From NCBI RefSeq assembly GCF_000003815.2, contig NC_049991.1:17439083-17503082 (forward strand): a DNA stretch of 64,000 bases, written 5' to 3'. Origin of the DNA: Branchiostoma floridae (taxonomy: Eukaryota > Chordata > Leptocardii > Amphioxiformes > Branchiostomatidae). The notes beneath the pieces were generated by a model, which did no database searches, had not been told where the DNA came from, and saw only the letters and a list, made by a program, of their open reading frames with translations. Position 1 is the first letter of the stretch; the number at the start of each line of letters is the position of its first letter. The position numbers were made by a program, and so were the translations under genes. Of this stretch, positions 1 through 64,000 are shown piece by piece.

Positions 1-1832
1 TTAGAAGCACTTGAAAGCTCACAAGTTTTTGGTTCTTTTCATAAGCATTTCACGGGTGACATTCACACATCGATCCTGGCTGGCGTCCCAGAAACAAAAA
101 AGAAATGTTACCGTTTCATGCTCAAGTAGGCAATGAGATTTAATATTGCTCGAAACCCCGAAACATTGGTTGCTACAGTTTAGAAGCACTTGAAAGCTCA
201 CAATTTTTGGTTCTGTCTCCATTAAACAGTTGACAATTTATTAATAAGTAACTTGAGTCAGTATGAAAAACCAATGACAAGTATGGGCACACAGCCATCT
301 CCAAGTTAGTTCTCACTTCAAAGCTCACAAGTTCCTCTTAAGTTTTTTTTTTTTTTTTACTTTTGCCTTGACATTAAGTATGTGTTCTGCATGACCGTGA
401 AACCAATTTTAGAGGCAACCATGGTCCCTGACACTCTAGATGAGGATGGGACAAGGTGAGCTGAGGTGAACCAACTATAATGCCCAGGTTGGAAACGCTG
501 CCTGCCAACCTATACTCAATGCTCCTCAAATATTATAAGTTCTAAAAGACTTTAAAGCTTGCGACTCCTTTCTTCATTTTCCTTTTCTAGACATTTTGCA
601 ATTCTAGTACACTACTTTTACATGTATGTCAAACCAGTGCACAAAACAATTGTTTCCCCTCCCATTTGCCTAAACTTAAGTTAAGGCAAATTACAACTCA
701 ACCAGAAGGCATCTTGTACAAGGAAAAGAAAAGTGATGCATAGTCTCTGCCCCAGTGCCCATAGGTAACCTTTCCACACGCATTTATCGCCAGGCTGTTT
801 TATGGCGCGGAGTTCTTATCCATCCGGAAATGGGCAATCTGAGTTTGCTGAGTTATCTGTCTGCGGAGGCATGTGCGTCATCAGTGATGCACTCGACTGT
901 GCCCTTGGACAAAAGTGGTGCTTTGATTACAAGATGTTAAATGCCGCGTGAAAGGAAAGATTTGTAACTCGGCTCATATCCTCTGAAGTTCCGCATTGAT
1001 GTAGGAAATCTGATCTCTGCCATGATGGATATCATGTTTCAGTTGTTGTTGTGTGGTCGGTCGTTAAAGGTGTTTTTTTGCAGCTCTTTACGACTGGGAT
1101 GAAGAACGCTGTGCTTTTGCCCCTCTCAGAGGAGGTTTTGATACACAATCTCATGTTTCTCACTGATGGAGTTCTTAGATAGTCAATCTACCCCATCTGT
1201 TTGGATGGATCTCACCTAAGCCCACTTTATTGATGGCAATTGAATGTGGCATCTGTATGTATGTGGGTGAAATGTTGTATGGACGTAAAAGTACTTTGAA
1301 CTTCTTATGATTTATCGTATACATTGCAGTTGCTGTTGAAGGCATTGTAAAAAGTAGCAGGAAGTGGATCAAAGTTGCAGAAAAAACATGGTGTCTACCT
1401 TTGAGCTGCAAAACTTTTCTTTTGCTATCAATTCAGGGCTTTTTTTGCCATGATAGTACAGATTGAATTAAAATCAATCATGAAAAGTTGGAAGTTTCAA
1501 AATCAAGAGTTTGCCACATAGCAATTACTCATGACAAGCAACTCGATATAATTTTGGAAATGGTCAGACGTTTGAGGTAGAATCCACTACCTTTTCGTTA
1601 GTGACACTGAAGAGATTTCGTTTTTTCATATGAATTAATATACAAAAGAGAGGTGCTATTTAGCATATGGCATTGACAATCTTTGTACACATTCTAATCA
1701 ATAAATTCACTTCTCTTTCTTACAGTGGGGAAGACTTCTACTATCCGCTAGCAATGTCGGGCTGGTTAAGGAGCATCAAGAAAATCTTTGTACATATTCT
1801 AATTAATTTTGCTTCTCTCTCCTTTCCTCCAG
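1..1832. other. ANKFN1: Sequence upstream of the first recognised exon
   Basis: This is presumably an intron of the main gene. A direct repeat (ttagaagcacttgaaagctcacaa) occurs at 1-25 and again at 180-203, and a related piece near 318. The stretch at 755-960 is richer in CpG but has no convincing exon. The last 160 bp carry a duplicate acceptor (separate entry). Confidence 0.5.
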
Positions 1833-1906
1833 TGGGGAAGACTTCTACTATCCGCTAGCGATGTCCGGCCGGTCCAGGAGCATCGAGAGCCTACACTCCC
1901 CCTCCA
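1677..1906 (+). repeat. 107-bp tandem duplication over the exon 1 acceptor
   Basis: Two units of about 107 bp each carry the end of the intron (atctttgtacatattctaat), a pyrimidine tract, an AG and the first codons GEDFYYPLAMSG. The upstream AG is at 1724-1725 and the true one at 1831-1832. Because 107 is not a multiple of three, using the upstream AG shifts the frame into a TAG at 1856-1858. Confidence 0.85.
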
Positions 1907-2095
1907 GCGAGGAGATGAAGAGAAGAAACATCCCCCCAGCGACCCCGCCCTCAGTCCCTCCTCCAACCTCCTCACGTGTCAACAAGAAGCTGTCCAACAA
2001 GCACAGGGGCTTCTCCATAGACTCAGCCATGGGGCCAAATCTAGACAAGGGGAAGAGGTCTCGGAAAACCAGCTATGGACCCATGCCATCTCCAG
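1833..2095 (+). CDS. ANKFN1: ANKFN1 exon 1 in window (residues 1-88)
   Basis: This exon follows the acceptor ctttcctccag and ends at the donor gtaag. It reads GEDFYYPLAMSGRSRSIESL and then a Ser/Pro/Arg/Lys-rich, probably disordered stretch. The open frame continues upstream of the ATG at 1861 to the acceptor, so this exon is either internal or has a Met at residue 10 as an alternative start. It leaves one base that joins exon 2 to make Val. A near copy of its acceptor and first codons lies 107 bp upstream. Confidence 0.85.
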
Positions 2096-5000
2096 GTAAG
2101 AGCATATCATGACTACTCGAGCACTCACTCTCACTCACTAACCCACACATTCACTCACTCACTCACTCACTCACTCACACAATCAATCAGTCATTCACTC
2201 ACTCAATCAGTCACTAATAGTATACTCATTCATTCACTTACTCATACCTTATCTGATGTTCCCTGAATTAGTGATATACATTTTTGTTGCATCAAAACAT
2301 CACTGCAGATAAAATCCTTATCAGACTAGGGCATCTGTGGTGGTGCATCTAAGCACGCCCCCTTATGAGTGAGTGCAGTACTGCACCTGCATTATGTAGT
2401 AGACAAAATATTGAAATGGACAAAAAAGGCACTTATCTTGCTAACTGTTGATATTTGATGCATTATCCAATATATCTATTACAGTCAAAACATTGTGAAC
2501 ATTGTAGATACTGGGTATTGAGAAGTACAAGTTTATAGCCTGGTTTGAAACTCCAGTCTGGTTTCAAGTTTATAGCCAAATTTGAAACGATATCCATCTC
2601 TTACATTCAAACTCCAATCCTATTTTAGCTACAGAGTCTCTTTCATCCCACAATCTGCAGCCATAGCTTTTGATACCACTGACTACAGGTTTTTAGTCAG
2701 ATAGAGATCGTCCCACTGAACCTTCAATATTTGATTGTTGTTATGTTTTTTTTTCACCCAGTTCTGTTTGACTCAGTGGAGCTGCAGGATTTGGATGCTG
2801 TCAGGAGCTTGCTCAACTCTCCTCACTGTCCCGACATTAACAGGTACCTGTTTGTAAGAAATATTTTTCTCCTTATAATAAGGGGTGTCCCTGTGGCTCA
2901 ACTGGTACTGATAGCAACCTTACAGTTGGCTCCTGTTTCCAATTAACGCTAGTTCACCTTTATTCGTAGGGTAACCTTAGTCCGTTCTTTTTAAGAACAA
3001 TGTATCCAGGGATTTTAAGTCGACAGATGATGGTTCCAAACGGCAATATCTTGAAAAAAGTACAATTTGAAACTACTTTCCATTGATTTAATATCCCTGG
3101 ATATCCTGTTTAGCAACACAACGGATATAGGTTAAAGGCAGATAAAGGATAAACTAACGTTACATGTAGTTAAAACTGTTTGTAACCAGACCCTGGTTCA
3201 AGTTCTTGAGTTGTGGCATCTTGGTTGGGAAAGTAAAACAGGACATACAAATTATGCAAAATTTTGACAGCTGGTATCTACAGACCTGTCCTCTGCTCTA
3301 CATTTTAATAAAGATTTATTATTAATCCATAGCTATTTGACAGCATTGTATGTTTGTCATTATATCCATAATCTATCCTCTTTGTTGGAAATGTAGGTTG
3401 TTTTCCGATGGATTTGTCTCGTGTTAAGAGAACATTCATCAACATGTTTGTGGGAAGCTTGGAAAGACAAAATATTGCATAAATGGGGCCAATCCAAACA
3501 GAAAGTAATTTTATTCTGTTGAAAAAACAATTCTGCTTTACGTTTACTAAGTCACATTTAAACCCGGTCACATTGTCTTCACTGACATGAAAGATGTTAG
3601 TGTTCTTATAGATTAGATAAGTTGAAATTATCAATGACAGTGACCTTTATTTATGAAGTGTTAGCTTTAAATTTTGTAAATTCAATTGGAAAAAGCAGAG
3701 TTACTTACTATATTCAAAATGATCAATAACAAGGACTTTTATATATGAAGAGTTAGCCTTATTTTCTTAATTCAATTGGAAAAAGCATGACTAACTATAG
3801 TCAAAATGATCAATGACAATCCTTTATTTATGAAGTGAAAAATTCAATGGGGAAAAGCAGAACTAAATAGTACTTCATCTTTATACACAGCACAAAACTG
3901 CCCCTGTATCTAACCCAAGCTAGGCGTGATTTACTATTATTCGATAATCGTAAATCGGGGATTGACGCAGTGACCATGAGTCAGCCCAAGCAATTGGACA
4001 CCCTCAACTGACTGTTGAGCAATTATCGACCGTTGGATGAAGCACCTTCATGAACAGCTCTGGCTGGCTTGGGTTGCACTGAAGTGGAGACAAAATTACA
4101 TCAAGCAATTTGTTCGAAATCATCCCGAACACAATTCCAATGACGCCTGAGGGAGAATTGCTCTTGCCGGAAACACTATCTGAGGACTCGTGGATAAACG
4201 CATTCACTTTAAATTGGTCAATTGGTTTTGAGTGGCTGTGTAATCTTCATGGCCATTGCTCATCCACTCATCACATGTGGGTTATGTTACTAAAAAAATG
4301 CATTGAAGCCCTCCTTACACTGTACATGCACAGTGTCTAGGGTGGTGCCCATCTCAGTTTTCTTTGCCCTTGGGCCACACTGCTGTGCAAGGATATCAAA
4401 AACATGTCATTATACATTGTGAACTATAGCCTGCTGGGGACTAGTTCAACAGTACTTTTCCCAAAAGGCAGAAGTCTTTTTGTTTCTGCTATCCAACCAT
4501 CTATCCAACCATCTCAGAGTTTAATCTCAATTCTTTAAACGTCCAGTCTTGTAAATTCTGCACTGCATGCAATGAGAGGATTTACACACACACATATGGG
4601 TTATGAATCATTCAAACGAGTTGTCATGTCATAAAGATAGACGCAGTTGATGACACATAGAAATGGAAGAATTTGTCTCTTATTGATCCTTGACTAATGA
4701 TCCCATTGTATAGTTGTCCTGTCATGATTTTTCTCCTTACTCTTCTTATAGAACAACTGAAAATAATCAGCACTTTTAGCACTTCATAGCTGTTGCCCTA
4801 GTTGAAAGGAACAAAGAAGAAAATAATTAACCTACATATTGTGCTAGAAATGATAAACTGGACTGACACAAGTTATGAATAAAGCATGCAGTGCCAGGCC
4901 AATAATCTGCTGACAAAGATCTCCATCGATCCTAAGAAACACAGTCAGGCAGTTGACTCATCCCAAAGTAACGTGACATGCTGTACGTCATGTAGTGGTC

Positions 5001-8000
5001 CCAAGAGATTCACGGGAATCAGATTACGGCATGACAGGTATAAAAGGGAATATTAACCAACACTCAATCATAAATCCAGTTTCTCAATCTCTGTTGGAAG
5101 TCCCTAGACCACCAACTGCAATCCGGCCCAAAATTGTGTTAGGGTATTTTGACTTATTTCCTGTCATAATCTCCTAACTTTAAAGGCTTCTAGCATTCTT
5201 GAAAAAAGACAGCCACGGTATATCTTTTAAAGAAAAGGTGAAACATCTTTGAAATTGAAACATTTTTTCTTAATTTTCTTAACACTTTGGCTCGAAATTT
5301 AAAAGACGAAACAGTTATGTACATATTGTCAATTTTTTTTTCCTTCTTCAATTGAAGGTCCAAGGGCTATATTTTAAAGCTTGGTTTACATTGTATACTT
5401 CAAGTACAACCTGAGGCTCTATACAAGGACCTGTAAATCATCATGATCAATTTTTTCCCACCCAGTATTAACGAGGAAGGCTTCACACCGCTGGACGTGG
5501 CGATGATGACCAACAATGTTCCCATGTCCAAGATGCTGATCACTGCTGGGGCTGTGGACAACCCCAGATGTAAGTACCACATTTGACTTTTGTATTGAAC
5601 CCAGGCCGTATTCATGTTTGATATTGGTGTTCCTTCTGGTCCATATTTTGCTGTGGACAACCTGAGATGTAAGTACCACATTCGACTTTTATGTCGTACC
5701 TGGACCATACTAAAGTTTAGTATCTGTGACCAATATATACTTCACGGTACGGCCTGGGACTCTATTATACTACGAATCGTAAGACTTGAACTCGCTTTTG
5801 TACGGCACTGTCAAAAATACAACTGTTCTGGAACCAAAGTGGTACAACGTCGATTCTTTTGTTTGAATTGACGAATAAAATTGTTGATGTGATATTCATT
5901 AATGTCAAGTCTTTAAAAATGCTATCTTGAGTTTCCTCGTGTTGGCATTTAATATATATTAATAGATATAAAATGCTGGGTCAGATTGCCCAATGTCATC
6001 CATAGACTTAAGTCAGTGTGGCCTGATCCATTGAACATTTTAATCATTGTAACCACGTCTACACGTCCACGACAACAGAGGATGTAGTTACCCTTGCCAT
6101 TTTTGGACAAACACACAAACAATACGTCAACCAAAATCCTTTTTTTTTTCTAATACCAAAAAGACGAACGGATTTGACGTCATCACCATGTGCCTACCTT
6201 CTTCATGCTGCTTTCCGTAAACGTGATCAAATGTCACACACGTGTATGTGGGGGGATTATCCACGTGAGCTGGTAGGAAAACATATATCCCCAGGCCTTC
6301 CCACGATTACTGGAATTGATCCAACACAGCGCAATTTGTCTAGTAAATGACTTCATCTGAGGCCAGGTACACAATTTGTTTTCCTACCAGCTCACGTGGA
6401 AAATCCCCCACGACACGTGCGTGACATTTGATCACTTCTACAAAAAGCAGCATGAAGAAGGTAGGCATGTGGAGTGATGACGTCAAATCCGTTCGTCTTT
6501 TTGGCATTAAAAAAGAAATTTTAAAGGATTTTCTTGACGTCATGCATTTGATACCAGAACCTAATACAGCACAACAAGCCAGCACTTGACACGGTGTTTG
6601 ATATTCAAGACCTCAGCTTGATATTTAGGTCCTCTTGCAACATTATGAGTGTTTTTTTTTTCTTCAGCAATTGACACTCCCTTATAGAACTAGAGATCTT
6701 TATTCTGTGCTGCTAGTTCCATTTCCTTCTGAATCATTGGTTTAAACCCAAGTTCCCATTGTTCCCATTCCTCTAGATTTTGTCAAGCCAGGAAGACTAG
6801 CTAAGGGTCTCTTTTATGGAAGTGATGCAATTTTGTTAACATTTACTGTAATTATGGAAGAAAATATTCTTATTTATTCATCAAAGCACTGAATATGTTT
6901 GATCTTGGTGTGTCCTTACATTTTTTTCATCAAATTGAAATGTAATACAGTTCGACTTAGATGATTTGTCAAATTGTTTGTTGTCAGCCTATCAGAATTG
7001 TTGATTTAATTTTATGTACATGTACTATACTTCCCAACACTTAGTCTATCAAATTTACAGATTTCGATTTTTGAAAATTGGTCAGGGTAGCAAGAGTTTA
7101 CATTTTGAAGAGCTATAACTTTCGTTGATAGTCACATAATATACATGTAACAGGGCAAGAAATACCACCTGCATAATTTTATGCAGGTTAGTGCAGGTAA
7201 AATTGGAGCTGTGCAGGTATTTCTGATACATGTCTACCTGCACCTAACCTGCACTGGTCCATGTACTGGGTTTCATACATTTAATGATTGTCCTATTATG
7301 TACTAGGTGTACATGGATTGTTATAAGCTAACTGTAACATTGACTTCTACCACTTATAAAGTATAAAAGAAAAAATAGCAATGGTACCTGAACATTTTTA
7401 GTATGACTCATAGGTCCTAAATTCAAAGTGGTGCAGGTAAAATTTGTCTGGTGCAGATAATTTTCAATGCCACCTGCATCAGTGCAGGTATGCAGAAAAA
7501 AGTGTTTTGAGCCCTGATGTAGCAGCTTTATGTCATACCTGTGACGCGAAAACGTTCGATACGGGTGTTCCGGACCTGGCCGTACACTTCCGTATCGCAC
7601 AGGTTCGAAAGGCGCATCACACAGGCTCCATTCGAGTAAATCGAACCATTTCGAGCGGGCTGAATACGACTGGGTTAGCAATTCGCATACCTGATTCGGA
7701 CGTTGGAACATTGCTGTTGCAACACTTTTGGTTCGAGGGCACCAAGTTTGTTCAACTTCTGGCGCATTTCGCATCAAAACATGGGTTTTCTCAGGTGGGT
7801 AAGACATACTATAAAATACAACACGGTGTATTCTATATAGATTGAGCTTTAATCTCAACCTTTCCTCTCTCCCCAGTCACGTGTCCGGAGGCGCGCGGTC
7901 TGCACCTAGCGACGTTGGTGAGCGAGGCAGAGAGAAAGGTGGACAACATCATGCAGCAGGTGGTGAACATGGGTCCACCCACCAGTGCACAGCAGCAAAA

Positions 8001-11000
8001 GGTGCGACAAATTTTAATTTCCAATAATTATTAGCCTTAATGCCAGTTTATTTCGGATCCTTAGTTCTGGGTAGCTAATTCTGGGACATTCTGGGACATT
8101 TAAACTTAATGTGAAAATTCAGATGACAGGACGAAAAAGTGAAAAATCACGTACTAGATGAAAACTGGACTAGGAGGAAAACTTTACTTTACTTTTACTT
8201 TATTCAGGTTGTGACAGGTACGTTTACATTTGAGGAAAACTTTGATCTGATATTCTCCCCCTGAAACTGTGTGTACGTACAATTAAAACGTACATGCCTG
8301 TATCCCCTCTTGCTTAAGTTTTTATATTGTCCAGTTTCAGTTCAGCATTATATCTTTAAGTTTGATGTTTTATGAAAGCCAATGAATTAGAGTTTAGACC
8401 TTTTTGTAGCCTATGGAAGAACGTTTAGAAAAAACACATTTTCGTTTGTACAAGAAAATTTTGTCAGTGATTTTCTTTCAAAGTTCACTGTTCTGCTCTA
8501 ACTCACAGGAACAAGAACAACAGTTGAAGAGTTGGGAGTGGCGCTTCCGGCTACTAAAGAGAATGAAGGCTGGGTTTGAGCACGCAAGTAGGTGTCTTTC
8601 ATGTTTGTATCAGGGCTAAAACTGCATGATGAAGGTATTAGACAGTAGTGGGTTCTGGGTGTAGTTCTACCAAATGCTGATAGAGGTCTCTTTTTGAAGA
8701 TGCCAGTCCTTCAACAGCTTCGTACTAAATTCATCAATGGCATCTGTGGCCCACATCATTGTTGGGTGGGATTTTGTTTTTGTGTCAATGACTCATAGGC
8801 TATATGAAAGTGTAGACAACTCTATACTAATTTTTTTTTAATCGGATTCAGGAAAGCCTTGGTACATACACTTTGCAGATAACATGGCTTGTGTATTACT
8901 TGTCTTGGATTTGCTTTAAAGCTACAGTGTCAGCATTCAGCTTTTTTAAACAAGCTGAGACTGGTATTTAGTTTTTGCTTTCTAAAAAAAACATGATAAA
9001 TGATTTGACATTTTGAATGACTAGTAAAAGGATTGTGCCCTCTAAGCCCTTTGAAGCCTTTCAAGGTTTCAGGACATGAAAGTTCAACCAAAGGGTGGAA
9101 AGTGGGCGAGGAAAAAGTCAGAGTGGGTGGGGTAGGTGTGTTGCTAGGACACGTGGGGTTGCTAGGCAACAAAGAATTAACTCAGATATTACATGAACCC
9201 AGTTGAGCACATGTTTGTGTCTTCTAGATTTGTGTAGGTTGATAATTTCCCCTTACCAAAAGGTGCATCAGATGGCGCCCATCTCTGCTTCTGTAGCCTT
9301 GGACCACACAGCTTTGTGTAATCACTTGTCTACATGAACATCATGGAGATAGTCCACTCTACCTACTTGGCCATTGCACTGGTCATAGCACCATCCAAAT
9401 ATTTCTCCCTTTTTTTTAGATTGACAGCAGAAGATACTGCTACCTTCAAATGCCATATTTCCCCATACATGTTCATTCAGATTTTCTGCTCTCCAATTGC
9501 CAGAAAATTATAAGAATATTTGGTGAATGACCAGGACTGGTCAGACCAGAAGACTGATGCTGGTTTGGGCATGTTTTAACAAGAAATCTAGTCTGTGCTT
9601 TTACAGATATTTTTGTTGCAAATTTGAAGTTAAATTCTTGACTGACTTAAAGACTGAAATGAAATTTTTGTCTTGGACATTAGCTTCCCTTTTCGTTAGA
9701 TATTTCAATTAAGAAACTCAAGATATTCCAGAGATTTGGTTAAATGTTATATTTGAACTTGATTTCTGACTGCAAAGTGTTCAAGAATGTTCAAGAAATT
9801 CAGTGAAATTGAAACTAGTCCCAAGCTTTAAACTCACTTTATTTGTTGGAGAACCTTCCAGAAAATTGGTGATAAATAAACTTTGGTTCTGACTGCTCTG
9901 TGTTTGAGAACATTCTAGAAATTTGGTAGGATATGAACTTGAGCTTCTACTTCTCTTTGTCTGAGAATGTTCCAGAAATTTAATGAAACATCAACATTCC
10001 AGAAATGTGCACTTAAGATCCTAAATTTAGTTCCCTGTCAAAGTACCTAGTGTCAGAAAATAAAGCTCAACGAAAGTTCCAGAACTGTTTCTGGAAATAG
10101 ACCTACATTCAAGGCCAGGCTGTTAGTTCTGTCTTGTGAGAAGTCATGTGAGGTAAAAAAGATGTCACCTTCAAGGTTAAGTTGAGCTTTTATTGGATCA
10201 ACTTTTGGCTTCATGGTAGATGGAAGAACATTACTGATAACATTTATTATACGACATCAGCATTTCTGCCAAAGCCTACAGTGTTATTCACGATTGTTTG
10301 AATCCCTTCAGGAATTTCACTCAGAACACTAAAAATAATCACATCCGAGATCACTCACAGGCTAAATATAGCACCCACTACAGCCAAGCTTAAAATGGTG
10401 AAGATTTGCACTAACATCGTTATTGGCTCCCCGCGGCGCGCTGACGTCAAACTTCCGGACTGATTGTCTTCTTACGATTACGGCCCATTGCCTCCAACGA
10501 TCCTCCGACAGTCTCGGAATCAACAACATTTTTATCATCCATAAAATAAGCTACTATATAAGGTTATGACCACTTACATTACAGATGAGATTATGGTATT
10601 AAAAACACAGTGATAGATAGAATTTTATAATATATGGTTACGGCTGTTGAGCTTCCTGCTTGCAACAGGATAAAGGTTTTTACTTCTATCTTGAACATAA
10701 GTCTTTCTCATCAATCAAATTTAATGTGTATGTCATTCAATTTACCTTTAAGTTTGTACTACTATTATGTTACCATTCACTTATCATGCAAGCTTCTATT
10801 CGACTTTATTAGATAACACTCAAAAGAATGATTCTCCAATGTCTTTTAAACTATCATTATGATATTGTTAGAAAAATTTATTCCAGCTTCCAAGTAATCC
10901 ATGCAGTCAGCATCCGATCATTTTTTCAGCGTATTTCAATTTACTACATTGATGATGTACTGATCTCTTTATCCTGCATGTCTCCATTTTTCTTGGAATT

Positions 11001-14000
11001 TAAGATGGCGAAGAAGTCCTTGAGCCTGTCTTTGTCTTACATCCTTCCTTCCACGAACTTGAGGAAGTTAGCCATCCCTTTGATCTTTCAGTGGATTGAT
11101 GGTCTTATCGAGATGATTGCTGGGTGATCTTCCCACAGATTCTATAAAGTATAATTTCTCCCATAATGTAGGTTGGCTTAAATCACATGTTTGGAGCAGA
11201 TCATAGGAGATAATGATAGTGGGATCCATTGATCACATGTCAATAAAGATTAATTGCTCACGGTTGTTCGGTTGTTAATAGGATGAAGGTACTATCTTCA
11301 GATAGATTACCCCAATTTAACAAAGGACGTGCAAAGTAGTATTAGCAACTACAAATTTGTTGCTAAATACTTTAAGTTCATTGCTCTGATTAAGGGTCTA
11401 TATTGCCTTGAATTCTAAACTCAATTTTCTAGCTTCTAAGTAGTTTATATGGGTTTTCCACGATGATCCATATTTGCATTCCTCCCAATAACATACTTGT
11501 ACATCCTTTGAGTTTTTCTTGCGACGTACCCTTACAATGTAAGTGTCTGTTTTCAGAAATAGCCATCCTCTCATCCGTTCTTCCGTGAACCGGATATAGC
11601 AGAGAGCCTTCTAGCCTGTGTCCATGTTTTAAGTCTTGACAAGGTCAACCTGACGCGTATGTCCGTTCTTCCTCGAATTATCAATACTCATCCTCTGATC
11701 CGTTTTTCCGTGAACTCGTGATGGTGGACGGCACTCGATCCTTTTTTTCCGCGTAGCCACGGGAGCTTTTCCTTCTTAGAGAGAACCACTTGTCAGGATT
11801 AGTTTTTCCAGCTAAAGACTTTGATAAAGTGAGCCTTAATGGAGGAAATTAATGTGTCTCTAAATCTGCCCACCCGTAGAGAACACCATCTCACTAACTC
11901 ACTCACTCACTAAAACATTGTCTAAAACATAACCCACATGAGGGCAGCAGTTACTTGTATTATACATAATTTTAATGAATTAGATGAAGTCAACAAAATA
12001 CAATGTAACCTGAGTTGTCCATCGTGCCACTAGTATGAGTAGTCTTTAAAAAATATATTCTTAGTTACCGGTAAGAGATGAAACATTTACCGTTAGGCCG
12101 CACTAATTAAATTTTATGCATGGCCCAAAACTAGTGCAAGGAGGTGTACAGATAAAAATCTCCTGACGGCGAATGCACTTGATTCTTTTTTCCGTGTAAC
12201 CACAGGAGCTTTTCCTTCTTAGAGAGAACCATTCGTCAGGATTAGATTCTTCCAGGTAAAGACCTTGATGAAGTGAGCGTTAATGGAGAAATTCTTGCTG
12301 CGACGGCCTCTAAATCTGCCCACCCATAGAGAACACCATCTAAAACATAGCTCACATGTGGACAGCAGTTGCTTGTATTATACAGCTGACATAATTTTGA
12401 TGAATTAGATGAAGCCAACAAAATACGATTTAATCAGTTGCCCTTCTCGCCACTATAGTATGATAAGTCTCTTTAAAAAACCAAAGTCAGTACCCATCTT
12501 ATAGCTGGGTGAAGTCGGACTCTAAGTAGAACCAGGAATGCCTCTTTGGTCAGATTAGCCTGTGTCCATTTTTTTACAAGGTCAGCGTGACGCGTATGTC
12601 CGTTCTTCCTCGAACTATCAAAACCCATCTTCTGATCCGTTTTTCCGTGAACTCGTGATGGTGGAATGATTGCTAATGGTATCGCCACACTAGTCAGGAG
12701 CTTTTCCTTCTTAGAGAGAACCACTTGTCAGGATTAGATTTTTCCTAGTAAAGACCTTGATGAAGTGGGCACCAAAGGAGAAATTATTAATGCGTCGCTA
12801 AATCTGCCCACCCGCAGAGAACACAATCTAAAACATTGCTCGCATGTGGGCATCAGAGACTGTTGCTTTTGTACGGAATGAGAATGATTTATTTGTAAAA
12901 TATCACTATAGTATAGGCTGAATTGTGTAATACATTACACAGGGAGAGTCCTCACATACTGTCTAGGGCACAGTATTGGAAGGCAAAGCCCAATTGTCCC
13001 TCTCCTTCCTTCGCTGTTTTACCTACCTATAAACCAATTAGTCAAAGTAATGCATTTTACAGCTGGGTGGAGTAGAACTCTAAGTCCAACCAGAAATTGA
13101 ACCCATGGCATCTCAGTCTTAAGACCATTAATATATAATAGTGCCACTCTAGATTCTCGAAAACTCAATGCATTTTAAATGATTTTTTAATTTTCTGTAC
13201 CACAAACATACAATACTTTTGCCATGGACTCATAGAAGGAATCTTAACCCCAGTTTATTTCCTTGCTTCAACTTCTAAGCTAGTTTTTGGACGTGCAAAG
13301 TGAAAAGTCAAATTATGATAGGATGAAAAAACTTGGATCAGATGTTCTCTCCCTGAAAGGCATCTCTGTCTAAAAAATTCCAGAAAAGTCAGTATTTGGA
13401 CATTTTTGTACCAAAAACATACAATACTTTAAATTTGCCGTGGCCTCACAGAAGGAATCTTGGAAGGAGGAAACTGCCCCCAGCAGGCTTTAGGTCCAAC
13501 CAAAAATGCTAAGAATTGAACCCGTGGTATCTCTGTCTAAGACAATTCAGTGGCACTTAAAAAGGTTAACTGTTCTAGAAAAGTATGCATTTTTGAATTT
13601 TCGTACCCAAAACATACAATACTTTGATTTTGCCGTGGCCTCACAGAAGGAATCTTGGAAGGAGGAAACTGCCCCGGCGGGTTTCAGGCTCAGCTGGAAC
13701 ATTAGGGTCCGAGATGGCCTGGCCGCTCGCCAGTGACCCTACGTGACCTTTGTGATTTATCCTGGTCACATCATTTCTTTCATAGAAAAAACATTACGGC
13801 CTTCTTTTGTACACTTCTTAGAAGGACAAAGGGGTGAACATTTCCCCCAGTGGCAAATGATTTGATATTCACCTCCAGGGCTCGAAATACCACCTGCATG
13901 TGCAGGTTAGTGTCCTATGGTGCAGGTGTATATGGATTGGCCAATTCCCTGCACCTTTAAAGTGCACATGTATATAAATGAAGAAAACATAGCAATGGGT

Positions 14001-17000
14001 CATAAACAACTTACATGTACGTGCAATCCATACATCCTAAATTCAGAGTATTGCATGTAAAATTTTTCTGGTGCAGGTAATTTTCAATGTTTCCTGCACT
14101 AGTGCTAGTATGTAGAAAAAATTTGAATAAACAAAAACCTTATAAATGCCTTACACCACTGTCTTTTACTTGAATCAGTGAGTAAGAAAGAAGGATTGCA
14201 GTTACTGGAACTGTGAATGTCTTCCTGTGAAAGTCCCTGCTTATATATTAACCCAACAGCTTTTCAGGTCAACCCCCAACATGTTTAAGCTTGTAGCCCC
14301 AAACAGCAGACATAACACCACTTCAAAATGTCATAACAGCTTAGCCTTGTCGTAACACCCCAGCGTGTTAATGCCCGAGAGGAAGTTAAAGGTACCACAT
14401 TATGGATATGTGCTCAGGTTTCAGTCAACACACGTGATCTGAAGTGAACTATCCTGTTTACACCGGGTTTGCCCACGATTGTTACACCATCAAAGCTCAC
14501 CACGACGTCACTTTATGCAAATGAGCCAGATGGCTCGCTACAAGTGCCTTGCATGTGGAAATGTTCTGAGAAGTCCTGTGTTGCCCGTGATGTAAATGCA
14601 AATGAGGCAACTTAGATACTACAAGTACCCAGTTGGACCTGTTTGTCCTCATAACAGGCCAGACAGTTGGGAAAGCCGTTAGGGTTAGCGACCGCTAATG
14701 ATTGTTTTGGTGGTGTCTTTTCTGTAAGTCTGTCATTTGAGGACCTCGGATTGGTGGAGAAGACTACAAGTTGTCTACTTCAGCTTTGTCTTCTCTTTTG
14801 TTAGAAAGTAGAGAAATAGTTTGCCTGTTGTGAGGTGAAAAGGGCAGGTATCATGAGACAGAGGTCGTTAAGTTTTCGGTGGAAGGGCAGGCCGAAGTTG
14901 GGCGGTGGTGCCGCGGAATTTGAGACGACGGGAGAAGTCTGGAAAAGGGCGTTCTCTGAAGGTTCGACAGGAATGAGGGAACTGGTGCAGAATAGGACTC
15001 TGAGTAAGTTGTCTAAATCCCAGCCGGGGCTTGAAATACTGTAGAATAAGTAATTTTTTCTATTTGCTGCAAAATGTAATTCTTGGTATCAGGCCTGGGA
15101 GTACATTACATATTTTTTTGTTTGCCAAGTTGCAAGTAGTTTGAATTTTTCTGTAATCCCAAAAATCTGCTTTATCATTGCTAAATGGTTTTCCATTGAT
15201 TTCTGCTATAGTGTGCACACTAGTACAGGATGTGCGTTGCTCTTGCTATACTTTCTTGCTAGGGAACACTTAAGTGTTTTATTGACTGTAGCTTTTACTG
15301 CCTTTTTATGTCAAATGTATGGCCAACATGATTGCAGCATATGTTTGAATATATTTGTTTGATACTCCCCTTTGATTTAAAAATTCTACTCAGTACAAGC
15401 ATTTTATCTCTTGCTGTTATGATTGCGGCTTCTGTATATTTTTTTCTCTCACGGTATTAGTTTTTAAGCTGCCTGTTTAGATTACTAATTTGGCAGCACA
15501 GGTATGAATTATGTCCATCTGATTAGTTCTTGTTCTTCCCTGAGGTTAATCATAGGTATTGAGTTATAGGTGTGTCCGACAAGGCTTGCAGTCACGTGTT
15601 AATTGTTATTCATTATGTAACTGTAATGCAGAAATTTTTGCTGTGGTTTCACGTTTGCAGTTTTCGAGGTGGCTTCTTCACAGTGAACTAAAAATCACTT
15701 TGAATACTGACCGCATTTTCCCGCTACTGCGAAGTTAAATCCACGCTTAGTTAAATGTACTTCCTGGCTTTCTTATACGGCCTTCTTTCGTCACTAAGGA
15801 AACTAGAAATGGCTGCAAGGGCTGAGCATATTGTCTCAGCAATTACTTGTGTTTAGTCAGAGCAAGGCCCACTTTTGGCATTTTATGTAACGTGACGCTT
15901 TGGTAAAAGAATACTTGGGTCAGGCTGATGTAATGGTATAGCAGACATACTGACATTTAAAAAGTTTATGTAACATCCAAAATATATAGGCCATTCTGTC
16001 TATTTGCTCCGCCTTAACCACACTGTGCCAACACTTTTCAGAGTATCTATTGCGCATGCCTGGTGCCCTCCTCTCTACAAGACATGTGTGTAACAAGACC
16101 CCCAAGGCCACATGGTACTACAAGCACTATAGCCTGACTTGCTGGTAACATTCTGAACATTAACTGACATTCTGAAAGTGTTCAGAAAAGGTTAAATATG
16201 ATTTAGTGCTTATAAGTTTACTGTAAGCACAGTCGTGTTTGTATTTTCATCTTATACTTTGTGATGATGCTTCTCATTACACATTTCTACAAATTTTGTT
16301 GTTTTCATAACATTGAATATAGTTTAAGATAATAGGCAAGAAAATCACATTCAACAAATTTGTGGGGGGAAATCCTGTAACAGTTATAATATATTGCAAC
16401 AAACAAAAGAAAAGTGAGAGGGTACAATTAAAAGTGAAAGCACTTCACCGCTCTACGCAACAGCGTTTGACACTCCTATCGCATTACTGTGTGTAGACCT
16501 TGGACAAGGTATTTAACAAATATTGTCCTGAATTTACAGCAAACGTGAGAGACTTTGAAAGTAAAGCGCTTTACAGCCCCATCCAAGTCAGCTTTCCATG
16601 ACCCTATCACATTGCTGTGTGTAATACTTACCGTAGTAATACTGTACCTTGATCTTGACATTTCAACCCAAATTTTCCTGGAATTGCAACAAACTTGAGA
16701 TACTCTTTAAGTGAGAGCACTTTACAGCTCTGTACAAGAGCGTTTGATACTCCTATCACATTGCCGTACGTAAACCTTGGACTTCATATTGTATAAATGT
16801 TTTCCAGGAATTTGAACTAAGAGCTTAGACATGTCCTTAAGGTTCTAAACCCTCAGGAGGTAACCATGGTTCATGGGGAGTTTCAAACTGAACTGAAATG
16901 TTGACAAGTCTTTGTTGATGGTACCTTGTAGAAGTGATGGAAAGAGAGCTGAGTGCTGTTCCCAGGAATGCTTTGAAATGTTTGTTTTTTTCTGCCATTA

Positions 17001-20000
17001 TACTTTTTTTTTGGGAAGCCCATGTTGCTAATTCTCTTAATTAGTTTACAAAAGTACACTTTCACTAATTGTAAGTAAAGAACGTCATATTTTTTAGAAG
17101 AATGGGGTTACTTTTTTTCCCCATAATTATAGTGAATACCAATAAATGTAAAAACACACAAGACGACAATGCAACACAAAATAAAGTGTTGAGAAAGGTT
17201 AGCCAGGGTGTTTGAAGATAAGGCTGATGTATTTTTTGTCTCCAAAATTTTGTTTACAAAAATTGAAGGCATCTGAATTGAATAAACAAAATTTAATGAT
17301 GGTGTTATTTTCAGAGGTGGCAATGTGCTGCACAAATGCGTTTTTTAATTTTTTTCTTCTCCTAGCTTCAAAAGAGCCTACCCCATAATGTTTACCAACA
17401 CAGATGAACTTCCCTGCTGTCATGTTTTAACCTGAATGTGGGGTCGTGTGGCGCAATTTGAAAGGTGTTTGGCTCAGACCCAAGAGGTTCCCAGTTTGAA
17501 TCCTGCGATCTTGTGCCCTTATTTTAGGAAAGGCACTTTCCTCACTTTACTCAGGTGAAAATGAGTACCTAGCTTCAGCTAGGGCCATCCCTCGGATAGG
17601 AGTTATTAATGTCATGGAGGTCCAGTGTTTGGGGCGAGCCACACCCCACGCACATTAAAGAACCCCCAACACTTATGGAAAAGAGTAGCGGTGTGAGTGG
17701 ATCAAACCTACAGACTGGTCTCCAGGTTGACATCTTGAAATTATGACAATCCTTTCACAAACGGGGTAAATCTCTATATTAAACAATTTTCATGCTGTCC
17801 TATTTTAACCTCTTCCCTTACTATTTTCTACCCTCCCTAGGACCCCCGGGCGCCCCCACGGCCGTGCGGTTATGTGTTTACATGTACCAACACAGATGAA
17901 TTGTCCTGTTTTAAAATTATCATGGAAGCTTATCTGTGTTCACTTGTTAGTAATCATAGTACAATGCTAAACGCTCTTCCAAACGCTCTTCCAACACAAA
18001 AGTATACGCGGATCAACTTTTCGATAACCACATTCAAGATCAATGATGATGTCCTGTCTTAACCTTCATTTTCTGCCCTCCCCAGGACCCCCGGGCGCGC
18101 CCACCGCCGTGCGGTTAGGCATATCCAGCAGCACTTCTCTGATAGTCACCTGTTATGTCAATCCTTTCACAAACGTGGCAAATCTGAATATTAATTTAAA
18201 ACAATTTTCCTGTTTTAACCTATTCCCTACATTTTCTCCCCTCCCAAGGACCCCCGGGTGCCCCCACCGCCGTGCGGTTAGGCGTGTCGAGCAGCACTTC
18301 TCTGATAGTCACCTGTTAATGTCAATCCTTCCACAAACGTGGTAAATCTCGATATTAAACAATTTTCATGCTGTCCTATCTTAACCTATTCTCTACATTT
18401 TCTCCCCTCCCAAGGACCCCCGGGCGCCCCCACCGCCGTGCGGTTAGGCGTGTCGAGCAGCACATCTCTGGTCGTCAGCTTCCAGGAGCCAGACACTATC
18501 AACGGCGCCATGGCAACCAGATATAAAGGTTTGCACTCCTTCCTAGTGTTTGTACATGTTCAAGTGGCCAGCTGGTTAATGTAGGGAGACGGAATCTATC
18601 TATCCGTAATTTTCCGACAGTTAAGTTTTTGACTGTACGATTCTGTTGTCAAGAAATAAATGCTGCTAATAAGTTAATATGCAGATATGGACCTGTGACT
18701 CAGTGAGGACAAATTTTGGCAGTTTAGTACTTTTTTGTGACATTTGACAGCTGTTAAAATGTACAAAGACAGATTGTAACAATCATTGTAGTTTCCAATA
18801 CAAAGGAAACTGGACTTTCCTAGATTATAATATACATTAATTTTGTACATAGTACAGGTATGATATGTATGATTTCACTTTAGCATTCAGCTTATACAAA
18901 CAAGTGACTCAGTGAGCATTGGATCATAATACTACAATGTATGTGGTGGAAAGCTGTTTGCGGTTGAAAGCTGTTTAGTTTCTGCATTGTGAAGTGGCCA
19001 GCTGTTTAATGGGTCTGCCAACAAGCATAGACTAAATACTACCTGTTTGCCGCCAGAGCAGAGCCTGCAGACAGAAATAGATCAACACTTTCCACACAAA
19101 CATGTTTGTTATGGATTGGATGAAGGTTGTTTTCAAGCTAATTTGAGAAAAACACTACACGAGTGGAACAGGGAAGTAGCCTGGTATATCCAGCCGTGAT
19201 ATAGCTCCCGAGTCTCTTCTCTCCTCTCTGTATTTGCGGAGAGGACAAAAGAGACTCGGGAGCTATATTACGGCTGGATACTAGGCTAACAGGGAAGTCC
19301 ATTATGTATAAAACAACAAGGCCAGCATTGTGGAGTTGTCTACATCTACATCTACATTCGAAACATTGTTGGGAAAACCCCTCTAGTGGTGGAGATGCTG
19401 AAATAAGATAAGATAAAGATTATATCAGTTCAAACTAGTTTGTCTTCAAGGCTATTCCATAGGAATCACCGCAACGAAGACATATTAATATGTATTCTGT
19501 CCCATACATGTTTGTTATAATTGGATCAAGGCTATTTTCAAGGCATTACTTGAGAAAAACACTCCACTTGGGGTGGGTGCCAACCATACCAGACCGGTAC
19601 AAAACCGGTTTATCTTGTTGGACCGGGCCGGAATAAACAGACCTTAAAAAAGATCAGTGGACTGAATTAATTGCGGACGGATTAGAAAATGAGCAGATTG
19701 TCCTGGCAGGCGTTCACTTGTTTTGCGGCTTATCGGCCCAAGAAAATAACTGGAGCAAATCAGAGGAGCTATTCCAAAGCAATCACGACAACTAATACAT
19801 ATTATACTCTGTCTCAAACAATTTTCTATTTTGTATTTTGATTATTTCTAGTTATCGAAGTGCTACAAATTAAATCATTGCATCGTCCTTGAAGGACAGG
19901 AAAAAAACACTTGAGATTGTAACAGAGAAGGGGTTTGTATTTTGATAGTGACTCAACGAGCTACTGTTACTGATAAGCTCAGAGTTCATGCAATCATTAT

Positions 20001-23000
20001 TTTTTCACGCAGCAGCAGGAAAACATTCTAGTCATCTTAATTCCACTGTATATTTTCTTAAAATGACAGCCTGTAAGAAAACCAAAAATAATGCCTCTCC
20101 CAGTTTTATGGCACACCGATTGAATTTTTCTGCTTTTATGAAAATGAACAAAAGATATGCTTCACTTGAAAAGCAATTTATTACTAAAAACAAAGCCCAA
20201 GGACCAGGTTTATTTCTTCGTGCACTCAGTTTTATGCAGTCAATACAATGATAATATTCAAGTTTTCCTCCTTGTTTGTTGCTTTTATAATGTCTGCTTG
20301 CTATATTTTCATAGCCTGAGTATCATCCGTATTCTACCGGGGCTACCCCGGTAGAAATAGGATGGTACCCAGGCTAATATTTTCACTCTATTAGAAAAAA
20401 AACAGAACCAACAAGTTATATTGGTGTGGCCTTATGTCTATTTTGAAGAGCCCAATGACGAGGTTGATTTGATGACAGCTTCAATTTCATGGTTGCTTTG
20501 CTTCAGCCCCTGCCTTTAAGGTTTAATGCTGCGAGGCAGTGTGATAACTTTGCCCTGACCCTTGTTCTCGTGAAGCCTATCAATATTAGCCTGGGTACCA
20601 TCCAGGTAGTAGTTCGCTCCTATGTTCCCTTCTGCTATCCGTCTGGAGACCTGCACATTCAAATCGTTTTGTGCTAACGTCAGTTAATGAGCAAATTAGG
20701 GAATGGATTCTAGAGCGCTCGTTTGATGACAACAGGCCCTCCTGCAAGCGGACGGAGGGCTTTTTTTGTCAATTTCGCTCAATCAGCACCCTCGACCCAA
20801 ATTTGGACGATCATTCCAGACGTTAACGTGGTCAAGAATCCTAGATGGAACAGCAGAGAAGCGACAGTCTATAGTGCATGATAAATGTCAGAGCGAGAGG
20901 CGACTGATATAGTGTATAATTAACGCCGGAGCAAACTACTACCGGATTGTACCCAGGCGAGTTTAATGCTGCAAGCCAGTGTGATAACGTTGCCCTGACC
21001 CTTGTTCTCGTAAAGCCTATCAATATTCCTTAGGCCCCCTTTCCACTAGACGGCGATCGTGCTGCGACCTAAATAGGATAATATGTGTAACCTTTGCTTT
21101 CACACTGGGTATATCATGCAAAGCGTTGAAGTGTGACTGAGAAGACAACAAAACACACAAAGTGTAAAACGATTTGTTTCTTTTCTCTACATTTTGTGGA
21201 ACGATATGTCAAATTTTAGCTCGCAGAGAGAGCGCGGTGAGAGTGCTGTCCTAGTGGAAAGGGGGTATCAGCTGGGCAATTCTTCCCCCGAGATAAATTA
21301 TTTTTGTGGTAGATATTCCTTTCCGAGTTATCAGATGACTTATATTAGTCCTGGCCTGTTTCTTTTTACCTTTGCCAGAATGGCTAAGGTTATGTTTTAG
21401 GCTTGTGAGTCTGTCTGTCTGTCTGTCTGTGTGTGTGTTAACAGTATAACTCAAGAAGCCTTAGATGGATCCCAATAATATTTGGTAGGTGGGTAGGGGT
21501 CGAGAAAACGAAGGTCAAGTTCGATAATGGACCCCCTAGCGGCTTGCTAAGGTACTGCAGCAAAACCTCAATTTTTTTTATCTTGTGTTCTGGACATGCT
21601 GTGGTTATGATTTTTGAGTGGTAGATAGCCCTTGGGGCAGAGAGTAAGTGCTGTAAGTTTGGACCCCCTAGCGGCTTGTTTGGAACTGCAGTCGCCGATT
21701 TCCTTTCAAACTTTGGACGACAATAACTCGAGAACGTGTTGACGGATCGTCATGGTTTTTGGTATGTAGATAGCCCAAGTAACAATGTACACAATGGAAT
21801 ACTAATTATGCAAATCAGCAACTAATTTGCATAATTAATGAGGAAAGTTCATAAATCCACTGCATTTCATGATAGGACTTTCAAGCTTGTCACATATATA
21901 GATGAGGAAGAGAGAAATATCAATGCATATTAATTATGCAAATGACGGCCTCATTTGCATAATTAAAGACAAAATATAAACGTGTTGACGGATCGTCATG
22001 GTTTTTGGTATGTAGATAGCCAAAGGGAAGACTTACATGATGGAATTCTAATTATGCAAATTGACAGCTAATTTGCATAATTAATGAGAAAAGTTTGTAA
22101 ATCCACTGCATTCCTTTATAGGACTTTCAAACTTGTCACATTAGTAGCTTAGAAAGAAGGAAGTATCAATACATATTGATTGTGCAAATGATAATCTCAT
22201 TTGCATAATTAGTAGCAAAATATGAACGTGTTGACGGATCGTCATGATTTTTGGTATGTAGATAGCCGAAGTAAAAACTTACATAATGAGATACTAGTTA
22301 TGCAAATTAACAGCTAATTTGCATAATTCATGAGGAAAGTTGATAAATCCACCGTAGATAGGACTTTCAAACTTGTCACATATGTAACTGAGAAAGATGG
22401 CAGAGAGTAAGAGGTGTATGTTTGGGTCCGCTAAACGTCTTTTCTTGAACTGCAGGAGCCGGTTTTAAATTAGTTTCCTACTTTGAAATAAGTCAAGAAG
22501 GGATGAAAGGATCATCATGATGTTGGGTATGCTGATAGCTTAAATGATGCTTGATACAATTTAATATTATTATGTAAATAGGGATCTAATTTGTATAAGC
22601 AATGGCGAAATGTTACTTTGAACTTTATTAAAATCACCACTTTGCAGGCAATTTAGCCTGAATTGTGTTGGTGTTTACAAGCTTCGTTATTAAACATTGT
22701 TTAAAACGTTATTACAATTTTAAAGGCATACTTTACATTGACTTATAATTTTGCTTAAAAACACAAATTACAGACGTTTACTATACAATATTTGTAACAA
22801 TGAGTTCGGTACACGTCATACGGATGTGATAGTGCGTTAATTGTCATTCAACAGAGCAAGGGCCCTGGGGATAAACGATTGCGAATGTCTGTTGGACCGG
22901 CTCAGTGGCAGCATAAAACGGGGAGCCCGTCGTAGCTGGTACTGACACTCTGTAGCCGGCTGCAGGAACTCCTGGCAAGGGTTATGAACCAACTCCAGGC

Positions 23001-26000
23001 AAATAAAATAAAATGTAATGAGTAACACATTTATGTCTACAGATCATCATACATAACAAACCTGGTTTATTTGGCAAAGGTATGTGTTCGTGGAACTCTA
23101 GTTTGTATTATGATTTGAATATGAATATAATGATAAAGAAATGCCAGCTGTGCCCTTTTTTAGCTTAATTGGCAGTTTCTTGCCCTAAAGGACTAATTGC
23201 AACATGAAACATACTATGTATAGAAAAGAATATACAGAGAGGGCATGATGATACCTCAGTAAAAGAAAGGCCGCATCTTTTATCAAACAAGAACAAGGCA
23301 ACCTGCCCGGGTACATGTATTTTCTACAGAACTCGTACTTGAATGTATTCTTTCTGTTTCATGTACTATGTATAGAAAAAGTGCACAAAGAGGACATGAT
23401 AATACCTCAGTAAAAGAAAGACTGCCTCTTTTATCAAACAAGAATAACTCAAGGCTACTTTTTGTTTAATGTACTACATGTACGTACAATACCTGGTGAA
23501 CAAACGACTGCATCTTAATCAAACAAGAACAAGGCAACCTAGGGTACATGTATTTTCTACTTAAATGTCTTCCTTCTGTTTCATGTACTGTAATGTATAG
23601 AAAAAGTACACAAAGGGGACATGATAATACCTGGTGAAAGAAGTATCTTTGATCAAACAAGAACAAGGCTTTCTTTTTCATGTACTATGTTAAACCGGAG
23701 AGTGAGTGTGAGTGATTGAGTATAGAAAAAGTACACAAAGAGGACATGATAATACCTGGTGAAAGAAAGACTGCATCTTTGATCAAACGAGAACAAGGCT
23801 ACCAAGGATACTTTCTATTTGTTTTTCTTTCATTATGTTTTCTGGCATTCTGGCTGAAAAGGATTCATAATAAAAAGGATTTTGGATTTAAAATTACATG
23901 AATCCAAAAATCTGCATAAAAATTTATCAGATTTTATCTCAAGATGCATTGAAACACTTTTTTTTCAAAAGATAATGAGCTGCATTCAGCCAAGCAAAAT
24001 ATTAGCTTCAGCATATGTTATTATTGTAAAGAGTGGTATAGTCTTGCCCCATCTTGAGGTGTCAAATTCCCCAAAATTCCTGTCATTCCTTGTTTTACAC
24101 CAACATCTTCAAGCATTGCCTCTGGCGTCCTCTCTGACGTAACAAGATTAAAGGAGCCTCGTAAGTTTTCTTGCTGCCGAAGTGTCTTAGACGGAGTGTT
24201 TCCTAAGAATCCGGCTGGAAGTGGTCTTGTTATTGTCCTCAGATGGCTCTGACGTAGGAGGGTCTGGCATCGAGATAAATAAAGACAAACTACCAGTGCT
24301 CATTAGCGTGCTCCTTATTTCTAAGAAGGGCTTGTTTTCCGCAGCTTATTTTTTATTCACAGGTCAACCTTTATTGGATCAACCGCCTCAACAAATTATT
24401 ACCCAGTCTACGAACATATAATCAAGTTTGCTGTGGACATTATTGGATACGAACAAGCATTTCCTGTTATGTACATGTAGCATGGTGGTCCTTATCAAGT
24501 TAACATATTTCTCACTTCTTGATAGTCTAATATTTGGTTATGAGGCCGTCATTGAACCAAAGTGAATACAGAATCTTTTAGGGAATTATACACAGAATCT
24601 TTGTTGTCTTAGAATGTTTTTTTTTATCTCTTCAATAACACTGCCCATTGGTTAAAACTAAAATCAGGAGAAGCTAGACTGATGTGCAATACAGGAGAAA
24701 AGTGGTCACTTGAAGAAACAAACTCAAAATGTGACGCTGAAGAAGAGTGATGTATGTCACTCGAAACGTCCGGTTTTTATCCAGTTGTAGAGATGTTTTT
24801 AAAAAAGTTTGCCCATACATCTAAGATGCGTAGGGTGGCGCCCATCTCCACTTCGGAGCCCTTGGGCCACACATTTGTGCAAGTCACTACAGCAGGGGGC
24901 TGGTTCGCTGGTAATTTATATATAGTGATGTGTGTTTAACTTCCATACTCTTCCTCATTAGTGCTGAGTGCTATGCAGAGAAAGCAGCATGTACCATTTT
25001 TAGAGTCTTTGGTATGACTCGCCCGGGAATCGAACTCACGACCTACCGTATGCAAGGCGAACACTCTACCCACTCGGCCATTGCACCGTTAGGGATTGAA
25101 TTGCATTATTTTGTTGAATGTTTACCTGGATGTCTAACCTTCATAAAAAATATTTCCTTCTGTTGTTCCTATAGTTGAATGGAGCTGCTACGAGAACTTT
25201 GTCCCGTTGGCGGGAGAGTTTGTTCTGACTGAACTGAAGAGCCTCAGCTACAAGATCATGGGCCTGTCAAAGGTGAGAACATCAGATTCTATAGAATTGA
25301 AGTGTACAATCATATTGTAATTTTGACCTCAAATATTTTAGATTAACCCCTCCTTTCCAAGAAATCCAATAGCGCCATTGCCATTGTAGATACCATACAT
25401 ACCAGACTGACAACCAATTTCTAACGAGCCTGAAAATCAAGTTTTTCTTACGCATTGATATATTAACTTCTCTTCATCATGACTTGTAATACTGTATATG
25501 GCATAGCCATGTACAATAAGTCCAAAGAGGGCCATTTTGAGGTAGCAAAGATTCAAAGTGTTTTCCTTCAACTGTCTGCTTTCTTAAAAGTTCAACTTTT
25601 CCCCTACTTTCTTCACAAACCTGCACTCTTTCCAAGGAAGTCCAATTGCATCAAGGCCCATGATTTATACATAATCACATGTACATTGTATGTCCTAGAG
25701 CATAATCATAGACCAGGCAGATATAACTTAGTCTGCAGCACGATGTGAGCAATTTCAGAAGACTCATTATTTTCTTGATGTTCCACCAAATTTTTTTAGT
25801 ACCCATTTTCCTTAGTTTGCAAAACTGCCTTCCTTTCCAAGAAATTCCAACTGCGTCACCAGGCCTATGCTTTATACATAACAGCATTTATTTCAATAAT
25901 TTTACACGACAGGTCTATCAGCACATGACGTACAAAGTATAGGAGACCAACAGCGTTAAGGCTTATTTTGAAGATTATTCCTTTCCTAACAGTGCTATCG

Positions 26001-29000
26001 TCTCCAATTTTACTTCTTTTCCAAATTACTTTAGATCTGCCCTCTTTTCCAAGAAATAGCAGAATGCATCTTGACTTTATTTTATACACAACATATTCAA
26101 TTAGATTTAGAGTTGGGCTTGGGTTATTATAGCGCATGATTCGGGAGTCCCATCTGCCTATCTGTACCGTCGGCTGACCCGTGTGACCTAACACAAATCA
26201 CACGCTCCCCTGCACAAGGGCTTCTCAAAAGCCTTGATAATGACCTTTGAGGGTCTGTATAGGGGGTTCCTGCCAGCAGTGCAATGACTTCTTTCTTGCA
26301 AATGTGTTTCGGAAACAATTTTGTTGGAGTATTGGATTGTATTCAGTTGTCAGGCAAAACTAGGCTGTGGACATCGGCATAGCCGATTACACTGACATTC
26401 GACAATTAGATACAAACTTTAAGGATTTGTCAACAAATGTTAATCTTTTAAATTAAATGATGAAGTCAGGATTCATAACAAACAACGTGCTACGTAGCAT
26501 TAAAGCAACCAATTACAAAGGATTTGCAAGTTCTTTATATTACTAATTGGTTACTTTTCTATGATGATTCCATCTGGCACTCTTTTTTTAGCCCAGTTCA
26601 TATTCGTGTCTTTGTAGCTAATTATAACATCCAGTCCATCTCGGATGTCAGTCCTAGCACAGTGGTTGCTTCAACTGCTATATATAGTCAACTCATCAAT
26701 GCAAACATGTTCCACACTTAGGCTGAAAAAAAACAGCACTGAGAATCCCTAACCTAGCTACCGACCCTAAGGCCCACTTCAAACAGACAACACTTTCATG
26801 GTCGTGCGACTGTTGTTGTTGACAACGTTGCCGGCGACAGTATTTTTAGGCTGTAAGGAGCGGCATCGGAAACATTTTCTTTTCCTAGGCCTTAACACAA
26901 TCACACTTAAGTGGCAGCAAATTCTCTTCCCATTGAAATACTCTGATGCCTTCAGAACCCACTTTTTGAGCCGCCACAAACTTCGAAACCCGACATTACA
27001 CGTGAAAACGTTACGGCATTTCCAAGAACATGGTGACCCTAACTTTATCAGGAGTTTAATCGGTAGCACAACATCTATTTTCTGATATAGGCCTTAAGTG
27101 GCATCAAATTCTCTTCCCATTCTGATGCCCTCAGAACACACTTTTTGAGCCGCCGCAAACTTCGAAACCCGACATTACACGCGAAAACGTTACGGCATTT
27201 CCAAGAACACAGTGAATTATACATGAGACACCTGTTACTGTGTCCCAAAAGGCTCTGTTGTGATTTGTCAACGTAATGTAAATCCTGGGTCTGTATGGTC
27301 AACTGTAATCACGATCGCTGACAAAGAAATTCAATTTGCGACATTCCTCCTGAGGATTCCATTAGCCTTCAGACCCTTGCAATGTCTTCCTGGAAGACTG
27401 TGATGAAATATTTGATGTATAGATTCAATATTTGCCAAGCCTGACATTCCAGGAAAGAGCTGACAGCACAGAAAAGTAGTTACATGTGAGATTATAAGAA
27501 TTATGATTCATTTGTATTATTTCATGTGTGGATAAAGGGGAGCGCAGTGGGGCATTTTGATGTCTTGTTGAGGGAACACTGCACTAGCATCAATCTTTAT
27601 ACAGTGATCATGCAAGCAAAAGAGTGAGAGAATCAGAGAACTTAGTACTGTGTTATTGGATCTAAATATCAAAATTGAATACCAGTGATAATACGAATCA
27701 TAGCAATTTCTATCAAAAATATGTTTCTTAATGTTTTTGACCATATAAAACAGAAGCCATGACTGTGTACAACTTTGATGAGAAATTGTTTTCAAAAGAT
27801 TAAAACATCATATCATGTTCATGAAGTTGGTTATCCAGGAATCCCTCCACCAAAATGAAACATGACTATCTAGCCAATATTATCCTCCAAATGAATTTTT
27901 AACACAGTTAAACATTTGCACAATGACTTATAGGTTTCAGACTTTGAAAGATTTCTTCCTGACTCTGGTTCAGAAATACATTGTGAAAGGTCTTTTCACT
28001 ACAGACAATGCAGCTTCCCTCTACATGCATGTAGAAACTTGATGCTGTGTTTGATCAAATCTGCAGACGAGAGTGTACTAGCACTTAATGTTTCGTCCTT
28101 TTCAAAAATGTTTTCCCTTAAGAGAATGACTTTCCTTAGGTCTAGTAAGAACTGCCAAATGCAGTTTATTGTATTGCTGTAAGGGTTTCCTAGTAAGTGG
28201 GATGAAGTCGCCGAGTCTCAGTCAAAATTCTCTGCTTACGTTTCCGCTTGTTAAATTAAATGTTGTTGTCAAAACAAGGGATTACCTTGAGTCATCGAAC
28301 GGAAGTACAAACTTTCATAAACAGTTTCCGCTATTGGCTTTATTGCCACTGTGATACAATTACTGCATGACTAAGCCCAGGCAAAAAAAAGCAATTTTTG
28401 CATCTGGGATCCTAACATATACATTGTATTACATGAATTGGTAAGGATATAAACAAACCAAACATGGGATAACAATGTCTTTTATGCACAATTTCTGAAT
28501 GCTTTTCCCACTTAGTGATAACTTTGTTTCCAGAAATAGATTCTGAATCTCCTTGACATTGAGGAATCCCCCCAGGCTGAATGGATCACAAAGTGGGTGT
28601 TTGTAAACCACTACTGTCCATTAGCATTGTGATACTTCCTGAATTTGTCATCACAAGGCGCAAAGTACTTCCTCGAACTGTTGCTAGAATGGCGGACAGT
28701 CACGATTGGCAGAAGACAATGACTTGTATAGGTGTCACTAATCGACGCACAAACATCCATCCAAACACTTGTTGCTACAATAAAGCAAAGCGCATCAAAT
28801 AGCCATTGGGAATAAAGGAGAGCAAGGGGAGCCTCAGATGGAATCAGAGGACACCTCTTGCGGTGCATGTAAAGCATGTTAAGTGCTCTTTTGTTCTTAT
28901 TTTGTAGGACGTGATCTTCTTAGTGTAGCTCCCGTTGCTTCTTCCTGTGGGAAGAGTCCGTGCCGAGGGAATTAGTGAATCACAGGTTCGTCTTGTCCTA

Positions 29001-32000
29001 ATATGGTTACGCCGGTTCACTGGTTCACAAATAAAAGCCAGCTACTAGAGTCCCTGGATCATTTAATGTAGATGTTGTGTGTTGTGAAGCACAAATCTGC
29101 TGATATTAACAGTCATCACTGAGGAACCTCTGAGTGGCAGCAATGCCAGCATTTGGTCTCATGCGGCGGGCAGAGTCGTTTCCACGTCAGGTATTTCGGC
29201 CTCATTGTTTTATTTTCATTGTTTTTGGACTACCACCTGTTGGTTGTTGTATCAGCATAATTTACGGTAATTCTTCTTCATATTATATTCATGGCATTTT
29301 GCACCACTAGATGTACGCTTGCCATTTAATTTGAAATGCACATTTAATTTTCATTGTTTTTGGACTATCAAGTCCAACCCTGTTGATTGTTGTATCAGTA
29401 TAATTTACGGTAATTGTTCATACTATACTATATTCATGGTAATTTGCACCACTAGATGTACAAAGCCATTTAATTTGAAATGCAAATCGGAATCTAGTGT
29501 TAATTTGTTTCTTTGGTTTCTTCCTTTTTGGCATTAGCTTTGATCAAGTCACGTTTCCTTACTTCGTACCTCAAGTTTGAACATTTTCAGCATAGGGGTC
29601 TCTTACGCTGTGATTTGGATCCCCAGTGCTGTGATTTGTGCCCCTATGCTGTGATTTGGGCCCCTACGCTGTGTTTCAACTAGCAAAGGGGATTTTTCTG
29701 TACAGTTGTTTTTATAACAAAGTTTTTAAAATGTTGGCTTTAAACTTGGCCCTCAAAATGCAGGAAATTGTGTTTCTGGAGGTTATGAGTTTAAAAAATA
29801 CTCGAGGACGATTCTCCCAGACCCCATACAAAGCTCATGGCTGCATCGCGTACCACACGGCTTTACTGCGCTGAAATGCCCCTATGCTGTGAAAAATCCT
29901 GTTGAGAACACTGATTCATCAGATGTACATGTACAAAGCCATTTAATTTACAATGCACATTCGAATCCATTGTCTGTGACTTTGATTTCTTCCCTTTTGG
30001 CATTTGCTTTTATCCAGTCATGGTTCGTGCATGCAACCAACCAACTTAAAACCAGCCTAATTGCTGTTTGACCTTTTGGCTGAAGCTACTTTCTTAGTTT
30101 GTCATCCTAAGATGGTGCCACTTTTGGAAACCATCTCTGGACGAAATCTGTTACTGAGTGTGTTAGTCACTTCTATAGGAGGGCAGACACTAGAAGGTGG
30201 CAGTAAGTTATTCCATCGGTCAGCAGTTTTGTAACACAAACATTACATATATTAAGATCATCTATATAAATCAAGGCTGTTGCTAGGGCGTGTTTCTCGG
30301 AAAGACACAAACATCGTTCAGTGACGGACATGCTTATGTTAATGTTGTCAGATCTCCGTATAAAAAGTAAGGAAATGTGTTTCCAGGCTTACTCATAGAT
30401 GTTGCAATACAGTCGGTCATACACTTGGCTCTGTGCACATCATTGTGTTGCTGGTCAAGTACAATAAGGATGCCTATGTTTGATCTACTACGGCGGGCGG
30501 CTTTGCTCTTGCAAATTTTAAAGGTATTTTCAATTTGCACTGTTGTCATTGCTTCTGCCTCAGAATGTATCTGAATAATATTTTCTGTGTCTCTACGTTT
30601 TGGATGTTGCTCTGCTTTTTTAATTTGTTGAATATGGGCATGTGTGTTACAACTAGTTATATCCAGTATTTACTTGACACCGTGCTACTTGGGGCTCTGT
30701 TTAGCAGGACCTCTGGTAGGGTCACAGGCCTTCATGTTCTTTCTGACATGCTCCAACCAAGATCTGTCTTAGAAGTTGTCACTACTTTGCTGACAATTAC
30801 TAGCAAAATCATCTGGGGATGCAACTACTGAATTTAGTGTTTGGGTAGGACAAAATCTGTGGAATATTTGAAAAGATAATAAGGTTTTGAGAAGGCAATA
30901 CTGCTACAGTAACTGTACACAGTAGTACAGGTGGGTTTTGAAACTGTAGCAGTCTTGATTCAAGAATGCCAATATTCAAAAAGTTTTTGAATGTTTTGAC
31001 TGATATATTAATGTGGGCCTCACTGTCTACAAAGATGCTTACGTCAGTATTCTCTCGCTAACTGATTCCCTCACCCAAAAAAGTTACAGGACGGTAATCA
31101 AAGGGTCCAGATAGTCACGATGCGCGCCGCGGGTTGTTTTGATGTTTTCCACCGCAGCAGCCTTCCTAGAAATTGCCGCCAGTTTTTATCCTTTGATTAA
31201 TTGGCTGTTTTCTAATCCTGTTCCATACTTGTGGACAGAATCGTTAATTACCTGTCACGAATGTGATCACTGCGTGCTATATATAAGCACTCTGTCATGT
31301 CCCTTAGAAAACCCGCAGGCTAAATCATTGTAAGCAGGAACTAGTTGACAGCACACTTCGTCTCTTGTTTGCAGTTCTCGTGTTTGCTGGTACTAGTGCC
31401 TTGCCGTTGAACCCCACGGATTTTTATTGTTGGTTCATTTGTAGACATGCTGCATGTGGCATTTGTACATGACAAAGCAACGGATGTGGAAAAGGGTTTC
31501 GTTTTTCGCGTGTAGAGTTAGTTTCATGAGATTGCATGCACAGCATTTGTATTGAAATATTGTTGTAACCTTAAAGTGTGCTTTTGACTAAGGAAATTTC
31601 TTGATTCGGATGCACTGTTCTAGAAATGATAAGAAATTGGACACTCTAGACCCCTCACAGTGGGCAGCAAATCTTCTGACAAGCATAAAATTCTGATACG
31701 TCAGTTGTGGTCACATGTAAGTCTGACAGTAATTTTGCCCCTCAGAATTTTAACTTAGAATTCTCTAAAACCCTGTACCGTGGAAGGTGGAATTCCTGGG
31801 ACCCCCGTACAATACTCGCGACTACCCCGTTATATCCCTGACCCCCATTAGTAAAATCCTACAAGTAGCTCAAAGCCTGGTGTACTCCAGGGCTGATGAT
31901 GGTGTCTTTAAGAAATATCAGTGGAATAATTGACAAAGGCCTATTCTGTATAGTTGATTTTCTTCACAAATTTACTTCTTGAATCATAATGTTCATAATA

Positions 32001-35000
32001 TAGGATCCGGCAATGCTAAGATTAGCAACAAGTGCTTATGTCTATATTTGGAGGTGTCATCCGGCCCAAGGAAGATGCTTAAAGGTTTATCAATGCTAGA
32101 TCCATAAGGTGCTTTGTGGCTGCTTAGACCAATTTAGAAGTTCATTGAGCTGTTATAACAATTGGGTAAATCACATAATAACCATTACCATGGAGATTTG
32201 GCCAAAATTAGAATGATGGCAGAAGTAAGTCTATATAACGAGCCGGAGGTGATTAACGGTCAATTAAGAAGATAAACGTGGGGCCTAAAAATAAAGCCAT
32301 AAATTGTCATTGCGGACTATGAGATGTGCTTAGGCTTTGAGGCGTTTATTCTGTTCCCAGTTCCTGCTAGTGGAAACCGGTTTTGTCCGAACGTCATCGG
32401 AAACCGGACAAATTTTATGGCCTACGCATGGTCTGGAAACTGGTACATGAGGTAGAAAACGTGACAAAACCGGATTTTTTAAAAATCTCTCCTACATTGT
32501 ACGTGTTCTTTTCTATTCTACAAATGACCTTTATTCATAATGATTGTGTTTTATTTGCAAAATCATGCCTAAAGGATAATTGCATGTACTTACTGATACT
32601 TGTTTGTACTGATAATTGCAAATGTGAGAGAAGTAAATAGTGTGATTGGATTTTGTGCAAATTTAGTCTTTTGGTAATGCTCTTGCTACAACAGTACAAG
32701 CAGTCAGCAAAATCCATCATCAGATGAACAATGGACATTTTTTTAAGGTTTTTTACCTTACAAGTACATGTAAGGCTTTGCATGCAGTTTTCAGCGATTG
32801 TCCACACTTCATTGTCCTCTTTCTTTTGGATCCCTATTCATTGATCAGAGACATGATCAAAATAGTTGTCTTCAAAAGAGGGTCATAATACCACAAGCTA
32901 AAGCTGAAAGCCCATATGTGGTAGTAGCCAGAGTGCTATTTTAGTCCATTGAAGTTGTGGACTTAGGTGCTAAATCTAGTTCTTGAGACAAAAAGCAAAA
33001 CTGTTAGCAGCTATATATTATATTATATTAAGTCTACAGGTGTGCTCTAACATATATACATGTACATATTATAAGATTAATTTAGTTCTGATTTAAACCA
33101 AAGTAGTAAGCAATGTAGTAAGTGTTTTTTTTTTTTTTTTTGGATGGAAAAAACAAACGATTTGCAGCTATATCTATGTAACCCTTTGATAAATTCTACC
33201 TGTGTTATAGGATCAGTTTTGCATTAAGATATACATTTAGATTGTACTGGATGTTGACTTGCTTAACTCAAGTGTGTTTGGAAATTTCACAGGATTGTAG
33301 TATATGCCCCAAGCTGTGTCAGGCTCACTTAATGTTTCCAGCAAGTGTGACTTCCATTTTTGCAATTATTCTTAGTTTAAGCTTAAATATGATATTTTGA
33401 TCTGTGACATACAAACACTCTTCCGCAGCCTTTCAACAATTGTAATGAAGGTTTTTGATATCGTCTGTTGATAATTTCATCGGATTGGTAGAACATAGAG
33501 TATTAGAGTTTTCTTTTACACAACCAATACTGTCTTACTTACGCAGGTAAGAGACAGCATTAATTGACAGAAAACCTGTTTGAACTTTCCTCCGTTCTGC
33601 TTTTTATCAGGAAATCTGATACTACAAGGTACCTTTTAAGATTCAGTGACAAAGTCATATAAATCAAAACATGTTAACACTCCGTGAAATGTTATCCATA
33701 TCCATATCAGAACATATAAATCTATGATGTATTACACTTAGTGGTGGCTTCCAAATTTTTATTGTAAGTCAATCTCGGTTCAAAAGAAGGATTTACGGTG
33801 GTTTCTAACTGTGATATTTGGGACAAACACTTTTTGTTGAAATTTGAAGATCAACACTGTCTGTTGACTTGACATCCCTAAACCCCTTGGTTTTTAAAAA
33901 TAACAGATATAGGTTACGGATAAAGGCGAATTAGCGTTAATACCAGTTAATACCAATAACTGCAACCGTCCCAGTTAGTGTGCGTGCAATGCAACGTGAC
34001 TGACTTGGATATTGTTTTTTTCCTCCAAAAGTGTGAACTACCGTGACGTCAGATCGATCATGTTTGTGTTTGAGTTATTTCTTACTTTGGAGCCGCCACC
34101 ACATTGTCACATAAAACTACTTCCTTTTGAACCTTTATGGCCGCACTGACTTAATTGTATGGATGGCGTCCGCCGCACTTGTTGACTTTCACCTGTTCTC
34201 TTTAAAAAAATGTTAGCATGCGTGCACTGCAACGTGTTTTTCCTCCAAATTGTGAACTACTGTGACGTCACATCGATTATGTTCGTGTTTGAGTTATTTC
34301 TCACATTGGCGCCGCTGCGGCATTGTCACATCAGGCCACTTCATTGTCAATGCGCACTGACAAATGTTAATGATGACATCTGTGCGCACATGGATTTTCA
34401 CCTGTTTTCAACAAAAAAACTGTTGCCACATGTCATACAATAGCATCCCTGGTCAATCAAAATTTCATGCATGCCATAGGACCTCTGCAGGTTAAGGGGC
34501 CATAGCACCCTTGTTCCTTCTTTTAACAAGAATGGCAATATACATGTAACAGAGATGGTGACAATTGTCTCCTACATTCTTACTGGAGGTGAACATAAGA
34601 CAAACCAAGCCTGAGAATGAATGGTCCCTATGTTTAGTTCTCTGGTTTAGCAGCATTTTTTGCTGGATTTTTTTTTTGCCGGATTTGCTGCGTTTTTTGC
34701 CTGCACGCTTTAGATTTATGGTGTCCAGAGGATGTCATCCATGAAATTAAGATACAGGTTATTCTGTGGAGAAATGCGAACTTCACCAGTGGTAAACTGC
34801 AGCAGTCCTGTTAGTGTGCGTGTACTGCAACGTGACTTGGATGTTGTTTTTTTCCCTCCGAAATTGTGAACTTCCGTGACGTCACATCGATCATGTTCGT
34901 GTTTGAGTCTTTTTCAATTAGACGCCGCTGCCTTTTCACAAAAAGCTGCTTCCCTTTGTCTCTTTAATGTCACACTGACTTAATTGTAATTGGATGACAT

Positions 35001-38000
35001 TTGCAGTACACGTTGATTTTCGCTTGTTCTCTTACAAAAGATGTTAGCGTGCGTGCGCTGCAACATGACTCGGGTGTTTTTCCTCCAAATTGTGAACTAC
35101 TGTGACGTCACATCGATAATGTTCGTCATTGCTCACTTTGGCGCCGCCGCATTGTCACATCAGGCCACTTCATTGTCAATGCGCACTGACTTAATGTTAA
35201 TGATGACATCTGTGCGCACATGGATTCTCACCTGTTCTCAACGAAAAAACTGTGGCCACATGTCATACAATAGTAGTTTTATGTGACAATGTGGCAGCGG
35301 CTCCAAAGTGAGAACCCTGAACCCTGGTAGACTAGCCCTAAATAGGGCTAAAGGGTATCGGAATAAAGGAATAAAGGAATAGCATCCCTGGTCAATCAGA
35401 ATTTCATGCATGCCATAGGACCTCTGCAGGTTAAGGGGCCAAAGCACCCTTGTTCCTTCTTTTAACAAGAATGGCAATATACATGTAACAGAAATGGTGA
35501 CAATTGTCTCCTACATTCTTACTGGAGGTGATCATAAGACAAACCAAGCCTGAGAATGAATGGTCCCGATGTTTAGTTCTCTGGTTTAGCAGCATTTTTT
35601 GCTGGATTTTTTTTTTGACGGATTTGCTGCGTTTTTCGCCTGCACGCTTTAGAATTACGGTGTCCAGAGGATGTCATCCATGAAATTAAGATACAGGTTA
35701 TTCTGTGGATAAATGCGAACTAGTACCAAACTAATACCAGTGGTAAACTGCAGCAGTCCTGTTAGTGTGCGTGTACTGCAACGTGACTCGGATGTTGTTT
35801 TTTTCCCTCCGAAATTGTGAACTTCCGTGACGTCACATCGATGATGTTCGTGTTTGAGTCTTTTTCAATTAGACGCCGCTGCCTTTTCACAAAAAGCTGC
35901 TTCCCTTTTTCTCTTTAATGTCACACTGACTTAATTGTAATTGGATGACATTTGCAGTACACGTTGATTTTCGCTTGTTCTCTTACAAAAAATGTTAGTG
36001 TGCGTGCGCTGCAACATGACTCTTTTTCCTCCAAATTGTGAGCTACTGTGACGTCACATCGATTATGTTCGTCATTTCTCACTTTGGTGCCGCGGCATTG
36101 TCACAACAGGCCACTTCATTGTCAATGCGCACTGACTTAATGTTAATGATGACATCTGTGCGCACATGGATTCTCACCTGTTCTCAACGAAAAAACTATG
36201 GCCACATGTCATACAATGTGTATTTTGAAATCATGTTGTATGTACTATGTTTATGTATGCATATGTGCCCAGTGGCAAGTGAAAAGCAGGCAGTATCCTG
36301 AGAGTATTTTTCCTGGTTAGATAAATAAAAATGAAATGAAATAAAATAAAATGAAATGAAATAGCATCCCTGGTCAATCAAAATTTCATGCATGCCAGAG
36401 GACCTCTGCAGGTTAAGGTGCTACATCGCACTTGTTCATTCTTTAGATAAGAATGGCAATATAGATAAACAAAAAAGTCATATAACAGAAATGGTGACAG
36501 TTGTCTCTTACAGTCTTACTGGATGTGAGCATAAAACAAACCCAGCCTGGAAAATAATGGTCCCGATGTTTAGTACTGTTTACCCTGTTGATAAATGCGA
36601 ACTACATGTAGTACCAAACTAATACCGGCAGTAAACTGCAGCGCTCCCAGTTAGTGTGCGTGTACTGCAACGTGACTCGGATGTTGTTTTTTTCCCTCCA
36701 AAATTATGAACTTCCGTGACGTCACATCGATCATGCTCATGTTTGAGTCTTTTTTAATAAGGCACTGCTGCCTTGTCACATAAAGCTTCTTCACTGACTT
36801 AATTGTATGGATGACATTTGCAGTGCACGTTGATTTTCGTTTGTTCTCTTACAAAAAATGTTAGTGTGCGTGCGCTGCAACGTGACTGCAAGGTGTTTTT
36901 CCTCCAAATTGTGAACTTCTGTGACGTCACATCGATTATGTTCGTCATTTCTCACTTTGGCACTGCTGCATTGTCACATCAGGCCACTTCAATGTCAATG
37001 CGCACTGACTTAATGTTAATGATGACATCTGTGCGCACATGGATTCTCACCTGTTCTCAACGAAAAAACTGTGGCCACATGTCATACAATGCGTGTATTT
37101 CGAAATCATGTTGTATGTACTATGTTTATGTATGCATATGTGCCCAGTGGCAAGTGAAAAGCAGGCAGTAGCCTGAGAGTATTTTTCCTGGTTAGATAAA
37201 TAAAAATGAAATGAAATAAAATAAAATAAAATAAAATAAAATGAAATAGCATCCCTGGTCAATCAAATTGTCATGCATGCCAGAGGACCTCTGCAGGTTA
37301 AGGTGCTACATCGCACTCGTTCATTCTTTAAATAAGAATGGCAATTTCAATAAACATGTTACAGAAATGGCGACAATTGTCTCTTACAGTCTTACTGGAT
37401 GTGAGCATAAAACAAACCCAGCCTAGGAAATAATGGTCCCGATGTTTAGTACTGTTTACCCTGTTGATAAATGCGAACTAGTACCAAACGAATACCGGCA
37501 GTAAACTGCAGCAGTCCTGGTTAGTGTGCGTGTACTGCAACGTGACTCGGATGTTGTTCTTTTCCCTCCAAAATTATGAACTTCCGTGACGTCACATCGA
37601 TCATGTTCGTGTTTGAGTCTTTTTTAATAAGGCACTGCTGCCTTGTCACATAAAGCTTCTTCACTGACTTAATTGTATGGATGACATTTGCAGTGCACGT
37701 TGACTTTCGCTTGTTCTCTTTAAAAAAATGTAAGTGTGCGTGTACTGCAACGAGACTCATGTGTTTTTCCTCCAAATTGTGAACTACTGTGACGTCACAT
37801 CGATTATGTTCGTGTTTGAGTTATTTCTTGTCTTCTCGCCACTGCATTGTCACATAAGGCTACTTCCCTTGCTCCCTTTAAGGCTTACAACAATGTGTAT
37901 ATTGTAAAGAAGAGACTCCAAACTTAAGTAGTTTCCCTGGAAATATAAATTTTTTTAATTTGTTAGAACATATGTTGATTTAGAGCTTAATGTCATAGCG

Positions 38001-41000
38001 CAGAAATTTCTAAAGGTTAAAAAAAAACATTTTGGAAAATGGGGAACTCTACACTGTGATCTAAGACTTAGGAAAACTCAATTTCCAAATTGTTTGGTAA
38101 TTTTATTAACAATTTTTGTCTTTACACTTCTATAGTGTTTTTCCTTTGCACGCCCACTACTGTTATTGCACTGTGTATCTTTAAAATGCAATAGAGAAGA
38201 AATAACAAGGCTGCAAAATAGTCAGCACTGAATGTGCCTGGGCAGGAATACTAATGATGGCTGTGGAAACCTTTTTTTTTTACCGCAAAATAAGCTCCTT
38301 ATTTCGTATAGGCCATGACAGTTCTCACGTTGCAGACTTTTTAATAATTGATCAGAGGGATATTATATATTTATAGGAGTTCATTGAATGGAAAACGTGC
38401 ACCTTGGCAGAGCACAAAAACAGGAAATCAAGCCTACGTAATGGAAAATACAAATCTCTTAATGTAAAAAGAATGTTATCCACCCTCTTGACTCTATGTA
38501 ACCTTTTATGCTGTGTTCTTCCTTCCTTGCTGTTTTATCATCTCTTCTATTTCATTTCATTTATTTATTTATCACTCCTCGCTAGAAAGGCTAGCTCAAG
38601 GTTTCCTAAGATACAGAAGAGATAGAGAGAGTTTTCACGGATTCTTTGCAGAGTAGACCACTCTTTCATAATGTATTTCTTCTACTTTTTATATTTGTCA
38701 TTTTCTAGAAATTTGCCACATACTCCCATATATAGCTCATCCACATTATCTCAAATTAAGGTTTTCTTGAAAGAAAAGGAAGAAGTCAAACCACCCACAG
38801 TACATATTGGCAGTGAATTAAGCAACGTTGAAGTATATTTGTGTCCATGTAAGTTAAATTCTCTTTGTTAGTTCGTAAGTAGCCTTCGGGTAGGAGTTTG
38901 CATTAATGTTGTTATCATTCCATGAGACTGATGAAAAACAGCACTATGATCCAGTCTGGCCCACCAGCCCGCCAGCACCACAATACCCTATTTGGTGGAG
39001 TGATTAATTGTGCATCCACGGCACTGACAGGAGATCTTAACATGCACATGTGCCTCGTGTTATCGCCCCTCTATTATTGGGTCGTTAGCATGCAGGCTCC
39101 TTCTCAACCAATCACCCGGAGCCATTCCTACTTCCTGTTTCTCGGAAGGCCGGGTCGGTTTGGCCACGTGGGAGCCCAGGGTATATTTTTATCACAAGAC
39201 ATGATGAAAACAGGCTTGAGGCTGCTGTCACGTTCCTCCCACGTCATAGGGCTTGTGACGGAGTCTATAAAACTCACGCTGCTCCCTTCCACTGACCAGA
39301 TTAGCTTGCTGCTACAGAGTGATCGCACGCAGCGTCTGTGCCCACTGTTAGCAATAGCAGCACTTGCAAAGACAGTCCTAGATCGCTCCAAAACTTGTTT
39401 AGATGTACGGAATTGCCACTTCCAGCGACAGCAACCAACCGGACAAATCTTCCACTCGTTTTAAAAAGGCTTGCCGGAAAGTTTCCCGCTTTTTTGGGCA
39501 GATGTTGATGAAGGTTTCTGCCATGCCTTGTCTACAGGGAAACAAGTACTTCGTACGAGTGTCAGCCTGCAACGTGAAGGGATGGGGACCGACCAAGGCC
39601 ACCATACCGCCGGCCGGAGTACCCTCAAGTAAGTCTTGTCAAATCTTCTTTGCTTTTTGCTCACGGTAGGATCACCTATCTGTACGTCTTGCACAATCTC
39701 TCCTTTTATGGTTATTCCTCGATTCGTTTTGTCGCAATCTAGAGTTTGGTGTCCATGAGAAGAAGAAAAAAAAAACGGAGGCATTTTCCTCCAATCTTCT
39801 ATACTCATTGTGATTTTGTGAATCTTGTCATTTCTTTATCATGGGCAGTTAGCCATCTAAATTTTCTTTCTTCAATGCTTTAATTGCACTGAAGACTCAG
39901 TATCAAATTATTGCCAACAATATCTGTTGAATCTTCCTTTTGATGATTGTATCTGTTGTAAATGATCGTCATATTTCAGCACTTTTTAAAGCAAATTTGC
40001 CGGGGCAAGCACATTATGCTCTGGGTGCTATGGGATTTCTCATATCACAGTGATTAACGTTGAGTGGCATTGTACCCTGGGGACTAAGCATTAACATTAG
40101 GCTAATCATTTTCCATTATAGCGTTGAGTTGAATAGTAAGGATTTTCTGTGTGTTGGGCTTAGATCCTTCCGTTTCAGTATAGCACTCTCCTTGGTGCTG
40201 AAAAATTAATAGTTATGGTTTTGTACATTACACAGTGGAAAGCACCCTGCCTTACATTCAGGTCTTTCTGTTGCTAGTTTTTTTATGCTTTAATGTTACT
40301 GGCAGTTCTGTCTTTTGCCTGTGACACTGACTGGTTGATCTACTAAGACATCTGTTTTTTGTTAATCATGAGTTTTAGTCATAGTTTTGATTAGTTAGAT
40401 TATGTGCTGTTGGTTTCAACTACATATGTAATTGATTTCATTTGTGCTATATTTTATGTGTCAGGTCTAAAGGGTTACTCTTAACATCTAAAAGAGTGGT
40501 TCTGTAATTTTACAATATGTCTAGGCTACTCTTACCATTACTTGTGTAATGCCTTGCAGACTGGAGAGAATTGGAGGTGTCAGAGTCTCAGGACAGACAT
40601 CGACTCAAGAAGCTTGACGACTTGAAGACACAGATCAAGAATGCCAAGATGTTAGAAGCAGACACTATCTGTAAGTTATTTAGCTATTAAATCTTCATTT
40701 TCTGACGATTTATTGATCTTGCTGCAATTTTCATCCTACAAAGAACATCATGAACATATCTGAAATCTCAAATCTACCAGCACAGCTGACCTCTTCTCCA
40801 ATCATCACAAACACTAGGATGACAGTTATTCTCTTTGCCCTTTGCCTGTGTGTCACACACAGCTAACCGTGTACTCTTTTTTGACCTTTTGCAGCCACAC
40901 ACAGTTCTCCTAAAGGCTCCCCACCACACATGCGGCGCTCCATGAAGAAGGGACTGAAGAACTTCTTCCAGTCTGTCAAGTTCCACCGCAACCTCAAAAG

Positions 41001-44000
41001 GTCAGAATTTTAAACAAATTATTGATTTTTTCCTCTTGCATAATTGTTTATGGTGAGATGCTTCTTTTTCATTTTTTGATAGTAGTCCGTAGCGTAGAGT
41101 GGGCTGGATAAATTTGTTGTTTCTATTCGGCCTCCGGTTTTTCAAGACTCCTGCCTATCACTACCATCTTCATAACATGTGTTAAGATGCAGGATGATTG
41201 GCAGCTGTAAATAATTGATTAATCACTGAACTGCAGTACCATGTAGAGCTTTATAGACTACATTATTACTAATTGACTCTGACTGGTCTGCTATTGTTCA
41301 CTTCATCATGTTTAACAGAAAAAAATGCAAAATGCAAGCATGTAAAATGTCACGTAGATCCCATCAAGGAAATCACAAATTGCTCTCTATGGTGCTTTTA
41401 TTACCTGATTGATATCTGCTTCCTGCGCTACGTGCATGACCTTGTGTTGACTGTCTACTTCCTGTGACCATGACCTTACGTTGACTGTCTGCTTCCCGTG
41501 CTTCGTGCGTGACCTTGTTTTGACCTTGCTCCCTGCAGCAGAGGGGTGTACCTGGCCACCATCTTGTACCACGGAGACCACATCCTGGTGACGGGCGAGG
41601 ACAACATTCCCGTCGTCGAGGTGGACGACACGTTTCCCAGCATGCTCAACCTGGATCTCCACTGGTTCATGAAGGTAAGTTTTTGTCTTATTTTTATTTC
41701 CATTGGACTGTCTAAAACTTGTCTTAGCCTCCTTTGCATATCAATTCGTAGTGTATTCATTCAAGCTGTAGCAGATGATATCCTGAAAATGTTAAGAACT
41801 GTACCTTCTTTTTTGTTGGGTTGTGTAGTGTAAGGGTGTTTGGCTCCGAAGCAAAAGGGTTCCAATACTGTCATGCTACCAATCTTTTGCCCCTTGGAAA
41901 GACATTTTACGCCACTTTCCTCACTCCACCCGGGTGTAAAAGTGGGTTCATGACTTTGGTTGTGGAACTAAAAGTGAAGTGGGAAGAGAGCTCCGCTTCC
42001 CAATACTGTATCTTAGACAAAGTAGATTATTAACACCCACTGCCCCTACAGTTTCAAAAAGGCTGTAGGATTACCTTTACATTTTTTAACTACCTCTTAA
42101 TTAGCATGACTCATTGCTATTTGGCGGAAATCTTAAGCATTTTCTAGCCTTTTTTTCTTGTAGTTAAAGTATGTTCACTACAAACATCTGTTTACAATTT
42201 TGGTAGAAGGAGAGGGTTGGGCTCTGCCTCCCACAGTGACACGGAAGGCTATTGGATTACCTTAAGTGTACCTTTTTTACTACCTGTAAATGATCATGAC
42301 TCATCTATGTACCTGTTGCAGGTGTCCTGCACCTGGTCAGACCTGAGACAGCTGCGCCAGGACCTGGACAGGTGCGCCTCGGCCTCGTCTGCATCCTTCA
42401 GAAGTCGGCTCCTTCAGGCCGCGATACAACTCCAGGTGAGGCTCAAATCCCTAATGTTGCAAGATTAGGCTGCACCATATTGCGTTGTTTTTATTATTGG
42501 ACGTTTTGCAGTTATAAAAAGCACAGCAAAGTTTCAGCATAGCAGAATTTCAGAAAGGTAACCTGCAAGCTGTGTGCGAAGTTTTTGATCAGATCATTTA
42601 CCAGGCCGTTATACCCAGGTGATGCTCAAATCGCTTAAGTTGCAAGGAAACACTTAAATGGCTGCACTGTATTGTGTTTTGTTCTTGGAAGAGTTGACAA
42701 TGAAAAAAAGTTGAATGAAAGCAATAGATGGAAGCCTGGGTACAGAAATAATTAAGGTAACCTGCAAAGTATTTGATTAGATATAGCTCATTCAGTTTCG
42801 GATTGTCAGATAATCAAATTCAGAATTTTATGTAGCTTTTTACCTTGTTCTGTCTTTTCATATTTGCTTCAGACTAATTTAAAGTGAATTGAATTAGGAA
42901 AAACCATCTCTATCATGAGTTGAACATCACTGAATCTTTAACTCCTGAAATTTTTTTTACTCGACCTAGATAAACTGTTTCGTAAACCATCTTTTGTAAG
43001 TGACATATGCTCCTAGGTCACTCGACATGTCACGGCTTTAAAGTCTCTACAAAAGCGTCACAATAGAGATTTTGTAGTAGAAAATATGCATCAAAGTCGT
43101 TATATAAGTGAATCAGGCGAGGTCACTTGACATGTCACGGCTTTAAAGTCTTAACAAAAACGTCAGACAAGAGATTTCGAAGTAGAAAGTCTACATCAAA
43201 GTCGTTATATAAGTGACATCTGGCCTTCAGCTGGCTTCACTGATCAAACATTCAAATGTCACTGAACTGTAGAACTTCCGTCGCTTCCGTCAGAAGTTAT
43301 TGTTTTCACTGCTCCCATTTGCATCTACATAAGCCCTTCTGGGTCATGTTGTCCTTGCCATAAAACAGCATTACCTTACGTAAACAACACTCCCCGAATG
43401 TTTCCTGTTGTCATGAGACTGTTTTTCTGCTTACGAAACATTTGACCTAATTTAAAAAGGGCAGAAATGGCACAAAATACCTCCAGAGAATTGTCTTAAG
43501 TTTTCCATGCTCCTGGCTTGCAATACGATATGGATTGGATCTTATATAAGGGAGCAAAACTCTTTGAAATAAAATGTCATTTAGGTCGTACAAAATCTAT
43601 GGCTTATTTGACATATTCAACCTTTTTTCCTTATCTAACATAGCAACAAACTTCATAGTATATTCAATTTGTTTTGTTGGATTGTATTTCCATCAGTGGA
43701 GGTCATTGTATCCACACTTTGACGAAAAAACAAGTGGTGGATATGCTTTATGTAACAAGAGTGAACAGGAAGAAAAGGTCATTTTACTTTCGAAAAAACA
43801 GGAAGGGCTTACCTGTACTAACAGTGGATATGATATGCATGACGGCTTCCTGTTGTTTCTGAGTTCCCAGCTTTGCCCTTTGCATTACATGTATTAGATC
43901 AGAGGAAGGTTTTGTGTTTGCACAAATGAATTACATTCGCCCACATACCTGTAGGTTTTACATATTGAATGATTCCATTTGATACTGGAAGTAGAAGTTA

Positions 44001-47000
44001 GATTGTGCCTTAGATTCTGGTTAAAGTCAAATCAAAAGATTTTGTATCTGAAATGGTGATGTTTGTTTAAGAAAGGGTAATTTTTCACTTTGTCCGCAGC
44101 CAGTTTGTAAGCTCCATTAATTTAGCATTTGTCTGACAGGTAACAAACATCTACCACTTTGCAAAATAGTGTGTTTGAGTGATCTCTAGTGCAGCATCCC
44201 CACACATGCACGGTTTATATATACTGGAGTGTGTTTTACTCGGATAAATCACATCAGAGATCTGTTTAGGCGAGCATATTTCATGGTACCAGGTATGATT
44301 TGTGACCTGGTAAGATCATTGTTTAACTTTCTAGATGTTAAAACCTGTCTATGAATTGCCCTAAACTTGTTCTCTCTGTTGTTATTTTCCCAGAACTCCC
44401 TGGGAGTGCAGGACCTGGGTTATGTGTACCACACGGCCATCAAGGACAGTCACGGGTCCATCGTCATCCCCACTGTCAGACAAGTCAAGGTCAGTCAACT
44501 CACTCAAGTTTTTATTTCTTTCTACCAATGTCTCCAGTTTCAAGTTGCACTTCCAGCTAACAATTGCACACCTGTCTATCTCACTGTCTTTTAGATCTCT
44601 AATGTGGTATCAAAGAGCTTCCTTCAACAATTACATGTGATGTTGGTCCTTTCTATTTAAAACTTGTGCTTGTAAGTATTTTGTTTGATAGTTGCTTGCT
44701 TATGGACAGTGACTTGATGATCAAAGGTCCACCTCATTTTTGAGATTTGAAATTTGGAGAATATTGTTGAAACGTCCTGCCAGCAATGATGGAGGCATTG
44801 CTGTGTTTCAAAGCTAGTTACTGGATCCTCATATTTTTTTGTCCTCATGACAACTCATAGTTTTTGATATGCTATGACAACTCTGATTTGCAATGACAAC
44901 TAATTTATCATCTTAACTTCTACAGGACCCAAAGTACGTCCAGTCATCTTCTCTAAAGTGGGTCCCGATCAGTCGACTCCAGCGACGGAGAATGTCTGCG
45001 GCAGAAGACCCCAGCGCGTTGGAGAGACTTCTCAACAGAATCCCTGTAAGTCACCTCACAACTATTCTTTCTTATTCATTAAACCTATACCCATTGATTG
45101 ATGGCAAAACAGCTAGTTCATAAAATTTAACATCACATTTATCAAGATGCCATTTATTGGTCACTATGGTGTATTAGTGGCAAATATTGAAGGATTTTAA
45201 TCAAAATATGCCAGCCTGAGGTCAATTACTTCCCTTTTTTACCTCTTACCGTGCCAGGAACTAAGCTCTTCCATATGTGTATCTGATGTTGAATACTTTG
45301 GTTTTCTCAATAATCTAGCAACCAAATGTGTCTTACTTTTCTTCCAGCAGATAGAATGCACTACAACCACTTAAAAGTTTCCCAAGAAACTAACCAAGCA
45401 TTTCTCATTGCCTTTCCACAGGAGATAATGCACTACAACCACAACAGCACCAAGCCGCCGCCGCAGGGCCTGTACATCGGCTACCTGAAGCTGTGCAGCT
45501 CCATGGACTCCATCGGGGTGCTGGTGCCCAAGGGGAACCCCAACATGCTGCCCCACTGCCGCATCAGGGACAACCCCAACGTCTCCAGCGAGGAGTGGGA
45601 ATGGGTGCGCAGGCTGTGCAGCGGGGAGGTGAGATGATGGCCTTTCACCTTAATGACTGACCTATGAACTTTGCCTCCCGATTACTCACATCATGCATCA
45701 TCGATGTTTACTGATAGGTTGTAGCATTACCGTAACTTAGCACCTTAGATACTCCCATGCTTTTGAGGCACGTTGGGCAGTCGTCGACCTTACACAGTTC
45801 TGAGATTCTCTTTTGGCTCTATACCAGGAGCTTCCGGAGGTTATAGGATAACTCTTTCTTGTTCCTTTCTACAATCACAATTGTGACAGTCATAGACTTC
45901 GAGTTAGGAATTTGTCTTACACATGAAATTTGCAAGGAATGATGACCAAATGTAGATGAAAAAAGAGATTTTTTTTTAAAGTTTTTTAATTTTGAATTTG
46001 TAACTCTTTCCCCAGGTGACAGAGGAAGACCCCAAACCCAGCCAGGCACAGTGCATATTTAGAGACCAGCTCATCCGGGCCTCCAAACGGCTGCTCAACT
46101 CTTTAGATGTATCTGAAGAGGATGCTCTACAACACAGGTAAGAGTTCTAGTCCCCATGTGATTTGGGATTTTGTTCAGAAGCTTCATAATGCTTGCTGTT
46201 AAGTGGAAGATTATTATGGAGGATTATTATGAATGGATGGAGGGAGAAAGTCATGTTTATCCATGTAACCAGCACAACCGAATGATGTTGATGATGATAA
46301 CCCATAGATTTTTAACCTTAAAAAGCTATTCAAAGTACTCTAGTCCTATCCATGTTGTTGTTTTATGTATCCTTTTCTAAAACATTGAAAAACTGGCGTG
46401 TACTATTTAGTAGCGAATAGATTGTAACCTGTGACTCCTTCTGTCCTCAGATTGTTCTGTACGGAGGTCCTAGAGCTTGACAACAACGTTTCGATGCTGC
46501 TGCTTGTCCCACCTGTGGAAGACGTGTGCTGCGCACCTGGGCAGACACATCACCTGTTCCAGCAGGACTCCTTCCTCACACTCCCTCTACAGGTGTTCGA
46601 ACTAGGTGAGTTACCTGAGACTCAAGTCAGGATGCTCTCCAGTAGCAATTTCAGAACTTACATTTACTCTGGGTTCAAAATACTTTTATGGCCAGGTTTA
46701 TTTTCCCAGTGGCAACCTCAGCCAAAAGCTAGGTTGTCCATAAACATGTCAGGTTGCCCTAATTTCGAGCTCCGCAAGTGAATTTTATTATAATATAATT
46801 TTTATGTCGAGCCCTGATGATGTTGGAACATAAATTTTGAGCCTTGGTGCAAAGGTTCCTTCCACAGTCATCATTTCTATAATTTCTGTTTTTTAGGTAA
46901 ATGTATAAGAGGTGTTGTAGGGACCCTAGTAATTACATAGCAGACTTTAACACATCTTTTGTTTTCGTCTTTTCTCCAGTTCATATGACAACATTCCAGC

Positions 47001-49197
47001 CTCACTTCTTCGACCAGTACGCTACCCTGTCGTCCCAACTGGAGGTGGAGAACTTCCTGGTCCAGCACCAGTGCAGGGAGGCCTTCTCAGACTCGGAACT
47101 GTCCGGGGCCAAACACAGGCAGCTCAGAATAGCCAACTTCCAGCAGGTACTTTATAGATTTATACCCCAACCTATTGATCTATCTATTGGTTGAGATGCC
47201 CACGTTTTTGACAGGCAAATACAAATAGAAAACCCTAGTCACAAAGACTGGAAAACCTTCATAGGATTTGATATCATTGTGTCAATACCTTTAACTATGT
47301 ACCAATTTATGTGCTTGCTGCTACTGGTTCTTGTTAAAGGTCTGGGAAGCACATGTAAAAAATTAGGGTAGAAAAGGATTATGATTTTTACATCTGGATG
47401 AGATGACATTACATCACTTCCTCGAGCAGAATACACAAGTGGCTAAAAAGAAATGTTTGCAAATGAAAATGTAGAAGCAATATACATCAGGTTGACAATC
47501 ACTATTAGTAACTAACTGTTTCCCTTGATATCATCCAAACAGGACTTGGAAGACATCTGGCGAGGAGCGCGGTGGATCATGGACGTGCTGCAGTATGCTC
47601 GGGACAGAACGGCAGATGGAGGCCTCCTGCTGGAGAGAATATACCAGTCAGCAACACCGTCCCTGCCAAAAGTGCCCACTCAGCTGTCCCTGCCCAAAAC
47701 CAGACGAACATCAGGTAATTGTTACTTTTACTTATTTATGTTGCAATTCAACCTATGAATTTGATTATACCACTGCTGGTGTCCCTGACATAGGGGTAGG
47801 CAGCAGTCGGATAGTCTTTGTACCGCGCTTCCCTGCTTTTGTCCAGTGGGTCCACCATTTACCACACAGAAAGTGCATAGCATTAGTCAAACATTTACCT
47901 GAAAGTCCCCTTCCGTATGCAAATTTGTTTGTTTTAAGGACCACGTGTAATTCAATTGAAAAGCAATCTTGAAATATATTGTACCATTTATATCTACATG
48001 TAGAATGTCAAACACACGAAAGACCTCCGGCCAGCATTTTGCTTGAGGTCTTCTCCTCTGTTAATCTTGATCTAAATATCTCTATTTAATGTAATTCTTA
48101 GAATTGCATATTGACTTGAAATGTTTTGTTCATTGGCTGTTATCTAAATTGCACCCTGCATTTCTTCTCGCTCACAGATTCCGACGACAACTTTGCCAGG
48201 AGAAGCCCCGAGGTCTGCTCCTCCACAAGTGACGAGGAGGGGATGTCGAAGGGCACGTCACCGATCCCCACCCACATCCCCTTCTCCCCACCCCTGGAGT
48301 CTGGCCTGGTGCTTGTCAGGGAGGCGTCGCCGTCTCTCATCCGCGTCCGATCGCGCAGCATCTCACCCGTCAACAGACACAAGGACACCTCCCCGCCCCA
48401 GGGGACCTCCGAGAGCGGCCACGAGCCCACCAAGACGGAGATTCTGTCGGGGTCGACCAAGGCTGGCATCCTGAGAGTCTACCCGGACTACCACACGGGG
48501 CTGGCCAAGGGAACCAGTGTTAAGGTATGACATGTCCACATAGTCTCTATTTATTTGCAATATTAATATCATTGTCATTGTCATTGTCATTAATAAGAGA
48601 TTCTAGAGCCATTTATACACACCTTGGTGTATTGACTGTTAGAATAGAAAAATTCATCCTAAAGACTAGAAGAAGATTCCCTGTTCTTGATTTAGTTTAG
48701 TCCTAAGAAAACCAATATTAGTACCACGTCTGTGTCAACAGAGCAGCTTTCTGCCTGTAAATCAAAATTATATCTGACTGGTTCATGTGATCCTTGCTTA
48801 GTGAACCTTGCATGGAAGTCAGCTTACACTTCCATGCATTCTTTTATAAGAGTAAAAGAAAGTACCAGCATGTTATACTTATGAAATGTTTCCTTTCTAT
48901 CTGTAGCTCCATGTCACCACCAAGACGACTTCCCGCGAGGTCATCGACCTGGTGGTGCGACAGATCAACAAGGCGGGGCGCAGCCGCGACCCCGTGTCCC
49001 CCCTGTACCCAGACGACCTCCTCCACAACTTCTTCCTGGTGGCCATCATCGCAGGCAGGGAGAGACAGCTCCCAGACACGTACCAGCCGCTACAGCTGCA
49101 GAATCCATGGGCCAAGGGCAAGCTGCTGGTGCGCCTAAGGGACCAGGCTACGGCAGCGCTAGCTATGCTACACGAAACACAGTCTACATCTGTCTAG
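1833..49197 (+). CDS. ANKFN1: ANKFN1 / wide awake homologue, 21 coding exons (5' end incomplete)
   Basis: This is a multi-exon gene encoding an ankyrin, fibronectin type III and Ras-association domain protein. Joining 21 GT-AG exons (listed separately) gives 1032 codons and a stop with every phase matching. Residues are numbered from the first full codon at 1834. An ankyrin region lies at about 93-147 (TPLDVA at 122-127), followed by EQQLKSWEWRFRLLKRMK (193-210), one FN3 domain at about 219-312 (W258, Y292, GWGP 303-306), a basic stretch near 368-391, the family-specific middle region (391-820), a Ser/Pro-rich linker (821-915) and a Ras-association-like domain (917-1020). The C-terminus is Thr-Ser-Val. 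In flies the homologue (wide awake, also banderuola) acts in clock-controlled sleep and in neural cell polarity; mouse Ankfn1 affects rhythm and vestibular behaviour. The molecular activity here is inferred as scaffolding. The first exon seen starts with an acceptor, so upstream exons are probably missing. Confidence 0.93.
2115..2235. repeat. CACT-rich microsatellite
   Basis: A (CACT)n tract with variants (cactcactcactcact, aatcagtc) begins 20 bases after the exon 1 donor. It is intronic. Confidence 0.9.
2762..2843 (+). CDS. ANKFN1: ANKFN1 exon 2, start of ankyrin region
   Basis: The acceptor is tttttttcacccag and the donor gtacct. The exon encodes VLFDSVELQDLDAVRSLL and on to PDIN, which is the helix pair and loop of an ankyrin-like repeat as found in ANKFN1. 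It starts in phase 1 and leaves two bases (ag), which join the first base of exon 3 as Ser. Confidence 0.92.
2844..5465. other. ANKFN1: Intron 2
   Basis: This is non-coding. It has a tRNA-like SINE head fragment near 2880-2950 (box A-like tggctcaactgg), a threefold tandem of about 80 bp around 3630-3860 (gatcaatgacaa, aattcaattggaaaaagca) and a SINE body fragment at 4338-4392. Nothing else is recognised. Confidence 0.5.
5466..5569 (+). CDS. ANKFN1: ANKFN1 exon 3, ankyrin repeat
   Basis: The acceptor is ttttttcccacccag and the donor gtaagt. The exon encodes INEEGFTPLDVAMMTNN and then PMSKMLITAGAVDNPR, with the ankyrin signature G-x-TPLDVA and a second helix ending in LITAGA. It leaves one base (t) completed as Phe by exon 4. 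The 3' end of the exon with its donor is duplicated 99 bp downstream. Confidence 0.95.
5551..5691 (+). repeat. 99-bp duplication over the exon 3 donor
   Basis: The end of exon 3 with its donor (gctgtggacaaccccagatg and taagtaccacatt) is repeated at 5650 with few changes. The second copy has an intact gtaagt at 5669. If that donor were used, the message would reach an in-frame TGA at 5584-5586. Confidence 0.85.
6121..6545. mobile_element. Foldback element with terminal inverted repeats of about 150 bp
   Basis: The arms at about 6122-6285 and 6378-6543 are inverted copies, including gacgaacggatttgacgtca on the left and its complement on the right, and the inner end ccacgtgagctggtaggaaa. The central spacer is about 90 bp. 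There is no transposase frame. Each arm carries a TGACGTCA (6175 and 6478) and CACGTG sites. I find no clear target duplication, so the superfamily is open. Confidence 0.8.
7152..7512. repeat. Dispersed repeat with caggta/tgcagg motifs, copy 1
   Basis: The stretch aaataccacctgcat ... ggtgcaggtaatttt ... caggtatgcagaaaaa occurs here and again, in the same orientation, at 13878-14120. It is rich in palindromic gcaggt/acctgc words. I see no coding capacity and no target duplication. Confidence 0.7.
7877..8001 (+). CDS. ANKFN1: ANKFN1 exon 4 (residues 150-191)
   Basis: The acceptor is cctctctccccag and the donor gtgcga. The exon encodes FTCPEARGLHLATLVSEAER and then a helical segment ending in SAQQQK. 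It looks like a capping ankyrin-type helix followed by a possible coiled coil that links to the FN3 domain. It ends in phase 0. Confidence 0.93.
8509..8587 (+). CDS. ANKFN1: ANKFN1 exon 5, linker before FN3
   Basis: The acceptor is ctctaactcacag and the donor gtaggt. The exon encodes EQEQQLKSWEWRFRLLKRMK and AGFEHA, a helical linker very typical of ANKFN1 proteins. One leftover base (a) joins ga of exon 6 to make Arg. The next constitutive exon is almost 10 kb away. Confidence 0.94.
9262..9381 (-). mobile_element. tRNA-derived SINE remnant
   Basis: The words ggcgcccatctctgcttctg, ccttggaccacaca and cactctacctacttggccattgcac match the body and head of the better SINE at 24826-25090 in the same orientation. 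It is diverged and truncated. Confidence 0.55.
9720..10100. repeat. Degenerate tandem array with ttccagaaatt words
   Basis: About five diverged units of roughly 70 bp share gaatgttccagaaatttggt and nearby gaacttgatttctgact. It is intronic with no coding potential. Confidence 0.6.
11570..12850. repeat. Three tandem units of about 440-490 bp
   Basis: The word ggagcttttccttcttagag occurs at 11762, 12204 and 12697. It is followed in each unit by gtcaggatta, a gtaaagaccttgatgaagtg-like stretch and aaatctgcccaccc. Units 1 and 3 also share gacgcgtatgtccgttcttc. Unit 2 lacks that part. Confidence 0.8.
13180..13720. repeat. Three tandem units of about 200 bp
   Basis: The word aaacatacaatactttt or a close form occurs at 13205, 13416 and 13610, followed by gccgtggcctcacagaagga. 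An ORF of 76 codons within it (13506-13736) is an accident of the repeat. Confidence 0.8.
13878..14120. repeat. Dispersed repeat with caggta/tgcagg motifs, copy 2
   Basis: This matches the copy at 7152-7512 over most of its length (aaataccacctgcat, ctggtgcaggtaattttcaa). It has an internal deletion relative to that copy. Confidence 0.7.
14400..14852 (+). promoter_or_regulatory. ANKFN1: Putative promoter region of alternative exon 1b
   Basis: The region before the exon 1b ATG contains two ATGCAAATGAG octamer motifs 81 bp apart (14515 and 14596), a CRE-like cgacgtca at 14503-14510, an E-box CACGTG near 14432 and a TAATGATTG homeodomain-like site near 14697. I see no TATA box. POU, CREB and bHLH use is inferred from motif matches only. 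Confidence 0.3.
14853..15003 (+). CDS. ANKFN1: Probable alternative first exon 1b of ANKFN1
   Basis: An ATG with A at -3 opens a 50-codon frame, MRQRSLSFRWKGRPKLGGGA and on to MRELVQNRTL, with a stop TAG at 14817-14819 upstream in frame. It ends at a strong donor, a|gtaagt, with one leftover base a. That is the same phase and base as the end of exon 5, so splicing to exon 6 at 18415 gives Arg and continues directly into the FN3 domain. The region is richer in CpG than the surrounding intron. The predicted form has 50 new residues plus residues 218-1032 and lacks the ankyrin region. I do not recognise the peptide. Chance agreement of phase is one in three, so this is a supported inference, not proof. 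Confidence 0.5.
16420..16790. repeat. Three tandem units of about 150 bp
   Basis: Each unit carries a form of gcactttacagctctgtaca, then cctatcacattgctgtgtgt and accttggac. It is intronic and diverged. Confidence 0.7.
17440..17720 (+). mobile_element. tRNA-derived SINE
   Basis: A tRNA-like head has a box A-like tggcgcaatttgaaagg and a box B-like agtttgaatcc, followed by a body with gaaaggcactttcctcactt, gaaaatgagtacc and a tail aaagaacccccaacac. The same head and body pattern occurs at 41815-42040. It is not a tRNA gene, since the cloverleaf is degenerate. Confidence 0.7.
17748..18480 (+). repeat. Four tandem copies of the exon 6 acceptor and exon start
   Basis: Units starting with caatcctttcacaaacg, then a pyrimidine-rich intron end, an AG and gacccccgggcgcccccac occur with exon-like starts at 17841, 18086, 18249 and 18415 (spacings 245, 163 and 166 bp). 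Only the last continues as a full exon with a donor. The first three have AGs ctag, ccag and caag and reach stops when read in the gene's frame. Confidence 0.9.
18415..18528 (+). CDS. ANKFN1: ANKFN1 exon 6, first third of the FN3 domain
   Basis: The exon encodes RPPGAPTAVRLGVSSSTSLV and then VSFQEPDTINGAMATRYK, the A to C strands of a fibronectin type III domain. The donor is gtttgc. The acceptor is the weak form cccaag. Three upstream partial copies with acceptors (ending at 17840, 18085 and 18248) lack the second half of the exon; this fourth copy is the only complete one and the only one that keeps the frame. Confidence 0.94.
19177..19288. mobile_element. 112-bp foldback MITE with 9-bp target duplication
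   Basis: The ends are tagcctggtatatccagccg and its near complement cggctggatactaggcta, and almost the whole element is a hairpin (agctcccgagtctctt and its complement). The flanks are acagggaag at 19168-19176 and 19289-19297, an exact 9-bp duplication. A 9-bp duplication fits Mutator-like elements. Confidence 0.85.
20312..20376. mobile_element. 65-bp foldback MITE with 9-bp target duplication
   Basis: The ends are tagcctgagtatcatcc and ggatggtacccaggcta, with a central palindrome taccggggctaccccggta. The flanks are atattttca at 20303-20311 and 20377-20385, an exact 9-bp duplication. It has the same TAGCCTG ends as the element at 19177. Confidence 0.85.
20521..21027. mobile_element. Inverted-repeat element between 67-bp direct repeats
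   Basis: A 67-bp sequence (gtttaatgctgcgaggcagt to caatatt) lies at 20521-20587 and again at 20961-21027. Between them is a 373-bp segment with inverted ends, gcctgggtaccatccaggta on the left (20589) and the complement form ending taccggattgtacccaggc (20958). The ends match the TAGCCTG foldback family. The direct repeats are far too long for a target duplication. Confidence 0.7.
21031..21269. mobile_element. MITE with ccccctttccacta ends
   Basis: The inverted ends are ccccctttccactaga at 21035 and tcctagtggaaaggggg ending at 21265. The inner part (agacaacaaaacacacaaag, cgatttgtttctttt) resembles the inside of the element at 54210-54437. There is no coding capacity. Confidence 0.65.
21404..22560. 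repeat. Tandem array of 246-bp units with paired ATGCAAAT octamers
   Basis: After a (GTCT)n tract, units start with aacgtgttgacggatcgtca at 21733, 21979 and 22225 (exact 246-bp spacing), and a decayed unit starts near 22500. Each unit has attatgcaaat facing atttgcataat, giving inverted pairs of the POU octamer. The unit also contains ggactttcaaacttgtcaca. Confidence 0.85.
22837..23028 (-). pseudogene. LINE ORF2 C-terminal fragment
   Basis: The minus-strand frame reads MLLITFYFICLELVHNPCQE and ends with SRSNRHSQSFIPRALALLND, which resembles the extreme C-terminus of non-LTR retrotransposon ORF2 proteins (R-x-N-R ... S-F-I-P-R-A-x-x-x-L-N). Only this piece remains. The clade is not determined. 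Confidence 0.55.
23205..23810. repeat. Fivefold tandem array of about 100-150 bp units
   Basis: Units share tatagaaaaagtacacaaag, gacatgataatacct and gatcaaacaagaacaaggc. Five units start near 23213, 23363, 23470, 23590 and 23715, with the third shortened. Confidence 0.8.
24826..25090 (-). mobile_element. tRNA-derived SINE, minus strand, next to exon 7
   Basis: On the minus strand the head begins ggtgcaatggccgagtgggt (box A) and has gagttcgattcccggg (box B), a good tRNA-like promoter. The body on the plus strand reads ggcgcccatctccacttcgg. The element ends only about 85 bp before exon 7. Fragments of the same body occur at 4338-4392 and 9262-9381. Confidence 0.75.
25175..25272 (+). CDS. ANKFN1: ANKFN1 exon 7, middle of the FN3 domain
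   Basis: The acceptor is tgttgttcctatag and the donor gtgaga. The exon encodes VEWSCYENFVPLAGEFVLTE and LKSLSYKIMGLSK, covering FN3 strands C to E, with the conserved V-E-W. The exon ends in phase 0 and is followed by a 14.3-kb intron. Confidence 0.95.
26870..27235. repeat. Tandem duplication of about 190 bp
   Basis: Two copies share gcaaattctcttcccatt, ctttttgagccgcc, acaaacttcgaaacccgaca and cgttacggcatttccaagaa. ORFs on both strands here follow the repeat and have no recognisable product. Confidence 0.8.
29143..29190 (+). CDS. Weak candidate alternative first exon (16 codons)
   Basis: An ATG, four codons after an in-frame TGA (29131-29133), opens MPAFGLMRRAESFPRQ and reaches the donor cag|gtattt in phase 0. 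Phase 0 would join exon 8 at 39538 in frame. The peptide is short, unrecognised and has no clear promoter, so this is a low-confidence candidate only. Confidence 0.2.
29210..29480. repeat. Tandem duplication of about 135 bp
   Basis: Two copies share ttttcattgtttttggacta, ataatttacggtaattgttc-like words, gcaccactagatgtac and gccatttaatttgaaatgca. A third, partial copy is near 29925-29960. Confidence 0.8.
33960..37880. repeat. Higher-order satellite of five dimeric units with ten CRE sites
   Basis: Two related monomers alternate: A with cttccgtgacgtcacatcga (CRE at 34044, 34877, 35828, 36717, 37587) and B with ctactgtgacgtcacatcga (34263, 35103, 36049, 36922, 37790). A-to-B distances are 203-226 bp and the dimer period is 833-951 bp. 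Every one of the ten has an intact TGACGTCA, usually followed by catcgat. The units also share tgtgcgcacatggattctca, and some end with a short (TGAAA/ATAAA)n tract. Confidence 0.9.
36318..36362. repeat. AAATG/AAATA microsatellite in the CRE array
   Basis: The tract gaaatgaaataaaataaaat and a like tract at 37195-37248 sit at the same place in successive units of the satellite, which shows that they were copied with it. Confidence 0.85.
39076..39297 (+). promoter_or_regulatory. ANKFN1: Putative TATA promoter of alternative exon 1c
   Basis: Reading towards exon 8 there is an ATTGG (reverse CCAAT) at 39076-39080, a CCAATCA at 39108-39114, an E-box CACGTGG at 39165-39171, CRE half-sites near 39241 and 39255, and TATAAAA at 39266-39272. 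Start of transcription would be near 39291-39297. The spacing is that of a classical core promoter, 106 to 112 bp before the ATG at 39403. Confidence 0.4.
39403..39537 (+). CDS. ANKFN1: Probable alternative first exon 1c, contiguous with exon 8
   Basis: The ATG at 39403 follows directly on an in-frame TAG (39400-39402) and opens 45 codons, starting MYGIATSSDSNQPDKSSTRF, that run without a stop through the exon 8 acceptor into GNKYFVRVSA. No splice is needed. The second half (KKACRKVSRFFGQMLMK) is basic and amphipathic. A TATAAAA box lies at 39266, with CCAAT and E-box motifs further up. The product would have 45 new residues plus residues 289-1032, missing the ankyrin region and most of the FN3 domain. 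The alternative is that this is only open intron before an ordinary acceptor, whose pyrimidine tract (ccatgccttgtctacag) is short. Confidence 0.45.
39538..39628 (+). CDS. ANKFN1: ANKFN1 exon 8, end of the FN3 domain
   Basis: The acceptor is ccttgtctacag and the donor gtaagt. The exon encodes GNKYFVRVSACNVKGWGPTK and ATIPPAGVPS, which are FN3 strands F and G with the hallmark Y-x-x-x-V-x-A-x-N and G-W-G-P. The frame is also open upstream of the acceptor back to an ATG at 39403, which makes a probable alternative 5' exon. Confidence 0.95.
40560..40670 (+). CDS. ANKFN1: ANKFN1 exon 9
   Basis: The acceptor is gtaatgccttgcag and the donor gtaagt. The exon encodes NWRELEVSESQDRHRLKKLD and then DLKTQIKNAKMLEADTI, a charged helix that follows the FN3 domain in ANKFN1 proteins. 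It leaves one base (t) completed as Ser by exon 10. Confidence 0.93.
40895..41000 (+). CDS. ANKFN1: ANKFN1 exon 10, basic segment
   Basis: The acceptor is gaccttttgcag and the donor gtcaga. The exon encodes STHSSPKGSPPHMRRSMKKG and LKNFFQSVKFHRNLK. The basic, aromatic stretch could bind membrane or act as a nuclear signal; that is a guess. It leaves two bases (ag), completed as Ser by exon 11. Confidence 0.92.
41430..41538. repeat. Three short tandem units before the exon 11 acceptor
   Basis: Units of about 35 bp starting tgaccttgtgttgactgtct occur near 41437, 41471 and 41510. The last runs into the pyrimidine tract and the NAGNAG acceptor of exon 11. Confidence 0.6.
41539..41674 (+). CDS. 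ANKFN1: ANKFN1 exon 11
   Basis: The exon encodes SRGVYLATILYHGDHILVTG, then EDNIPVVEVDDTFPSMLNLD and LHWFMK, the start of the ANKFN1-specific region. The acceptor reads gcagcag (NAGNAG), so use of the second AG would drop one residue. The donor is gtaagt and the exon ends in phase 0. Confidence 0.95.
41815..42040 (+). mobile_element. tRNA-derived SINE in intron 11
   Basis: The head gtgtttggctccgaagcaaa and the body ggaaagacattttacgccac, ctttcctcactccacccggg follow the same pattern as the SINE at 17440-17720. It is diverged. Confidence 0.6.
42322..42435 (+). CDS. ANKFN1: ANKFN1 exon 12
   Basis: The acceptor is gtacctgttgcag and the donor gtgagg. The exon encodes VSCTWSDLRQLRQDLDRCAS and ASSASFRSRLLQAAIQLQ, an amphipathic helical part of the family-specific region. 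It is a 38-codon, phase 0-0 exon. Its donor and the start of intron 12 are duplicated 183 bp downstream. Confidence 0.94.
42430..42800 (+). repeat. 183-bp tandem duplication over the exon 12 donor
   Basis: The donor and intron start ccaggtgaggctcaaatc recurs as cccaggtgatgctcaaatc with GT at 42619, followed in both by tgcaag, ggctgcac, attgtgtt-like and aaggtaacctgcaa words. Use of the second donor would read into a TAG at 42466-42468. Confidence 0.75.
42436..44393. other. ANKFN1: Intron 12
   Basis: Besides the duplicated donor region it contains a clear 105-bp tandem duplication at 43015-43222. The ORF at 43574-43897 is not supported as coding. Confidence 0.6.
43015..43222. repeat. 105-bp tandem duplication
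   Basis: Two units starting aggtcactcgacatgtcacg (43015 and 43120) are nearly identical through gcatcaaagtcgttatataa. A short related piece precedes the first unit. Confidence 0.85.
44394..44489 (+). CDS. ANKFN1: ANKFN1 exon 13
   Basis: The acceptor is gttattttcccag and the donor gtcagt. The exon encodes NSLGVQDLGYVYHTAIKDSH and GSIVIPTVRQVK. It is a phase 0-0 exon of 32 codons in the conserved middle region. Confidence 0.94.
44926..45045 (+). CDS. ANKFN1: ANKFN1 exon 14
   Basis: The acceptor is ttaacttctacag and the donor gtaagt. The exon encodes DPKYVQSSSLKWVPISRLQR, then RRMSAAEDPSALERLLNRIP. RRRMS fits a basophilic kinase site (inferred). It is a phase 0-0 exon of 40 codons. Confidence 0.94.
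45341..45445 (+). repeat. 71-bp duplication over the exon 15 acceptor
   Basis: The stretch atgcactacaaccac of exon 15 (45428-45442) is copied at 45357-45371, and the copy is preceded by a good pyrimidine tract and AGs (cttccagcag). Splicing there would give a TAA at 45372-45374. Confidence 0.75.
45422..45628 (+). CDS. ANKFN1: ANKFN1 exon 15
   Basis: The acceptor is cctttccacag and the donor gtgaga. The exon encodes EIMHYNHNSTKPPPQGLYIG, then YLKLCSSMDSIGVLVPKGNP and a conserved tract ending in WEWVRRLCSGE. The GLYIGYLKLCSS motif is typical of the ANKFN1 family. The first codons, with a pseudo-acceptor, are duplicated 71 bp upstream. GC content is clearly higher than in the introns. Confidence 0.96.
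46016..46137 (+). CDS. ANKFN1: ANKFN1 exon 16
   Basis: The acceptor is ctctttccccag and the donor gtaaga. The exon encodes VTEEDPKPSQAQCIFRDQLI and then RASKRLLNSLDVSEEDALQH, a helical segment. It leaves two bases (ag), completed as Arg by exon 17. Confidence 0.93.
46451..46605 (+). CDS. ANKFN1: ANKFN1 exon 17
   Basis: The acceptor is cttctgtcctcag and the donor gtgagt. The exon encodes RLFCTEVLELDNNVSMLLLV and PPVEDVCCAPGQTHHLFQQD, ending near LQVFEL. It leaves one base (g), completed as Val by exon 18. Confidence 0.93.
46980..47146 (+). CDS. ANKFN1: ANKFN1 exon 18
   Basis: The acceptor is cgtcttttctccag and the donor gtactt. The exon encodes VHMTTFQPHFFDQYATLSSQ, then LEVENFLVQHQCREAFSDSE and a tail ending in RIANFQQ. 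It ends in phase 0. Confidence 0.94.
47543..47714 (+). CDS. ANKFN1: ANKFN1 exon 19
   Basis: The acceptor is atatcatccaaacag and the donor gtaatt. The exon encodes DLEDIWRGARWIMDVLQYAR, then DRTADGGLLLERIYQSATPS and a Pro-rich tail ending in KTRRTS. One base (g) joins exon 20 as Asp. Confidence 0.94.
48178..48524 (+). CDS. ANKFN1: ANKFN1 exon 20, Ser/Pro-rich linker and start of RA domain
   Basis: The acceptor is tctcgctcacag and the donor gtatga. This is the longest exon (347 nt) and is GC-rich. It encodes a low-complexity Ser/Pro/Arg linker with several possible proline-directed and basophilic phosphorylation sites (for example RRTSDSDD at the exon 19/20 join and RSRSISP), then GILRVYPDYHTGLAKGTSVK, the first strands of the Ras-association-like domain. 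Confidence 0.94.
48555..48590. repeat. TCATTG microsatellite after exon 20
   Basis: The unit tcattg is repeated about five times, 30 bases into intron 20. Confidence 0.85.
48907..49197 (+). CDS. ANKFN1: ANKFN1 exon 21, RA domain and stop
   Basis: The acceptor is cctttctatctgtag. The exon encodes LHVTTKTTSREVIDLVVRQI, a central stretch with DDLLHNFFLVAIIAGRERQL and a last strand WAKGKLLVRLRDQ, fitting the ubiquitin-like fold of a Ras-association domain. Whether it binds a small GTPase cannot be told. The tail is LAMLHETQSTSV and then TAG at 49195-49197. The last 41 bases or so are the first unit of a minisatellite that fills the start of the 3' UTR. Confidence 0.95.
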   Translation, partial: LHVTTKTTSREVIDLVVRQINKAGRSRDPVSPLYPDDLLHNFFLVAIIAGRERQLPDTYQPLQLQNPWAKGKLLVRLRDQATAALAMLHETQSTSV

Positions 49198-49680
49198 TGC
49201 TAGCCATGCTACACGAAACACAGTTTACATCTGTCTAGCGCTAGTCATGCTACATGAAACACAGTCTACATCTGTCTAGTGCTAGTCATGCTACACGAAA
49301 CACAGTCCACATCTGTCTAGCGCTAGCTATGCTACACGAAACACAGTCCACATCTGTCTAGCGCTAGCTATGCTACACGAAACACAGTCCACATCTGTCT
49401 AGCGCTAGCTATGCTACACGAAACACAGTCCACATCTGTCTAGCGCTAGCTATGCTACACGAAACACAGTCCACATCTGTCTAGCGCTAGCCATGCAGCA
49501 CGAAACACAGTCTACATCTGTCTAGTGTTAGCCATGCTTCACGAAACACAGTCTACATCTGTCTAGCGCTAGTCATGCTACACGAAACACAGTCTACATC
49601 TGTCTAGCGCTAGTCATGCTACACAAAACACAGTCTACAATGATTCTGTCTAGCGCTAGCCATGCAGCATGAAACACAGT
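49158..49680 (+). repeat. 41-bp minisatellite made from the end of the coding region
   Basis: About 13 units of 41 bp (gctagctatgctacacgaaa, cacagtctacatctgtcta) follow each other. The first unit is the coding end LAMLHETQSTSV and its TAG. Units 5 to 8 are almost identical, so the array has expanded or homogenised recently. Confidence 0.95.
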
Positions 49681-51750
49681 AACCTTCTCCGGGCTGCCTA
49701 AACCTGTAATCAGTGCAAATTTTTAAAAGGCCACTTCAGCAGCAAGAAGATTAAACATTGTAATTTTAGAAGATCCCTGCTGGTTTTTCTAAGGGACTTG
49801 GCTACAGCCTTGCTAGCCGTGCTACACAAAACACAGTCTACATGTAATCTTCTTCCTTCTGCCTAAACCTGCAGCCAATGCAGATTTGCTGGCAAATAGC
49901 TACTTTGGCAGAGATACGTTTACACACAGTCTGTTGTAAGCTAGAAGGTTCCTTCTGCTGCTTTTGTTCCAATTAGGCTATAGCCACAGTCTGTATTTTG
50001 TGTTGTGGGATCAAAACTATAGACCCAAATGGCAGCACTTAGCTAGTAGGGGAGGTATCACTCAAACCGACTCTGTGTTTTTGTCTTTTGTCTTGCCAAC
50101 ATTCCAGTAGCTAAAATATCTATGTGCAGGAGTCAAATGGAAAGTGTGCTCAAATAATGTTATTCAACACACATCTTAAAAGGTATAGTCACATGGTTAC
50201 GATCTAAGAGGAAGGTGCTTGCTAAGAATATTCTTATATGATCTTTCACATTCCTGTTGGCATGGCAACGAATGATGACAGTATATCTCACTTTTCATAC
50301 ACTGCGATGACCCTGTCGGTACGATATACGCGTAGATTTGTGCCAACTGTATTGTCTATGTATATGTTTGTGTGTAAGCTTTTACATGTTGGTGCCTACT
50401 GTACTTGTGTATGACCCCTCCTCCTGAACTACTGATAATTGTTTTAGAGGAGGGCTTGTTTTTTTTTTTGTTGCTGTTACCATTTGGCATAAGACCAAAC
50501 AATAACATTTTAAACATGGTATTTATTGGAAAGGCTGCCAGTGTTTCTTGCCTTTAGTACAAGATCATTCCTATTTATAAAAAAAAGACATGAAGCAATA
50601 AGAAACCACAAGAAAAATGTTTTCCAATAGCAGGATTCTGAAATACTTCAAATTTTTTTCAGTTCTCACTTCAGAATGTATTTTTACATATCCAGTGTAA
50701 AGTTTGGGAATACCGCTACAATGTAAAAAAATGAAAATATAAAGAGGTAGCAAGAACACAATGCCCACATGGGAAGCAATCATAGTACATGCATGATAAA
50801 TGTTTGTGTTTCTTTTTTTAATCACTTTAAAACTAGTGGATCGAACATGATCTACTCGATGTGAGGACATTGCTTTTATCCAATTTTAATGATACTGTAA
50901 GTTATTATTTGAATAGTTTTGTACCATTAGGTCTGTCCGTAGCCAACAGAGGAGATTGGCCAGACTTTATACCATCATTTACTTCTCAACGAGGTGGCAG
51001 TGCCATCTGGTGGAATTGTGTAGTACTGCACCCAATTGTGAATACCTCATTGCATATTGGTAGAAAGATATTGTCAGTAACAATTTGTTGTAAGAGTGAG
51101 ATAAAATCGAAATTCTACACAGAATCATGGATACCACACCTCAATGAAAATGTTCTCTAGCTTTTACCATTGTGTTGCTGTATTTCAAAGTGCTAAAGAC
51201 TAGTGCACTGAAGCTTGTAGATACATGTAGATGGTTTTGTTTCTTTATTTTTATAAACTGCCTGTCTGTCATAGAACACCTTGGAAGGAGTAGATTTTGT
51301 TACTTCAGGAAAGGCAAAGGAACTGTTGCTATGTAACCGTTGCCATGGTGACCTGCTGCTTGATACCGTCTGTTGTATTGTGGAAACTAGGACCTGTAAA
51401 TAAGGGGCCATCTCAATAGTTCATTCTGATCTCAAAACGTTGTAATTTTTTGAGGATGTAGAAATAGTAATAACACATACAAAAGTGGATAGAAATCCCC
51501 TTGCGCTGGTAGTGAGCTTTGTAATTCCTCTGTTCCAATCCAATTCTTATTTGAATGACGAATTTGAGATGAGCCCCAATGTGACCCCACCACCACAAAG
51601 CCATAGACAATATTTTGCACTGAAAGTCCAGTGGTTGTGTTGCAAAAGATATCGTACTGTAAATAATATATTTTGTATGAAGTGCCAAACTTTTGGTTGT
51701 ACAAAGATGTACATAGCAACAGTATACATTAAAAATTTTACATTTTTTTA
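49198..51750 (+). other. ANKFN1: Presumed 3' UTR of ANKFN1
   Basis: After the minisatellite a diverged copy of the exon 21 end (ctaagggacttggctacagc, 49791-49845) sits in a second, larger duplication (about 49680-49790 with 49845-49930). The rest is AT-rich with several ORFs of 60-100 codons on both strands that show no recognisable domain. Confidence 0.45.
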
Positions 51751-51785
51751 CTCATTGTGAATGTATTTTCTTGTGTGTGCCTGGT
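51728..51785 (+). terminator. ANKFN1: Possible poly(A) signal of ANKFN1
   Basis: An ATTAAA at 51728-51733 is followed by a U-rich stretch and a GT-rich stretch (ttcttgtgtgtgcctgg), the usual layout of a cleavage site. That would give a 3' UTR of about 2.5 kb. An earlier ATTAAA lies at 49750 and an AATAAA at 52100, so the true end is open. Confidence 0.25.
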
Positions 51786-53940
51786 AGAAATGCTAAGATA
51801 ATGTTGAAGTTCAAGAAATGAAAGAAGTAAGGTGTTAGTGAGAATATGTACATGACAAATTTAGCATCACACGGCCTAGGATTAAGCTGTCAATTTCTTA
51901 GTCGTAAATCGTAATCATTGTAGAATCACTGTAGAATGAAAAGTAGTCCTTACATTGTATATGATCTTTGACTTTATTGACGATGAGACAAGTCATTACA
52001 AGGGTCTGCCTAGGCAGCTTTGGGCTGGTAGCGGCAGACCTACAAAGATGCGGACCAACATACAAGGAATTCATAACAGGAAACAAAACAATATACTGCA
52101 ATAAAATAATCAATAACTATATAATGTCATGCAACTACAGATATGGAAGAATTGTTGAATTAAGGTATGGGTTAGCAATACAACCCATTTGTGCCAAGAA
52201 AGGGTACGGAATTAGAATTTTTCTTTGCAACGAGAGATTTCACTGCCACCCTGCTGTCGAATGCTTATTCCCGTAGACGTAGTCCTGGAGGAACGAGTAA
52301 ATACAAACGTGTCAGCTGGATTTTTAAAAAAAAAAGAAGAATTTGCCAGATAGGGATAAATAAGTTACTATGGTCTTTCAGTCTTTTGCAGTCTATCCCG
52401 CGGCCGGTTAGTCCACTCCTATGCCAATTAACTCCTACTAAACTTTTATTCCTAACTTGGCCAAATTCCTCAATCACTTTTCGGCCAGGCGAGAGTTTGG
52501 TAGAGACTAGATAAAAACAACCCCAAGCTTACGATCCTTTAACGTGACCCAGACCTTGACCCGATGTAAGCCACTCTCTTCCAAAACAAAGCTCATGTTC
52601 GCTGCAATGCAGGCTTGTTATATCACCAGGCTCTCTGCGAAAATCTGGCCAAGTCACGCAAGGCGCCTAGCTTGTGGATGCGAGCCCATCTTTACGTTAA
52701 CAATCAAACATAGATAGCATAGATGCACATAGAGATGGCAAACACGAATGGACAGGATTTCACAAATACAGCAGTTTGTTTTGTTTCTTTTATAACATAC
52801 TAGTATACGTATACTATTTTCCAAGCAGATGTTAGGCTTCGGCATGCTTTGCACGTCATTTTTCTTTGGTTTTCAATTTAGTAAGTGGCAGATTCGTGAC
52901 ACACCTTTCAGTTGCCTTTTGGCGGGAACAGTTGTAGGGGCTTATCAAAGTGCCCGTCGGTTCATACCTTATCCTCATGATCACGTAGGATACATGCCAC
53001 ATAAAATCGCACAACAAGAGTGATGTTTGAGACAGTAGTCCTCATCCCCGAGCAAATGTATCGGGGGCAAAATTGTTTCGTTTTAGCACCCACTTCTGCT
53101 ACAAACTGCTTCCCTACATCTGATTGAAAAGGACTGGAGTCCCCGTAAGCATAAGAAGGGAAACAGTAATGCGTTGACTATGGTTTGTTTTGGGTCAAAC
53201 GATGTGGTCGTGAGGTCAATGACCTCTTACCTGGGTGCCACCCTTCAAGGCTGATCGATCACTGTCCCAATCTTTATTCTTGCTGAGGAAGTTAGGATTA
53301 GCGAAAAGATTGACCCAGCGGTTACTACAGAGGATAGCAACCAGTAGGCTAAGTAACCTTAGAGGGCCTTGTTGGAACCAAGGACGTCCAAATATCTCCA
53401 AGAAGGATGTGTAGAAGAGTGTATCCTTGGGTCAAGTTACCAAAGTTTTGTTGGAAGGCACTTTACCATCGATTAATTGCAAGAGTTTTGAACACCTCAG
53501 CCGGAAATGGATAGTCAAGGACGCTGTATGATCTTATATAACGTGCTTGGGTCATCGAAGGTGTTCCGTCCAGTGACCTCACACCTGAAAAGGTGACCTC
53601 AACCCCACTGTACGCAGATGGACGTCAGTACCCATATCTGTTACAGGATGGAAGAATAGATAGCTGACGTCATGCGTCCAATGAATGTCACCAGGTGAAT
53701 GAACTGTAAAGCACACCTTTATTTTGATTCGATTTGACTCAGTACACATGTAGTTCGGTCTGGGTGTATGACAGGCATAACGTTACAGCCAGGGCTAACC
53801 AACTGGCCCTGGTGACCAAACAATGCACAAAGTTTACAAGGCGACAAGACTTGGGCACGTGCACTTTCGATATCCAAAACTCGTGTTGTTGAATGAGTAC
53901 ACAGCTACAACGGGCTAGACATAACGTTACTACCCAAGCT
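51786..53940. other. Intergenic sequence
   Basis: I see no gene, RNA or clear repeat here. An AATAAA is at 52100-52105. The ORFs at 51968-52276 and 52191-52514 have no recognisable product. Confidence 0.4.
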
Positions 53941-53952
53941 CCGGTGCAAAGG

Positions 53953-54111
53953 TAGCCTCTACCAGGCTCCGTGGATCGGTAGAATCATTATCCTCACCAC
54001 TAGGTGAGGAAACGTACTCTTCTGGCCAGCTAACTCCCCTAGCGTACTATAGACTCTATTTGTCCAATTTCTACAATTAGACCACCGATCCACGAAGGCT
54101 GGTAGAGGCTA
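53953..54111. mobile_element. 159-bp foldback MITE with near 9-bp target duplication
   Basis: The ends are tagcctctaccaggctccgt (with ggatcggt) and its near complement accgatccacgaaggctggt (with agaggcta). The flanks are gtgcaaagg at 53944-53952 and gtacaaagg at 54112-54120, nine bases with one mismatch. It has the same TAGCCT ends as the elements at 19177 and 20312. Confidence 0.8.
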
Positions 54112-54209
54112 GTACAAAGGGGAGATCGCTCTGATTGGTACCCCTTTCTTACAACCTACACTCCAACCTTGCCTGGGTGCCATCCTGGTTAGTTTTCTAT
54201 GTCGAGTAA

Positions 54210-54437
54210 AGGTGGTATCTCACTGCACTTGGGGCACCGGTGCGGCACTGCAGGGTTCGTTCACTGCGGCACTGTTGTGTTATTTTCCATTTTTTTACAA
54301 CTTAGATATTGCATGATACGTACAAGTATGACTTAGAAGATAACAAAATACACAAAACAAATTCGTTCTTTATCTCTGATATTTGTTGAGTAATCTTTCG
54401 AACCCCGCAGTGCCCAAAGTGCAGTGAGATACCACCT
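54210..54437. mobile_element. 228-bp MITE with 21-bp perfect ends and TAA duplication
   Basis: The ends aggtggtatctcactgcac and its complement are perfect inverted repeats of 21 bp. TAA occurs immediately outside both ends (54207-54209 and 54438-54440). A 3-bp TAA/TTA duplication is typical of PIF/Harbinger elements. There is no transposase. Confidence 0.8.
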
Positions 54438-55077
54438 TAAGGAAGCCGGGGAAAGTGGCACCCGGGCCATCCAACTTCTGCTTGGAGACTAGGCTAGATA
54501 CGCTTGTGAGAGGCTGACGGTCAGTTTGGCTCTCTAAAGCAGGGAGATTCTAGTCGTAACGTTACCGGTGTAACCCCATTTATGATTAGTCAGAACAAGT
54601 TAAATGCACAAAAACAGGGACACATACACACAAAACATTTGTAAATTTATGACATTTTTCCATTACGCTTTTGCTTAACATACAGCCCTCCATCATACAT
54701 CTAGCCTAGTATTTCTTGTTCTATTCTCTAAGTGTCGGGGCTTGCACAACTTGGCTCAATAAACATTCACCCAAATGTTAGTTAGCTTGAATGGCTAGTT
54801 TCTTGCGCTCTCGGCTCCCTCCAATGTCACAATGTAGTATCTTACACTTGCGGTAAGTTTGGTAACTTTTGATCTAAAACGGCGGATATTTCTCTGAAGC
54901 ACACTGATGGCGTTGCTACGATCGAGCGATTTGATAGAGCGCTCAAAGAATTTCAGCAAAAAAGGCGAATATTTATAACGTTACACTTTCTGTGTTTTTA
55001 GTCATACTTGTGCGTTTTGTATGATATTCCTTTTATGAAGTAAATGGTAACATAAATCCTATTTAGAACGCAGAGAC

Positions 55078-55219
55078 TACTCTCGAAGCAGAGGTTAGTG
55101 GGAAACATCGTGACCTTTTCCTTTCATAATTTTTTTTCGACCGGTGGGAAGGCCGGTCTAAAAAAAATTATGAAAGGGAAAGGTCACGTTTTCCCTCACT
55201 AACCTCTGCTTGGAGAGTA
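55078..55219. mobile_element. 142-bp foldback MITE with 9-bp target duplication
   Basis: Arms of about 60 bp, tactctcgaagcagaggtta on the left and the near complement taacctctgcttggagagta on the right, enclose cgaccggtgggaaggccggt. The flanks are cgcagagac at 55069-55077 and 55220-55228. A further copy of the terminal sequence (tactctccaagcagaggtaa) follows directly at 55229. Confidence 0.85.
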
Positions 55220-55691
55220 CGCAGAGACTACTCTCCAAGCAGAGGTAAGGCTCCGGAACGCAGCGACGCCACAAACGTGCCAGAACCTACCCATTGAGCT
55301 CATGGGATATCCACAGAATTCGAAGTTATCAAGAAAATGATTCGAATGAATCCGAACAAAAGAATTCAAAGTAAGAACGAAAATACGTGAGCTACTAGTA
55401 CTTCTGGACTGATAGTCTGTTTTTACCTATCCTGTCTGCTATTTGCTACCGGGTGATCTCTATCAGGGCCTGCAATCCCTTGGGGATATTTCAGTTGTTG
55501 TCGTCGACGTCACAGCACGCTAACAACTGCAGGTAAAAGAAGTTGTCCGGCAGGTCGGCCAAGCCCTGTCTACCTGTACCAGGGCACGCACAATCTGGCG
55601 CGAAAGGAGTCATGTAGGCCGTGTTTCTACGCAAAAAGGAGCATTTTCCAAAGGCGGTTGTGACACGAAGAATAGACTCGTGTGAAGGACA

Positions 55692-55811
55692 ATGTCACGG
55701 CTGTCTGCTGCGAGAGGAGATGCACTGTTCGTGAGGCCCGCCAGTAGCCTGATAGGGGAAGCGTTCTGGCTGCGTCACGGGGAGGGCACAGGGAGGCAGG
55801 CACTGGAGCGG
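55692..55811 (+). CDS. Candidate first coding exon of a downstream gene (40 codons)
   Basis: An ATG with A at -3 and an in-frame TGA two codons earlier (55683-55685) opens MSRLSAARGDALFVRPASSL and then IGEAFWLRHGEGTGRQALER, ending at the donor gtaggt in phase 0. The stretch is GC-rich compared with its flanks and has no repeats. I do not recognise the protein. No following exon is visible within the window, so it would have to splice past 64 kb or to an exon I could not identify. Confidence 0.4.
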
Positions 55812-57164
55812 GTAGGTATTTTGATACTAGTGTGTCGGTATTACAGTTAGATCGGCATTAAGTATAAGCCGTGGTTCACTAGCTAATACGTTTGCTTGTT
55901 GGAGAAATTGTTTAAAAGTCGTCTTACGTTACACTGTTACATTGCAAGTAGATTTTGCCCAAGAATAAGCTGGATGATAAGGATGGTACTTATCGATCCT
56001 TTCCCGCGGGTCCGATTTACGCATTCTTTACAGATTATACGTCTGAACAATAAGACATTTTTTGCATGTGCCACGACCAATTCAGTCACAAAATACTGAC
56101 ATTGTCCATTTCTATCTCTTCTTTGTAGAAATGGATAGCAAACGCAGTTACTATATTAGATACTCAGTTTACTCACCAATCTCTCATTACGACAATAGAA
56201 AACAACGTTTAACGAAGAACAGGCGCTGTTCGCTGTGTCATTGACCTATGACATTTACCAAAAGAAACATAATGTGTTTTTCCTATGGCCTTGGGATATG
56301 TTGGTATATTAGGTCTTCTTAATGAGTGTACGGAAAATGCAAGGTATAATTTAGAACAAAACACTTTTCCAAAGTGCGTGTAAACGCTGTATGCTTGACA
56401 TGAAGGTTTAGACTCTTTAAACCCCTTAGCAGAAAGAAGACACTGACTCGGTTTACAGATACCTTAGAATTGGGCTTCAGATAGTTTGAGGCCAGCAGTG
56501 TTCAGTGCCTAGTTTTCTTGACCACATTCTTCAACAAAACTACTACCTACTCTTTTAATAATACAGGGCATTTGTATCAACTGTGCTAGTAATCTTTATG
56601 CGGGAATGTTACAGAATAGTATGTCTAGGACATTGCTGGTCTGAGACATGTACCATGTGTTCTGTCAGGCTCGAATAACTTCTGCGTCGAGAGGAAACGG
56701 AGGCAGAACTTATAGTTATAAATACTTGGTTTTCATGTTGTCTAGAGTCTCTTGAGGGTGGTGAAATGGACATTGTCTTATAATGCCTCAGGCACTGTAA
56801 TGGTTTATCCTGTTTGTCCTAGCCTAAAAATTGAGAAGTACTAAATTCTAAAACGCGACAAAGGAACAATCATCTAGTAAATATTCAGCTAAGTAAAGTT
56901 GTTAGTTTTGTTGGTTTGCCGGCAATATAACCTGGTTATACCAAGGTTATATACTCATCAAAACAAGGTAAAACTGTCACAACAGAGGCTCCCTTGGGGT
57001 TTGGGGAGATAAATGGTAATGAGGGGTCACTGAATTATTTATTCTCTTTACGTCTATCACAAGCACGCACGGAAAGGTGGCCTACTTTTGTTTTTGTTTA
57101 AAATCCCTGGAGTCGATCAGCCCGGCATGATGACCCCCAAAATACAAAATGCAAAAACACTCGT

Positions 57165-57422
57165 ACACGCACCGGTACGAACGCACGCACATGCATACGT
57201 ACGCACGCACACACACACACAGACAGACACTAACGCACACGCACAGAGAGGGTCGCGCGCACACATACACACACACAAACACAGAGAAACGCACGCACAC
57301 ACACATGTGCACAGAGAGAGAGAGAGAGACGCACGCACACGCGCTCACCGCACGCACACAGACAGACACGCGCACACACGCACACACATACACACATACA
57401 AAACACACACACACAAACACAA
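57165..57422. repeat. CA-rich microsatellite with GA and CG interruptions
   Basis: A (CA)n tract with many CpG (acgcacgcac) and an (AG)n piece. Overlapping ORFs on both strands (up to 157 codons) are artefacts of the repeat, and one of them runs through the gap. Confidence 0.95.
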
Positions 57423-57471
57423 TCAATGAAGTATACGGTTGGATTTTGTACATTGTCCTTTGTTTGAGCAG

Positions 57472-57571
57472 NNNNNNNNNNNNNNNNNNNNNNNNNNNNN
57501 NNNNNNNNNNNNNNNNNNNNNNNNNNNNNNNNNNNNNNNNNNNNNNNNNNNNNNNNNNNNNNNNNNNNNNN
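57472..57571. other. Assembly gap of 100 N
   Basis: Exactly 100 undetermined bases, the conventional size for a gap of unknown length. It lies just past the CA-rich microsatellite, which probably caused it. Confidence 1.
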
Positions 57572-57662
57572 GTACTTAGTTTACAGCCGCAGGCATGGTC
57601 ATCTCGTGATGGAAAGTTTTGAGTAATTTTCCAACGATCGAGCTTGTAGTAGGCTGGTCAAG

Positions 57663-57791
57663 ATGGAGGTCTGTAGGGTTGGGGTGATCCGTTCCCCAGA
57701 CCATGTTGGGGTTGCCATACGGTTTGGGATTCAGTCTATGGGATACAGAAGACTTGAAGACTACAGTACACGTATTCGAACGTCAAACAAG
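57663..57791 (+). CDS. Candidate first coding exon of a downstream gene (43 codons)
   Basis: A start in strong context (aagATGG), with an upstream in-frame stop at 57624-57626, opens MEVCRVGVIRSPDHVGVAIR and then FGIQSMGYRRLEDYSTRIRT-SNK and reaches a donor, aag|gtagga, in phase 0. It lies 91 bases after the assembly gap. The peptide is not recognised. It shares its end phase with the candidates at 55692 and 61858, as alternative first exons of one gene would. Confidence 0.4.
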
Positions 57792-60700
57792 GTAGGAATC
57801 AGGCATGTCCAGAAGTGGCCCGTACTGGTACGCACGATGAAACAACCGCCCACCCACCCGCCCTAACCCCCAACCCTGCTAACGGTTCATATGGGAGCCG
57901 TTGGGACTCCCTATAACTGCTTCTGTATCTGTATCTATAACTGTTATAGCCGGTATCGAACCGCATGCTTTTGTCATGTTTAAGAATCTGTAAACCTTGC
58001 AAAACCTTGGAAACTCTGCATGTCCATATAATGCTAGTGCTGGGAGAGTTGATTTATGAAAACTGCAACTTAATGCAGAAGGCATTCCAGGATGAACACC
58101 TTAAGTTTGTTATTTAATTCAAAACAGAGGAATTTTTTTTCTGATTTTGAAATTTACTTTACATTTCTACTACCAGTCCAGAGTATTATAAAGACTAGGT
58201 ATTTATTACTTGTCTGGTTTGAACCGCCTTTGTCTACTATAGACCTTTGGATGCTGAACTATTTTAGTCGACATGTGATATTTTGGGGCATATTTCGGTC
58301 ACCCAATTGCAAGTTCATGTCTCGTCCTGTTGAATATGAGGTCACGCGATCGTGTTGTAACGGACTCGGGGGGGGGGGGGGTCTCCGTCTTGTTATGGTA
58401 TGATATTTGGGGGTGTGTCGCATAGCTGAGCTACTTGGGCTTTCCCATACCATACTCATAACATCAACATGATTTGATCTAATATAGAGCGTGGCGTGAC
58501 CAGGCACTATTTGTTGCACATGTTCATATCGGTCACTCGTGTTGCTACGGCTGATGTGTACTATTAAAACGGACCAAGAAGTATTGACGTTAGTATTCAG
58601 GTTGATTTCTGAGTTCCTGAAATGAAACCTGTGATAGTTATGGTTACAACAAATTTTTTCATCAATCAATGACTGTTCTGTGATAGTTATGGTTTCGCTG
58701 CTATAAATTGTTGGCGTTGAGTTATAAAGTTATCCATCTTTGAATTAGTAAAATTACAAAACTTTATTCAAAGTGCAATGTAATGACTTATTTCGTGGTC
58801 ATTTAATCCTAAGCCAAAAGTCCCGAGTATGACCTACTGTTCACACGCTAGCTTACCTCTGCTTTCGACAAGAAACAGTTGGAAAGTTCGGGAGTCAAAC
58901 TCAAACTAGTCTGAACTGGTTTCAGCTTGGATCACGTCTTGTCAGTCTCGACAAAGACCGAACTCGCTCGTGGACTGGTTATATCAAGGAGGTTAGAATG
59001 GGATTACAATGTATATTGCACGCGCTGACAAAGGTTCGGGGAGAGAGAGACACAGGACGAGACTGTCAAAGAGGATAGGTCCAGTCCAAGACTACGACTC
59101 CATCTCAACCGACATACGTATACCTCTAGTTAGAAATAGTTGAATAGTTGTGCCTCTTTGTATGGTTCTTCTAGATCTATAGTGTCAGTTTAGGCGTACG
59201 CGTCTGCTATTATTGAAGACTCGAGTAATATATTTCTGAGGAGGTATGTCCTGTTCTTCTTGTTTGGGTAGGGCGTTGGTAGGTTAAAAGCACCCAATTG
59301 CAATGCAATTTAGATCATTAAAATTGCATGGAAATATTTTGGATAAGACAATCGGCACTATATTGATGTTTACCTCACCATACTAGCACATTTGTATCAT
59401 TATTTCGTACTTTGAGCGTTTAAAAGGAACGAACAAACATGCCGCAAATTAATCTTTATAAATAATCTTTATTGCGAGTGATACTTCTAATCTAAAATGA
59501 ATACGATTGGGTTTGATTTCTTTTCTGTATACAGTGGAGGATGAAATTCCCGACATTTTGGGAGACTTTATTTACTGTGCCATGATGTGTGCTTAGAATA
59601 TCTCCTTTGCCAGATCTTGCAGCAACCAGGTGTTGTGTAAGATGCCATTGGCATTGTTGGAACAGTTAGAAACGTTAGACGGTTGTGTGATAGTAAAAAT
59701 ACCTTTAGAACCCCAGGGCAACATATTTCGACTACCTGTTGTGCTCGTGCTCGTTGATTGCGGAATACGTCGGTATTAATTTTGTTAGTGTTACATTTGC
59801 ATATCGTTTATGTAACAAGGTTCCTTGGTTAGAATATTGCAATATTCGTCCGTTGAAAAGAGAGGGAGGAAAAGGGAAACTTGATATCTGCCAGGGTCGG
59901 TTCACGCTTCTCTCAGGATGAACTCGGGATGACGCAACACCATAGGTCAACCAAATATTCAAGCAGATGTAAGGTTCGGCTCAATTCAAAGTTAGTCTCT
60001 CAGCCGGACTGTCTTGGCAGTGATGTCCTAGTAGAATATGAATAGTACAGAAAAGGTTCACTACTAAACGAACGTATTTGATGCCACGGAAGTAGTCACT
60101 GTGGTATCCGCATAAAACACCGAGACTACATGAGCAGCCAGGGTCCTAATATCCGATAACTCAGTCTTTTGACTGTTTGAAGTTGGGGGTGAGTCAAACA
60201 AAGTATTACATCATGCATATTTCGTACAGCTGCAAGCCTGCAAACTGACCAAGGTGTCCGATGCCCTGTTTCTTTTCAATGAGTTTCTTTGTTAAAGGAA
60301 GGGGGAGGAATTTGCATCAGCAGTTTTATGATCTAAGTACACTTATAAAGTAAATAAAGTTCGTCGTTGTTCGGGTCAAGGACGTTGTAACGTCCTTGTT
60401 CGGGTGTACTCGGTTCAAAAATGTTCGTAAACAAAGCATAGCTTTATTTCGTTGGATCAAATGCTAAAATAGCTGCATCATCTGTCGCAACCGGTGAGCT
60501 TTCACCGGCTAACTCCTAGTAGCACACGGATAGACGCCTGTACTACTGTAGTTCCGAATTACTGAATAATTTGGTGAAAGTTTAACGTTACCAACGATGT
60601 GATGTGCCAGTGTAGAAAGATAACACTAACGACAAATCAACGTGTAACGTACTCGTGGGTATAACGTTATCTAGCGTTAAGGTATCTAATGCTTCGTAGA

Positions 60701-61053
60701 GTTAGAGTAGAGTTCTTCAGGCACAGGTAGGAACTCCAGTAGCTTCTGGTCTGGCTAATTTCGAACATATGAATTTCCAGTGTTTGGTGATGATATTGCT
60801 CGCTGAATGTGTAATGTGGAAAAGTAGAAAAGAATAAATGGCTTTAAGTCGACAATGTTATTACTACTGTACAGTACAGAAAAATATCAATTCGGAAAAT
60901 TGAGTTTATGATGAGCTATCCTTTTGCTTGCTAGGTTCATTGAGTCCTCCTCAGTCTTTCATACTTTATGAGCCCTAACCTCATGAAAGAGTGACTTTTA
61001 GTCCCAGTGACCCAGAGAGCCCGTTTGGCACAGACATCCTGTAAAAACAAATT

Positions 61054-61090
61054 CACGTGCTGGAAGTATTCACGTGCCATAATCACGTGA
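61054..61090. promoter_or_regulatory. Cluster of three CACGTG E-boxes
   Basis: CACGTG occurs at 61054-61059, 61071-61076 and 61084-61089, and the last is within a full TCACGTGA palindrome. Such sites bind bHLH proteins (USF, MYC/MAX, MITF/TFE, CLOCK/BMAL). The cluster is about 0.7 kb upstream of the TATA box at 61771. Confidence 0.5.
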
Positions 61091-61770
61091 AGTTAATAAT
61101 CAGCCGATCTTGTGATCACGCACCGGTGTCTAGTTTGTCTTTCCCGCCAAACAATCCTGACCAATCACAGGTGAGGATCTGTGATGCCTTGCGTCATCAT
61201 CGATCGGGTCCATGCCCGGAGCACGCGTCCGGTGCGTGACAATCAGACACTGCAGCGAAGTGACGCGGTCAAAAAACATAGTTCCTATGTGACCTGAATA
61301 TGCATCAAATAAGACAAATTTAGCTTCAAATTTTACAAAATAAGTCTAGAAGTAAATATTACCTCCGTGTATAATTATCAGATTAATAACAACCCCTTAT
61401 TCTCTTTTTAAAATTTACAGCGGAGTGATATATAGTTTTGGCCCGTGAGATCCTTCCGCCTGAATCCCCAGAAAGCAGGGTGATTCCCAACCATGGGCTT
61501 CACAAACGCTTGGTCGCTACCGAGAGTAGGACTCTGTCAGGCTTCTTTCCAAATCTCTGTTTCAAATGTCATTTCTGGCCACCAATTTTAGAGTTAAGAT
61601 GACATTGCTGTGCCGGGTGGATGCGATCTACTACTCCGACTATTCGGACACGGAGCTTGTCTAGGCTTCTCCGTACCAGCCACACTACCGGAGGGGGAGG
61701 GCGACTAGGTTTAGAAGTGTTGCACGACCTCAGCTGGTACGGAGAAGTTTCAGGCAGTAGTCTAGCTAAG

Positions 61771-61857
61771 TATAAAATTAGAAGTCTATCGGCAGCTATT
61801 CCAGGAGCACTAGTGCTCAAAGAAAAATTCCCGTCGTCGGAGCGCGTTCGAGCCACC
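61771..61857 (+). promoter_or_regulatory. TATA box and presumed 5' UTR of the 61858 start
   Basis: TATAAAA at 61771-61777 is followed after about 30 bases by the presumed start of transcription and then a GC-rich leader to the gccaccATGG start. Just upstream, a perfect 15-bp inverted repeat (61666-61680 and 61733-61747, cttctccgtaccagc and its complement) could form a cruciform or act as a paired binding site. Confidence 0.4.
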
Positions 61858-61875
61858 ATGGATTCCATTATTGCT
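61858..61875 (+). CDS. Candidate short first coding exon with ideal start context
   Basis: The sequence gccaccATGG is a full match to the optimal vertebrate start context. It encodes only MDSIIA before a good donor, gct|gtgagt, in phase 0. A TATAAAA box is 87 bases upstream of the ATG, placing a start of transcription near 61800. The upstream 600 bp are rich in motifs. The protein identity is unknown because the rest is outside the window. Confidence 0.4.
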
Positions 61876-64000
61876 GTGAGTATTTTGACGTGTCGTTTAA
61901 ATAATTTATGTAGTTGGTGTTGCGCAATTTTTGTGTGATTTCGCAACGGCAAGTGCAGTCTAAGTCTGATCATAAATCGCCATAGACAATGTTTAGTAGT
62001 AGGCTAAGTAACAATTTACTATTTTTTGTTGTGTAGGAATTATAACAAGTTTTTATCGTAAATAAATGGACAGGATATTGCCACATTACGCAATGTTTAC
62101 ATCGTGCGCTAGGACTTGGAACGGTTCCAAAATAATCTATTAGGGCTTAGTTGATATAGTGACGCTTTAATACGGAACGCGTTTTACCATTTCCAGCCAC
62201 CGGGCCCCAAAAACAATTTTCCCTATTTGTCAGGCCTTACTAAGAAACCACTTGGACTATTTGGGGTGGAGTTTATGGGTTGTTTTTGTCGAAATTTCAA
62301 ATTCCGCAAAGCGACAGGACGTTGGCGAAGACTGGTTCAGACTGGTTTGGGGTGTGGGCCACAGGACACGTTGGGTCACGCGGGGGTGTGCAGCATTTGA
62401 GAAATGTAGATGTAGACGAATTTCTCCATAAACATCCACAATTCTTGGTATCTAGTTAAATAAAACTCTCCTAGGCATGTTACGAAGGCCATATCAAATG
62501 GTTATGGAAATCAAAATATGATGCAATAATTGAAAAGGATGGTCACTAAAAGAAAAACATCCCTCTGCAACATTTGGTACGCCCCTTGTCAACAATGGTA
62601 CCTTGAGTCACCTGAGCAGAATTTAGGTGCTGACGCTACAAGAAAAATACCACAATCACGTAAACACCTTCAGCGCATAGGTACCTGGTAGTCAGGGTCT
62701 TGCTTATTTGGCACTTTTTCTTTGGTCTACGATTATTACAAATTTACAAGATTTCAGGGGTTTTATTGGAAAGCAAGATCACTTATACAGCAGACGAATG
62801 CATTAGACAACTCATTGAAATTCCTTAAGTAGTGCTGTAGTCTTAGATAGGTTAGACCTTGGACCAAGATGTAGTCTGCATGGATTTCAATGGGCCAGGC
62901 CAAGGCGGTTGATTATGTGAGTATAATCGCAACCCTTTCTTATGCAAATGCTTGATGCCTTTAAATTTGCATCATGTATTTTATCTTAAATTTAAAAGGA
63001 AACGGGTCTCTGCAAAACTAATGGCCACCTAGTCTTGTGAGAAAAATGTTTTCTCATGTTTGTTAGGTCAAAGGTGATCGATCGATTTGAACACCCGGTC
63101 ATATCTCACAACAGCTATGTTTAATGTTGTCACAAATAACATTCCCAGATTTGGATTTGGGAAATTGAGAAGCTTTAGGGAGACGTTGTGGTAACGAAAG
63201 AGGAGAATAACATCTAAAAGTAGCCTGAGAATTTTGGCATCTGTTCTCGCTGATACTTATAATTCATTTTATAAAATGCCTCTTTACTTGTCTGGTCCAA
63301 TTAATCACGAAGCAAAAGACAAACCTAGAGGTATAGATTTAAATCTGTTAAAGCTTAAGCGGACTGAATAACAAATTCTGATGTCTTGCTGTGTTCTGAG
63401 TCTTTGATGGTATATACCATTTCCAGATTGGCTGTGTGGGGGATGTTATTCCTGAAAGCTTTCGTTCTAGAACCTACCAATAGCTAGCCTTATTATCAGT
63501 CTCTCTTGCAACTCTGAAAGGTTTTGTCATTCAGATAGCAATGCCATGGCAAATATTCTAGCCCTCCGGAATGTTAAAAGGCACTTATGGCTCAGCCTGA
63601 AACTCTATGATCACAACTGTTCCCCAAGGAAGCATTTATCATTATGGTATTCCACTTGATTGCCAAGGATTGTTCCAGAGTTCGGATTGAATCCCCAGAA
63701 TGGCAGAAAGGTCACTCAGTAGTGAACATGCTTCATGTTTCATGAGCTTCAGAATGCCTTAAGAATTACAATGAGTTTGGACCTCCTCTAGTAAATGCTT
63801 GTCTGTCATATCAAGTAAGGGTGTCTTGCCAAAAAGTATCCAGACATTTGCTAATAAGGACATCCTGTTTGCATCTCCTTAATGTGATTTGATATCTAAC
63901 TCAGATAACAGCAAGTAGGTATTGCAATAAGAAACGTGGTCTAACACACATGGATGTCTCAGTCAATGTAGCCAAGTTGCACTGTACAAGTGGCATTCAT
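61876..64000. other. Presumed first intron of the downstream gene
   Basis: After the donor at 61876 I see no coding exon, RNA gene or clear repeat up to the end of the window. Confidence 0.4.

Follow-up and report, generated by a model that had tools for sequence, protein, structure and literature searches.

Tandem duplications across splice sites in an amphioxus ANKFN1-like gene: a further case of mirages, with rates from 20 loci

Does a gene in which several splice sites are copied in tandem stand out from the rest of its genome, and are the extra sites kept for a reason? The question arises from a 64,000-nucleotide stretch of the Branchiostoma floridae genome (contig NC_049991.1, positions 17,439,083 to 17,503,082 of the forward strand; hereafter the window). 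An initial annotation of the window had reported tandem duplications that straddle an exon edge, and copy its splice site, at exons 1, 3, 6, 12 and 15 of a single gene. Two readings were offered: either this genome abounds in short tandem duplications, or decoy sites are kept.

Such structures have already been described in amphioxus. Mirages, tandem duplications that span an exon-intron boundary, occur in Adh3, BflGb6, BflGb9 and TnC (PMC3087553, citing a 2002 study of Adh3), and similar repeats lie over splice sites in lancelet PGBD5 (PMC3902484); both reports describe regular splicing as seemingly undisturbed. Repeat units of 10-72 bp in Adh3 and 150-160 bp in the globins are reported (PMC3087553), and PGBD5 carries imperfect repeats of 2 x 60 bp and 3 x 108 bp on or overlapping its splice sites (PMC3902484). 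Tandem repeats are counted across the old amphioxus assembly in PMC2632668, in its accessible text without relation to exon edges, and among the literature matches listed for the phenomenon we found no genome-wide mirage rate. The gene considered here is a further case. What is added is a set of rates, which estimate the frequency of mirages beyond hand-picked genes and against a matched intron background.

The gene occupies positions 1833..49197 on the forward strand and, as modelled, has 21 exons (Table 1). Its predicted protein marks it as an ANKFN1/Nmf9/wide-awake-like gene. A Pfam search places Ank_4, fn3 and RA in that order along the protein, Ank_4 (6.3e-5) and RA (6.5e-6) above the cut-off and fn3 (5.7e-5, 23.7 bits, from a query without exon 7) below its cut-off of 25, and exon 15 encodes GLYIGYLK. 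Nmf9/ANKFN1 proteins have ANK, then FN3, then, in most invertebrates, RA, with a GLYLGYLK signature (PMC4488434); the same domain order and a close match to the signature are found in the window gene. The gene model is a prediction from DNA alone. The prediction called 24 exons, of which six were removed as decoy or doubtful; exon 7 was later restored, giving 19 final exons from this source. Exons 5 and 9 were picked by eye from a loose gene-finder run (329 exons, most of them false), a choice guided in part by known ANKFN1 sequence and the initial annotation's count of 21, so that the exon numbering agrees with that annotation partly by construction.

Table 1. Predicted exons, mirages and repeats of the window gene. 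Positions are those of the window. The last column gives the score of the edge-crossing match, with the null maximum in brackets.
Feature	Position	Strand	Detail	Score (null maximum)
Exons 1-7	1833-2095, 2762-2843, 5466-5569, 7877-8001, 8484-8587, 18415-18528, 25175-25272	+	predicted	
Exons 8-14	39538-39628, 40560-40670, 40895-41000, 41539-41674, 42322-42435, 44394-44489, 44926-45045	+	predicted	
Exons 15-21	45422-45628, 46016-46137, 46451-46605, 46980-47146, 47543-47714, 48178-48524, 48907-49197	+	predicted	
Exon 1 acceptor mirage	1678..1888	+	about 107 bp x 2; true site before 1833, decoy before 1726	83 (24)
Exon 3 donor mirage	5551..5718 (ends approximate)	+	exon end and donor copied 99 bp downstream; true site after 5569, decoy after 5668	67 (21)
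Exon 6 acceptor mirage	17799..18477	+	four copies of acceptor and exon head; decoys before 17841, 18086 and 18249, true site before 18415; nearest spacing 166 bp	140 (24)
Repeat 5' of exon 11 acceptor	41435..41500	+	34 bp x 1.9	
Exon 12 donor mirage	42419..42701 (ends approximate)	+	true site after 42435, decoy after 42618, 183 bp downstream	49 (21)
Exon 15 acceptor mirage	45320..45442	+	true site before 45422, decoy before 45348, 74 bp upstream	38 (23)
Exon 21 minisatellite	49155..49680	+	41 bp x 12.7; begins within coding end	

Exon edges were tested by Smith-Waterman alignment of the 40 bp on either side of an edge to flanks of 800 bp on either side, with up to 60 random stretches as the null. 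A first pass covered 35 edges, and the six edges of exons 5, 7 and 9, none of which is straddled by this test, were examined separately for a total of 41. At five of the 41, a local tandem duplication includes the splice site, and the match scores well above the null (Table 1). They are the acceptors of exons 1, 6 and 15 and the donors of exons 3 and 12, which confirms the three acceptors, one of them in four copies, and the two donors that had been claimed. All decoys in the window retain their AG or GT. True and decoy donors of exon 3 both read GAT/gtaagt; at exon 12 the true site is CAG/gtgagg and the decoy, CAG/gtgatg, is weaker. Two further repeats had been reported. The tandem tract at exon 11 is present, but it does not cross the edge, its match spanning -39 to -14, whereas the exon 21 minisatellite is present and begins in the coding end. 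Its first unit holds the stop codon, and later units lie 3' of it; in 49155-49197, about the final 14 codons and the stop fall within that first 41-bp unit. It seems that the C-terminus of the window gene either arose from repeat sequence or became repeat itself.

In unit length the five duplications resemble published mirages, the nearest-copy spacings being 74, 99, 107, 166 and 183 bp, of which the last two are slightly above the reported range. As in the Adh3 and globin mirages, the copies span an acceptor or a donor, comprise one to several extra units, and in many instances carry splice dinucleotides. Unlike those, they lie in another gene, affect five borders of that one gene, and were identified in assembled DNA. 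PGBD5, a different gene again, likewise has tandem repeats over its splice sites, and there read data support the repeats. Intron gain by tandem duplication, an idea cited in PMC3087553 and exemplified by potato RdRp (PMC4974935), also involves an internal duplication carrying splice signals. The window gene differs in that no new intron is evident, the copies apparently lying within existing introns.

The high heterozygosity of amphioxus invites the suspicion that such copies arose artificially, when two haplotypes were merged or the sequence was mis-assembled; against this, region 45250-45700 around exon 15 matches one place of the assembly (513 Mb in 431 contigs searched), namely itself, and spacing, copy number and identity differ from case to case. 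A globin mirage was indeed misassembled in a genome draft and was rebuilt from trace data (PMC3087553), yet the tandem copies of PGBD5 held up in re-examined Sanger and new Illumina data (PMC3902484). We consider it most improbable that the copies are artefacts. Around exon 6, the matches of region 18000-18530 are the region itself, its neighbouring copy, and at least 43 short dispersed pieces of the one assembly. About 50 bp within the exon 6 units (18140-18190 and 18303-18354) recur with 83-98% identity at those 43 or more other genomic places, a count that is a lower bound with 40 of 255 candidates scored; a dispersed repeat fragment therefore sits inside the amplified unit. Further along, in the intron before exon 8, an open frame with MLMMTSVRTW recurs in blocks spaced about 0.8-0.95 kb from one another, and 34364-37149 is a large tandem duplication.

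Whether exon edges are struck more often than other positions was examined in 20 loci including the window gene, 14 of the 20 coming from two protein families. Dynein heavy chain loci were found by a PF12774 search of the genome, and nine of about 22 were used, in contig order; a PF00118 search provided chaperonin loci, of which five of nine multi-hit loci were picked for compactness. In both families introns were placed between neighbouring Pfam matches (40 placed, 11 pairs not placeable), pairs of matches more than 16 profile positions apart being left out, and one straddled acceptor, in L030, rests on an intron whose placement leaves a length misfit of 17 residues. Five more genes were predicted in 20 random 10-kb loci and then confirmed by Pfam. 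Five of the 22 multi-exon predictions, chosen as protein-like in appearance, went to Pfam, and all five matched (GATase_2, HCR, Peptidase_M14, ABC_tran with Fer4_RLI, and BLTP3A/B). Repeated stretches in two of these loci, L010 and L027, had already been noticed before the five were chosen. One decoy exon of L010 and ten L027 exons outside the Pfam match were left out before the count, and most of the edges so omitted are mirage-positive. A position was scored as straddled at an alignment score of 36 in the test used for the window edges, a threshold that none of 733 cross-locus controls reached. A Pfam globin search, run as a positive control for the BflGb6 mirage, gave nine matches and, at that sensitivity, no tandem partial copies.

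Local copies straddle 14 of 213 exon edges (6.6%), 746 of 5649 intron positions in the same genes (13.2%) and 14 of 523 exon-interior positions (2.7%). The frequency of short tandem duplications that had been supposed is thereby borne out, and 305 of 3866 random genomic positions are likewise straddled, 48 of these matches being of low complexity. Because intron positions are autocorrelated, the ratio of edges to introns, observed at 0.50, was bootstrapped over loci, with a median of 0.52 and an interval of 0.27-0.98. The factor of two is nevertheless insecure, as it depends on gene-model choices: with the left-out gene models kept, 31 of 234 edges are straddled (13.2%), which equals the intron rate, and the five random-locus genes with all predicted edges kept give 21 of 113. 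Without the window gene, 9 of 172 edges are straddled, against 262 of 2753 intron positions, and the interval for the ratio, 0.21-1.20, includes 1; the dynein and chaperonin loci contribute 5 of 80 edges and 129 of 861 intron positions. Under either choice of gene models, exon edges are not enriched over introns. The initial annotation had itself named a genome-wide lack of enrichment at exon edges as a result that would refute it, and over these 20 loci, as distinct from the whole genome, the count finds no enrichment.

The order of the three classes was also followed at four combinations of score and distance (36 or 50 at up to 800 bp, and 36 or 60 at up to 300 bp). Straddled edges numbered 14, 11, 14 and 9 of 213, intron positions 376, 304, 308 and 221 of 2850, and exon-interior positions 14, 14, 15 and 15 of 523, so that exon interiors rank below edges, and edges below introns, at every setting. 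The contrast between edges and exon interiors is clear at the looser score and weak at the stricter ones (Fisher p 0.02, 0.11, 0.03 and 0.36, with positions taken as independent).

Five straddled edges in one gene might suggest that exon edges are hot spots at which tandem duplications arise by mutation, for example at pyrimidine tracts. Intron positions, however, are struck at least as often as edges, and donors, which have no pyrimidine tract, are struck at a rate close to that of acceptors (6 of 105 and 8 of 108). Selection against edge duplications could mask a hot spot; even so, we think it very unlikely that edges are especially prone to duplicate. Nor is the window gene a clear outlier, its 5 of 41 comparing with 9 of 172 at the other loci (Fisher p 0.15; a binomial at the rate of those loci gives a probability of 0.06 for at least five). 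The remark that nearly all borders lack such duplications thus holds per border but fails as a contrast, given the rate within introns. Introns of the window gene are rich in local copies (484 of 2896 positions, 16.7%), and in classical tandem repeats the window is no richer than random loci (TRF, period of at least 20: 2118 of 64000 bases in the window versus 10602 of 200000).

Similar structures were seen in dynein heavy chain loci L029, L030 and L037 and in chaperonin locus L042, and the GATase_2 gene of L010 has a four-copy donor mirage. In this glutamine-amidotransferase gene, on the reverse strand at 3844-4290, four near-identical copies of an exon end and its donor follow one another. 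The gene finder read one copy as an extra exon, and automatic annotation may therefore misread such loci.

What the decoys look like bears on whether they are kept. With one decoy analysed per straddled edge (n=14), the AG or GT is present in all 14, and the splice score is lower than that of the true site in seven, equal to one decimal in seven and higher in none; scores were taken from a generic, hand-entered splice matrix. From true site to aligned copy the distance is 74-350 bp, with two to several copies per case. The extra copy lies on the intron side in 13 of the 14, as a working gene requires; the one exception is a borderline match (score 36, L027 9047). Pooled identity between copies is 92.1% in the exonic and 92.6% in the intronic part, with 6 gap events in 585 exonic and 33 in 1258 intronic aligned bases. 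It had been suggested that duplications are seen best where exons conserve the sequence. The exonic part is indeed the better preserved in five of five window mirages, but in only four of nine elsewhere, and the pooled identities do not separate the two parts.

Use of any of the seven window decoys (one each at exons 1, 3, 12 and 15, and three at exon 6) leads to a stop, as had been stated; at exon 1 it falls at about 1856. These seven stops, with the intact dinucleotides of all 14 decoys, are what could be expected of poison splicing, in which selection keeps decoys as regulators whose early stops lower transcript level. The stops are weak evidence, however, and were so described from the outset, because read-through into an intron often meets a stop by chance, and at about 92% identity most dinucleotides would survive without selection. 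Edges that show no enrichment over introns, and decoys that equal or fall below the true site and never exceed it, argue further against such a role. Identity and scores give no sign of decoy maintenance, the claim that decoy sites are kept is not supported, and we attach very little probability to poison splicing. The observations fit copies of different ages that decay without much selection on the decoy.

By far the most probable explanation, in our judgement, is frequent and mostly neutral tandem duplication that is purged within exons and tolerated wherever splicing can remove the additional copy. Mirages would then be minisatellite-like tandem duplications that chance to span an exon-intron boundary, in a genome where short local duplication, presumably by slippage or unequal exchange, is very frequent throughout. 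A duplication landing inside an exon would usually damage the protein and be purged, and one within an intron would be free. At an edge, the gene would work if the spliceosome took the acceptor adjoining the intact exon, which is the downstream one, or the donor at the intact exon's end, which is the upstream one; the extra copies would leave as intron, and the decoys would be free to decay. By analogy with Adh3 and the globins, normal splicing is presumably kept in the window gene, and the copies are probably neutral. Acceptor mirages are the more interesting half, because an intact upstream acceptor must be passed over. Exon definition, or enhancers in the intact exon, are candidate ways by which the downstream acceptor might be chosen.

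The suspected anomaly of the locus is thereby removed, since the gene does not clearly stand apart from others and its decoys need no function. If some 5-7% of splice borders carry mirages genome-wide, an extrapolation from 20 loci, amphioxus would be well suited to tests of how exons are defined and introns gained, because true and decoy sites of nearly the same sequence would be in direct competition in great numbers. More tentatively, and with rather less than even confidence, we suggest that in amphioxus about one exon edge in 15 to 20 bears a duplicated splice site as part of a standing load, which includes intact upstream decoy acceptors that must be passed over. Such a load would amount to a natural genome-scale experiment on site choice and would keep supplying new introns and exons.

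A few other repeats came to light in the course of the analysis. In the window, 57472-57571 is a run of 100 N, either a gap or withheld sequence, adjoining a CA-rich simple repeat. In a dynein heavy chain gene, G000:C11:20521813-20522184 holds three tandem matches to the same 27-28 PF12774 positions, about 145 bp apart, and is probably another mirage. On the reverse strand of L009, a predicted zinc-finger-like protein contains a long run of VPRAKSHANITCKVPYL repeats, a putative minisatellite that is open in frame.
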